Shown here piece by piece: positions 1-64,000 of a DNA stretch of 64,000 nucleotides. The position numbers and the translations under genes were made by a program. The stretch comes from Membranipora membranacea. Lineage: Eukaryota; Bryozoa; Gymnolaemata; Cheilostomatida; Membraniporidae. The stretch is taken from contig OU612069.1 of assembly GCA_914767715.1 (NCBI GenBank), forward strand, positions 17,915,387 through 17,979,386, read 5' to 3'. Each line of letters begins with the position of its first letter. The first letter of the stretch is position 1. The notes under the pieces are model-generated. The model was not told where the DNA came from and searched no databases. It saw only the letters and a list, made by a program, of their open reading frames with translations.

Positions 1-76
1 CACATTCAATTTAGGGACCATATTGTCACATTATGAATATTAGCATGCAGAATAGTACTAAAATCATCGAACCAAC

Positions 77-456
77 CTTTGCTAGACAAATCAGTTTCTT
101 CATCCTTACGGATTGAGAACTGAGCTGCCATGTTAACTATTGTGTTGTTTATCTCAACCTCAGATACATCGGGATCTTTAAAACACAAAAGTTTTAATTG
201 CTACAGGTGCATAGGCTAATGGGTAAGGTTGTGGACGAAATATTTTCATGTCAAAAGCATCAAATTAGCTTGAAATACAGACGTAAATCTTTGGCAATGA
301 TGGGCACAAATTTTTCAAAAGAATAGAGTAGATTTTAATTTGTCTCATTCCTATCAGGTTTACCGTGATGTATTGTTGTGTATGTCATGTCTTCAGTATT
401 TCCTCCAAGTAGTGAATCATTATCCCATAATTGGAAAAGGCTCTCACCTTCACCTA
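77..456 (-). CDS. Partial NHL-family receptor gene, copy A: two ectodomain module exons
   Basis: Two minus-strand exons can be defined by splice sites and by homology to other exons in the window. The first (456 down to 364, 93 nt) has an AG acceptor and a GTAAAC donor, phase 1 at both ends. It reads V-G-E-G-E-S-L-F...N-D-S-L-L-G-G...E-D-M and matches the exon at 31541-31630 in length, phase and donor position. The second (175 down to 77, 99 nt, phase 1-1, donor GTTGGT) is acidic with an N-N-T glycosylation site and ends D-L-S-S-K-G. It resembles the exons at 9240-9367 and 31811-31897. Module order here is the reverse of that in the 31-kb gene. No propeller exon is visible upstream within the window, and any downstream exons lie left of base 1. 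Gene fragment versus active gene cannot be decided. Confidence 0.5.
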
Positions 457-3400
457 CTACAATTACATACAGAGGAACTTTATTTTGCTGATTAATATAA
501 TCACATTGGATGAAAGAACAAGACAGCTGTAGAGAACTTGAGCAGATAACATTTTCATTTGAAAGCACAAATGTTTAGGTGCCTCAGGGTAATAAAAGTT
601 TCATGTTACGATTGCTGCTTCTCATATTGAAATAAATTAACAGCTATACCATTACAATAAATCTTACCTAAGCACTGTTCACTAACCTTAATTGGGATTG
701 TAGGCAGTCACATATGTCCATCCACGGTGCCACAAATGAAAGGCTTTAACATCTACCAATATTCCGCTACCAAGCTCACTACTAGAACCTCTATTCAATT
801 TGGCAAAAAATAAGAGCTAACACAGTCATAACCATTCATGTAACTAATTAGACAGTGTGTTGCCAAGTCACTATAATCTATCAACTACCAAGTAATTCAC
901 CTTTTTGCGTAGAGTACCGAAGATTGGTAATATTTTATTGCCTGTATATAAACAGCTGCCAAATTCAAATAGAAACCTTATCAGGGTGCAATTTGGTAAT
1001 GGTACAAAAAGGGTTCTGGCTTGAGGCATAATAAGTTATTTCTCATAAAAATTGTATATGCAAAAACTGTCAATTTATACTACCACCGAAGGATAAAAAA
1101 CTGTATTGCAACATCATTACTTGGTGGATTTAGCAGATGTCAGTTTGTTTACTAATGAGACAACCAGTTCATAAATGTGCTTGTGATTATTTTATAAATC
1201 ATTGACATCCTGTTGAAGTTCAACTGCTTCACTTGACCAAGCAGTTGTAGTTGGGTCTAATATATTTTAGTAGCTGATGGTTTTCCTCTCGCCAAAATTT
1301 CGAATTGTGGTCACATAAAAAAACTCAATACTCAACAAAATGCACCAGTGCGATTGCTTGAGTGTTTTAATTCGCTGAATCAACTACTACTCAATTGCAT
1401 GCCTTGTTATTCATTTTTTTGCATGTTGGCAAAAAACAATATATTGTTGCATATCTCTAGTTTCCATCTGGATTAATGGACCTATGGACGTAATGGATCT
1501 ATTGTGTTTAATATAACCAGCGATTCATTATAGGGCAGTGCAAATATTGTCAACCTATGATGCAACAGATAGGGAGGCTGCAGGTGGCTGCTCTTTTTGG
1601 TTGTGTCAATCAACCAGTCACAGTGAAATAGATTTTATGCTGACTAAATTACTCTTGTGAGCAAAAGATGCTGCCATCAACAAGCTCTTTTGTCAGCTGC
1701 CCTCTTCCCTCAGTTGAGTACAGGTGATGCAAAAAGAACAGGGGCTTGCTCAATTTATATGACTCATATTCATTTTCATACTATAGTAGAGATTAAATAT
1801 TTCAATTGGGAGATAGCCGATCAATTGATGCTGTCTCTTGCTATTGCATTGTTTTAAAAAGTCAACGCTCAACCGGAATAGTCCAACTTTATGGCAGCTC
1901 TCCGATCAATCTGTTTATGCAAAAAGTGATGGAAATGGACATCGATTAAAACACTTGGGACTTGGGTCGAAAAATCTGTTATACATTTTCTTCAAATTGA
2001 TTAGCAGTGAAGATTTTTTTGCTTTTCATATAAGCTCAATGATACAGTCTTACTCATCTCTTTGAAATCAGCAAAAAATGAGTATTAGCTGCACTCATCC
2101 ACCATCCAAGGCACCAATGTGATTTTATGAGTATTGTCATGACTATCTTTCTATCTAATCAATTTGTCAGTGATTCATTTTTTGCATGTCAGAAAAAGTG
2201 AAAAACTTATTTCTACAATACATGAGGTAGTGTACAAGAATGTTAGCCTAAGACAGAAATGTGGCCCAAACTTTGCTTCACCAATTTCGCAATAGACTGT
2301 AGTATTACTGAAAGCCCCTGATATTATATTCATATTACCCCAGAGTACACCACACTAACCAATATTTGCCGACCATTAAACTCTATGAACCAGTTGCCAT
2401 TTAGCTTATTTTGGAATGATTAACTTCGAGAACAAAATGCAAATAAGATGACGACTCTGGTCATGCAAGCAAACAACATAAAGAGTACATTGTCCCAATG
2501 ACAGAACAAGTTTCAATGGGTTTTGCAACTCAGAGATCAGATCAATTTCGATACAATACATTCAGATCTAATGATGAGTCATGGCTGTGTCACATATGTT
2601 AATATGCAAAAAGGACAAAGTAATTGTACCAACAGATGTCAAACCTAGACATAATATCTTTTGAATCATCACATATTGAGTTAATGACCCAAGCAAAATA
2701 AAGTTTTTTATACGATGACATGTAGGCCAGCAGCAGCACCTCACTATTGTTTCATTGTGTGTAAGGATGATGAACAGAGAAAATTAATAGCAAATAATCA
2801 AATGATATTTATTATTGTTTGGATTTTTGATGTGGTACTATTCCATAAGTGGGGCAATAAATAATGTTTTGCTAAAATTCTTTTCTGATGCAGATTCTAC
2901 AATATTTCTGCAGAACTAACTTGCAAAAGTTACTTGGCAACATTTAGCCAATCAAAATGGATAATTTTGAAGATTAGCCAATGACAGTGCAGAGCATTTT
3001 TGTTTATAAAAGATGGCCGCCAATCATGAGGCTTGCTGCATCAATTCCCACAACACAGAGCATATGATAAAATCCACTGATTAAATTGTCACAACAGCAA
3101 CTGGACAATGCTCTGAGCAAAGCTGAGGATTGGGTTTTGCTAGAAAAACAGCCTGAGCTGCAGGAAGCTACTGATATACTCTGGATCAGATAGATAAGCT
3201 ACCATCATAATGCATATGATCAATGAACTAAACCTTAGTTCATTGATATGATCATGGGATATATAATATTGTGATAGAATGGAGAATGATGACAATAGAA
3301 ATGAACATTCTTTCTATGCTCACAAAATCTGCTATCTGAGATTTGCTTAACAAAACTAGTAGCTGCACAGAAAGCCCACACCAGGAAAAATGTGAGTGTT

Positions 3401-3679
3401 AAGATGAATGATTGTGATAGTTTACTTCACTTTCAGGTTTCAATGTTTTTGTTTACTACAAGTAAATTTATTTGTTTATTTCATGAACATACTAGTGTCT
3501 CTTCTAGTACTAGTAGTAGCCTATCCTCATCCAATGTGTTTCAATGTGATGGTAGGTTATCAATATTATTAGAAAATCAATAATTTAAAAGGATTGGGTG
3601 TATGTAAAAAAAAATAGGTCTATGGAATTGTTGACCTTACTTTCAGCAAGGAGTAACTTCGCTATTACAGCTTACTCTA
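457..3679. other. No gene supported
   Basis: AT-rich sequence with only short chance reading frames on both strands. No splice-bounded exon, RNA gene or clear element was recognised. A few bases around 1441-1465 weakly resemble the tyrosine-tail exon of the NHL family on the minus strand, but the match is too short to use. Confidence 0.5.
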
Positions 3680-3810
3680 GTCCAAATCACAGGCCTTCTG
3701 TAGTTGGTGCAAGTCCAGTGGTCAAGGCCTAAGAGAGAAAAGGCCTCGACCACTGGGGCACTCGACCACTGGACTTGCACCAACTACAGAAGGACTGTGG
3801 TCCAAATCAC
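3680..3810. mobile_element. Small foldback element with flanking direct repeats
   Basis: The segment 3691-3799 folds on itself. The left arm starts CCTTCTGTAGTTGGTGCAAG and is met on the right by its reverse complement ending CAACTACAGAAGGA. Internal copies of a 'ccagtggtc' motif and its complement sit near the loop. The element is bracketed by an 11-bp direct repeat, gtccaaatcac, at 3680-3690 and 3800-3810, which looks like a target-site duplication although it is long for most DNA transposons. No coding capacity. The class is not assigned. Confidence 0.6.
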
Positions 3811-4979
3811 TACATTTAAAGCATGCCAGTTACTCATCAGCCTTTTAATGCTAGTGGGACTGGATTGCTGTTACTACTAGCAAGGCAAAACACTTCTGTT
3901 AGCATTATTAGTAGTGTTAATGTGTTGTGATAGCAGTGTTATCAAACTATCATTTATGTATTTAGAATGAAGATACATCTAGTAGTGATGATGACAACGG
4001 AAACAAGGCGTCAGCTTGGTTACTCTTTACTGTTCAGTGTTTATGAATTACAGATGCTCGATTCGTTTTTTTTCAGCTGGCTTGTACCAAGCGGCTCAAG
4101 CTAATGAAATAGAGAGCTTACTATTATATATTTGAAAACTCTGATGACGTGGCAAGAGAAGCACACTACCATCAAATACTATTCCAGGAAGACTTATGAA
4201 AGGTGAAGGATAGTTCAAAACCTTGAAAACTCTAGAGGAGTAAATAGTTTGCTGGAGGAGATGTTCACCATTTCACACACTCCTAAGACAGGTGACATCC
4301 AAGCCTTACTTCATTTAGACTCTCACCTCAGTACTGCTTGCCAAAAGTTAGTGCTAGCTAACATTAAGTCACCCATAAACTAGCTAAACTAAGCCAAATA
4401 TTACTCCTCTAGGGTAACTATAGGTTATTTCTGTAGTGTTATATCTATGTCAGCATCTATGTTTTATTTAAAGAAGATTCTGCTTGTAAAATATGTGTAG
4501 GGTGATGTCATAGGTCTAAGCAGTTGACGTCCATTACAAGAAAGCCATAACCCCCCTTCCTCCCCCCCCGTGTTTATATATCTACTTGCTTGTAATACGA
4601 ATAACATATTCCTCCAACAGATTTGTTTTGCAAGCTTTTTAACTTAGCTGCTAGATGTGATGTGAGATAGAATCATTTTTTGTTCAAAGGTTGTTCTACC
4701 TCCTGCTGTTAACTTGAGTTGAGATCCAGTTATGCGATTATATTTCTGCTCCTTAATCTTGAGTTTTATCATTCTTTCAGTGATACAGCGAAGGAGGAAG
4801 AACCACGCAAAAAGGCTTAAAATAACTATTCCGATCATAGATCATTGCCAAAGTCCAAGACTAAGAAGCACCAAGTTTAACATGATGACCAAGTACAAAA
4901 ATACTCTGCATGCATTTGTGTCAATGCATGTTTTCACATGAATTTTATATTCTTGATGTCCTTTGTTGCATGCCCACAC
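3811..4979. other. No gene supported
   Basis: Unremarkable AT-rich sequence with one poly-C run near 4560-4568. Short reading frames on both strands overlap each other and show no splice context. Confidence 0.5.
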
Positions 4980-5460
4980 ATTGACATAGGTCACATTGCA
5001 GGTATGTGTTTTACTGCTGTATATATTCATTTGATACAGGCTTGTACCAACATCTACTTTCCAATTGGTCAATGAAGAGGATTTGTACCTCGAATGTATT
5101 TATCTATACTGGTTTTCACAGCAGGAAATACTCCTCTTTTTTGCTTTCCTTCTTGTTTACCCAGGTCATATTATTGTTGGTATTCACTTATTGTATTTTT
5201 ATGTAACAATTTTATATATGTTTGTACATATATCTCACCTTCCAATTAGCCATTGACTGGATTTTTACCTTGATAAAGAATGTATTATATCAATACAGGT
5301 TTTCCGTGCATTTGATAAGCACATTAGTTCGTCTTTCTTTGCTTTCCTTCACGTTGACACTGGTCACATTGTGGATATATATTTGTTTATACTGGTGTGT
5401 ACTTGTATTGCACCTCTCAATAAGTCAATAAAGAGGATCTGTTTGTGCCTTGGTAGATAA
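4980..5460 (+). repeat. Degenerate tandem repeat, period about 200 bp
   Basis: Three diverged units share landmarks in the same order: a 'ggtcacattg' or 'ggtcatatt' motif, a 'tatactggt' or 'gatacaggcttgt' motif, then 'cttccaattggtcaatgaagaggat' and variants of it (5058, 5240, 5418). The open frames here are by-products of the repeat. No TIRs or coding domain seen. Confidence 0.5.
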
Positions 5461-5699
5461 TACACATACAGAATGCTCATTAAAAAACGAAATTTTGCAA
5501 CTTTTTTGTCTTTTCTTAGCCTCTGTAGAAAGAATATGCACTCGGAGAGTTATGAGCTTTACATAATTGGATTCGCAGCGAAATTCGGGTCTAGTTTCAC
5601 TCAATTCTAGGTAACCCCAGAGAGATAATTATTATTAAATGCAATTTTTTGATCACTCATTAGCAAGAAGTTTCTGGACTCAACCTGTTTTTCGCATCT

Positions 5700-6895
5700 T
5701 AACAGTTTTTCACATCTTAACTGGATCCACCCTGTCCCCATATATTCCCAATTTATAATTAGACTGCTACTAGTTATTTTATAATAGGGTCTTCTTATAA
5801 AAAGATAATGAAAATCACATATGAAATTTGTTTATTTGTTATTCTGGAAAGGTTGCGCAAAACCTATTTTTATGCCACAACTGTGTTTGAGGGGTGTCTA
5901 CAATCTGTCTATAAAACGTCAATAGATGGATTTAGCAGTATGATATATTCTCAAAAACCACTCAAGATATGCATGATATTGATAAAAAAATTTCGATGAC
6001 GCCAATTCATTCTATGATCTTTGCCGAAAGAAGTTAAATGGTAAAAAACGCTCTATATACCCCCCTTTTCCACGTTTCTTACTTGGATCCGCCCCCTTTT
6101 GCCCCATTTGTAAAATAGTACATATGCGCCATCAGAACGGCCATAAAAAACTACCCCAGACAAAAGCGGTGGATGCTCATGTTTGAAGGCCGGTTTGCAT
6201 TGTACGCAATTGTGTGGATACCTTCAATGCGACAATGGCAGGAACGACACTCAGCAAGATGAGTATGACCAAACTACCGATGATGAAGACCTTGACCTTT
6301 AAACTAGTATGAATTTGCATCCTTTCTTTGTTTTGTTTTAGCAGTGATACTTATGTGCTCTTTAAAATAGCTATTAAATTCAAAATACATAGTCAGATTA
6401 CACGCTTTACCAGAATAAAACTTCATAAACGTTTACCAGTTTTTCACATCCCAACTGGATCCACCCCTTTCTCATATATTCTCAATTTATTATTACACTG
6501 CAACCAGATACTTTATGATGGGGTCTTTTTATAAACAATCATGAAAAATGACATGAGAAGTACATTTATCACTGTTATTCTTGCACGCTTACACAAAACC
6601 TATTATTATGCCGCAACTGTGTTCGAGGGGTGACTACAATTTGTCTGTAAAATGTCAACCATTGGGTTTAGCTGTATGATATTTTCCCAAAAACTACTCA
6701 AGATATGCATGATATTGATAAAAAAAATTCAATGACACTGCTTCATTCTATGAACTTTGCCAAGAGAAGTTAAATTGCAAAAAACGCCCTTTTAACCCCC
6801 TTTTCCGTGTTTCTTACTTGGATTCGCCCCTTTTTGCCCCATTTGTGAAATGGTACATATGCGTCATCAGAACGGCCATAAAAAACTACACCAGA
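5700..6895 (+). repeat. Diverged tandem duplication of a segment of about 450 bp
   Basis: The segment starting at 5703 (cagtttttcacatcttaac) recurs at about 6434 (cagtttttcacatcccaac). Collinear matches run through 'gggtcttcttata', 'gatattgataaaaaaatt', 'acccccttttcc' and 'catcagaacggccataaaaa', ending at 6159 and 6889. Spacing is about 730 bp. A stretch at 6160-6433 lies between the copies and is not shared. It has no recognisable gene. Confidence 0.65.
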
Positions 6896-6899
6896 TACA

Positions 6900-7869
6900 G
6901 TCTTCAATTTTCTCTGTTCAAGACACTTACGCAGATGTTATTTTTAGAGCCTTTTATGTATAGCCGCTGCTGGCCTAATGATGAAATGTCAACATAAACA
7001 AAGGCGTGAGTTTCAGTCATTCAAACGAAATTACCATGACTGACACTATGGTTAAATATGTTATATTTTTGTTCGTAACCTGAGACAAAGTTCAGCCATT
7101 TGATCTGATGTAACAAATTAGCATAATCTTCGGATTAGAATATGCACACCTAATAATGACTTCAGTCTGCAGTGAGACATAGAAAAGTCATATATAATGC
7201 AATTCGTAAAAAAAGAAGAAAATAATCACATCTTACCAAAAATGTCAGGTTTTGAGTGGAAATCAGCAACACAATAAATAAGAATAAAGGAAGCAAACTG
7301 ATGAGTGCACCTCAGGCAACAATTGAATTTATATCATTGTTTTCTGCTTTGTCTCGTCAGTAACATTTATTGAAAATAAATTAGGCCAAAAATAATGGTG
7401 ATTTTGCTATAAGAAAAAAAAGTAATGATAACGCTAGAAGACATGATCTTTTATGTGCAAGTTATTCCCAGTTTACTATTTATGAGTATTGGCACCCTGA
7501 ATACAACATAACTGCTAGGGTCATATAAACAGGTAAGAAATATAACAATATAGCAGAAGATTCTGCATTCTTGCCCTATGCAGTTTGTAGTGGTAATGAT
7601 TGTAATGCATTTTTGAATTCGCCATATTGTGGTGTTTTGGAAAATTGAGATAATATATGTAACATGGCCATAAAGTGTGCTACTCATTTATGATTAATAA
7701 TCATGTGTAGCAAAACTCATGTTAACTTTAAAATGTGACGCTAGTTTACTTTCTCATAAATTAAGCACTAGTTAAACGGAGACGGAAATATATATAAATT
7801 AACATTCAAGATAATAACATGTGACTGCTTGGTATGTACGTGAACAGATTAATGTGAGATACGATTAAA
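6900..7869. other. No gene supported
   Basis: AT-rich spacer downstream of the receptor tail exon that ends at 7870. Only short unsupported reading frames are present. Confidence 0.5.
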
Positions 7870-9367
7870 TTATATCACAGCATAAATGTGACCAACACAT
7901 GAGCTATCTTGAATTAGTGTTGCATACTCTGCTGCTTCTCTTTGAACAGGCTCGGTGTAGCTGGAATCTGCGATCTGAGATTCATGGTTAGGAGGCGGTG
8001 AGCTCCTGTAGTGGTATACTTACCACATTTTCATAATTTGGATCAGTCTCTTCTGCATTTCTCCCACTTTGAGAACTCCTGGAGAAAGAATATTATGAGG
8101 CGTTTGATATGAATTGACCATTGAATTCCATATCTGGAATAGCAACATTAGCTTTCTTTTGCCAAACGATGGGTTTGCAAAAATAGCCAGTCCCTAGTAG
8201 CATTCTGAAAAGCCCAAATCATCGATGTTGAATACATTTTATTACTTTCTGGTGTTTTGTAAAGAAGTCGATTTCTGAGGCTATATAATTCATTCTAATA
8301 GGGACAGCCAATCAGATCAAGGTCAGATGAGTCCATGTGTTAAGTGTTCTAACTGCATGATGTAATGATACTATTTCAATTCTATGAGAAGAGTTTAATT
8401 CTGTGGAATTGAATGATGGAGATTGTTTGTAAGCTGTAGGTCTCAAACTGTAATTATCAGCGGTATTTAAAATCCATGATGCAATTTACTCCTCGCAGTC
8501 TTCGCGAACAAAGAGTAAGAATTAACTTTCTCGTCAATAAAGGGTTTTCTGCTGTCAGAGTCGTTTCTTACTTGAAACACAACAGTTTGAATTTTGGCAA
8601 AAAAAGTGGGGGTTAGTGTATCCCTGAATATTTTACCTTTTAGCCCTTTGTGAGGATGTGGATTTCAGGCCTATGATGGTCAGTAAACTGAACACAAGAG
8701 ATGTCAATATAGCAACTCCGGATATTAGCACCAACTCCATGCATGTTAGACTTTTTGCTGTAAATATACCTGAGTTAGTTTTGATGACAGTCTTATTTGA
8801 AGATTGCCTAGCTCCCTGTGTTGCTCCAATGCTTGCAGTGAAACTACCCTCATAAAAATATTGTTGTAACACATGCATATTTGGCAGCATTTGCAAGCAA
8901 TCACAAAGCAAGGAGTTTGATATGGCAATTCTTTGACCAAAGCTGCTACTTTTGAATAAGGATTATCAATCTTCAGGTTCACCAATAATTTGTGTTCATA
9001 AATTCATCCTGTTATGACTGTTTCACGCATATACTCACAGAAAATTCTTTCCAGGACCATTGTCTGCATTGGCATGGGGTTTTGACATGCTCAAAGCCAG
9101 TTTGAAGCCTGAATCAGATGGCATTTCCCCTAGCATTGAGGAGTGGTGACATAGTGAATCAAATTATCTGACCTTGATTCATTTTAATTTGTTTGTAAAG
9201 TTTTCCCAAATGTCATGCAGTGAATAAAATAAAACTGACCTTTCGAAGAAGTCGAAGAATCAGTTGCTTCATCCTTGTGATTTGAGAATAGTGCTGTTGT
9301 GTATGGTAATGTGTCATTGACTATCATCTCGGTTGCATTAACTTCTTCAAAACGAAACAATATTTCT
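7870..9367 (-). CDS. Partial NHL-family receptor gene, copy B: module, transmembrane helix and tyrosine-motif tail
   Basis: Four minus-strand exons can be read. Exon 9367-9240 (phase 2 in, phase 1 out) is an acidic module with N-A-T and N-D-T sites ending S-S-K-G, like 77-175 and 31811-31897. Exon 8757-8637 (AG acceptor, donor GTAAAA) encodes one hydrophobic helix, ELVLISGVAILTSLVFSLLT, then basic S-S-Q-R-A-K-R, a type I membrane anchor with a stop-transfer signal. Exon 8078-8024 and exon 7974-7870 are separated by a 49-nt intron with GTAAGT donor, CTAAC branch-like motif and CAG acceptor. They encode the tail with N-Y-E-N-V, S-Y-T-E-P, E-Y-A-T-L-I and a final H-I-Y-A-V-I before TAA. Phases agree between the helix and tail exons. 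The link between the first exon and the helix exon is not resolved; an exon near 8840-8965 may exist. No propeller exon is found upstream before the 425-bp array. Confidence 0.6.
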
Positions 9368-9832
9368 CTGCATCAAACGAAATTAAAAATGCACTATTGC
9401 CATGCGGTATATTTTATGTTATGTTTATGGTATGTTTCATCATAACATCCTTTAGACAGAGAGAACAACCGGGATTCTCATTATATCAGAGAAGAAGAGA
9501 GTTGGAGGGGTTTGCAGACAGCTGATATGAATGGCTACACCCTGGTTGAACACACAAATGTCTTAAACGTCAAAGTTTTGTAATCTAGTTGATCAACATT
9601 AAGCGTAAGTTAGGAAGATCCTTGCATGCGTGTCAATATATGACACTCTGCTGGATTAAGGTAAAACATAGTTATGTGAGCAAAAAAAAGTTGGAGTTTT
9701 CCACCCAATCTTAGTGTGTGGACAACTCCCTTTGTTATTATATGTAAGCCACGCCTACATAAAGAAGTTGTCCAATTACAGTGCAGCACTGATGTTAATT
9801 TTATTTTTGTATCAGATGTCGTCAGTATAGTT

Positions 9833-12800
9833 AGGAGAGGTATACACCCGAGGGTGCTGGGGGCTGGAACAATCAACAATGAAAGCTCCCCCAGTGGGGC
9901 TCGAACCCACAACTCCTGCGGCACTAATCGCCTGGCAGTGAATAGCAAGCGCGCTAACCGATTGCGCCATCTCACCATCCCCAAAAAAAGAATGGGTCGA
10001 TGGCGCTAATTAGATAGCCCGCTATTCACTACTCGGAGTTGTGTTCTCTCATCCCACAGCACATTCCAATCCACCATTGCCACCCTATGAAACACAGCGT
10101 ACGTGTTAGGGTTATTGGCCTTACATGGCCCATTGCTGGGACCCCTTGTAGTAGGTTTAGCTGTCTTTCCAGCTTGTCAGCATGTCTTTCCATGCTGTCA
10201 CATGTCTTTCCATGCTGTCACATGTCTTTCCATGAGTCAGTCAGTAGACAAGTACACAGGAGAGGTATACACCCGAGGGTGCTGGGGGCTGGAACAATCA
10301 ACAATGAAAGCTCCCCCAGTGGGGCTCGAACCCACAACTCCTGCGGCACTAATCGCCTGGCAGTGAATAGCAAGCGCGCTAACCGATTGCGCCATCTCAC
10401 CATCCCCAAAAAAAGAATGGGTCGATGGCGCTAATTAGATAGCCCGCTATTCACTACTCGGAGTTGTGTTCTCTCATCCCACAGCACATTCCAATCCACC
10501 ATTGCCACCCTATGAAACACAGCGTACGTGTTAGGGTTATTGGCCTTACATGGCCCATTGCTGGGACCCCTTGTAGTAGGTTTAGCTGTCTTTCCAGCTT
10601 GTCAGCATGTCTTTCCATGCTGTCACATGTCTTTCCATGCTGTCACATGTCTTTCCATGAGTCAGTCAGTAGACAAGTACACAGGAGAGGTATACATCCG
10701 AGGGTGCTGGGGGCTGGAACAATCAACAATGAAAGCTCCCCCAGTGGGGCTCGAACCCACAACTCCTGCGGCACTAATCGCCTGGCAGTGAATAGCAAGC
10801 GCGCTAACCGATTGCGCCATCTCACCATCCCCAAAAAAAGAATGGGTCGATGGCGCTAATTAGATAGCCCGCTATTCACTACTCGGAGTTGTGTTCTCTC
10901 ATCCCACAGCACATTCCAATCCACCATTGCCACCCTATGAAACACAGCGTACGTGTTAGGGTTATTGGCCTTACATGGCCCATTGCTGGGACCCCTTGTA
11001 GTAGGTTTAGCTGTCTTTCCAGCTTGTCAGCATGTCTTTCCATGCTGTCACATGTCTTTCCATGCTGTCACATGTCTTTCCATGAGTCAGTCAGTAGACA
11101 AGTACACAGGAGAGGTATACACCCGAGGGTGCTGGGGGCTGGAACAATCAACAATGAAAGCTCCCCCAGTGGGGCTCGAACCCACAACTCCTGCGGCACT
11201 AATCGCCTGGCAGTGAATAGCAAGCGCGCTAACCGATTGCGCCATCTCACCATCCCCAAAAAAAGAATGGGTCGATGGCGCTAATTAGATAGCCCGCTAT
11301 TCACTACTCGGAGTTGTGTTCTCTCATCCCACAGCACATTCCAATCCACCATTGCCACCCTATGAAACACAGCGTACGTGTTAGGGTTATTGGCCTTACA
11401 TGGCCCATTGCTGGGACCCCTTGTAGTAGGTTTAGCTGTCTTTCCAGCTTGTCAGCATGTCTTTCCATGCTGTCACATGTCTTTCCATGCTGTCACATGT
11501 CTTTCCATGAGTCAGTCAGTAGACAAGTACACAGGAGAGGTATACACCCGAGGGTGCTGGGGGCTGGAACAATCAACAATGAAAGCTCCCCCAGTGGGGC
11601 TCGAACCCACAACTCCTGCGGCACTAATCGCCTGGCAGTGAATAGCAAGCGCGCTAACCGATTGCGCCATCTCACCATCCCCAAAAAAAGAATGGGTCGA
11701 TGGCGCTAATTAGATAGCCCGCTATTCACTACTCGGAGTTGTGTTCTCTCATCCCACAGCACATTCCAATCCACCATTGCCACCCTATGAAACACAGCGT
11801 ACGTGTTAGGGTTATTGGCCTTACATGGCCCATTGCTGGGACCCCTTGTAGTAGGTTTAGCTGTCTTTCCAGCTTGTCAGCATGTCTTTCCATGCTGTCA
11901 CATGTCTTTCCATGCTGTCACATGTCTTTCCATGAGTCAGTCAGTAGACAAGTACACAGGAGAGGTATACACCCGAGGGTGCTGGGGGCTGGAACAATCA
12001 ACAATGAAAGCTCCCCCAGTGGGACTCGAACCCACAACTCCTGCGGCACTAATCGCCTGGCAGTGAATAGCAAGCGCGCTAACCGATTGCGCCATCTCAC
12101 CATCCCCAAAAAAAGAATGGGTCGATGGCGCTAATTAGATAGCCCGCTATTCACTACTCGGAGTTGTGTTCTCTCATCCCACAGCACATTCCAATCCACC
12201 ATTGCCACCCTATGAAACACAGCGTACGTGTTAGGGTTATTGGCCTTACATGGCCCATTGCTGGGACCCCTTGTAGTAGGTTTAGCTGTCTTTCCAGCTT
12301 GTCAGCATGTCTTTCCATGCTGTCACATGTCTTTCCATGCTGTCACATGTCTTTCCATGAGTCAGTCAGTAGACAAGTACACAGGAGAGGTATACACCCG
12401 AGGGTGCTGGGGGCTGGAACAATCAACAATGAAAGCTCCCCCAGTGGGGCTCGAACCCACAACTCCTGCGGCACTAATCGCCTGGCAGTGAATAGCAAGC
12501 GCGCTAACCGATTGCGCCATCTCACCATCCCCAAAAAAAGAATGGGTCGATGGCGCTAATTAGATAGCCCGCTATTCACTACTCGGAGTTGTGTTCTCTC
12601 ATCCCACAGCACATTCCAATCCACCATTGCCACCCTATGAAACACAGCGTACGTGTTAGGGTTATTGGCCTTACATGGCCCATTGCTGGGACCCCTTGTA
12701 GTAGGTTTAGCTGTCTTTCCAGCTTGTCAGCATGTCTTTCCATGCTGTCACATGTCTTTCCATGCTGTCACATGTCTTTCCATGAGTCAGTCAGTAGACA

Positions 12801-13221
12801 AGTACACAGGAGAGGTATACACCCGAGGGTGCTGGGGGCTGGAACAATCAACAATGAAAGCTCCCCCAGTGGGGCTCGAACCCACAACTCCTGCGGCACT
12901 AATCGCCTGGCAGTGAATAGCAAGCGCGCTAACCGATTGCGCCATCTCACCATCCCCAAAAAAAGAATGGGTCGATGGCGCTAATTAGATAGCCCGCTAT
13001 TCACTACTCGGAGTTGTGTTCTCTCATCCCACAGCACATTCCAATCCACCATTGCCACCCTATGAAACACAGCGTACGTGTTAGGGTTATTGGCCTTACA
13101 TGGCCCATTGCTGGGACCCCTTGTAGTAGGTTTAGCTGTCTTTCCAGCTTGTCAGCATGTCTTTCCATGCTGTCACATGTCTTTCCATGCTGTCACATGT
13201 CTTTCCATGAGTCAGTCAGTA
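9833..13221 (-). repeat. Array of eight 425-bp tandem units with tRNA-like cores
   Basis: The period is exactly 425 bp, with unit starts at 9833, 10258, 10683, 11108, 11533, 11958, 12383 and 12808. The last unit stops about 11 bp short. Units are nearly identical: I saw single changes near 10695 (tatacaTccg) and near 12022 (gtgggActcg). Each unit holds a tRNA-like block, a short A-run on the plus strand, a unique segment, and three internal copies of a 'catgtctttccatg' motif spaced 21 bp. The array is bordered by the 8-bp direct repeat GTCAGTAT at 9821-9828 and 13215-13222. The long reading frames in every unit are artefacts of the repeat. The homogeneity suggests recent amplification or ongoing homogenisation. 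Confidence 0.9.
9885..12951 (-). ncRNA. Eight tRNA-like Pol III promoter blocks (one per 425-bp unit)
   Basis: Read on the minus strand, each block is 92 nt: 9885-9976, 10310-10401, 10735-10826, 11160-11251, 11585-11676, 12010-12101, 12435-12526 and 12860-12951. The A box TGGCGCAATCGG fits the eukaryotic consensus at every fixed base. The B box GGTTCGAGCCC fits with one pyrimidine choice, and the sixth copy reads GGTTCGAGTCC. D-stem (GCGC/GCGC) and T-stem (GTGGG/CCCAC) pair well. The acceptor ends (GGTGAGA against TGGGGGA) do not pair, and no good anticodon stem is visible. This is therefore a tRNA-derived promoter (SINE-head type), not a working tRNA. On the minus strand the next long T-run, seven Ts, lies just upstream of the neighbouring block. 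Confidence 0.7.
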
Positions 13222-13520
13222 TTGGCACTGGTAGTATTTGAATGTTTAGTAGAACATGCTCTAGCTAGTACAAGTCACTAGTACTAGCAATTTTTTCACA
13301 CTCACATGAGAGAGCTGCAACTATGGATGGATGTTGGAGTCAGTCAGCACTAAGGTAATTAAATATGATTTTATTCATACGTATTACTATTTGCTGTGTG
13401 TATGGACAGAGATGAGAGAGAGTGTGTGCCGTGTGTTGCCTCTGTCTCACTCAGAGACTAGAGTAGAGAGAGGCAACACTCACCAAACATGAGACAGAGA
13501 CTAGAGAGTTTTTGTTAGAT

Positions 13521-13558
13521 ATGTGTGTGTGTGTGTGTGTGTGCGGGCGTGTGTGTCG
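13521..13558. repeat. GT microsatellite
   Basis: A (GT)n run broken by a short GC-richer piece (gtgcgggcgtgtgtgt). It is preceded at 13400-13500 by sequence rich in 'gaga' and 'gtgtg' motifs with short inverted copies of 'ctctgtctc'. Confidence 0.8.
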
Positions 13559-14009
13559 GCCTTTATTACATCCAGTATCCATAGGCATATGCCTGCTGAA
13601 ATTGGCATTATTATCATTTTCTTATTGAGACGTTCCAGTTAGTGACCATATGCCTATCAATAAATAAGGCCCACTGCAGCTTGGCATATTAAGTCTCGTG
13701 GTTGGGGCCACTAGCTAGTTGACTTGCACAGCAATCTGCAGGTGATCCGTGAGATTGCAACAAAGAAGGTAGTGTAATGACTGCTCTAGCCCCAAACAAC
13801 ATTTAAAAAAAGGCCTATTTGTGGTATGTTGAGTCAGATCAGTTCAACCAAGGAATTCTCCTTGGTTCAACTTATTACAGAATAACAGTGATCATGACAG
13901 CATTATTTTGTGTTTGAAGCAAACCCCAACAGGCCTAGCTAGCCCATCCTGACACCTACTAAGCTTCATTCCATAATCCATTACATTCAATGCATTCAAT
14001 TTTGGGACT

Positions 14010-14384
14010 GTTAAATCACAGACAGCAGGTCACTGACAGTTGATTTGATGAGTTGCAGCCTTGTGTGTGTGTGGTTTGTGTTTGTTGTGGTGAAGATGGG
14101 AAGCTTGCATGAACCTAGTTATCGCGGCTGTGGAGCTTCTGTACCCGCCAATTACGTTGCTCAGACGAGTCACTTCTCTCTCATTGGTGAGAAGTTAATA
14201 TTCTGATCAATGAGAGAGAAGTGACTCATCTGAGCAACGTAATTGGCGGGTACAGAAGCTCCACAGCCGCGATAACTTGGTTCACGCAAGCTTCCCATCT
14301 TCACCACAACAAACACAAACCACACACCCACAAGGCTGCAACTCATCAAATCAACTGTCAGTGACCTGCTGTCTGTGGTTAAAT
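14010..14384. mobile_element. Long inverted-repeat (foldback/MITE) element with 7-bp TSD
   Basis: The element 14017-14377 is almost entirely two arms of about 165 bp that are near-perfect reverse complements, around a loop of about 30 bp at 14181-14211. Termini are CACAGACAGCAGG and its complement. Both ends are flanked by GTTAAAT (14010-14016 and 14378-14384). Differences between arms are few: for example 'catgaacct' faces 'ggttcacg', and the GT run is longer on the left. No transposase. A long hairpin transcript would form if it were transcribed. Family uncertain: termini beginning CA and a 7-8 bp duplication are compatible with a hAT-type non-autonomous element. Confidence 0.75.
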
Positions 14385-15850
14385 TGACATAATTATGAAT
14401 AGGGGCAACACAATGCAATTATAATCATAAGTATACAGTCAATTGGTAGGATGAAAAGGAATACTCAATTCAGTTTATAATTATATAGTAACATAACTGG
14501 GACCCAAAACACAGCGTGCTACGCATGTTTGCTAAAAGTTAACCAACCAATGCTGTGAATGTATTGGCGTAGATACAATAGGCCTAATTGAGCAAAGTTG
14601 GTTTTGAAGTACTTCAGCAGCTTATCTTGACTATGGCTTAGCTTGTCAATACAGGCTAAGGTTGGCCTCAATCCACTCTCTCCTCCATCATTGTCATCAC
14701 ATTTGCCGATTTTTTTGGGTTGTTGCTGGCAAAGAGGCGTAGTGGTAATTTCTAGGTCCTTTTAATATTTCTTGGGCACTAAGGCTACAGTGAATAGAGT
14801 GATTTACAATCCAGTTAAAATTGCATCACGCATACTATTCCGAAAATAAAATTTAGCAGTCCTAAAATTTGGTCTGTTCATCATGTAACATTTGCTTCTG
14901 TCGTGAGGTTGGGATTACACCTCGAACTAAACATCTTGCTCGAGTCAGAGTTAGTTTACTAGCCATATCTACGGAATTTGTGCAATTTATGTAATAGTAT
15001 TATTCATAGTTACTCTAGTGTTCAGAAGTAGACTTGTTGTTAGTGTGGATCTAACTGAAACAAGCACATTAGGTCGATCTTAATGTAGTCCCAGATTAAC
15101 TCCAAACCATGTCTACACTTTGTGTGATTCAGGATCAGAAGTAGCCCAGTTGATAAAGCACCGGTCTCACAATCGCAAGGGATCAGACTCTTGAACACTA
15201 AGCCCAGCTGACCGAAAATCTAATTACATGCTTTCCACAACCAGTCGCATTAGCAACAATTCTGTTCTGTGCTGGTGACCCAAAATAGAAAAGTTTTATT
15301 ATCTATTACCAAGTATCCTGATATTATCTGACGTTACCTCAGGTAGATATGGGAAAACTTGTAATGAATGATCTCCCCACAATGAATAGCAGACCCTTCA
15401 CTATGGAAGTGCTCAGTATTTTTTGAAAAATGTTGAGGATAGCTAAATTCTGGGTTAAGTTGGCTTAATAGGTCTAGTAACATCATTAAACACAAACCCC
15501 AGAATTGTATTCACATGCTATTTGCACCACAGAGTTTCCATCATAGTTCATTTCACTTTTTTTTTTATAGTCTTAATGTTCTTGTTTATAGATACTAACT
15601 CAAGTCAAAGAACCGTGGCGTTAATAGGGATACCCACCTAACGAGACCATAGCTATGAAAGGTGAAGCATCTGTTGAGGCTCGACTTTCACTCCAGCATG
15701 TTATAGCTATGTTATATGCTAGTTCACTCTTAGGAATTACGGTTGGTGCGTTACCTCCCATCAGTTACATGACTTCAAACTTTTCCATCACTCACAACAT
15801 AATATATTTATATTTCAACCATTGTTGCCTATTTTTTTATATAGAATAGA
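14385..15850. other. No gene; one tRNA-like remnant inside
   Basis: Mostly featureless AT-rich DNA. Positions 15134-15210 (plus strand) hold a decayed tRNA-like piece with an A box at 15142-15153 (tagcccagttga) and a poor B box near 15180 (ggatcagactc). It is probably an old SINE head. Confidence 0.45.
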
Positions 15851-15859
15851 GGATTGTCA

Positions 15860-17600
15860 GATATCAGTTTTGATCATTGTTGTAATGATCTAGGCCTACT
15901 GATAAATTGTCAGTGCCAACTCTCAATTCTGCATCCAATAACTTTGTTGACCATTGATAAGCTCTACCTGCTTTGAAGTGTCTTCTCAAATTTCTATGGT
16001 TAATGTTTTTCAGTCTTTTTAGATTTAGATGAGTCTCCAGACACAAGGATTGACTTAGAAGCTGTCTTGACTCTACTCTACCCACTTGGATAGTCTGCAA
16101 GCTTTCCAATATCAGGTAAGGTATCTACCAGATAAACATTACTTCTCCCGGTCATTCAGTTATTGATTCCCAATTTCAGTATTGGTTCCTACGTCTGCGT
16201 ATTACACAATGTTCATTTCCTGGTGTCACAAAAGCTGCAGCATGTGAAGGTCAACCTGCAAATTACAGCTCTTTTAAAAAAGTTTGATCTCTCTGCTATA
16301 TTTGTGTAGGAGTTTCCTTCCCGTGAAAAAGTTAAGGCTAGACAACTTTGCAATGGGATGAATTCATCGCTAACTTTCAATTGTCTACTCTCAAAACAGA
16401 GAAGGAAAACTCCTTGCAAATCCACTTTCACCAAAGTCAAATTTTAATTGGCTCTCCCTGGTGTCATGCGCCCTGAGGTTAGGGTCCTACAATACTCCAA
16501 GATTAGTCTATTGTCTCTATTATTCCAACCACACTTTTTTAAGTCACTCAGCCTCATAACACTTAGATTTAATTTCTTCAATGTTTGATGAAGTTATGTT
16601 GTTCTTTGCAGGAAAAGATTTTTATTTACAAGCACGTGAATGATAACATCTCACAGATCCTATCATCGAATGAGTTGTAAGTAGAACACAGGTTTCAAGC
16701 TCCTTCCAAATCATATCACATGAGGCTCTGATAGGAAAATGTAGTATACATTCTTCAAGACTGAGTGATGCATGGAGCAGCGGTTGTTTCCTTAATTTAT
16801 TGTAAACTATGGTGAATCGCTGATATATATTATATATATCTCATTGCTTCAAATCTTGTCTTTTTTCTACAGAAGCGTTGGGTGGGCATATGCAAAAAAA
16901 GTGAAGTCGCCCAGCATCAAAAAAAATTGAGATCTGTTTGTATGTGAGAAATTCTATAACATCATTTAATACAAAATCTAATTTTGCATTAAAGAATTTG
17001 ACACATACAAATTTGAAGTATGACGTAATTCTACCAAGGAGTAACTGGGGGCTGGTACTCATTGTTGATTTGTTCCTTTGATTAGCAAGTATTCGCAAAA
17101 TGTCATTGCATTCTTCTAGTTATCTGCATAAATGTATCAGCTTGATTATTGTGGTTATTTCTTTTCAGAAGATCTAGTAGGGTTGCCGAAAGCAAGAGTT
17201 GAATTATGAGCTGTCTTGACCCTACCCTTCATTTAAATAGCCTTCTCGGATAGTCTTCTAACATCAGGTGAGACATCGATCTGATAAACATTTGGCCTTA
17301 TATATTCGCCTGGTCCCTCAGGCATCACTTCCAAATTTCCGTATCTCATCATACGATGTCCTTGGCCTTGTATAATAGCAGTTGAAGGAGTTTTAGCTGC
17401 AATCTTAAGACATCTTCATTTTAAATTTGATGAGGTGTAGTCAGGTGGAAAATCTATGTAAATTTCATTTGTCTGCTTCATTGTGTCGGAGTTCCCTTCC
17501 CGTGCAGTACATAGTAGTACATGGTCTTGTCATAGCCCATGAAATTTATTGTTTTTCATTGACATGACTTCAATAAACTTTCTGTGTTTGAAATGAAATA
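15860..17600 (+). repeat. Diverged tandem duplication, spacing about 1.18 kb
   Basis: Landmarks recur in order: 'gaagctgtcttgac' (16057) and 'gagctgtcttgac' (17208); 'atatcaggtaaggtatct' (16112) and 'acatcaggtgagacatcg' (17263); 'gataaacatt' after each; 'ggagtttccttcccgtg' (16309) and 'ggagttcccttcccgtg' (17489). Both copies have a 'tcag|gtaag'-like junction, so an exon relic is possible, but stop codons interrupt every frame I followed. No product is assigned. Confidence 0.5.
17545..17550 (-). terminator. Poly(A) signal AATAAA for the unknown gene at 17673-21399
   Basis: AATAAA on the minus strand, about 125 nt past the TAA/TAG-type stop of the last exon, in the expected position for 3' end formation. 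Inferred from motif and spacing only. Confidence 0.45.
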
Positions 17601-17672
17601 TGAAGAAGATAAAAAATAACCTAGACTGAATAAGTTGATAAAAATGTATTTATCCTAGTTTTTGAGACTAGC

Positions 17673-20600
17673 TCATATGGGTTTAATTGGCTTTAAATAA
17701 TGCTGGCAGATCCTCAGGTACAACTTATTCTGTTTGAATTGTCCTTCATCGCTCCTTTGATCAAGCAAGGTGTGAAGATTTGTTATCAGAGTCCTCAGAT
17801 GTTGTTTAACTTCCTGATGTTTCTTGATGTATAGTTGTTTTGCAAGAGTGTTGGCGGTCTGTTGGGCCCTCTTCCTTGTATGCATGAAGTTCAAAATCTT
17901 TTGTCTAGGCAGGCCGTTCTTGGTCCATAGTCTTGTCATTATCGCCTCTACAATTTAAAAAAACTGTTATCGTCAATGTTTACTCTCAGTTTTTATTAAG
18001 ATTCGTCAGTCTGAAGCATGTTATATTACCGGGCAGGTGAAAGGCTGGTATCATGTTTTGCAGGATAAACTGCACGGTCATATTGGTGAGCATTATTACA
18101 TCTGAGTTGGTGACTTAGGGATTGTAAGTTGCTGTAACCTGAATCCTGTGTCCATCTTACAAGTAAGTATCGTTCTGTGGAGGCTGATTGTATACCCTAG
18201 GAGATTAGATTTAAGCTAGAGTTTAGTTTGGTTATTTAGGATGTGACTTGTTGTTAGCTAGAGCTTAGTTTTGGCAAGCGGAGTAAGTAAAGAGAATGAG
18301 TAAATGTTAGGTAGAATTAGGCTAACTTTTCCTCTAACGAATAATTCACTCTTTTAGGGTACAATGTGCTGCCTGTCAGAAATTTATACCTTTGTCTTGA
18401 AAAGTCTCTGTTGACACTCCTGTTGCAGTCTCTGTTCCTCTTGCCTCTTCTGGATTACCATCTACATCATAATGAAATTCAGTGAGTTGTTAATATCTCT
18501 ATTAGATACTATCTATGGTCTCTGCTTTTACATAATAAAAAGTCAGTATATGATATCACTGTGCATGATGTGAGGTAGTCTGAGCCCCCCAGACTTTGCC
18601 CCCTGTCCGACGGCCCCCCGGAGGGGAAAAAGTCTGAGAACAATGCAGGATTTCGATGGAGTTGTCTGCTCTTGAGTGTTATAAGTTAATCAAGGGGAGC
18701 ACTAAAACTGCAATATCTATTGATTTCTATTCATGCCACCTACTATATTGCTCCAGGTATGAGAGTATTCCAGTCAGACTCTGGGAAAAGTAGCCTCATG
18801 TTTGGGAAATACCCATGAGCAGAGATATTCACTGCCAAGTAGTGAAGAAAATGTCAGCCAGAATTTCTTTCATTTTGAATAAGGGCGGTCATCCATGACA
18901 TTGACAAAAGGTCATACAATGTGTATTATTGGACCCTAGGCTATATGAAGTAAGATTAATGTAGAAGTAATGAGAGGAAAAATCCAAGCAAATCCTGCAC
19001 AGTGCGTAGACTAGATGTGAGGGTTTCTGATTTATCTATGGAGCTATTATTGATGAGACCCACCTGCTGCGGTTACTGTGTCAGGGGTAACATGGTCAAT
19101 AATTGCATCGAAGACCAAGTCTTCCTCTTCATCGCTGTCTTCGGCAGGTGTTCTCTGGTACTCTGCATATGAAACAGAAATATGGTTGTTATAGCTCACA
19201 TCAGAAATAATAGTGTGTGTCTAACAGCAAATCTATTCGATTTCTATTCCCCTGATCTCTATTTCCCACTCAAATATTTTCTATTGTCAATAGCAAGGAT
19301 ATAAACAATTAACCTACCAAATTCCTCTTCCCTGTTCTCTCCATCCAACAACTGAGGTGTGTCCTCTATCAGGTCTGCATCTAAAAATATTTTGATATAA
19401 TTGTACAACCGAAATTGTGAAGGGGACTCCCATGTTCAACAATAGAGCCTGTGTGATATTATGCTGGTTCAGAAGAATCTCATCCTCTGCGAAAGATATG
19501 TTCCCTGACACCCAAGGTGGTCAGGTTCATTGACTGTAAAACAATTACTTGTATTAGCTCACCATGAGCAGTGGTAGTTGTCTCAGTAGGGGCCTCCCAT
19601 TCATCTTCAGCTAAAGTAGCGGAGTCTGCAATGACATATAATACATAAATACACCCTTTCAACAACATGACTTTACCAATTTCTTTATTTTTCAATAAAG
19701 ATGGGATAATTTTTTTGTGTCAAATGTAAACCCTTCAGGTTTACCCTCAAACTCTTTAGCACGTTCTCTAATGCTACAATAGTGACAGGGTTTTAGCACT
19801 AGGCTTGGGTCAGAGAAGCCAGCTGCTACAGCACCACAGTGACAAGGATAGTGTCCTCCCATCGATTGGCCTGCCTCAAACTCTCTAGCTAGTAGATCAC
19901 CTTTAAAAAAAATGGTGACAAATATTAAATTTACATGCTGTGTGATAACACTACATGAGACAGTCAACATTCAGTAGTTTTGTGTATTTCCAAAGTACCT
20001 GTTCGATGACTAACCTGAGAAAATTCTGGCTTTGTCATTGTATTCTCTGCCATTATGTTCTGATGGTATTGCAGTGGTCATAAGTTCCTCCACCCTCTCC
20101 TGTATGTACCTCATCTGCTCATCAATGGATGAGTCTGACCTTGCCAACATATGCAGAAAAGGTCTCTCCACTATTGATTGAATATTCCCTATCCTGCAAC
20201 AACAAAAAAATACAAGCTTTGTCTCTTTTTGCCATTGAGAGTATCCCACAATTATTTTTTCTGCAATTCCCAGTCATATCAAATCAATCAATGACGGAGC
20301 AGCTAGCGGTTAAGTATTCTCATGCTGTGATTTAGCATGATATTGCTAGCTCGTCTATAGAATTCAAACAGTAAATCTCATTTTACAAATATCCACAAGC
20401 TGTTGTTGTCCCATTTCTTAATGTTGAATGTTGTGGTACACACAACATTACACCACTATTACACCACTTGATCTGATCCATGTACGCCTTGCCCTAGTTT
20501 GTGTTTCAAAGCTGAACCCTTCTTCTTTTGCGAATTCTTGCAGTACCTAGAATACATCAGAATATGCCAAATAATTGATTAAATCATAATGGGCCGAGAT

Positions 20601-21399
20601 GTACTGCAATTTGGTACAGCAAAATTTAAAACATAGTGCAACATGCCTTTTATTTCTATATGAATAATTGATATGGGAAAATGGGCGTTGACTTATTCTT
20701 ATTCAAATTCAATACAAGTGTTAGCCCTTGCAACTATCATAAATCAAGATTGGCTAATGGAAGCATACCTGTGAGGCATTCAGTGTTTTTCCGTCTTTCG
20801 CTTTCAACCCAGCATGTCTCGCTAACCTACTCCACCTTCTGTTCATTCTGTCACTCAGATCCTTATTCTCATCTGCCTGTTCTTCCAACTCAGTTCGTAC
20901 TCTGTCTCTGTCAAAAGCGTAGCTGTCCAACGGTCCGATGTGAGCTTTTTTAGCGTGTTGTACGTGCGTGCTGTGAGCCGCCATCCGTTGCCTCTCATAG
21001 CTTGATACTGACATTGTCTCACTAAACAGAGCCCGCTTGTTAGGTTGTATCAGATCCTTGTCCTGCTCCTGTCTTGACTCCTTGATAATTTGTTTTTTGA
21101 TATTGAGAGGAATGTTGTTAACTGTTAGTCGCTGTTGTGGTGTTCTCTCATTGTGTTCAATGCTTACATTGATTGGCTGCAGAGCTTGAGGTGTTCGAGC
21201 CTCCGAGGAAAGAACAGTTCTTGTAAATACAATATTTATTTTTTTTAGCTTGAACTCAGGATGGCTTTTAACACACTCCTTGCACTTGAGTACTACATGG
21301 CGAATTTTATCAGTTCGATGAAGCTGGTTCCAGGACTCTGTTGAAAATGCCTCATGGAAGTCTTTCATAGAAGAAGCAGTGGAGTTCTCAAAATGTTTC
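17673..21399 (-). CDS. Nine-exon gene of unknown function, 5' end not found
   Basis: Exons on the minus strand: 21399-20769, 20546-20465, 20188-20015, 19900-19745, 19625-19563, 19380-19318, 19162-19064, 18461-18390 and 17947-17673. Each junction has GT/AG borders and the reading phase carries through all nine, giving about 537 residues and a stop. Exons four to eight are all phase 1 at both ends. The first exon is basic and polar, with a C-K-E-C pair near its start and a charged segment R-T-E-L-E-E-Q-A-D-E-N-K-D-L. Exon four has C-H-C...C-H-Y-C, a possible zinc site. Exons five to eight are short acidic pieces (for example E-D-S-D-E-E-E-D). The last exon is basic and helical (L-A-K-Q-L-Y-I-K-K-H-Q-E-V-K-Q). 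I recognise no family. A nuclear protein or a domesticated transposon protein are both possible. An extra 5' exon may lie near 21650-21720, but its phase does not fit. Confidence 0.65.
18575..18640. repeat. GC-rich dispersed repeat, copy 1
   Basis: The segment 'tagtctgagccccccagac' followed by 'tttgccccctgtccgacggc' closely matches 60218-60266. It stands out against the AT-rich surroundings and ends in an inverted 'agtctgag'. Likely ends of an unidentified interspersed element. It lies in an intron of the unknown gene. Confidence 0.45.
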
Positions 21400-23390
21400 C
21401 TGTAGCAAGGAGGAAGAAAATCTCTGTTTACAGTAGGTACTAAACATATAAAATTTTATGTATCATAAGGTTCATAATGAAAATTGAATCACAGAGTGAG
21501 AATATGCAGAGGGGATACTTCAATGATAGTCATAGTCTCTTTAGTTTGTGATTGGGGGGGGGGGGGGGCTTCGTCAAGCTAGCTACATTCAAGATTTACT
21601 AATCATGTAAATTACAATGGTAATTTGTCATGCATACATACCTACCTATGATAGACCAAGTTTTGTCCATTTGCCTGCATTCGAAGTTCCTCCCCATCCA
21701 CTGGTCACGCTGCAGCGTGACCAGCGGAAAGGAGCAACTGGAATACAAGCAATTGGATTAAACTTGATCTAACCTATGGCGGGCATAATATTGTTGACAT
21801 TAATCATGACAACTCACTGGTTTGCAACTTTTTTGTAATGTCCACATTTCAACCTATACGCACACCATATAATTGTCATTTTGGCTAGGTGAATAGGCTA
21901 TGAGTTATTTGGGGTAACAAAATAAGTCATATCATAAAGATTTATGTGTGAGCTGAGTCAGTACACGGACATTTCCTGAATTTGTTGCCCAAGTCTATCA
22001 ACTGTCAAGACATAAATATCTATGTGAGATAACCTATTTCAAGAACCCATATAACTCGGTGCCTATGTATCCTAGCCCAAAATACCAACAATATGGTGTA
22101 GTTTGAAGGTTGGACGTTTTACAAATGCTGGAAACCAGTTTTTAGGATAAGTATCAAACAAGTTATGGCTCATCATAGGTAGGTATGTCTGCAAGAAAAA
22201 GGCCACTGTAACATATAGAGATGACAAGCTGTACACAACTTTCCCCTAGCTAATCCAAAATCCACAGACACTATAACTATCAGTAATTTCCCCTGTGTCT
22301 GTATATCCCTGCTATCACTACTGTAACCAGGCCTAGTGAAGAAGGTGTGAAATATCCCAGTAATAACAAAACCTAGTTGGCTGTATGCTATGTATGTATT
22401 AAAAAAGGGCTTGTATGAGAATATCCCACAATGCAATTTATTGGGAATTCCTCATAAACATAGAAATGGACACTACAGGCTAAGAGCGTCCTCCTAAATC
22501 AGTGCTTCCCTCATGACGCAAAGTTACTGTCCTATCCACTTTGGTTGTGGCATCGCAATGATTCATGATATGCAAGCTCATGGAGATTTTCTCATTCTGA
22601 AACAATGTGACTAGCAATTTAGACAGAAAGATGGTTTTAAAGGTATCAAATGAAATATACTCTTTTCACGTAGTCATGTCAATGTATAAAAGTGTCTCAT
22701 TTACATTACAAAATTTTCCCAATATTATGCTTACTGTCAGTTCATTAGGCCAGTTTGGGCAGAGCCGAGGCATATCATGTCTTCAGACTTTTCATCTTAA
22801 TTGCAATGACCGATCACAAAGCTGCACTCTATGGAGAAACATGTTGCAGACTTTAGTCCCTGGACAATTTCATAGATATTGGCACAAGAAAGAGTATATA
22901 TATATATAGGTACAAACTGATTGGATACACAGCTTTTTAACCATCCCTCCTCCACCACCACAACCACCGAGGGAACAAACTTGTTCTATAGATATCACCC
23001 GTAAACAACTGTGGAGATCAAATTATCTAAAGTGCCATGCACTACACAGCGATCAAGGTGACTTGGTTGTGTTGTAACTCCTGTGTCTCTCGATGATTGC
23101 TGAGACTTTTTCCTTTTCCTAAGTTCACCATACTAAAATTCCATCGAGAGCCAAGAGCAAGAACCATGAAGAACAAAGACTTAATGTTCTGAGCTCAGAT
23201 TTTAAGCATTTAGCTGACAAAAATACATTTGAAATTAAACCTTACTGAAAGACCATCAGTGTTTCCCATCTTTGGTTTACATATCTGACAGCTGGAAAAA
23301 TCAGATGCAGTTAATCAAGTAAAATGTTGAGCAAAACCTTAAATTTTCAATCGGCGATGCACCATTTTTTGAATACAAATGCTATAGGCC
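21400..23390. other. No gene supported; poly-G run and a perfect palindrome
   Basis: Contains a run of 15 Gs at 21554-21568 and a 24-bp perfect palindrome at 21701-21724 (half-site CTGGTCACGCTG). Reading frames are short and lack splice context. Confidence 0.5.
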
Positions 23391-23692
23391 AGAAGCAGCT
23401 ACAACACAAGTTGTTGTGGAAGCGGACTGATCACGTTGTATACTTGATTAATATATGCTCTGTAAAACTCTCCAGGTGTACCCAATTGTAGTGGTCATAT
23501 ATAGAAATTAGAAGGTGTTTTGCTTTTACCTCAATTGTATTGGGACATAACTCCTATTCTGTCCTATGCGCTACAGTGAACAAGTGGATACCACAGTGTC
23601 GCTGCGTCATAAGGAATGCACTGAATTAGAGAGGACACTGAGCCTGCACCAAATAGCCAATAGTTTCCAGTCTAGAGTATTTATACGTTTAT
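23391..23692 (+). repeat. Dispersed composite repeat, copy 1
   Basis: The left part, 23391-23565, matches 40333-40500 over shared landmarks (ggccagaagcagc, actgatcacgtt, gtagtggtcatat, ataactcctattctg). The right part, 23569-23692, matches 28109-28219 (cgctaca, agtggata, cagtgtcgctgcg, ggaatgc, ttccagtctaga). Two repeat families therefore abut here, or one longer family is variously truncated. No coding content. Confidence 0.6.
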
Positions 23693-24494
23693 GGAATTCC
23701 CAGTGAGATTTATTCTGATCAGTATGATGATTACAAATTATCATCCTCGGAATTCTACTGGATTTTCTAGTAGTGTTTGTTAATGTTGTAATATTGGGAT
23801 ATTGCATTGCCTAGGTGTGCTGATTGGACATGTTTTACAGTCAATGCTATAAAATTTGATCATCATGCGTCGCTAGTATTATTTTTGTTTCACTTTATCC
23901 TAAAATATCTGATCTTGTCCACATGCAATTCCGTTTGTGCTGCTAGGCAGAATATCGCCAGTAGTTTATTAAAAAGTCAAGAAATTTAGGTAAACTCATA
24001 AAACTGCACTTCTCTACCATATTTCCTGACCAATGAGTGCAAGCCTCCCTATAATCTTATCTCAAACCTGCTGTAATCTCTCTACCATTGATATAGGGCC
24101 GAGTTAGTTCTAAATTGACACTGTTGACAGGGTGTCACTAAGTTCTTGAATTAACTACTGGCAATATGCTTAAAATTTGATGCCAAATAAACTGAACCTA
24201 TCATATAGACACTAGGCGTTGATGGTTACGATGGTTTTATGTTTATTTTTCACCCAGTAGACATGCCATTATCATTTATAAAACATTGGAGCGCTGTTGA
24301 AAAGAAGCACAACTCAAGTGAATAATCAAATATTTAAAATTTATCAACCTTTAAAAGGGACTTTAATTTTCTACAGATTTGCACATTGTGCGACACACCT
24401 CGTCTTTGCCTGACCAGACAGCTATGTCCACTTTGACTGCACAGGGTTACTCAAACCTGAAAAAATTACCAATTATATTACCTAACATGCTTAC

Positions 24495-24766
24495 CTTTGA
24501 TTAAGAATCATGTGGTACCTGCTTTTCCTTTCTTTCCACCAATTGAGAGAAACTCGCATTTGGGGAAAGGCCTCCATATCCTCGTAATACTGGCTGAATG
24601 CCTCATTCGAAAGCAGTGTTTTAAACAAAAAAATATCAGCGAAACCACAGAAAGCCAGCCCTGGCTTACCTCTGGCCATGACTTCAGGTACTGATATGGT
24701 TTTGAGTTCCCTCCAAAATTTTCCCTCCAAATGTATCATTGATGACACAAAGTAAGTCCAGCCCAA
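24495..24766 (-). CDS. Possible orphan exon, weakly like a glutathione-transferase C-terminal domain
   Basis: An open stretch ends at a good donor (CAAAG|GTAAGC at 24495/24494). The reading contains E-V-M-A-R-G-K-P-G-L-A-F-C-G-F-A-D-I-F-L-F-K, then an E-D-M-E-A-F-P-Q-M-R helix-like piece. A 'G...F.G..ADI.LF' pattern is typical of the GST C-terminal all-helical fold, but the resemblance is loose. A second splice-bounded stretch ends at a GTGAGT donor at 24801 just upstream on the same strand. The acceptor of the 24495 exon is not convincing and no other exons of a GST gene were found. Confidence 0.2.
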
Positions 24767-25517
24767 TCAACTAGATTGGAGGTTCTGTTAGCATACTCAC
24801 CAATCAAAATCCAGTCTTTTTGTTTTGATTTCTATGTTGACCACATGCATGTCCAATGTTTTGGCAACAATGATAGGCCAGGGCAACTTTGATCTGATGT
24901 GCAACCATTTTTATCAACACTAATATTACTTGTGTAGGGCTCTTTCGTCATGAGTTATATATTTTATATATTCTGTGGAAGTATTGAACATATTTTATTC
25001 TCCTGTTGCTGATCGGACAAAAGGTGGGGAGTAAGATTCCACCAAGTAGTTCTCTGATGCCACTCTATAACAATGCCTTTATCGGTTTCATGTAACGACA
25101 ATGTGTTTTTTGTATACAGCTGAATAAATCATAGACGTGGCTGCTACAGTGTCTCAGTAAAGAAACTGCTGCAAAAGCTACCCAGTTCTCCAACGGATCC
25201 ACTAGTCTGCTGTTACATTTTTCAGGTACTAACTGACTTTCGTTTCTTTTCTTTTCGTCCAACACATCTGTCACTTTGAATTGCAAACATGGTGTTGGCT
25301 GATAGCCAAAGATATATAGTCATTTAGAACAATATGAACTAAGGTTTGACTATAAGGTACTTGAATTCCACTGGAGTAATAGGATTTAAAACTAAAATAA
25401 CTATAAATGCTGAACTATTCTATTGAGCCACTTAAAAGCTTGACAGTTCATCTGGGCCACAATGGAGCTGTATGCAAATACATGACTTGTATTTACCGAA
25501 TGGCTTGGGATTTTCAG

Positions 25518-25999
25518 TACAACCAGAGACTATAGATATAGAGACCTTCCAGTTGCCCATAAAATGCGAATAGCCAGTCAGCGTTATTCAACGGTCACGC
25601 CCACTTCTGATTGTAAAGTGAGCGCTGCTGCCTTGGACAGCAATGGGTTTCTCAATAAAATTTCGGGTTTTTCACCTGAGTTATTTGAGGCAATTAACCA
25701 CAATCTTGATGACAAAACCAGACCAGACAGCAACAAAGTCACTATCAACTTGTTATTGCATTCTTAGCCAGTGATTAATATTTTACAGGCCTGTATTTTT
25801 GTGAGAAAGTAAGGGGGGTTGGCAGTATAACCCATCATTGTTGCCCCAATGAACTCCCTCATTGGTTGCCCACTGCACTGTAATGATGGCCTGACATAGG
25901 TTAGCTGTTGTGATGAGTTTCACAGACAAAGTTTATCATGTCTGAGGACAAGGGGATACCAGAGACTATAGATAATATATCTATAGTCTGTGTTACAAC
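25518..25999. mobile_element. Non-autonomous DNA element (MITE-like) with short TIRs
   Basis: Ends at 25524 (CAGAGACTATAGATATA) and about 25993 (its complement, TATATCTATAGTCTGTG) form imperfect terminal inverted repeats of about 16 bp. The 6-bp direct repeat TACAAC flanks them at 25518-25523 and 25994-25999. The right end also carries an internal palindrome of AGACTATAGATA and its complement at 25967-25993. A 67-codon frame inside (25564-25767) has no recognisable domain and is not called a gene. Confidence 0.5.
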
Positions 26000-28900
26000 T
26001 GTTTTGAACATCAATGAGATGGCTCAGAAGGATTGATCAATTTTGCCATCTAGACAGCAAGGCAATGTCTCAAAGTATACATATTTATAATCCTGTGACC
26101 GGCTTGTGAGTGGATCTTATTGCGTTCATCCATATCATAAATAGCACACCAATATAATCTGGGATTTGTAATTTTGTAGACACAGGGAATAGCATAGCGT
26201 CATAGCTGTAAATCAGGATAGTGGAATAAACACTGGAAAGAGGAAGTCAATACACAGCAACCCATCACTGAGAGCTAATAGAAATCAATCAAAATCACTG
26301 AGATAAATCTGCCTGCCTGCCTGCCTGCCTGCCTGATATTCACATTAATGTTAACACCCAGGAAGTGTTTGAATAAGACTGATTTCATGAACTAATTAAT
26401 GTTGCAACTTTTTCTATATTCTTTCAATGAGCAGCTCTTGATCTGAGGATACTGTAGGACCCTATATTATGAGCATTACCATAATATATCATAGCTTCAT
26501 CATTATTGAAGGTATCAATTCCAATTAAATCTTATGATTTATTTATGTACAAACTGAGCATTGTTCTCAAACTTGTAAACATTTCATCCTCAAACTGACC
26601 GAATCTCAACCTGCTATCGATCTTTGAATTTTAAATTGTCAGCGACTCAGCGTTGGGAATGTGTTCCATTGATAACAGATGCACATTAAAACAAAAGAAA
26701 AGCTTCATACCCACAGTGATCACATGCACTAGACAAAGATCAACCTTATAATTCAGCTCAGAAACCGGTGATTCAATTTTTCTTCTGATTTTATTATTTC
26801 TTTATCATGCACACAGACACATAAAACTAATAAAAAACGTCCATAATAATGCAATTGAAAATCAGTGTAGGTCAATTATGCACCATTCTAAGACAGCTTG
26901 GGGAGATGAACCTTCAGTTAATCGTTGTATGATCTATCTAGCCTTGTCACACGGCTTCTTGGTAGGCATGTGACAAGGCTAGATATGCATTGTCAAACAC
27001 TAAATTGCTACTGACCGCACTTGCAGCAGTCTCAACACTTGAAACAGACCACTGATAATACAATTCACTTTGTACTGGCATGTTACAAAAAGGGTGGCCA
27101 CTGTGACAAGGCTTGAATTCACTGCATAACTTTCAGATCCCAGCGAAATTGATTATTTTACTTTCTATTCATGCTGGTGCACAATTTAGTAAGGCTTCTC
27201 TGTCAATAAACACATCCCTAATATTTTATTTGTAGTTAGAGTGCTGGATTATATAACTTAAGAGTCAGAGCAGGCTCCTCTTGATGTCGTTATTATATGT
27301 AACAATATGTAATGTAATGTAATATGACTATGAAATATGTATGTAATTTTAATTAAACCATAGACTTGATAACATTATTCAGTCTATGAATTAAACCCAT
27401 TTCGGGTTGATTTTGATCAGATTGGAATGCCTGCCTAGCCTACAACGGTGTCGCCATCTCTTTTCCTGATGACGAAAGCTTCATAATGTAAAACAGGAGA
27501 GAACTCAAGACGGTATGCCATCTCAAATAGAATGATGAGTAGCTAGGTAGCTATCGCACCGAACAAATCCTGAAAATGAAGAAAAGAAGTGTAATGTTAA
27601 GTAGTGTTGTCCTTTTTTCTGTCAGACAGAAAATAAACCACTGCAATAAAAAGTCATTCACTGTTCGGCCTTGCTTCAGTCAAGGAGTAAAAGAGTTCTT
27701 TTACACCTTGCTTCAGTTACACCTCGCCTTGTTAGTATAGCAAGATGGATACTGTTTGACAATCTTCGGCAAGTCTCTGATAGAGTTCTGTGGCCAAATA
27801 ACAATGCCTAATATACCTGCAGCTAAATTTGAAAGGATGTTTTATCAGAGACTATGATTTAATGTCACAGCTGTCAAGCTGTGGTCAAGCTGTGGTCGCT
27901 GCAGTAAACTCTTTGGTACCACAAGAACAGACGGGATAACTATGTGAACAGTTGAAAGGTTTACAGATTTATAGATTTATTTGTATTCCACTGTTGAAAT
28001 ACTGTTATTTGGCAAAATATGAGTCAGTGGCATTATCAACCACATTCTAAGTCTGAGCGTACAGTAACCTTCAATATCTCAATTCACTTGCATACAAAAT
28101 CATTGCAACGCTACAACTAAGTGGATAGAGCAGTGTCGCTGCGCCGTGAGGAATGCTCTGAATAAGTAAGGAAACTTCCTAGATTGTACATTCCAGTCTA
28201 GAGCATTCGTATGTTTCTGGTGATAACACAAATTCAAACACAAGTAGATTGATCAGACCTTAGTCTACGAATAACCTGTGTATCCAAGTCTGATGGGCAT
28301 AGCTTGATTTTGGTTGCAAAACCCTAGAAATATAATGCACCATGGGCATATCATCCCTGGCTACAAATCTGTCTATTCCTACCCCATTACTTAAGATAAC
28401 AAGCACACAATGTAAGTGCAAATTGTTGAGGGATTAATACTAGCTACTAGCTCGAGTTCTGCTAGCAAGGGGGCATAGGCATCTGGAGTTACAAACATGT
28501 CTAATTTGCCAATGTCCATTATCAATACCCCCCCCCCCCCCAAACGGGGTGACCTAATGTTAGCAAGTACTAAATTGGTGTCGCTCTATATAAATTCAAG
28601 ATGTTGAGTAAATGTTAGCTAGCTTTGAATTTAGCTGTGTGCAAAAAGGTAAACTTTTGCTCCGGCGATTACTCTTCAAGGATATAAAATATTGATGCAA
28701 TTGTTTTCCAGTGTCTAAAGAACTTGGCATTCTTGGGACCAACATTACCATGTAATCACAGACAAACCCCATACCCTTAATTATGCTGATTTTGTCTTAA
28801 CAAAACTTTTGCCATGACTTGTATGAAAGCATCAAATTTGTCATCTTTGCTACAGGACTTTCCATATCTGAGAATGGAATGTTGAGGAGGTAGCATCACA

Positions 28901-30713
28901 TAACCGATACCGCGGTAGTTATTGAGTACACTTTACCATGGGATGTATACTACACCGTTTCCACCTACTGTTGTGTGGCAGTTTATTGATCAACTAAATA
29001 AGGCCAACAAACACAATTAACACAGTACCGCTGAGCCAAAAAAATCCATCTGCTGTGCGCTTAGCCTAATGTCTTCCCATAACGTATGACATATAAAAAC
29101 ACGCAAAAATGGCATGTTACCAATATTGGGATCGAAACGTTGCACAATGTAAATCTTTCACTAGATGCTCTTAGCTGTGTAAGCTTTTTAGGGAATTCTT
29201 TTTTGTTTGAGAGATTGAATTTATGAGAAAGACAACTATGAGACATAATGTGCAGAGCGACCATTTATCATGGCCATGACCATCCAGCCCAGTGGCCAGA
29301 AAATCTCTGCAATAATCTCATTATCCACAACACAATAATATTTTATACGAAAACCCTGATTAATTGCAGAAGGCAATACAACTGATTTAAAAAAGTTTGG
29401 GTTATGCCTCGGTGTCCTTAGATAGGTTAAGGTACACCCTGGATTGATGTGATACTTACTTTATAGGCATGAAGAGCATGATTGCTCAACCACGGTTACT
29501 TTCTCAATCGAGGCTTCCAGAAGCTAGCTACTCGGCATCTGATCTTCTCGAACATTTGAGGGGACAAGTAAGATTCTGGTGTCTGCTATTGCCTTCAAAA
29601 GAGGGCAGTAGTATACTGACATATAATCCTTGAATTATGCTGAATATCCCATGTTAGGCTGTTTGTAATTAGTCTGTTGAAGATAGAATCGGTACTCATT
29701 CATAGTTTCCCTGACATTCAATATCCTCCAGCAGTGAACTGTATACTATATCTTATCATTCTAAAGATAGAAGAAATTAATAAAGGCAATTAGCAACAAG
29801 CCACAAAACATCCACCTAACCATCTCCACCTCCATCTTACTAGGTGGGGTGACTCAATGTTAGCTAGCGTGATATTCTGCCTAGCTGTGGTGGGAGCCTA
29901 TATAAAGTAATTTTGGTGAGTACATTTGCTTGAAATAGCAAATCCCCTACCAATAGTGCTATCCTCTAGGGTACGAAGTTTATCGTACACATATTTTCGA
30001 TGGAACACAAGACGCCATCGGATTAGCTTTTTTTTGGTTTTGCCCTGTTGTTTTTGTCAGAGATTTTATGATAACCTACTCCCAGAACTCTTGCAAAATT
30101 GAAGTGCGTGATATTCACCTGTGGGTCAAATAATTCCCAGTCATTATTCAATATGTTTTAGTGTTGATGGTAGGGAGGCTTACATTGAGAATAAATGAGG
30201 CTTGCATGAGGCTCTCATCATCAGAATCACTTGCTCAGAACTATTTGGTTATTCACTTAGAAACATTCAGTTCCATCTAGCAGTGAGTGGTTTGTGAACG
30301 GGAACACACCTCTTCATTTCACTCAGATAGCATTTTTGGCTATTTATCTGTAATTGGAACACACCTGACCCGTCATTGGGGCTGTTGATGTACTTGAAAT
30401 TGTCAACATCCTTTATTGCTATTCAACGATATGTTATATACATGATCAACAACGTTAATGATATTCTTTTCAATTTCCTTTCTGGTTTTTCTGTTGCTAT
30501 TTTTTTCTGGCACTGAGTGCAAAATATCTCTTATACGACGGCTTTGGTTGCCAATAGAAGTATTTATTTATACATTGAAATGGTACTTACTCTACTGGCA
30601 ATTCGACGGCAGCATAGTTGCTCTACTGCAGGAACATTCTCAATCTAAGCAAGTTGTTGTTTATTTACTAGCCTATATCTCATCATTCATTGCATCAAGC
30701 AAATCTTCAAACT
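26000..30713. other. Long stretch without a supported gene
   Basis: Includes a (GCCT)n microsatellite at 26310-26334 and a hairpin with 15-nt arms at 26937-26951 and 26969-26983 (TCTAGCCTTGTCACA and its complement). It also holds a dispersed repeat at 28109-28219 related to 23569-23692 and a poly-C run near 28527-28541. The TM and tail exons of the NHL gene at 30714-33427 would be expected here on the minus strand, but I could not find them. Confidence 0.5.
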
Positions 30714-33427
30714 CTATCCTGACGTCTGGTTTCCTGCTGGCAGTTGAGGACTGAACGAGCCCTCCGTCTCATTTGCCTGAGGTATACTGATATGTGTGTC
30801 TTGCATTTTGTTGGATGTGACAATAGGCTGCTTGCAAATAATAAATCCAGAAATATTGTGCTCCCACACATTCCAGTGGGCAGTATCAGCTTCTGCAATT
30901 ACACTACATTACACTAATTAGGCTACATGTACTACTACAGTTATTTGCGAGAGGGGTTATAGAGAGACATCTCATTATTAACCCAGTTACCAGTTGCTGA
31001 GTAAACCCAGACTGGTCACAAAGTTGATAATACTCCGTTTAATATTCAGCGTATATTTCATATTGAGTCTATGAGCTTCAACCGTCCTGCACTGTATCAG
31101 TTTGATACGCTTGACCGATTTCAATGGCAGGTCTGCCTTATAAGTCTGCTCGCAGGTGCTTATATAGAATTATAATGTAATACGTTTTCCTGGTGTAGCT
31201 TGCAATAAAATGAATTTTTTTTAGAAAAACATTTTGATCCTTGTTCGGCTTTTTCTAACGAGTAGATCGGTATGAATAAAAAAGTTAAGGTAAGAGAATT
31301 ACAGAGGGGGGCAAATGTTTTTCGCTAGATGATAATATATACAAAAATGCAGGAGAGGCAGATAGGAAAATTGTACACAACGTGGGGGAGATAAGCCGTA
31401 ACTCATAAATTACCTTAAACCAGCAGAGCAAGCACTGATATGCTGTCAATTTTTGTACACCCTTGACGCTGAAATGTAGAAATAAGTGCTGCAAATAATT
31501 TATAAACAACATCATCATGAAATAAAAGTGACAATGTTACCATCGTTTAAAATCTCCATCATGTGTTCAGTATAATCTCCGAGAAGTGAATAATTACCAT
31601 ATGGAAGGAAGAGGGGCTTGCCTTCAGCTACTAAAATCACAAAGTAAATTATTTCATAGATGATGAGTGCTTCTAGAATGATCAATGTCAGGTCGATTTG
31701 TGTGCGTAATGGCTCCCTTTAAGCGTATCCAGGTCGGCCAGCTAGCTAACTCTTGCAAACACACACTCATTATTGAGATTGGTAAATTGGACACCAAAAT
31801 ATATACTCACCATTTTTATCAGTGATCAAATTCGTAACATCCGAGACTTCATTGTTGGCAATGGGGTCATCAGGAGTTCCACTTAAACCATTTTTTTCTA
31901 CAGAAGGTTAAATCATAATTCCTTGCCTACATGTTAAACTCACCTGTCACTGCTCTTATGTGGTTTTGTAAATCATCAGAAATATAGAGAGTACTGCCGA
32001 TGATTGCTAGAGACTGAGGTTTGTTGTGTTCACAAGAGCTTAGGTTGCTTAAAACATATTCCCCCAAAGCTGGACATATTTTGAATGTCTGATTGATTTT
32101 TAAATCTATCAATATTAATCTTTCTTCATATGGGGATGAGACCAAGATAAGTTGATCAGAAATAATGGCCATACCATTCAACCTAGTTCTGTTTGTCATT
32201 AGGATCATGTCATATGGGCTGTATTCTTCCTGCCCTGCTATTGTGATTGACTCATTTCTCACTCGATCATATCTCACTACACTATCACTGGTCAGCATAT
32301 ATATGTATCCACATTTTGGCCTTTGTATCAGTTTATAAATGGGCACATGATTGTATCTAAGTGTTTGCGCAACTGGTTTTCCAAGAAACGTTACTGACCG
32401 CAAAGTGAGGAAGTCACATACCAACAACTGGTTCTCAAATTGTTGATCAATAATCACGGCACTGGGCCGAAAAAATATTGGATCATCTCCATCTTTGACA
32501 CTACCGAAAACTTCTGTACAGTTGCCAGTAAAATGAGAAGTCATCGAAGTCCTTCTATCTAAACGGCGTAAACAATTATTCCTTTGATCTGCTAAGATCA
32601 CCGTAGATGCAGTAACTTGTGCAAAACCAGATATGCAAAAGAACTTTGCTGTAGTTCCTACTCCTTCGGCATATCCAATATATCTTGAACCAACAATTGT
32701 CGATTTTTTGTCCCCATTTGCTGTCCATAATTTGAACTTGTCCGAGAAAAGCAAGTTTCCAGGTGTGAATTGATCGGTCTCAATGTGAAATATCCTATGT
32801 GATGTTTTTGTGAAGCTAGTCACATTAGCATCCCCATTCAATCTGTAATTTATAGAATGACATAATATATTGAGTGAGATATCAGGATTTACTTATTGAT
32901 CAGGGTAACCTCTAAGTTAGATCTTCCACACCTTAGGCAACTAACTGATATTTTTCTCAAAGTCAGAATTGTGATAATATGTTGATATTGAATATGCATG
33001 CGGACTAAATAATGATCACTTACCTATATTCTAAGGCTTTTACAATACAAATAGATAAGAGGCCGAAGATGGCAGCACCCAGTAGCCCCTGTAAGGAAGG
33101 AAGTATAGGGGTATACAAATCAACCTGATTTGTTGACCGTTCACAAAACCTTCAACTCATAAATGCTCAACAATGTAACTGTGTTATTGTAGGTGATGTG
33201 TGTTGTTATTTCTATATTATATTGTATTGTAAGTCATTATCCCTATATCCCTGTCAAAGGGCCAAGATAAAAATTGCTAATATTGGTCACTAGGATAGAT
33301 TTTGAGAGCCTGGGTGTTCTTGATTTGGCAATGGTATGGATGTTCAGCGTAATGGCTTGCCTAATCTGTCAAACTCAACGTAAACATATACATATCCCAC
33401 AGCAGCTTCACTTACCTTTGATGGCAT
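30714..33427 (-). CDS. NHL beta-propeller receptor-like protein, copy D (signal peptide, propeller, modules; 3' end unresolved)
   Basis: Exons on the minus strand: 33427-33416 (start ATG, M-P-S-K; this exon has an AG acceptor at 33531, so 5' UTR is likely), 33088-33024, 32842-31944, 31897-31811, 31630-31541, and probably 30892-30714. Phases agree at every join (0, 2, 1, 1, 1). M-P-S-K-G-L-L-G-A-A-I-F-G-L-L-S-I-C-I-V-K-A is a good signal peptide; the start was chosen for this reason, since the upstream in-frame stretch lacks another clear start. The 899-nt exon encodes about 300 residues with NHL-type blades, such as V-I-L-A-D-Q-R-N-N-C-L-R-R-L-D, N-Q-L-L-V-C-D-F and L-Y-I-S-D-D-L-Q-N-H-I-R, and several N-glycosylation sites. 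Known NHL propellers bind protein or nucleic-acid partners. An extracellular site follows here from the signal peptide. The small exons match modules of copies A and B. A membrane helix and tail were not found at this locus. Confidence 0.65.
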
Positions 33428-33851
33428 TATAGTCAGCCTGTTCCTTCCAGCACCAGCATTCAATCGAGCAGCCAAGGCTCCGCTCAAATTAATACCACCA
33501 ATATTGTGCCAAAAGATGTGATCGCCCTCATCTATTTGAAATGGGCAAAAAATGAAAATTAGCCGCAAATATCCAGAATATTTTCCTTGAGAGGGTGTTG
33601 AGTCTGTCGTCATTTGTTATCTTTTGTATGATCGATGTTTGCAAAAAGTGGTACATCATTTTATTGCAGAGTTTTATAAAACAGTACATGAGATACTGTA
33701 AACAAAGAATCCCTCCTTTTATTGAGGTTTGGCCCATAATTTAACATAGAAACATCTTTCAATGGCCTGTAGTGTTGCTGCTTACATAATGATGGTAAAT
33801 TTTTAGGCATCAGAGGCCCCAACACTAGCCAAATGCATTTGGAGCCGATCA

Positions 33852-34046
33852 TTAATTTTTGTAATCCAGTTTGTATTGATGGGCGCTATGGATTTGGAGC
33901 AACTGACTAACGATAACAAAACTAACCATCATTGTCACAGGAAAAATGAAAAGTCGGATGATTTCAGCAAAGGTACCACATATGAGCTGATGTCCTGTTT
34001 GAATTTCACAAGTGGCAATAAATGTTTGATCAATAATTAGAGCCAT
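33852..34046 (-). pseudogene. NHL propeller fragment
   Basis: The minus-strand reading A-L-I-I-D-Q-T-F...H-Q-L-I-C-G-T-F-A-E-I-I-R-L-F aligns with A-V-I-I-D-Q-Q-F-E-N-Q-L-L-V-C-D-F-L-T-L-R of the 32-kb propeller exon. The remaining blades are absent, and the continuation is a hydrophobic stretch unlike the propeller. Probably a decayed piece of another copy. A separate open stretch at 34416-34625 has no supported identity. Confidence 0.35.
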
Positions 34047-35261
34047 TGCATTGTGTTAGAACTGAGACCACAGATGTGCAACCAGGATATTAAATGCAAT
34101 TTACACCAGTTACTTGGCCTTAACGGATAAATGTTTTTAATGATGAAGTTATCATGTGAAAACCAGAAGGCTGAAGTATTTGGAGTAAGTGTCTAATATT
34201 AATGTGCAGAAACTGATTTGACTGGTCATTCTATGAACAGAGACATCATGCAGCTGGAATTGATGGACGGAAATGGCTTGCGCCTGATATGCTGGCAATT
34301 TTATTTTTATAATTTGTTATAAAAGGAAGAAAAGGACTCATTGATCTCGTAACAAACAAACAGAAATATATAGGCAGCTAAAATTGGCGGCAATCTAGTT
34401 TACCCGAAATAATATCTAATGATCTTTTTTGACATTGTAGGCGGTCCTTAATATCCATCCATAGTCACCTACATGAACAGTTTTCGTGTCTACTAAAGGC
34501 TGCATCAATGCTATGATCAACGATGGCTGACTCTTAATCTGTTGGATGAGGCAAAAAAAGAGTGCAGCCTCAGCTGTCACATTTAATGACACCAAAGGGA
34601 CTGTATGAGAGTTACTACATACCATATATCTTAGTTCATACCAAGTGATTCAGATTTTTGCCTTGCGGCCAATATTTGGTTTTATGATGTGCAAAAAATA
34701 TCAAGCTAATTGCACTTCCCACAGATGTTGAATTTGAGATGAACCACCACATAGATAATTGATTATCCTAGCAGATATCATTTTTTTGTTGTTGAGGCAT
34801 TCAATTTAAAATCATCCCATTTGCATCCTGGTAAAGTCAGCTAATTTGCCTGTCACAAGCTGTTCAGTGTTATCCCTTCTAAGTTTATAAGCAAAAAATG
34901 ATTCAAAGGATCTGACAGAATAAACAAAGGCAGAAAACCGATGAGTTTGAGCAAAATACTTGTGGCTGAAGCCGATGGTGATAACATCAGCGGGATCATG
35001 TATTTTGTTTCTCAGTAATATTTATTGAAAGTTACTCATGTTACTTGCATCTTATATTGTCTAACAGGGGTGTTTTGTAACTAAGAATATGCGATTCCCA
35101 AAAATGTATGACATATTATGTGCTATCTGTATCTATTTCTGATGTTCTTACATCAATTGAACACAACATCAGTTCAAGGAGAAGCTGGCGTAGAGGGTTA
35201 CAAGCAGTAATTGTTTCTCAGAACTCACTGTAGCTATTATTCAAACTGCAGACTATGAAAT

Positions 35262-35778
35262 TTATATACCAGGGGTGCCCAACCTTTTCTCTCACATGAG
35301 CCATTTCAAAAATCAATTAAACCAAATGAGCTGACCACGTCGCATGTTGACAACATGGAAACAGTCAGTGATATATATGTATCATATTCATTCATGTATA
35401 AGTGTTGGCAAAAATTCCAAAGCAAAGTCATTGTGTGAGATTAAAAAATTTTGAGGCAATTTCTGGTCATATAAGGCGCCCTGGAGTTTTGTAAGCATTT
35501 TAAGCATTTTGCAAATTTTTGTAAGCATTTTAGAAAATTTAGGTTGGCAAATCTGCAAGAAGACAACTCTACACACATATTACAATGCAGGCACCCAGTG
35601 TAATGAACTTGTATACACTATACATACATTTAATGTACATTGTACATGCATGAATTGAACGCATGAAATTCGCGCCAAAAAGCGCGTGAAATTTGCAAAT
35701 ATTAAAATGAGCCACCCAAAAAGCCAAAATGAGCCGAGGTGGCCCATGAGCCATAGGTTGGGCACCCCTGATATATAC
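35262..35778. mobile_element. hAT-like non-autonomous element
   Basis: Terminal inverted repeats CAGGGGTGCCCAACC at 35270 and its complement ending at 35770, of the type known from hAT elements. They are flanked by nearly identical 8-bp sequences, TTATATAC (35262-35269) and ATATATAC (35771-35778), fitting the 8-bp hAT target duplication. The interior is 501 bp without a transposase and has 'atgagcca' near both ends. Overlapping minus-strand frames inside are not genes. Confidence 0.8.
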
Positions 35779-36083
35779 TATACTGGCTATGACATGTACT
35801 GGAGTAATGTCTAGCGATGCGATGTGTAGTAAGGTAGAAAATTTGCCTTTGTGGACTAAGAACTATGCACACAGTTATATGATGTATTGGTGGTTATGTT
35901 TGTAACAATATTGTAATACAAATACTTGTAATATGAATTTGTTGGTTCCATTCAACTTATTTCTGTGTTCCTGTGTTCTTATTCTCGGAATTATCGGAAT
36001 ATGTCGATAAAAATTAAATCTTAGACAGTCTTAATAATACAAATTTATCGTAGAACATGTGGGTGAGTAGATTGGTATCATCA

Positions 36084-36287
36084 TCAATTCACGCTTATCG
36101 CAGTATAAACATGTCTGTCTGGTGAGATGTCATGAATAAGTGTTGCATATTCTATAGATTCTATTTCCACAGGACATTTGGAGAGAAATGATTTGAGTGC
36201 TGCTGGATACTGACTGACAATTCTTCCGGAGCTACAACTTCGTAATGGGAATTGCCTACTGTTGCATTGCTTCCTCTGACCGATGAC
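36084..36287 (-). CDS. NHL-family receptor tail, copy C: two tyrosine-motif exons
   Basis: Exon 36287-36211 (phase 2 in, phase 1 out) and exon 36160-36084 are split by a 50-nt intron with GTATCC donor and TAG acceptor, the same place and size as the 49-nt intron of copy B. The first reads S-S-V-R-G-S-N...N-S-H-Y-E-V-V; the second reads S-I-E-Y-A-T-L-I-H...H-V-Y-T-A-I-S-V-N then TGA. The two tyrosines are 14 residues apart, as in copy B, giving YxxL-x10-YxxI. Upstream, a minus-strand piece ending G-K-T-K-R with donor GTAAAT at 36403 matches the end of the copy B helix exon. The helix itself is replaced by a minisatellite, so this copy is probably broken. Confidence 0.6.
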   Translation of the reverse strand, partial: VIGQRKQCNSRQFPLRSCSSGRIVSQYPAALKSFLSKCPVEIESIEYATLIHDISPDRHVYTAISVN

Positions 36288-36430
36288 CTATGAATAGGTT
36301 AAGAACAAGTAAAGTTTTCAATAATTGATTGGTGTTTTTAGTTAAAAAGTTATACACTCTATACTCATCAGGCTGCAGATACTATTAATCAGAATAATTT
36401 ACCTCTTAGTTTTGCCCGATACCGATGTAG

Positions 36431-36645
36431 TATTGTAAACTGTCCCCCTCGCGAAAACAACCCCGGGCATTTTACAATATTGTAAACTGTCCCTGGGACA
36501 CTTTACAATAAAAACAGGCCCATTGTAAACTGCCCCCCTCCCCTATTGTATTGTAAACTGACCCTCCTATTGTAAGCTCTCCCCCCCCCCTATTGTAAAA
36601 TGTCCCCCCTATTGTAAAGTGTCCCCCTATTGTAGGTGTCCGCCC
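36431..36645. repeat. Minisatellite of 'attgtaaactgtccccct'-type units
   Basis: About ten variant units of roughly 17-25 bp with the shared pieces 'attgtaaa' and 'gtcccc', with variable C-run length. It cuts into the expected position of the membrane-helix exon of receptor copy C. Confidence 0.75.
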
Positions 36646-36699
36646 TGTTGATGACTGTCCATTTCAAGGTCACAGCTGTTTAGCATCATTCTAAATGAG

Positions 36700-39600
36700 T
36701 CAGATCATCTAACTGGAGCATACCATGATGTTCTGGCTTCCACTATGATGGCCAAAGCTGTACCATGGGATGGTGGTGGTATATCATTGACATTATAATT
36801 GAGTGTATAAAGCCTCTTTTTCATATAGTACCTGATAGCTAAGCTCCTATGATTTAGAGATGTCTGGTTTGTGAAGTGAATAAATGTGTAGTTACCACAT
36901 CACAGAACACACTGTCCTTGGAGTGCCTCGCAAACAGCTACCATTGCTGAAGTAAGAACAATTATCAAAATCGTACTTAGGCACCTTGATGATGATATAC
37001 TCTCTTATGCAGTGATGGCTGAACAAACCAACTAGTGACAATGTGTACTATTGCTGCTTTTGTATTGAGTTAAGGCCATAATTTTTGCTACACCTAAACA
37101 AAGCTTTGCTTAAGCCGCGACCCCCAACAGTTACTTTTATAAACTGTATGCTCTAAATTATAAGTGGCATCTTGTGTTATTTTACAGCCATAGTGTAGGC
37201 AACATAATGATACTATTTCTCCGTTTTCGGATGGATGGATCGCAATGGAGTGAGCGTAACAGGTTTTGCTTTTCACAGTAGCTTAATGAGCCGGGCGAAA
37301 GCGACTCTCCCCCTCCCCCCCCCCCCCCCCCGAACACCTATCTAAAATGCCACTGCTATTCAGTATTTTTGTGAGAGTCCGGCTGAAAAGGTTTCTGTTG
37401 CATTACTTATCACACTAAACACTTAAGCCACGCAAAAGCAACCAGTCCTAAGCTGTCTTATAAAGATTATCCGTCAAAAAGTCTCAAACAGAATGAATCA
37501 TGATTTTGCAGCCATAATGTGATTGTCATGAGGTGACTGTGTAGAAAATTTCAGATGGATAGGCTAGAACTCTAGAATTAAGACATATTATGTCTTAATT
37601 GTTAATTATGTTAACAGCGACATTTCATGGAATGATACATTATGTACTGGCAATGAATTCTGATGATGATTCTGCAACAGCAAAAACAGACAAACATTCG
37701 TCCTCAGACACAAAATATTACTTCTGTAGTGTATTCCCAGATTGCTTTCGACCAGCAAAGGCACCAGGGCTCTCGACCTGGGAGGATTAACATTGATGTT
37801 ACCTTGCCATGTAGTGGCACATCCACGGCTTGTAAGCCTCCCCGGCGGGTCTGGTCACCAAAGCCTAACAAGTAATTTGGGCTCTGCAGATGAATCATAC
37901 CCGTTATAAGAGTTGTAACTTTTGTAAGCAGATCATCCACAAGAATGGCTGTAAACTGTATCCTGGTTATTATATCACATATATTACAACTAGGCCAGAG
38001 TGAAAGGAATTCCTCGTTATATATGAATATTAGGCAACATTTTTACCTTACATCCCAAAATCCTTAGGGTTGCTTGCGTTGAACCTAAAATCCTTGGTAA
38101 CTCGGGCTTAATCTCAGAGCTCTGAAAAGCACCTTGAACACAACATTATAGCAAAAGTTTATTATTAACAGGAAACAAGCAAATACTATTTTTGAGGTCT
38201 CATAAGCACTCCACTATCCCTGACAGATGTGCAATTGCATATAATCGTAAAACGCGCGATGCGCCTTTGAAGCTGACATTTTAGTGTACAAGGGAAGATG
38301 AATTATAAACTGCAATATCAGGCTGGCAAATACCTACCTAATTTATAATCATTGGCTGTATGAGAAATCAGGTTTCATTGTAGAAAAAATGATTTTGAAC
38401 GGTGAATGTTCCAAAATATTTTCCGAGGTCGCTATGACATTCCTAGAGCAATCACTAGTCTTATAAAACGTGAACAAGTAATGAGCTATCAGCCTAAAAC
38501 ATGTGATACCGATTTGATATGGTATTCAAACTGAAATAACTTAGTACTTTCCTATAAGAAGTACAAAATTTAATAATAATCAAGAAACATAGCAGTTTGG
38601 CATGAATGCAAATTCCAGCTTGATTAAAAAGGTATCCTAATTTAAATTAAAATATATTTGACCTCACCCGTAAATCCAAAAACTAGCACCATTTTTAGGA
38701 CCCACATCCTAGTTGACTGCCGGCTTCGATACTTCAGAAGTAACTGCGACTACAGTAAATAGCAACAGCATGAGTGAATGCCTATTGTTGGGAATTCAGT
38801 TTAACATTTCGCTTGAGCACAGAATGTAACTGTTGCCATATCGGAGTAGCACAATTCTTATAAATGCTAAAAATATAAGCAGTCACAACAATCAACTGGA
38901 TTAAAAATATGTGATCTTCATGATCATCAAATATACATCTATGATTTTTTGTGATTACTTTCAGCTTTCTTAAGAAATAAGTTGCGCTTTCTTTGCTATT
39001 CATTTTTGTGTGACGAAAAGAATATCAAGCTTGATACCCCAAGGGTGGATAAATTAATTGGTCTGAGAAATTTAGGGCCCTGATCGTTACATTCCATGTT
39101 CAAATTATCCAAAGACATGGGGCTGAATCCATAATTTTAGTATCTTCCCCCAAATTTTGCTTTAGAAAGTCGCTTCAGTGCAGCTAATATAGTTTACTGC
39201 AGTGCCACTTACCTTGTGGTATTGTTTTGCTGATTTTGAGACCATTAAATCCTTTATAGGCATGGAAAAGGAATGACTGTAGGAAAGCCAGTTCTTGAAT
39301 TAGCCAGTTATTTTTCCTTTAGAAACTGCGTATAATAGATAATTAACATTTAGTTATTTATTTTTACCTTTCCGCTTCTTTACTCTGGTTTTCTGATTCA
39401 CGAATTTATCAAAATTTGCAACCATATAATCTTGTTAATTTATTTTTCCTTCTTGACAATTCGCTTTCACGCACGACAATGTTTTCCTAAGTACTGTTTT
39501 ACTAAAGTACTAGTTACTTTGACTGATCACATAATCCCTTCGGATCAGGACTCAAAATATGAAGGTCTTCTGTATGTAATACAACATTGTGCATGCAGGT

Positions 39601-40332
39601 AAAGGAGTCCTCCTGTACGGTATAGCTTTATACAGGTGTATGCTGTCACCAACCACTGCAGCTCCAGCCTTGTAGCTCTATGCTTCACTCTGGGTTAAGG
39701 CTGTCAGTGGTTGAAGAGTGGCACTGATGGCGTCACTATACAACCTCTTCATAGAACGCTCCTCATTGCAGTCATCTATAAGCCGGACAGCCATTATTAT
39801 TATATTGTGGTTAGAACCACTGATATATATTCATGGATAAGGGGAACATATCTGACCCTGAACAAGCATATGGCAATAAATGTATGATTGCTGGAAGCAG
39901 TTTGCGATTGGTCCAAAAGTTCAGTGATGCCAGCCTGTACAGCCGACCCCTTGTAGATATTTGTCAAGTAGCTTGCCTGAGTTTTTAAACCTTGTTACTG
40001 GGACGTCAGTCAATGCATAACCTTTAAGTTGCCAGAATTATGGCTGGATCCATTAACTGAAACAAAGTTATAATATACTGATGTAATTTCTCCACAAATA
40101 GCCATCCTGTGTATTTTACCACTAATCCATGAATTCATATCAATGGTTAGAACCTATGGATCGACTCAGAGATTGTGGTGCCAGAAGCCTTTTGGCTATT
40201 CCTGGCTTGAATTGGCAGAATCATTGATAAACCACAAACAATACAAATAACCTTAAACAGTCGTATCTCCAACATAAGTGGTGTCAACTAAGCTTACATG
40301 GTTCTATGCAGCCCAGCAATTTGCTTCAACAT
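36700..40332. other. No gene supported
   Basis: Contains a long poly-C run at about 37312-37331. At 37599-37940 both strands are open for 60-80 codons, but neither shows a recognisable domain or clear splice sites. The rest is AT-rich and unremarkable. Confidence 0.5.
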
Positions 40333-40500
40333 AGGCCAGAAGCAGCCATAGCATAAGTTGTTATGGCACGGACAATATTTGATGGCAGGATACTGATCAC
40401 GTTTTATACTTCCGGGTGTACCCAGTTGTAGTGGTCATATTTAGAAATTAAAAGGTCTTTTGTTTTGGCATTATATGGGTGGGGAAATAACTCCTATTCT
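40333..40500 (+). repeat. Dispersed repeat, copy 2
   Basis: Same family as 23391-23565, in the same orientation, diverged and with a different middle part. The open frame just downstream (40460-40696) has no recognised domain and starts inside the repeat, so it is not called. Confidence 0.6.
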
Positions 40501-40869
40501 GTGTAATCTAAGTAATCTAATCATCAGGGAATTCCAGGTTGAAATTGCATTGTGGGATTTTGTTGACATGGCAATTAATTCACCAAGTAAACTTGGAGAG
40601 AAAGCTGCTCGTATCAGACCAGCACAAATTGAAAAATTTCGATTGAATTATGTCAAACTTCTTATGGGACTAGTATCAAAGGTTATAAATACTTGATGGC
40701 AGGATACTTACTGCTAGTATGATATTGTATGGTCTTAAGACCACTGTCTTGGGGCAATTACAAACAACATTTTTGACGTTTCAATTGCCTCTTATGTCAT
40801 TTATTGGCTGGATATCTTTTGCATAACACATGAGCAAAGAGTTCATTGAGTGCCTCACTTTTCAGAAAG

Positions 40870-41455
40870 AAACCAAACTGTCAGAGTCTGAAAAACTTAG
40901 ATATGCCAGCTTCGCATACTTTCCTAACATGCTAATGACATGATATGGGGATATGCGGTAGCGCTGTCTCTCATCAACCATCTCATGCAATGATAAACAT
41001 ATACAATGTAGAACCCAGTACTATAGTCTTGACTTGTGCCAACTGTATCAAACTCTTGACTTCCCACTAATCACATATCGATAGTGTGAATATTTGGGAC
41101 ATGCAGTAGTGCTGCGGCTGACCTCTTCAACTGGGTACACACTTTTTTCCTGCATCAAATTTGTCTCACGCTATCATGTTTTGAGCAGTCCTACGTCTAG
41201 GCTGCTTTTTGTCTTGTTCTCGTTGAGATGTAGTGCTGTCGCTGACCACCTTTTAAAATGATGTGATATAATATCTTGTTAAAATCATACATATAGTCGT
41301 GTTTCCTGCTGACCATATTAATCACTTGACATTTCACTTACCTAACCGATTGTGAAGAAAAGTGCAGGTATGCTGCCGCGCTGCCGCTGACATGATGCTA
41401 CAACCGGGTACACTCTCAGTTTTGGATTCAGCACGTTGTTCTACCCTATATATAC
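40870..41455. repeat. Degenerate tandem repeat, possible U3 of the BEL/Pao element
   Basis: Four loose units of about 125-150 bp share a 'gtagtgctg-cgctgac' core (40955, 41105, 41229, 41371), often followed by 'caactgggtacac' or 'caaccgggtacac'. They end in a TATATATA box at 41447-41454, immediately before the sequence shared with the 3' LTR. The position suggests a promoter region (U3), but the 3' LTR lacks a clear copy. Confidence 0.4.
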
Positions 41456-41862
41456 CCATTTCTTTCAGATAAAGATCTACATCTATACGTTAATCATTAG
41501 ACCAGATCTTAACTATTTATCCTACCTACTGTATGTTAACGGAGGGGCAGTATATTTGTAAGTGTAATAATAATTATCATGTAACATCATTCTTTGCATT
41601 CAAATGTTTCATTCAATATGAATCGAATCGAATAGCAAGCAACACCTAACGTTATTGACAGCATAATAATTAATAATATCAAATTGCATTTCGCTGAGGC
41701 TGATTTTTCATACATAAAGCACCTTTGCTTTGTATCATCACCACACTATGCCAGTTTTATTATTTACTTTGAATTTTATTATTCAGGGTACCAGCTCGTG
41801 ATATTACACAAATAAACGTCTGTGTTGCTAAAACTCTCCTGATATATTAACATACCGGTACA
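41456..41862 (+). repeat. 5' LTR (shared R-U5 part) of the BEL/Pao element
   Basis: 407 bp that recur at 48909-49315 with about six base differences. Ends ACCGGTACA. An AATAAA at 41811-41816 fits an LTR polyadenylation signal, and a TATATATA lies just upstream. The shared block does not begin with the usual TG, so the true LTR start is probably further left and has diverged. Confidence 0.8.
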
Positions 41863-41949
41863 GTACCAAAAATACTGGGAGCGCCGCAGTGACCGTGACA
41901 CGCCCAGTTCAGAGATCTACGTCAACTCAGCCTACAGGTATTCGTCGTC

Positions 41950-42714
41950 ATGGATGAGCAAGGTATTTACCAACTCAAACAGCAGCGAACACGCCACAAA
42001 GCTAAAGTGACTACTCTCGCTAATAGAATATTGTCACCATCTAACAATGTTGATCTGAAATCACTGAGTGACCAGTTAAATACAGCATTCGATTTATTCA
42101 GTGAAACCCATGTAGAATTCACTGAATGTGTAACATCATCGGAGAAATTTTCTGGTCTTGAAAAAGTTGGTGGCAAAGACCCTGATCAGTATTTTTCTGA
42201 AGCTCAGGCATTGTATGACTCAGCCTGTAAGAAATATAACGAGCTTCAGCTTTCCAACACAATCAGTAATACTCTCAATGATTGTGATCTGGCTATTATC
42301 AAAGCTAATGGTGTTTTGTCTTCAACTATTATAGGGAATGATAGCTATGCTTTTACTATTGTCAAACAGTGTGAACAGTGTATATCTATTCTAAAATCTC
42401 ATAACAGTAGCAATGATTATGATGTTAAAATAGAAGAGCTTACCTCAATTTTATTTAGGCTAAGCATTAGTCTTAATACTAGAACTAACAGTATAGATAA
42501 ATCTGCCCCTCATGCTCATGACCCGCAGCTTAGTGATGATGGCGTTGATGACACAGCGCGCAGGCGGCCGGGGTCCTGGGAGGGCGGGGGTGAGGTGGGG
42601 TCGTCTCCCCCTGGTGGACAGGGAGCATCGCTCCCCCCAGTGAGCTCTAATAATGATGTTACTCAGTCATTAGCTACTTCTACACAAGACACCATCATAA
42701 TAGTGCACCAGTGA
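41950..42714 (+). CDS. gag: BEL/Pao ORF1, N-terminal gag-like protein
   Basis: 254 residues from an ATG (M-D-E-Q-G-I-Y-Q-L-K) to a TGA. The N-terminal two-thirds is helical and polar, as in the N-terminus of BEL/Pao polyproteins. The C-terminal part includes a strikingly GC-rich stretch (42555-42640) coding R-R-R-P-G-S-W-E-G-G-G, unlike the rest. The stop overlaps the first codon of the next frame (GTGA), which is in the -1 frame. No zinc knuckle in this part; that lies in ORF2. Confidence 0.75.
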   Translation: MDEQGIYQLKQQRTRHKAKVTTLANRILSPSNNVDLKSLSDQLNTAFDLFSETHVEFTECVTSSEKFSGLEKVGGKDPDQYFSEAQALYDSACKKYNELQLSNTISNTLNDCDLAIIKANGVLSSTIIGNDSYAFTIVKQCEQCISILKSHNSSNDYDVKIEELTSILFRLSISLNTRTNSIDKSAPHAHDPQLSDDGVDDTARRRPGSWEGGGEVGSSPPGGQGASLPPVSSNNDVTQSLATSTQDTIIIVHQ

Positions 42715-45700
42715 GCACTAGTGCTGTGAGTGATGGCCGCCAACATGTGACTATCACTCATGGTACATCTACACCAGTAAGTATAACACGTAGTGCCCCA
42801 ACACCGCGTTCTATTCTACATGTAACTGATATCAATCAAAATGATAGTAATCAGAGTATGGCACAGCCAGGCAATATTATGTCATCAGTCGTTAGTGCCT
42901 ATGATCAATTACCACATGGCTCTTTACATTCACCCATTCATGTACCTATGGCTACCATGCAATCCAATGATATGCAATATTCTGCACAGGTTAGACATAA
43001 GCGTATTATTCCACCATCACCATTCACTGGTGACAGGAAACAGTGGTACGAATTTAGATCAATGTGGATGAGATATGCTAGTGTAGAGTTATATGATGAT
43101 TATGATAGGGTAGTCTCTCTCAAAGAGCTATTACGTGGTGAGGCCAAGCAACTTGTACAGTGTATATATGCCACACAGCCCATGGCGTATTCTCGTATAC
43201 TATCAAAGCTTGATGATCATTATGGTGATGCAGGTTTGTGTGTTGACTCAGTTCTCGAAGACCTGCTCCAGGTTCGCCCAGTAAAGGATAATGATCGCTC
43301 TAGTTTAGTGAATTTCATCAATTCTGTGGAGGCAGCTTATTGTCAGCTAGGGGAAGTAGGACACATTTCAACTATCACCATGCCTCACATCGATAGGCTA
43401 GCAGACATGTTACCCATGATGCTTCAACGGGATTGGATGAAAACTGTATCAACAATGACACCAGATGACAGGACCAGACCTTTCAGACATTTTATGGCTT
43501 TCCTTGAGACAGAGCGAAGCATGGTCATACGGTGGGCAGAGCGTGAGAAGTCCCATAACTGTAACAACAGGCAGTCCATTCAAAAACCTCAAAAGCGTAG
43601 CGTCAATGCTTTTTATGGCGAGTCAGATCCTGACGAGTCTAGTAGTAGGTCGATGAGTGATGCCAGTAAGCACCCATCATCATACTGTGTATTACATAGA
43701 ACTCAGTCTCATTCATTAGATAAATGTCAAAGTTTCCTAGGGTTCAATGTTAAACAGCGATATGATATCTTGAGATCTCATTCATTATGCTTTCAATGTT
43801 TTGGTCAACACCCCAGAGACGCCTGTACACTTGATAAGCTCTGCCTCCAGTGTGACAAACAGGGCCACCATGCTTTACTGCGTCGAGGAAAGCAAGAATC
43901 AACAAGTACAAGTAGTAAATCAGGTAATGTAAAGAGGCCGACCTCAACAGGATCGTCATATAAATTTAAAGACTCATACAAAGACAAGGCGAAGCAGGAA
44001 GATTCCAAGAGTACAGTCAAGGCAAGCAACAATCATGGAAGCTTGGAAAGGAACTCTTCAGTGTTTCCCATTCAGCATGTCGGAGTTGTCAAGAGTAACA
44101 GAAAGGCTACTGTCTTCTTCGATGGAGGGTCGAATGCGTCATTTATCTCTAATAATGCTGTCAAGCGATTCGGCGCTAGGAGATTACACCAGGTTGATCT
44201 AGACGTCACAACACTAGGCAACTGTAGCAAGACGGAGTTGTCTTATCTGTACTCACTTGATTTACTCACAGAGGACAACACTACGGTTTCTATAAAGGCA
44301 TATAGCATGGAGCAGATTACATCTCGAGTTGAGGAGCTGAACCTGAATACGCTCTCTAATCTATTTCCATCTATCAATGTCAATCTACTGATGAGAGAAG
44401 CTGGTCAAGTCGACATTCTGGTTGGTAACGACTATTTTGGGCTGCACCCAAAGAACGAAGTCGCGACAGCCGGAAAACATCTGAGTGTACTACGGAGTCC
44501 GTTTGGGTTGTGCCTACAAGGAAGTCACCCCGCCCTGTCTAATATGAGCTCTCATTCTTCTATATTAGCTCATGCCACTATCACTGAACGCATTCAACCA
44601 ATCTCACCAATCAGTCCCCAGCATATCCTGTTTGATAGAGTCATCACATGTTTGACCAAAGCTGAGCGAGCTGCTCTTGGAGATTTCATGCAAGGTGAAG
44701 AACTCGGAATAGAGATAGAGCCTAGATGTGGAGCGTGCCGCTGTGGAAAGTGCCCTATCAAAGGTCAAGACTTCTCCTTCAAAGAAGAACAAGAACTACA
44801 GATGATCCAAGCCAACTTGAAGTATGATGAAGCTAACCAACGATTTACCACGGCTTATCCCTGGCTGATTGATCCTTCAACTCTTCCTGACAACTTTTCT
44901 TCAGCTCTTGCTACTTTACGCAGTACAGAGACAACTCTAGCGAAAGACAAGCAATGGGCTCAAATCTACTCGGATCAGATCCAAGATATGATCAGTAGGA
45001 AAGTTGCTCGTAAACTCACTCAGGACGAGATATCTCAATGGAAAGGGCCAGTGTATTACATCAGCCATCTCGCAGTGCAGAATCCCAAATCCGAATCAAC
45101 ACCCGTGAGAATAGTATTCAACTCCTCCCAGCTATACAAAGGAGTCTCACTCAACAGCTGCCTAGCTAAAGGGCCAGACTCATATTTGAGTAACATTCTT
45201 GGGATACTTCTCCGATGGAGAGAAGAGCAAGTCGCTGTAGTAGCAGACATTACAAAGATGTACAATTCAATATTCACTGGTGATGTCGAGCAACACACAC
45301 ACAGATTTCTCTGGCGTAACTTTGAGCAGAGGAAACCAGATGTGTATGGCATTACAAGAGTGAATATGGGAGATCGACCGGCTGCAGCGATAAGCTCGGA
45401 GGCCATCAAGAAATCTGCAGAGATTTTCCAAGGACAATACCCGAGGGCTGCTCAGCTGCTGAAGAGCAACACTTATGTTGACGACATTATCGACTCATTT
45501 CCATCGAAAGAGATAGCTGAAACTACTGCTAAGGACACAAAGACCGTACTGGAGCTCACTGGATTCAGGATCAAGTGTTTTATCTTTAGTGGTGAATATG
45601 GAAAGAGAATTGTTTTGAGTGATGTTTCTGTGCCCGGAGACCAGCCTTTCAGCATGCAAGTTCTCGGAGTGCACTGGATCCCTCTACATGACAAGATTAC

Positions 45701-48092
45701 ATTCACTACCAGTCTCAATTTCTCGCAGAAGAAGCGGGGTGTCTATACAGAGCCTAATCTTACTATACCTCAATCCATACCTGATGTGCTGACTCACAGG
45801 ATCGTGTTAGAGCAAACTATGAAAGTCTACGATCCGCTTGGCATCCTGTGTCCATTCACCTTCAGAGCTAAGTATCCTCTACGTGAAACTTGGTGCCTAG
45901 ACTTAGCTTGGGACCAACACCTACCCGCAGACATGAGAAAGAAATGGATCCAATTCTTCCAGGAGATGTTTCACATAGAGCAACAGCGGTATGACAGATG
46001 CTTAAAACCTGACAACGCGGTAGGAAAACCATCACTGATCATCCTATCTGACGCTAGCCAAGACGCATATGGATTCTGTGCTTATGTTCGATGGAAGCTA
46101 ACTAATGGAGAGTATTGGTGCCGTCTGATTATGGCCAAGTGCAGAATCGCTCCTCTCAAACAGAAACTGAGTATACCCCAAATGGAGCTCAACGCAGCTG
46201 TCCTGTCAAAGCGGGGCAGAAAAGTCATTGAGGAGGAGACTCGCTTTCAGTATGAAAGTATCCATCAACTGATAGATTCAGCCACTGTCCTATGTATGCT
46301 CAATCGCAAGTCTATCAGGTTCAAGCTCTATGAGGGAATTCGTGTGGGAGAAATACAGAACGCTACAAAGGGAGATCTGTCGAGCTGGAAGTGGATCAAA
46401 GGCACAGACAACACAGCAGACTGGCTCACTCGTGGAAAACCAGCTAAGGACATCGGACCGGAATCAGAGTGGTGGCGTGGACCTCCATTCCTCTATCTAC
46501 CAGAAGAACAGTGGGGTACAAAGAGTGAAGTTGATCCTGTAGTAACACTTCCTGGAGAAAAGAAGACCTGTAATGCAGCTGAAGTTGCTCCTGTTGTACA
46601 GATATTCAACTATGCTAACTTCAAGTCGCTAAAATCTCTGCTCTGGACTGTCGCTCGACTAAGAAACCTGGCTAAGAGAGGGAAATGGGAAGATGGACGA
46701 GTCGTCAATACTTGTGTTCAGGATCTTAAGGATGCTCTGCTCTGGATCGTGAAAAATGTACAGAAGGAGATGGTGAGAGATCTGGAAGACAAAAAAGGAC
46801 GCTACTGGAAACTCAACCCTATCAAGACTGAAGAGGGGGTATGGATCATGGGTTCTCGGCTCCTTAAGAGAAATCCCATGACTGCTATCAAGACAAATCT
46901 ACAGAAGTTCCTACCATCATCTCATGAGTTCACAAATTTAGCTATCATGCAAGCTCACATCGACTCCGGACATAGAGGTCGTGACGCGACGCTCGCTCGA
47001 CTCCGAGAGGAATACTGGATATCTCAAGGCACAAAGATAGTTGGTAGTGTTATCCATGGATGTCAACACTGCAAACTCCACAATCCGATACTGCTCAGTC
47101 AGAATATGGCTCAGCTACCAGTGGAAAGATTAACAGCTGGACCACCATTCAATCACACAATGCTTGATTTGTTTGGACCCTTTGTCATCAGAGGCGAAGT
47201 CCAAAAGCGCACATCCGGCAAGGCCTATGGAGTGCTCTTTACAGATCTGGTATCACGTGCTGTGCACATTGAGGCAGTTTTTGGATACAGCACAGAATCC
47301 TTTCTACTGGCACTGAAGAGATTTGTTAGTGTGAGGGGATGGCCTAGACTGATATTCTCGGATACTGGAACTCAACTTGTGGCTGCTGAGAAGGAGTTAC
47401 AGGATGTATGGAGGAGTCTCGATGAAGTGAGAATAAAGAAAGTTGGTATAGAGAATGGACTTGAATGGCGGTTTGGACCTGGAGATAGCCCCTGGTACCA
47501 GGGCGCTGCAGAGTCTCTTATCAAGACTGTAAAGAAGTGTCTGAAACCTTCAGTCGAACACAATCGTCTGTCTGCTAGTGAGTTTATGACAGTCTGCTAT
47601 GAGGTAGCAAATCTAGTCAATGAGAGACCATTAGGCACTCTACCCTCAGAGGATTCCGATGTGTCGATACTCACCCCGAACTGCCTTCTGATAGGACGAC
47701 CATTTTCACGAAACCCTGGAGAGTGGAGAGATGATGACTCCCTAAAGAACAGACTGAATCTGGTGGTGAGCATTGTAGACGACTTTTGGCGAAAGTGGAT
47801 GGAGTTATATGCACCGACCTTGGCAGCTCAGAACAAGTGGCACAAGCAGTCTAGGAACTTCAAGGTAGGTGATACAGTTCTCGTCACTGATTCAAACCAA
47901 CTCCGCAAACAGTATCGCCTAGCACGGATACAAGAAGTGTTCCCCAGTGCAGATGGCCAGGTAAGAAAAGTTGCTTTATGCTATAAGAACTATAAGGTGC
48001 AAGGTAAGACCATTGAGTATTCAGGTGGTGGGGACACGATTATTACAAGGAGTGTACATAGACTAGCACTTCTTGTCCCCGTTGATGGTTAA
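42711..48092 (+). CDS. pol: BEL/Pao gag-pol polyprotein
   Basis: 1793 codons without interruption. Order seen: DUF1759-like capsid region (about residues 100-220, from P-P-S-P-F-T-G-D), CCHC-type knuckles (near 360, C-F-Q-C...C-L-Q-C), and aspartic protease of DUF1758 type (near 470, F-F-D-G-G-S). Then come reverse transcriptase (V-A-D-I-T-K-M-Y near 845 and Y-V-D-D near 921) and Pao-type RNase H (L-S-D-A-S near 1113). Integrase follows with an HHCC zinc site (near 1415-1455) and catalytic core residues in M-L-D-L-F, F-S-D-T-G and G-A-A-E-S (1484-1600), then a DUF5641-type tail. The frame opens after a stop at 42654. No ATG occurs near its start, so expression probably depends on frameshifting or on reinitiation at the GTGA overlap. 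Confidence 0.93.
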   Translation: MSTSAVSDGRQHVTITHGTSTPVSITRSAPTPRSILHVTDINQNDSNQSMAQPGNIMSSVVSAYDQLPHGSLHSPIHVPMATMQSNDMQYSAQVRHKRIIPPSPFTGDRKQWYEFRSMWMRYASVELYDDYDRVVSLKELLRGEAKQLVQCIYATQPMAYSRILSKLDDHYGDAGLCVDSVLEDLLQVRPVKDNDRSSLVNFINSVEAAYCQLGEVGHISTITMPHIDRLADMLPMMLQRDWMKTVSTMTPDDRTRPFRHFMAFLETERSMVIRWAEREKSHNCNNRQSIQKPQKRSVNAFYGESDPDESSSRSMSDASKHPSSYCVLHRTQSHSLDKCQSFLGFNVKQRYDILRSHSLCFQCFGQHPRDACTLDKLCLQCDKQGHHALLRRGKQESTSTSSKSGNVKRPTSTGSSYKFKDSYKDKAKQEDSKSTVKASNNHGSLERNSSVFPIQHVGVVKSNRKATVFFDGGSNASFISNNAVKRFGARRLHQVDLDVTTLGNCSKTELSYLYSLDLLTEDNTTVSIKAYSMEQITSRVEELNLNTLSNLFPSINVNLLMREAGQVDILVGNDYFGLHPKNEVATAGKHLSVLRSPFGLCLQGSHPALSNMSSHSSILAHATITERIQPISPISPQHILFDRVITCLTKAERAALGDFMQGEELGIEIEPRCGACRCGKCPIKGQDFSFKEEQELQMIQANLKYDEANQRFTTAYPWLIDPSTLPDNFSSALATLRSTETTLAKDKQWAQIYSDQIQDMISRKVARKLTQDEISQWKGPVYYISHLAVQNPKSESTPVRIVFNSSQLYKGVSLNSCLAKGPDSYLSNILGILLRWREEQVAVVADITKMYNSIFTGDVEQHTHRFLWRNFEQRKPDVYGITRVNMGDRPAAAISSEAIKKSAEIFQGQYPRAAQLLKSNTYVDDIIDSFPSKEIAETTAKDTKTVLELTGFRIKCFIFSGEYGKRIVLSDVSVPGDQPFSMQVLGVHWIPLHDKITFTTSLNFSQKKRGVYTEPNLTIPQSIPDVLTHRIVLEQTMKVYDPLGILCPFTFRAKYPLRETWCLDLAWDQHLPADMRKKWIQFFQEMFHIEQQRYDRCLKPDNAVGKPSLIILSDASQDAYGFCAYVRWKLTNGEYWCRLIMAKCRIAPLKQKLSIPQMELNAAVLSKRGRKVIEEETRFQYESIHQLIDSATVLCMLNRKSIRFKLYEGIRVGEIQNATKGDLSSWKWIKGTDNTADWLTRGKPAKDIGPESEWWRGPPFLYLPEEQWGTKSEVDPVVTLPGEKKTCNAAEVAPVVQIFNYANFKSLKSLLWTVARLRNLAKRGKWEDGRVVNTCVQDLKDALLWIVKNVQKEMVRDLEDKKGRYWKLNPIKTEEGVWIMGSRLLKRNPMTAIKTNLQKFLPSSHEFTNLAIMQAHIDSGHRGRDATLARLREEYWISQGTKIVGSVIHGCQHCKLHNPILLSQNMAQLPVERLTAGPPFNHTMLDLFGPFVIRGEVQKRTSGKAYGVLFTDLVSRAVHIEAVFGYSTESFLLALKRFVSVRGWPRLIFSDTGTQLVAAEKELQDVWRSLDEVRIKKVGIENGLEWRFGPGDSPWYQGAAESLIKTVKKCLKPSVEHNRLSASEFMTVCYEVANLVNERPLGTLPSEDSDVSILTPNCLLIGRPFSRNPGEWRDDDSLKNRLNLVVSIVDDFWRKWMELYAPTLAAQNKWHKQSRNFKVGDTVLVTDSNQLRKQYRLARIQEVFPSADGQVRKVALCYKNYKVQGKTIEYSGGGDTIITRSVHRLALLVPVDG

Positions 48093-48908
48093 GATATAAC
48101 CAGGTGAAACCGCAGTAGATAAAAGGGGTAAGTTATCGGGACCCTCTCTGGTTGGAGGGATGTGAACTGTCTGCTGTGGGTGGGCGGCCACGCATCATTT
48201 ACTGTTTTTTCTTGACTCGCGCCGCGCTGCTATTCGGAGCCATTCATCATTTGGCTTCGGACATGAGCCTTATTTTAAGTAGCTTTAATTATGTTATACT
48301 TTTGACAGACATAATCTGTCAAAACCCTAGGTATGTGATGTATCAGTATATTCAGAATATCTGATTCTAACCATTTTACACTTGTAGCACCATAATTACT
48401 TAGCTTTCTTTTATCCATACACTGTTACACACCCAGTCATATGCAGCAAGGCAATTATGTGCTAGTGTCAATTTAGCCACCGAAGTGGGCACTCTAGTGT
48501 GTACGCCACCATCACACCACTGATTTTATGAGATACAATATCTTACATCAGTACAGCAGACGCTGACTTTGTTACTATGTCAGCAGATCATACTCAACAT
48601 TCTATTTAACCGTACTGTTTTCTATTCTACCAAACGGATAACATCTACAATAGTTGTAAGTGCAGCTAGAATATTTGTTTGATATGATTAATTTGCTCTA
48701 GTAGTTTTTTGTCATCTTCAATACTTGAGGACAGATTGATAGCACGTCAGCAGTAAATTCACCTTTACCAATTATTGTTGCTTTTCAATTAACGCAATGT
48801 GTTTGATAATATGATACTTGAATTGATCATTTAAAACACTGAGATTCACTTTGTATTTCTGTGTAAATTTATTGCGCTTACAAATAAGCATGTATTTAGG
48901 ATTTGTAA
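48093..48908 (+). other. 3' non-coding part of the BEL/Pao element, possible U3
   Basis: Follows the pol stop. A purine-rich ggttggaggga lies just before TGTGAACTGTCTGC near 48160, the usual arrangement of a polypurine tract and an LTR start. If so, the 3' LTR runs from about 48160 to 49315. No matching sequence is present at the corresponding place of the 5' side. Confidence 0.4.
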
Positions 48909-49315
48909 CCATTTCTTTCAGATAAAGATCTACATCTATACGTTAATCATTAGACCAGATCTTAACTATTTATCCTACCTACTGTATGTTAACGGAGGGG
49001 CAGTATTTTTGTAAGTGTTATAATAATTATCATGTAACATCATTCTTTGCATTCAAATGTTTCATTCAATATGAATCGAATCGAATAGCAAGCAACACCT
49101 AACGTTATTGACAGCATAATAATTAATAATATCAAATTGTATTTCGCTGAGGCTGATTTTTCATACATATAGCACCTTTGCTTTGTATCATCACCACACT
49201 ATGCCAGTTTTATTATTTACTTTGAATTTTATTATTCAGGGTACCAGCTCGTGATATTACACAAATAAACGTCTGTGTTGCTAAAACTCTCCTGATATAT
49301 TCACATACCGGTACA
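48909..49315 (+). repeat. 3' LTR (shared R-U5 part) of the BEL/Pao element
   Basis: 407-bp partner of 41456-41862, ending ACCGGTACA, with AATAAA at 49263-49268. Differences include tatAtttg/tatTtttg and attGcattt/attGtattt. Confidence 0.8.
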
Positions 49316-50234
49316 CTCATAATGTCTATGCCACATGTCTGTGGTTGTGACATACCCCAGGGGAAACATCCGCTTATTCCCAATGCCGATTGAAGGCAAT
49401 CACCTTGGAAGTTTGAGAGGCCATAACTTCCTCAATATTTGGATTATAAAGCTGAAAATTGCTCACATGATAGAATAAAATTTGGAGAATAAGATGTGAT
49501 ACAAAAGAGCAGCCTCAAACAAAGTCTTCAACATTCGGGGCTTCAGGAAGCCGGCAAAAAGTAGTTTAAACCATAGCTTTAAACACAACAAATTTTACGT
49601 ATTATTTAAAGAGAAGCATATTTAGAATTTCTATAATATGTGGTTTTCTGTCTAAGTGAGTGCTGATGATAGATATTGCAACAGATGACATGGTATGACA
49701 TAAATTACTGTGTTCACAAGAGACAATTTCCAATCACTGGTTTAGGACAATGATTTTGGGCTGTAAATCAGCATCCAAACGAAGCAATGGATATCTTATA
49801 CTCAATCAGGGGAGACAACTCAATGTGTTCCCATAAATCGATTTGTAAAACTGCGGTTGGGTTTTACTTTTTTTGCATTGTAATTGCATGATCACATAAA
49901 GCAATAGATATGCTGTGCTCCATCATTGGAGGCAATTCCGGGATCAGTATGAAATCGCAAAAATATGAGAACTGATTCTGTCAACATGATTGAACGTCTA
50001 TGAGTCCGGAAAGATAAAATGCATTATGAGTGGGGTTTTTTCTAAATTCGTGAGGGTGCAACTTTGAATCAAAGTTATATCGGAACTGATCAACAGCCTT
50101 AATTGGATACTATGGCATCTTTATGCCTTAGGTCAATTCACTTTATTACTTTCTAAGCTGTGTATGATTACAACATCAAAGACATCATTCATAACTATAA
50201 ACTTGACAGTTTATAAGAACAGACCAAAGGTTGG
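49316..50234. other. No gene supported
   Basis: Spacer between the BEL/Pao element and the 3' end of the arginyl-tRNA synthetase gene. No domain-bearing frame or repeat recognised. Confidence 0.5.
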
Positions 50235-50240
50235 TTTATT
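50235..50240 (-). terminator. Poly(A) signal AATAAA for the arginyl-tRNA synthetase gene
   Basis: AATAAA on the minus strand, about 200 nt beyond the stop codon at 50439-50441. Inferred from motif and spacing. Confidence 0.4.
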
Positions 50241-50387
50241 ATTCTCAGCAAAGAATTTGTTTCTTTCAGTAGAAATAAACACAGCCGTGTTGTTCACACA
50301 TGAAAAAAAAACAACAACAACACAAGTATTAGCAACTTTTGTTTTGAATACTGAGGACAAGCTAACTACCAAGTAATGACTAAGTTT

Positions 50388-50480
50388 GTTCTACATCTTG
50401 GAGACAGTGTTTTATGCCAAATAATTAGAAAGTTTGTTCTACATCCTGGAGACAGGTTTGATGCCGAGTATTGAGAAAGC
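50388..50480 (-). repeat. Tandem duplication of about 45-50 bp across the stop codon of the arginyl-tRNA synthetase gene
   Basis: The block 'agtttgttctacatcctggagacag' at 50431-50455, which holds the last codons and stop, recurs at about 50389-50413 as 'agtttgttctacatcttggagacag' with a 'gttttatgcc' follow-on matching 'gtttgatgcc'. The copy lies in the 3' UTR and is not translated. Confidence 0.7.
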
Positions 50481-53400
50481 TTTTGCCATCACATTAGCTG
50501 TGGCCTCGCAAAGCAGTAACCTCCCCATGTTCACACTGATCACTTTGCCTACAATTAAATCAGTAATACAGTGATAAAGAAATTAAGGAACATTCAATAT
50601 ATTTTGCAAGATTTATTGATTTGGTCATATAAATAAACAGTTACTCATGTGCTGATGAATATGTATTTATATATGTATACATAATATGTATTGAATCCAG
50701 GTCCCATACAATGGAATGAAACGTCCATAATTTTTACAGTTTCGATGTTTCCAACAGATACAGATAATTATAATAATATTGTCAAATTAATTTGGGGTTA
50801 TTTGCTCATTGACACACATTTCTTCTGGGGAGACAACCCAATAATAGCAAAAGTGGGCACATCTGTAGCTACTGAAACGTCCCCGCAAATGTGTTACCTA
50901 TCATTCAACAAGCCGTGTGATCTTCATGTTTGTACTTTGATTAAATTTTAAAGGTTGATTAAAATACAATGTCTTGTCACACGCCACATCCCAAAGCATG
51001 AGCGGCGAAATTAGTTGCCTTAGTGGCAACGTCGCAATATCTGCCCCAGGTAGCTCTCTATTTGCAGGCAGGTCAGAGCACACCTGGGGGCCAACCAAAC
51101 CCCAGTAGTCGATAGACTGCGGTGGGATTCAAACCCGCGACTTTCAATATTTGCATGCTAAAGGTATGGTGCTGTAACCAACTGAGCCACCTCCTACTCC
51201 GTTTGATTCAACTTGTCATTTTACATACCTGTGGTTCTATCCTTCTCGATACAGTAACAGTTATCGTAGAACTCAGTATAAGCTCGAGATAGCTCATACA
51301 TATACTCACACATATAGTGTAAACAGAGGTCAGAGGTCACCTGAGATACAACCTGTCGATAACAATACGTCAAATAGAAACAAGTATACAACATTGGAAA
51401 ATTCCAAGATTTATCTAGAATTGGTGGTAAAACTATTGTGGACAAGTGACCAACTCGGTTACAGGTATATTTCTAGTATTTAAGTTATTTGTAACCAGTA
51501 TAAAATTGTGTAAAAGTCAACTGGCCTTCACTTTAGGTAATGGTGATGAGATGGGGCACGAATAGCAATAATTTTATATGTAGCTGTGTACACTATGTAC
51601 AAACATAAATATATAGTTTTTAATTCCAGGTATTTTCTTTCTTGTGGCAAAATGGCCAACCACTATTCTACAATATTGAGCATATATCAATCTTATTTAT
51701 ATGCAAGAAAAAAAACCACTGCCTGTAACCTGCTTTGAACGAGGAACTCTAAGTCCGTAGAATAAAAGGCATAGGCCGATAGAAGAAAATCTCACCTGAG
51801 CAAATCTGAGTATGTACTTAGCCAGTTTCCACTCTGCAGGATGCTCAATGGATGGAGGGGTGTTCCTTGCACCCTCTGCCATGGCCTCAGGTGTCATTTT
51901 AGCTAATCTAGCTATTGATCTAAAATAAACATGGTTTAACTGACATTATCACAGTGTGTTATAAAAGGACATTATATCAAACGAGGATGAAATCACATAT
52001 CTCCCTTCAGCAGGGAACTACAAAACACAATCTTATTTTACTATATCTAATTTAATTGGATCTTTTGTTCAACAATTTGAGGTCAACTGCGAAAGGTACA
52101 ATCTAAAATATCTGTAAGAACTTTGATTTGACCACAAATCCTGTTGACTCAATTCTGGGGTAGATCGCTGAATGCTATTCACAAACTAGGTTTTTTCTAT
52201 AAATTTACCATAACTTTGTTATGGTAAAATGATGAAATTAATTTTAAAATTTAATTAAGAAGATTGAAGAAACACCAACCTGATTCTTGTGTATGTATAC
52301 AATAAGTAGGCTGCAGTATTACCCTTATCGTCCAACATCTACAACAACAATCAACATAACATATATTATAAATAATAGTACAAATAAAATATATATTTAT
52401 GTGTTTTTCATGGCCTGTTCGATAGTCTGTGCTTCATCAGTAAGATATACAGTAATTATTTTCCTTCACTGGGTCTAAAATATAAATTATGTTTTTTTGC
52501 ATGCATATCAGCTTTTGCAAATGTGCTATGTGTCAGTAAATCTGCCTAATAAAATTTCCAAGGGATTTATTATAGTATTTGTGTGTATTTGAAAAGGCTT
52601 TAACATGTTATCAGGGCATGGAGTAATCTGTTCTCAAACTTCTGATTTGGCATTAACCTAAGATAATTTGAGGCTGGTTGATACAGTAACCTGCAATAGG
52701 GATGATTCTTCACAAAATGTTGACCTGTGTTTGATGATTTAAAACTTTTGTATCATGTGCGTATGCAACACGATGCCTCATCAAGGCCTGTCTGCAGGAC
52801 CTTTGAGATAAGATTGCACTCACCTTATCAAATGAGAATATATAGTCATGAGTTCTGTTGTGACTGAGATCTGCATATTTAATACATCCATAAGCCACAC
52901 CATCTCGGGCCGCAGTAAGCTCCTCTGGAGATAACTCCTAAAGGAAAATTAATATCAAATCATGAGAGTAAAACAGAGAAAAGGTGGCTCAATACACCAA
53001 ATCCCCTAATAGGCTACAAATCTTCTTAATAACGGTTACTATGCCTATGGCCAGCAAGCAGGGTTTTGTATAAATAATATATAAATAATATCAAATACTG
53101 AAAGTAAAACAGAGAACCGTGGCTCAATGTGCTACAGACCTAATACCACCTTTTATAAATGTGTGTTTCTATGAGATTATGACATCAAACAGTACTATGG
53201 GGGTTTCAAAAAAGTCAGACAGGCTCTGATTAAGATCTGGAGATGGATCTCTAAAAGGCTTTAAACTTAGAGAACATAGATGCTGGGATGAGAAAAAAAA
53301 CAAAACAAATAATGCACTGTCAAGAGTTTCCTTATCACTCAACTTAGAGGGTAGAGGGAACACATTTCGATTTCCGTTTATATTCTGGTTTCCTTGAGAT

Positions 53401-56400
53401 TGGTGATTTTCCAACATCTTTGTTATACAAGATAGCTGTCAGCAACGAACAGATGCTGGCGAGATGTTCATATACTGGGCTAGCAATGCATACGTTAGGT
53501 TTAGGTATGATGGCCCTAAGCAATATTTATTCAAAATGTACAACAGTTGCGTCTCTTACCTTTTCCCTTTCTTTATCTTTCAGTTTTTGTTCACTTCTTT
53601 TGAGGCCTTCATCAAGAAGATCAACCAGCCTGACAGTATCTCCTGATCGTGTCTTGAACTTCTTTCTGTAATCAGCAAAATGTGAAGTGTAAGATTCCAG
53701 ACTTTCACTAGCAGCAGGCGATCTCAAGATGGGTATAGTGCGGCAATGGCCCAAGTGTTATTAATATATACACACATGTTTGTCACAATATACAATGTAC
53801 TCAACTGAATTATATCCCCTTGGGATCACAAAGTTTCTTCCGAAATGAGTCACTTTACCTTCCGTTTGATTGGCCCTAAGTGTCATCAGAATGCATTGAT
53901 ATTTGGCAGAAGGTACCATAATTCAGTTTATAAACTCGAGTTCTGAACTGTTGAATTGAATTGCTCAGGTTATACTGTCTTTATAGGTATATAGGCATTA
54001 TTTTTTTATTAAGGTATATATACTGCCTTGATAACTTACTTATCCTCACCGAGGACGACACCGAATCCGACGTGTTCTACTCTATTTACCTCAGGTGTAT
54101 ACCATCCTACATGACGAGCTGCTGAGTATACTGTCTGTAAGTGTACTCCCTGTAAGTCAAACCGATGAAACAATGAAACAATGAAGTGAGTAAGTAAGGG
54201 AAAGTTAGGTGGATATATGCACTTGGTATAGCATATGAAGTTGGGATTTATTTCCTTCATATGAGTAATGCTATGCGATGCTGTTATTTTGCCATTAAAA
54301 ACAATTGTTATGCCGTTTTAAATGTTCTCGGGTTGCAAGGTTCTAACACGGAATACGATTGTCCTAATAGCTGCAGACCTTCGTTAATATTAAACAAAGA
54401 ATAAAATACTGTTCAATCAAATGTTTCATCGGTTCAATTCAAGGACTTAATTGTCAATGTATCTAGAGGGAGAATTTGAAAAAGATGTTTTCCAATGTTT
54501 CACGATATTATCTGGTGGATTTCAATTGTGTTAGTGCTCCAAATGTGCCTGGGTCACTGATGACAGCATTCCAAAACAATTAGTTATCATGTACCATCAG
54601 CAACACCCGATACAGATTGTTTACAAACCCGTATGAGATCACCGTGCGGATTTCTGATGTGCTAGGTGCTTGGTGATGGCAATCTATTGCAATTTGAAAT
54701 AGAATTCTGCTGAGAACTGAGGCCAAGTTTAAATATGTAATCAGGGCCTTCACTAAACATACTCACACTGACATCCAGATTACACTATTAACATGTGTGT
54801 CTCTGATCATTAGAATCAATTTAGAAGCAGTACCTAACATGTACCCACCCCTATTTAATAAAATTGAACAGGGGTCGTCACACCAAATTCCTTGTGATGG
54901 TACTTCATTCTCTGTCGAACAGAGACTTATATGCAATTGTATATCAGGTGAAAAGTGGGAAACATACCTGACCCGAATCGACGACATATATAACCCAGTC
55001 AGCCTTCTCCTCCTGAAGTCTGTATTTAAGCGCTGCCATATCAGACGTATCATAAGTAAAACCTCCATCAGACTTAACTACAGTCAGCGGAATCTCACCA
55101 CCTGGTACAAACATCAGGGTACGTCCGTCCTCCTTCTTTAGGTAACCTGTGTAATGGTTCAAATGGAAGAATTTCTGTAATGTTCCATCAGAAGCGCATA
55201 ACATATACTAACAGCACAAACTTATTATAGATAAATGAACTCACAACCACACTTTGTGATCATTGCAGATATCATATCTCAAGTAAGACGCAATAGAATA
55301 CATTAACTTCTATATGGGAAAGTATGGCTTATTACTCAAATTTTTTCCCATTCCATTTCCTTCTACTTGAAAGTTAACTGATACAGTCATTATTGTGAAT
55401 TCATGGATCAGTTGTAAAAAATTCATAATACCGATTCCTCAAGAGATAAATTTGTGTCAGGCATTGGATCTAGAAAAAATTCTGGCAGCTTTTATGCTAC
55501 ACATTAATGGTTGTGAGCAAGCAAGCAGCAGACAAACATAAATAGCCATTCCCCTAATCTAGAAATGTTGTAAATGGATGACAACATACCTCCGTTCTGC
55601 AGCTCCTCCACCACCTTGTGCATTCTGCTCTGATAGAAGGATTCTCCTACTTCTGTGATCCTAATATTAAGTCTATCGTAAATCTTCTGAAACTCTAAAA
55701 AGGAATAAAAAAATATCAAGAAACGAGGTAGTCTAGACAGATGATGTTATTTTATATTGTTTGGCATTTAAGCAGCTGGTTTTATCTTCATATTGTATTT
55801 TCATCAGTAAATGGTACCATTGAATGATTATGTCTATTGAAAAAATCAGCATTATCAGTTTTGAGTTTTTTTTTGTTGGAAAAACAATGCACCTAACTTG
55901 CTCACAGGATTAAAATTGTATTAGAAAACACTGTGTCAAAATTGATTTGAACCAACCAATGAGAATTTGTGTGTTTGGTAGGGAGTAGCAACTAATGGGG
56001 TGAAAGTGATTGTTGTTGGTGTTGCGGATGTGACAACAGTTCATGATAACCAATGCACACATGAAGAAAACCTTGATAGGGATAAAACTATCTCTAATTG
56101 TTGCTACACTCTTAAAACAACGACTTAGACCAATGAATAAGCTGACGAAAAAGACTCAATCATAATCCTTTGTTACTGTGAGGCATCATCTCCCCTCAAA
56201 TATCACCTCGATGCACAAAGTAATTATCTCACCAGTTCTTGAGACATCACAGATGAGATTCCAAGCTTTGATATGCTCCGGATAATGTGACTGAAGTTTC
56301 ACCACAGCCTTGTATGCTCTGGCCTTAAACGCTTCATCATCATCAAACCTCTTCTTGGATTCCTGTAAATATCGAAATTTGTATGTGTGTGTGTGTTTTG

Positions 56401-58159
56401 TGATTGAATGCCTTCCAAGAATACAAAAAAATAGTTGCTACAAGTTAATGAAGTGAAATTATTAAAACTTTGAAACTTATTATTGCCTAAGTTCTTCTGG
56501 TAGGGTCAAAGTTATCTTTGTGATAATGTGTTGGATGATATCTAGGAAGCATTATATCACTGTATCAGTAAGTATACAACAACTTATATTATTGAAGACC
56601 ATTCATTGAAGTTGTCCAATCTTTGACATTTTTGTTCAATGAGCGGACAATCCTCATTTCAAAGGTATACTCATGGTTGCCAGCATATTAGATTATATAA
56701 AAAGTGTCTTTTGACTCAGACTTGAGTCGTGTAAAGGTGAATCTACATAGCAGATTTTCCGTCATAGTGGTAAGATTTTCGTTTTTTTGTACGCTTTCAT
56801 TTGGAGCAACAAGATATCTTAATGTAAGACAAGACAAGACAGGCTTATATAAGCGAATATGGATAATCTGCAGTGTAAATGCAACTTTATATTGATCACG
56901 GCAAAATCAAAAGAGATCACCAAAGTTCCTTCTCACTACCACTTACCTTGTAAAAAGCCTGTAGATCAGCTATAGGTGGGGACACCTTCGCATAGTCTGG
57001 GAATTTGTCCTGCAGGTGAGCTATGAGCATACCAAACTGTGTACCCCAGTCACCTACATGATTCACTCGGACTACATCATGACCCAGAAACTCGCAGAGG
57101 TTGCAAATACTATCGCCAATGATGGTTGACCTGTCAAAGAATAAAGGAGATCTAGCTTAGGTTTAGTTTATGGTGGTATTAATCTTTAGAATCAATAATG
57201 GGAAATGCTCCAAAAATATTGAATAATAAAATTGTGTGATTTTTTGGAGAGGGGATTAGGTCAACCCCAGTGAAAACAAAATGCATGTATATCTCTGATC
57301 GTTAGAGAGTGAATTAATTCACTTAGCATGAGTACCATCACAAGAAATCTGGTGTGACGACCCGAGATCAATCTTATTAATTATGGGCGGGTACATACTC
57401 GTACTATATTGACTTTAACAATCAGAGATACGCATGACAGTGTTATCACGATCTCAGCGTGTGAGGAGATGCCCACCAACTCACAAGTATAGAATTTGGC
57501 TCTTTGTTACATATACCTTCATAAAGAGAGACCTTATTTTAGTCCCTTGATGAGAAATGACTTTATTACCTGAGATGGCCAACATGCATCTCCTTTGCGA
57601 TATTTGGAGCAGAAAAGTCCACCACTACCCGTCTCTTAGGTCCGAGGTACGGCGGCTTCACTCCCTCCACCAACAGAGAGCTCAGCTGTTTGCCAACAAA
57701 CTCGTGGCTCAGGAAGATATTAATGAATCCAGGTCCAGCAATCTCAGTCTGCCAGAAAAGATGGCAGAAGTAAATATTAGTTACATTAGACTAAATAAAG
57801 TCTTTATAGAAGGAGACGTAGCGAGGAACCTGGTTCAATTTTATATATTCTCACCAGGTTTGCTAGATACATAATCTAAAACATTTGTTGGCCAACATTT
57901 TTCCAAGAAAGTATGGATCTGCAGTTAAAATGAGTTCAAACGCAGCCAAGAACTAGTACGGGTGTCCAAGCCTCAAACCACTCCTCAATCAACCAATATT
58001 GATAGAGAGCGCCAGTAACATCACCGTTGGGAAATAATTAGGGCGCCCTTTGCAAAAAAACAAACCGACCTTCTGGATGATGTCATTTAGTGGCACAGCA
58101 GCAACGATTTTAGCAGCAATATCTCTGGGGCTGGCTTTCTCTCCTCTAGTCTTGAAAAC
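50439..58159 (-). CDS. RARS1: Cytosolic arginyl-tRNA synthetase (N-terminal exon not found)
   Basis: Charges tRNA-Arg with arginine using ATP; class I synthetase, in animals often part of the multi-synthetase complex. Thirteen exons on the minus strand: 58159-58070, 57748-57570, 57130-56947, 56362-56233, 55694-55590, 55146-54968, 54149-54040, 53665-53560, 52937-52824, 52338-52280, 51919-51796, 51352-51229 and 50548-50439 (stop). All borders are GT/AG and the phase is continuous, giving 537 residues. The HIGH motif appears as H-V-G-H in exon two, followed by [18 protein letters not shown]-equivalent K-K-F-K-T-R-S-G is in exon eight. The C-terminal anticodon-binding domain ends G-I-K-P-V-S-R-M, as in animal homologues. 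Animal enzymes are about 660 residues, so roughly 120 N-terminal residues, including the complex-binding helix, should lie upstream of 58159. I could not place them before the D8C gene at 58945. Confidence 0.95.
50975..51200 (-). mobile_element. tRNA-derived SINE in the last intron of the arginyl-tRNA synthetase gene
   Basis: Read on the minus strand, a tRNA-like head has the A box TGGCTCAGTTGG (51178-51190) and B box GGTTTGAATCCC (51124-51135), both good matches to the Pol III consensus. It is followed by a body of about 130 bp (ACCTGGGGCAGATATTGCG and flanks) running to a T/A-rich end. The head has no stable anticodon arm, so it is not a tRNA gene. Different from the 425-bp unit head. Confidence 0.6.
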
Positions 58160-58944
58160 CTGCAAAACAAAATCATACTAATCATACATATTACCTGTAT
58201 CCTTCAGATCCTTTAGATTTTGTAGGTTTACGCGGGGACTAATGTCAGTTTGATACCAGCAGGGATATTAGTGATGAAATGTGGTGCAGGACTGAGTTCC
58301 GCTTGATATGCTCGATATTATCCCAGGACCACGATCATACTTTTTTTTAATTTCTAATATAATACTTTACAGTGTTACCGGCATCACGTATTTATTGACT
58401 GATTGACTTGACTAATTGGGGAATTATGTCGATTTGCAACTACCAGTCATTAGTAAAGTTAGCAGTGAAAAAGTGTGTTGTTCACATCAGAACCATGGCG
58501 CAAGACTCAGTTCCGGGATACGCTTGATATATATTTTCCCAGGCACATTAAGGTCAGTTGTGATGAATTGATGGCATTGCAGATATCATACTATGGGGTC
58601 TCTGTTGTGAGCTCATATGCCTGTTCACAGGGTATACATGTCACATAAGTAAATATTACTGGGTATATTCAGATACCAACTAAAGGCTTGGCCACTGTGT
58701 GGGTTTAATTGCTTTCTAGCCAACAGTATCTGACAAGATCTCGGATGTATCTAGCAACACTCAGGTAACTATATGTACCAAATATGGCGCCAATTTCAAC
58801 CGCCTTTTGCATAGCTTTTATTTGGTTTACATGTAACTAAGCTTTGTAAATGGAGGTTTGTATCAGTATACTATTCAAATATTGCTTTCAAACTTCATAT
58901 ATTTGTTTTCATAATTCTTTTACAGAAACACAGGACCTAGAAAG

Positions 58945-59739
58945 ATGGGCCATACATTACAGACAGCAGTGGTGTTGATCCTGGTTACTGCTGTGACTGT
59001 TAGCTCAAGTGTCAGCGTAGAGGCAGTTAAGAGGGAGGTGGCAAAGATGAATATGCTCATTGATATTACTCAAGAACAGCTCTTAGAGGAAGGATGCACA
59101 GACGCCGACTATGTAGCTGTGAAAAGAAATGTCGTCTACACCACAGATGACAGAGTTCACCTTGAACTTCTAACAAAACTGTTTCAACGTCTGCGTGATC
59201 GCCTTGTCCAGTGCAGGAACAACAAGGTTTCAACAACCCCAGCTGAAACAACAACAACGCCAGAAACTGCAACAACAACTTCCTCAACTTCTGCAACACG
59301 GATGACATCTACTACGGCAGCTCCGTCCCTACTACCTTGCAGGACCGCCATCAACCTCACTGAGCCATGGAGAATGGATTACTCTGGGAGCAACCTGAGA
59401 CCTGTTAAGGGAAGATACAACGGGGATACAAAGAGAATGACCAAGGAAGGCCGTCCATGGTTTCGTTTCTCTGGTGAAGCGGGGAATGCACTTCTAAATA
59501 GATGCATAAAATCCAGAAGTTGCGGTACGTCTGTCAACTTCTTCAGCAACAGCACCATGCCCACGCTGCTCGGAGTGATTACACCGATTGAGCTGTATGG
59601 TGCAAACGATAAAGGAAATTGTCAGTATATGACTGACAGAGCAAGCGTCATCAGATGCTCAAAGACAACCCGTGATTTCATATACAGATATGATGGGGAT
59701 GATATGCACACTGATGTTGGCTTTTGTGGAATGATCTAG
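58945..59739 (+). CDS. Secreted D8C-domain (uromodulin-like) protein with mucin-type linker
   Basis: 264 residues in one coding exon. An AG acceptor at 58924-58925, 19 nt before the ATG, implies a non-coding 5' exon. A hydrophobic N-terminus (V-V-L-I-L-V-T-A-V-T-V) is a signal peptide. A helical region with two cysteines follows (to about residue 95), then a Thr-rich linker (about 96-130) likely to carry O-glycans. The last part is a D8C-like domain (about 131-264) with N-L-T-E-P-W-R, W-F-R-F-S-G-E-A-G and C-G-T. It has six cysteines rather than the eight of the family. D8C occurs in uromodulin, GP2 and liver LZP/OIT3 and is thought to form part of secreted or surface glycoproteins. A close paralogue follows at 63286 on the same strand, so the pair is a tandem duplication. 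Function in this animal (matrix, mucus, lectin-like defence) is not shown by sequence. Confidence 0.85.
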   Translation: MGHTLQTAVVLILVTAVTVSSSVSVEAVKREVAKMNMLIDITQEQLLEEGCTDADYVAVKRNVVYTTDDRVHLELLTKLFQRLRDRLVQCRNNKVSTTPAETTTTPETATTTSSTSATRMTSTTAAPSLLPCRTAINLTEPWRMDYSGSNLRPVKGRYNGDTKRMTKEGRPWFRFSGEAGNALLNRCIKSRSCGTSVNFFSNSTMPTLLGVITPIELYGANDKGNCQYMTDRASVIRCSKTTRDFIYRYDGDDMHTDVGFCGMI

Positions 59740-59745
59740 TAATTA

Positions 59746-59751
59746 AATAAA
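59746..59751 (+). terminator. Poly(A) signal AATAAA of the D8C gene
   Basis: AATAAA begins only seven bases after the TAG stop, so the 3' UTR is very short if this signal is used. Confidence 0.5.
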
Positions 59752-62700
59752 ATGTCAAACGACTCTTGACAAAAACAAAATTTGGATTCTTTTTGATATG
59801 ATGCGATACTGTAAAAGGATTCTTGATTGTTGTTTAAAAAGTAATATTTTGCAAACGAAGGTCCTCCGCTGTCTGCGTAAACTTAATGCTAGTCGAGTCG
59901 GTTCAATCCTTGCAGGTTTTCAAAAAAGTTATACATCCTGCATATCATAATGGCCTTAGTCATACAAGTGTTATAGGTTGTGCTTTTGCAAGTTCTTTGA
60001 GTTAACAAACTATGTTCATCAGTTCTTTCCCTTGAATTTGAAACTCTTTCATGAGGTGAGAAACTGGATTTTTAAGGCTACTGGGCCTACACAACGGATT
60101 GTTGATCATAAATGATCCAGGTGTCACTCTGCCTTTTTATGAGAATAACTCTAATATCTAATCCAGTACTTGGTTAGCTTTCTAGATTGGTAGTATCCGT
60201 CGAGAAGAGGTAGTACCTAGTCTGAGCCACCCCGGCTTTTGCCCCCACCTGCCGGCCCCCCAGTGAGTACCGTGTTGCCAGCTACCCAGTTTGAGTATTG
60301 TTAGGTGCTAATAAATCTAATTATAGTGCTACACAGATGGATGGTGCGCATGGAAATTCGTTTTTAGAATAGCTCAAGATTAGTTATGAATGAAAAACCA
60401 CGCAGATTAGCATGATGGTTCTATGATAGTGACCTTATCTTTCTTTGTCTTGTGATTTGTATAAATAGTGAAGTTAGCCTGGTTCAAGATTGAACTTTTG
60501 CAGGTAGGTTGCAACAAGGAAATGTTTGGGATAGGAAACCTTGATGAACAGCAATTTCCTTATTTTTCACATCAACAATAATTTTCAACAACAAAAGAAT
60601 CATAAGGAAGACCTTGTCCTTTTTGGTATAGCAAGGAAACAAGGACTTAGTCATTTCCTACTCTTGAGTGGGAAACGTTTATAAGTTATAGGCAATGATA
60701 ATGTTACATGAACAAGGTCAACAACAAATCCAATATTTATTAGCGGCTGGTCAAGACAGTGCCAGTCAATTGATGCCAGTAATACACTTTGTTAAATACT
60801 CGATGTTTTGGTGCTTCTGTTTCCAAATAGGCTTAGAGCTACAGATAAACCCTGATAAGTGTCACAATAGGGCATCATTCGCACTCAAAATGCAGTGCCT
60901 ATTTCATGTGACTGTGGTCTGCTACATCACTTCAAAAAACAGAACCTTAGACATGGCCAGACTAGTTGAAGCTCACATAATTGTATGAATAGGTGATTGA
61001 AGCCTAAAATCTGAATAACATCTGTACAATGGGAATTACCCTGGAAATAGATTCATTTTATGAGTCTTCTGGGCTGAGGATCACAAGCTGGCCAGGAAAA
61101 CACATAAGTGCACAGTTCTTACAGCTGTGTTTTGGTTGTGTTTAATGATTTAGCTATGATTGTTTAATATTTAATGCTTCAGAACCAGAGAAATAACGGC
61201 AATATCGGGACAGTTGTATAAATTTCTATTGGTAGGGAGTGAAAGCACGTATAACATCATATTCTAGAGGTTTGTGTTAGCTCTGGCATAATTTTTAGCC
61301 TCAAATCTTCAGTCTCTCAAGTGTAATGCTAATTCTTTCTCAAACTGAGGCTAGGTTAACACATTAATGCATGATCCAGCAATCATAACATATGAGGGCA
61401 ACATGCCTGTTCCCACGCTATCAACAACATATTCATATGATACTTAGAGTCAAGGCATCATTCAGTCCATTGGTGAATGCGCTGTTTTTATACCTGCAAT
61501 ATTCCCTGAGTTCGTCTTAGAACACGTCTGGTGAGTTCATGGTGAGCTCATTATAATTAGTTATTGGATGAAATGATATACAGCGCAGTTATCAAGTTTT
61601 TTTACCATATTTATATGTACAAATATTAACAGCGTTTTGATTGTAAAGGCGGACAGCCTGACATATTGACTTATTTTCTTGGTCCCTTATAAATTTCTTT
61701 GATGTATTTGATCGTACCTCCAGCAGAAAAAGATCTGGAGTGATGGCTCACCAAACACTCCCCACTGTCATCTGTATGCCATTTTGTAATGGTGTATTTT
61801 TACAGGATGAATACTAGATCAAGTGATATCCAATTGTTCATTTAACATACAAATATGATGTATAATTGTGCTAGTAAGATTATTGGGAAGTAGTTAACCA
61901 ACAAAAAGAACCCAATGTGCTGCTACAATAGGTCAAAGGGTGTGTACTAGCTAGAAAATCCCTGTGCAGCCGGAAGTCCTCCTAAGTCAACAGTCTCATG
62001 GCAATAAGATTATCCACGTTCACACAATACCAGTAAGACAAACTAAGATAAAGAGATAGGCGAGTTACATTGTACAGTGGACATATTTATAAAGCATCAT
62101 TGCCTTGTGATCTTTACACCATTAAAGCCTAGCTACATGAGCTCACGAAATGTGTGGAATTGTCTTCCCACGCCACGCATGTCTTCATAGGCTACACACA
62201 CCTACTTTCCTTACCTTGTGACAACATTGCTAAGTGAGTGACCAATGAGCCATGACCAATGAGAAAAGAGTAATGACCAATTAAATACGTTCTGTTGTAC
62301 CAACTGGCCAATGACAGAAGCGTAGGTTCACAACGTGGTTAACAACAGGAACATGCTGGTCTCCGAATAGACGCATCGTTAGCGTGCCCAACGCCTTGGT
62401 TTGGCATGAACAACGCGTGGAATTGCCTCCCCACGCGATTTTGTGGGCCTGTCTAGCTACACCTTTACTGCGCCAGCATAGGCAAGGGGCGGTTGTTGGC
62501 TTAAGAGGACACTTGTGACTGCACAGGTAATTTCACATGAATTCTATTAATACAACTAGAAATTAATTGAAGCATAGCTAGTGCAGAATTATTTTAATAC
62601 TATCATAGGGTTGCATCTATGGGTTTTGAAGTGGTAGCGCTAAGCGGTGAGGGGCAGTGAAACGCCTTCCCACAGGGGCATATGGGGGGGGGGCATCCCC

Positions 62701-63285
62701 CAGAAATTTTTTTCAAAAAAAGAGGTATATATTATGTTCTAAGCCCATTTTTGAAGGCAAATTAACTATATTACTACTCTCAGTCAGAAGTATTTTTTTA
62801 GTATGTGGTTCTGTTGTTATACAAGATTCCAACCACATAAGAATTCAAAGCTCATTGGCAACTTGGCAAAAATTATGAATAGCATTAGAAAATTCCAACC
62901 TCGAAAGCTGAGGGCATTGTGTAAAATATGATTTTCAGCGTCACTCATTTGAAACTATTGTATATTTAATCACTGTAAAATCTCAAGACACCTGTCAATC
63001 CCTATTTGTATTATTTATCATCGTGTTTCCTGAGGCCAGTCTTAATCCATTATTCTACTCTCAACAACTTTGAATTAATGTACTGTAGAAATCTTGTTTA
63101 GCGACAGTACCAGTAGCAGTACTGGTTACCAGACAAGGAAAGTGCTTCGGTCTGTGGCTTTCTATAAATGTTTAAAATATATTTCATCAATGGTTGAAGT
63201 CTTATTGAAGAAATGTATTGGAGGACTGAATATGTTCTAATATGAACTATTGAATCTTGAACTTTTCTTTCCAAATACAGATAGA
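59752..63285. other. Intergenic spacer between the two D8C genes
   Basis: No gene recognised. Holds a GC-rich repeat at 60218-60266 matching 18575-18625. Sequence near 62155 (gtggaattgtcttcccacgc) is echoed at about 62417 (gtggaattgcctccccacgc), with several CCAATGA motifs between. A G-run lies at about 62684-62692. The first exon of the second D8C gene is expected here but was not located. Confidence 0.5.
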
Positions 63286-64000
63286 ATGGCTCGATCGCAA
63301 CTCGCAACAATAACCCTTGTCCTAGCGTGTGCTGCTAGCATCAAGTGTAGTTTGTATGATGCATCTGCAAACAGGGAGCTGGCCAGAATGAAGAAGCTTG
63401 TGGAAATCACCCACGACCAACTTCTGGAAGAAAAATGCCCCGATCCTTACAGCAAGGCTTCAAAAAGGCATCTCCTACAGTCTACTGATGATGGTGTCCA
63501 CTTGGAGATGATGTCCAAACTGTTCCAGCAACTGCGTGGAATGCTTGTCCAATGCAGGATGGACAAGTTTCAAACTACCTTCACACAAACCTCAACTAAA
63601 ATCGCCACCGCTGCCAAACCAACCACGACGGCAAAACCAACTACCACTGCAACACCAACTACCACTGCAACTTCAGTTAAACCACCAAAGGAATGCCAGT
63701 TCGCCACCAACCTGACAGAGCCATGGAGAGTTGACTACTCAGGAAGCAGACTCCAACCAATTAATGGTCGTCTCAATGAGGATACAAAGAGAATGATTGA
63801 ACAAGGTAGACCATGGTTTCGTTTCAGCGGCGAGGCAGGAAACATGCTTCTCAACAGGTGCGTGAAGCACATGAGCTGTGGTACCGGGGTCAACCTTTTC
63901 ACCAACAGTTCAATGCCGACTGAGGTTGGAGTGACCACCTCCATCGATTTGTATGGTGCTGACAGTGTAGGAAATTGTCAATACGCTATTGACAGAGCTA
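63286..64000 (+). CDS. Second secreted D8C-domain protein, cut by the window end
   Basis: Starts at the ATG at 63286, six bases after an AG acceptor (ccaaatacag), the same layout as the gene at 58945. The 238 visible codons give a signal peptide (L-A-T-I-T-L-V-L-A-C-A-A-S) and the same helical region with two cysteines (E-E-K-C-P-D, L-V-Q-C-R). A Thr-rich linker with repeated K-P-T-T-T-A / T-P-T-T-T-A follows, then the D8C-like domain (N-L-T-E-P-W-R, W-F-R-F-S-G-E-A-G-N, N-R-C-V, C-G-T). Identity to the first gene is high in the D8C part and lower in the linker. The last two family cysteines would lie beyond base 64000. Confidence 0.85.
   Translation, partial: MARSQLATITLVLACAASIKCSLYDASANRELARMKKLVEITHDQLLEEKCPDPYSKASKRHLLQSTDDGVHLEMMSKLFQQLRGMLVQCRMDKFQTTFTQTSTKIATAAKPTTTAKPTTTATPTTTATSVKPPKECQFATNLTEPWRVDYSGSRLQPINGRLNEDTKRMIEQGRPWFRFSGEAGNMLLNRCVKHMSCGTGVNLFTNSSMPTEVGVTTSIDLYGADSVGNCQYAIDRA

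What the first reader, a model, noticed from the sequence alone, without database searches (positions are those of the whole stretch)
77..36287. Cluster of NHL-propeller membrane receptors with tyrosine-motif tails
Paralogous exons on one strand encode a signal peptide and NHL propeller (31944-33427), small ectodomain modules (77-456, 9240-9367, 31541-31897), a membrane helix with stop-transfer (8637-8757) and signalling-type tails (7870-8078, 36084-36287). Put together they describe a type I receptor with an extracellular NHL propeller and an intracellular tyrosine-motif tail, a combination I do not know as a described family. The full chain is inferred: no one locus in the window shows every part.
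Basis: partly seen in the sequence, partly recalled or inferred. Interest (0 to 1): 0.78.

Follow-up and report, generated by a model that had tools for sequence, protein, structure and literature searches.

The report
NHL-propeller receptor genes with tyrosine-motif tails
An animal genome carries a small tandem group of genes that appear to encode cell-surface receptors with a six-bladed propeller outside the cell and an immune-receptor-like paired tyrosine signal inside, a combination that no search made here turned up as a described family.

The parts
33416..33427 (-). gene B exon 1: ATG, MPSK, ends in phase 0
   Evidence: donor gtaagtga; in frame with exon 2
33024..33088 (-). gene B exon 2: hydrophobic core of the signal peptide (GLLGAAIFGLLSICIVKALEY), ends in phase 2
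   Evidence: acceptor ttccttccttacag, donor gtaagtga; hydropathy
31944..32842 (-). gene B exon 3: NHL propeller (299 aa) in one exon, ends in phase 1
   Evidence: frame open 321 codons against at most 191 in 60 simulated windows
31811..31897 (-). gene B exon 4: stalk module, phase 1-1
31541..31630 (-). gene B exon 5: stalk module, phase 1-1; paralogue of 364-456
9240..9365 (-). gene B exon 6: stalk module, phase 1-1; paralogue of 77-175; it must use the second AG of cagag as acceptor
8637..8757 (-). gene B exon 7: single transmembrane helix and basic stop-transfer, phase 1-2
8024..8078 (-). gene B exon 8: cytoplasmic tail, DPNYENV, phase 2-0
   Evidence: resemblance to 36211-36287 is weak (8 of 18 residues, E 1.3)
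7870..7974 (-). gene B exon 9: cytoplasmic tail with EYATLIQDSSCVGHIYAVI and stop
36211..36287 (-). gene A (upstream paralogue) tail exon 1 (SSVRGSNATVGNSHYEVV...); 3' border uncertain
   Evidence: (E 1.3)
36084..36160 (-). gene A tail exon 2: IEYATLIHDISPDRHVYTAISVN and stop; its 5' border may lie 13 nt or more further upstream
364..456 (-). gene C (downstream paralogue) stalk exon, counterpart of exon 5, phase 1-1
77..175 (-). gene C stalk exon, counterpart of exon 6, phase 1-1; 188 nt after the previous one

Best explanation
A tandem, head-to-tail group of paralogous animal genes (A: only the tail recognised in this window; B: complete; C: two stalk exons recognised, cut by the window end) encodes type I membrane receptors. 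A cleaved signal peptide leads to a six-bladed NHL propeller that binds a ligand outside the cell. Short phase-1 exons form a glycosylated stalk. One helix crosses the membrane, and a 60-70 residue tail carries paired YxxL/I motifs 10 residues apart. On ligand binding or clustering, a Src-type kinase would phosphorylate the pair, which would then recruit a tandem-SH2 protein (a Syk-type kinase if activating, a SHP-type phosphatase if inhibitory). Shown from sequence: exons, frame, order, propeller homology and predicted fold, hydrophobic segments, the motif pair and its conservation in paralogue A. Inferred: the single transcript over a 22-kb intron, surface location, ligand binding, phosphorylation and its readers.
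Against: No transcript. The exon 5 to 6 intron would be 22,175 nt, and the gap holds a same-strand open frame of 233 aa (21455-20757), longer than any simulated one, which looks like another gene or element. Exon 6 must use the second AG of cagag to stay in frame. Pfam and NCBIfam give no NHL match, and the propeller exon alone found no homologue at E 0.1 among 447 candidates. The structure alignment was made of NHL proteins, which pulls the model towards that fold; 86 of 299 residues have pLDDT under 50, and the single-sequence model was useless (mean pLDDT 32.9). Tail B has no strict ITIM, and a spacer of 10 is wider than the 6-8 of textbook ITAMs (recalled). A strict ITIM match occurs in 27% of shuffles of tail A, so it proves nothing alone.
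Confidence: 0.58

Rival explanations
1. Endocytic or scavenger receptor: the architecture is right, but the tail tyrosines are YxxPhi sorting signals read by the AP-2 adaptor rather than phosphotyrosine docking sites, as in receptors where a six-bladed propeller serves cargo binding and release.
For: Three YxxPhi motifs in each tail. LDL-receptor and LRP6 propellers are among the fold matches. YxxPhi motifs are common by chance (at least one in 49% and 58% of shuffles).
Against: The two motifs keep an exact spacer of 10 in both paralogues, which sorting signals do not require (recalled). Tail B also has YEN, a possible Grb2-type SH2 site (recalled), though YxN occurs in 18% of its shuffles.
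Confidence: 0.22
2. Two different genes: the 5' exons (33427-31541) are a secreted or truncated propeller protein, and exons 6-9 (9365-7870) are the 3' end of another tandem copy whose 5' half was lost; the in-frame join is fortuitous.
For: 22-kb gap with another probable coding frame in it; exon 6 needs a poor acceptor; no propeller was recognised upstream of the stalk exons of gene C.
Against: No second copy of any gene B piece in the gap (best E 0.18). Gene C joins the counterparts of exons 5 and 6 over 188 nt. Agreement of phase argues only weakly, since unrelated ends agree in about one case in three and the acceptor was chosen to fit.
Confidence: 0.2
3. Decaying pseudogene cluster with no working protein.
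For: A and C are fragments in this window; the tail splice of A is ambiguous, and no helix exon for A was found in 36288-41390.
Against: Gene B is open over 519 codons with intact borders. C is cut by the window end.
Confidence: 0.1

Closest known systems
Botryllus fester co-receptors (FcoR), and Hydractinia Alr candidates (PMC12065747, passages seen)
   Same: FcoR: type I, 520-610 aa, signal sequence, one membrane domain, tail with ITIM, hemITAM or YxxI/L/V motifs, several genes in one locus. Alr candidates: such motifs too
   Different: FcoR ectodomains are Ig and sushi domains; here an NHL propeller. No evidence of polymorphism or of allorecognition here
Teneurins (NHL propeller in the ectodomain)
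   Different: Teneurins are type II and have EGF and other domains (abstract starts of PMC6422961 and PMC6428715; size and YD shell recalled); none of these was seen here
NHL domains of NHLRC2, TRIM2/3/71 and Thin
   Different: Intracellular proteins without signal peptide or membrane helix (recalled)
Pattern-recognition receptors of the sponge Halichondria panicea (PMC8242945, one passage and one section seen)
   Same: NHL repeats are named in the legend of the figure of its receptor repertoire, so NHL-bearing receptor-like proteins have been listed in a sponge
   Different: The figure is not held, so which receptor carries NHL is not known to me; the classes listed are GPCR, SRCR, CTLD, NLR and TIR receptors, and ITIM or ITAM tails are not mentioned in that section
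LDL-receptor family YWTD propellers
   Same: Six-bladed propeller on a type I receptor with tyrosines in the tail; listed among fold matches
   Different: YWTD repeats with EGF and LDLa modules (recalled); Pfam finds none of these in the chain, and no NPxY is in the tail by eye
Mycobacterial PknD sensor domain
   Same: Extracellular propeller of a membrane protein; fold match E 6e-7
   Different: Bacterial serine/threonine kinase with the opposite topology (recalled)

Membership tests
NHL-repeat six-bladed propeller | NHL repeat sequence signature | tested here: met
   repeats at 81-133 and 297-325; but no Pfam PF01436 match
NHL-repeat six-bladed propeller | complete propeller fold | tested here: met
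   predicted only, middling confidence (mean pLDDT 59.7), alignment consisted of NHL proteins
Type I single-pass receptor | signal peptide, one helix, basic stop-transfer, cytoplasmic tail | tested here: met
   (hydropathy scale, not a trained predictor)
Type I single-pass receptor | one transcript joining the parts | not testable with these tools
   no RNA reads; genome search unanswered
ITAM receptor | YxxL/I, spacer 6-8 (6-12 in the wider definition; both recalled), YxxL/I | tested here: inconclusive
   spacer 10 in both tails; fits the wider definition only
ITIM receptor | [SIVL]xYxx[ILV] (recalled) | tested here: inconclusive
   present in tail A (IEYATL, SHYEVV), absent in tail B (AEYATL); sub-threshold SIT listing for B
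Ig-superfamily immune receptors (FcoR, Alr, KIR type) | Ig-type ectodomain | tested here: not met
   the ectodomain is mainly an NHL propeller; Pfam lists no Ig family for the whole chain up to E 10
Teneurin | type II topology with EGF domains | tested here: not met
   N-terminal signal peptide and helix near the C-terminus; no EGF family listed

The most novel reading that the evidence does not exclude
A previously undescribed, tandemly expanding family of animal immune-type or self-recognition receptors that uses an NHL propeller instead of Ig domains and plugs into ITAM/ITIM phosphotyrosine signalling.
Probability: 0.3. Interest if true: 0.8.

Novelty: new variant of a known kind. Interest (0 to 1): 0.6.

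Why it matters
A review seen here in passages (PMC12065747) argues that unrelated allorecognition receptors from cnidarians to mammals converge on the same ITAM/ITIM signalling. A propeller-based member would be a clear further example with a non-Ig ectodomain, and would give a directly testable gene family (expression, copy-number and allele variation, SH2 binding).

Tried and rejected
Searches without a useful result: Pfam on the propeller frame and the helix frame and on the whole chain (only SIT, E 0.062, below its cut-off); NCBIfam on the chain (best E 0.11, irrelevant); PDB by sequence (best E 2.1, irrelevant, none at E 1); the propeller alone against the protein collection (none of 447 at E 0.1); viral contigs (22 stretches matched a pattern, none a relative). 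A profile search with the propeller plus its three hits gave 350 proteins, 120 listed; its E-values come largely from those three hits and are no evidence for the propeller. Where names are given there and they are bacterial or without organism, so absence of animal relatives in that collection means little. Genome contigs (prokaryotes) was not scanned.

A propeller for gene C between 456 and 7870 was sought. The only hint, 1634-1485, scored E 12 and was dropped. A helix exon for gene A between 36288 and 41390 was sought with a splice-phase and hydropathy scan that does recover the gene B helix exon; none was found.

The species could not be named. The RARS-like exons, short introns and Bel/Pao element made me take it for an animal (inference); the sponge terms in the paper searches were a guess that no result supports.

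The splice in the tail of A is uncertain: one reading (50-nt intron) keeps HYEVV. Another, judged by eye, would start the last exon further upstream, where DNA similarity to gene B continues for 13 nt, and would lose HYEVV. The YATL...YTAI part is the same in both.

Papers: searches found 0 papers for their term sets; one search found 5, 2, 11 (10 listed), 3, 209 (10 listed). I saw listings and abstract starts for these, passages of PMC12065747, and one passage and one section of PMC8242945. That the combination is not in print rests only on these ten searches of open-licence papers.

Full report
What was checked. The finding lists exon-like pieces on the minus strand of 77-36287. All are there. 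I chose borders by hand from the sequence and located them by script.

Gene B. Exons 33427-33416, 33088-33024, 32842-31944, 31897-31811, 31630-31541, 9365-9240, 8757-8637, 8078-8024 and 7974-7870 concatenate to 519 codons plus stop without interruption. Phases at the ends of exons 1-8 are 0, 2, 1, 1, 1, 1, 2, 0. Introns are 327, 181, 46, 180, 22175, 482, 558 and 49 nt. Exon 6 uses the second AG of cagag; the first would shift the frame into a stop (read). The chain has two hydrophobic stretches: 19-residue windows starting at residues 1-7 and 429-442 exceed 1.6 on the Kyte-Doolittle scale. The helix is followed by KSTSSQRAKR. Nine N-glycosylation sequons lie at residues 32-401, none in the tail; nine or more in the ectodomain are reached in 1.6% of 5000 shuffles.

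Paralogues. An all-against-all of open fragments found, among many repeat-derived pairs, 338-574 with 31518-31718 (E 8e-5), 9187-9372 with 9-200 (1e-4), and 7873-8019 with 36087-36287 (1e-3). In frame, 12 of 24, 12 of 30 and 14 of 26 residues are identical; third codon positions are the least conserved in two of the three pairs, by a small margin. The best DNA match of each pair lies in the exons or reaches 11-13 nt beyond them. The first tail exons of A and B resemble each other only weakly (8 of 18, E 1.3). Gene C joins the counterparts of exons 5 and 6 over 188 nt, the only direct support in the window for the 22-kb junction of gene B. Gene A gives a tail whose YATL and YTAI are 10 residues apart, as YATL and YAVI are in gene B. 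The pattern occurs in 0.8% and 0.7% of 20,000 shuffles. Over helix and tail of B, Pfam lists SIT, a SHP2-interacting adaptor, at E 0.062, below its cut-off.

What speaks against. The 22-kb gap holds a tandem array (9833-13221), a palindromic repeat (13994-14400) and a 233-aa same-strand frame (20757-21455), which exceeds the longest frame of 60 simulated windows (191) and so is probably coding. Seven frames of the gap, of the many listed, were given to Pfam; none reached a curated cut-off. If that frame is a host gene, a single transcript is less likely; if it is a mobile element, an intron enlarged by insertions is natural. No propeller was recognised upstream of the stalk exons of gene C, so some copies may have other heads or be broken.

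How it may work. The anatomy is that of a surface receptor that reads out by paired tyrosines. Phosphorylation by a Src-type kinase and docking of a tandem-SH2 protein is the favoured step (inference). Whether activating or inhibitory cannot be told: tail A has a strict ITIM (IEYATL), tail B has not (AEYATL), and a spacer of 10 suits only the wider ITAM definition (recalled). The main rival is endocytic sorting by the same tyrosines.

Comparison with the known. Botryllus FcoR proteins are type I, 520-610 aa, with ITIM, hemITAM or YxxI/L/V motifs and Ig/sushi ectodomains, and such motifs occur in Hydractinia Alr candidates (PMC12065747, passages). The present gene matches their plan but not their ectodomain. 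Teneurins carry an extracellular NHL propeller but are type II and much larger (abstract starts; recall). The receptor repertoire of the sponge Halichondria panicea names NHL among its domains (PMC8242945), so NHL in receptor-like proteins of early animals is not unheard of; the carrier could not be seen. Paper searches for NHL repeat together with ITIM and sponge, with immunoreceptor tyrosine-based, with allorecognition, or with type I transmembrane and extracellular, and for beta-propeller with ectodomain, ITIM and invertebrate, found none.

Verdict. Observation confirmed and strengthened; interpretation supported at the level of architecture, with function inferred. New variant of a known kind; interest 0.6.

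Noticed in passing
9833-13221: Tandem array of 8 copies of a 425-bp unit, 99% alike; 8 tRNA-like matches on the minus strand reach the Rfam gathering score while ARAGORN, run with the bacterial code, calls none. It looks like an amplified tRNA-derived element.
   Followed up: partly
41391-49431: Bel/Pao-type LTR retrotransposon on the plus strand with one open frame of 1811 codons (42657-48092; Pao peptidase, integrase zinc-binding and other matches) and repeat-like ends near 41391-41916 and 48835-49431 whose translated pieces are 87-100% identical.
   Followed up: partly
58915-59739 and 63241-63999: Two paralogous plus-strand frames (57% identical over 209 aa) with signal-peptide-like starts and threonine-rich linkers; the C-terminal part recalls the D8C domain of uromodulin (recalled; no Pfam match at cut-off).
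   Followed up: partly
51700-56437: Probable arginyl-tRNA synthetase exons on the minus strand: PF00750 above cut-off in two of the three frames tested.
   Followed up: partly
20757-21455: Open frame of 233 aa on the minus strand without a Pfam match, inside the proposed 22-kb intron; longer than any open frame in 60 simulated windows.
   Followed up: partly
13994-14400: 200-nt inverted repeat, 92% complementary, with 7 nt between the arms, perhaps a MITE-like element.
   Followed up: no
5653-6994: Direct duplication, copies about 740-780 nt apart, translated pieces 49-87% identical, nature unknown.
   Followed up: no
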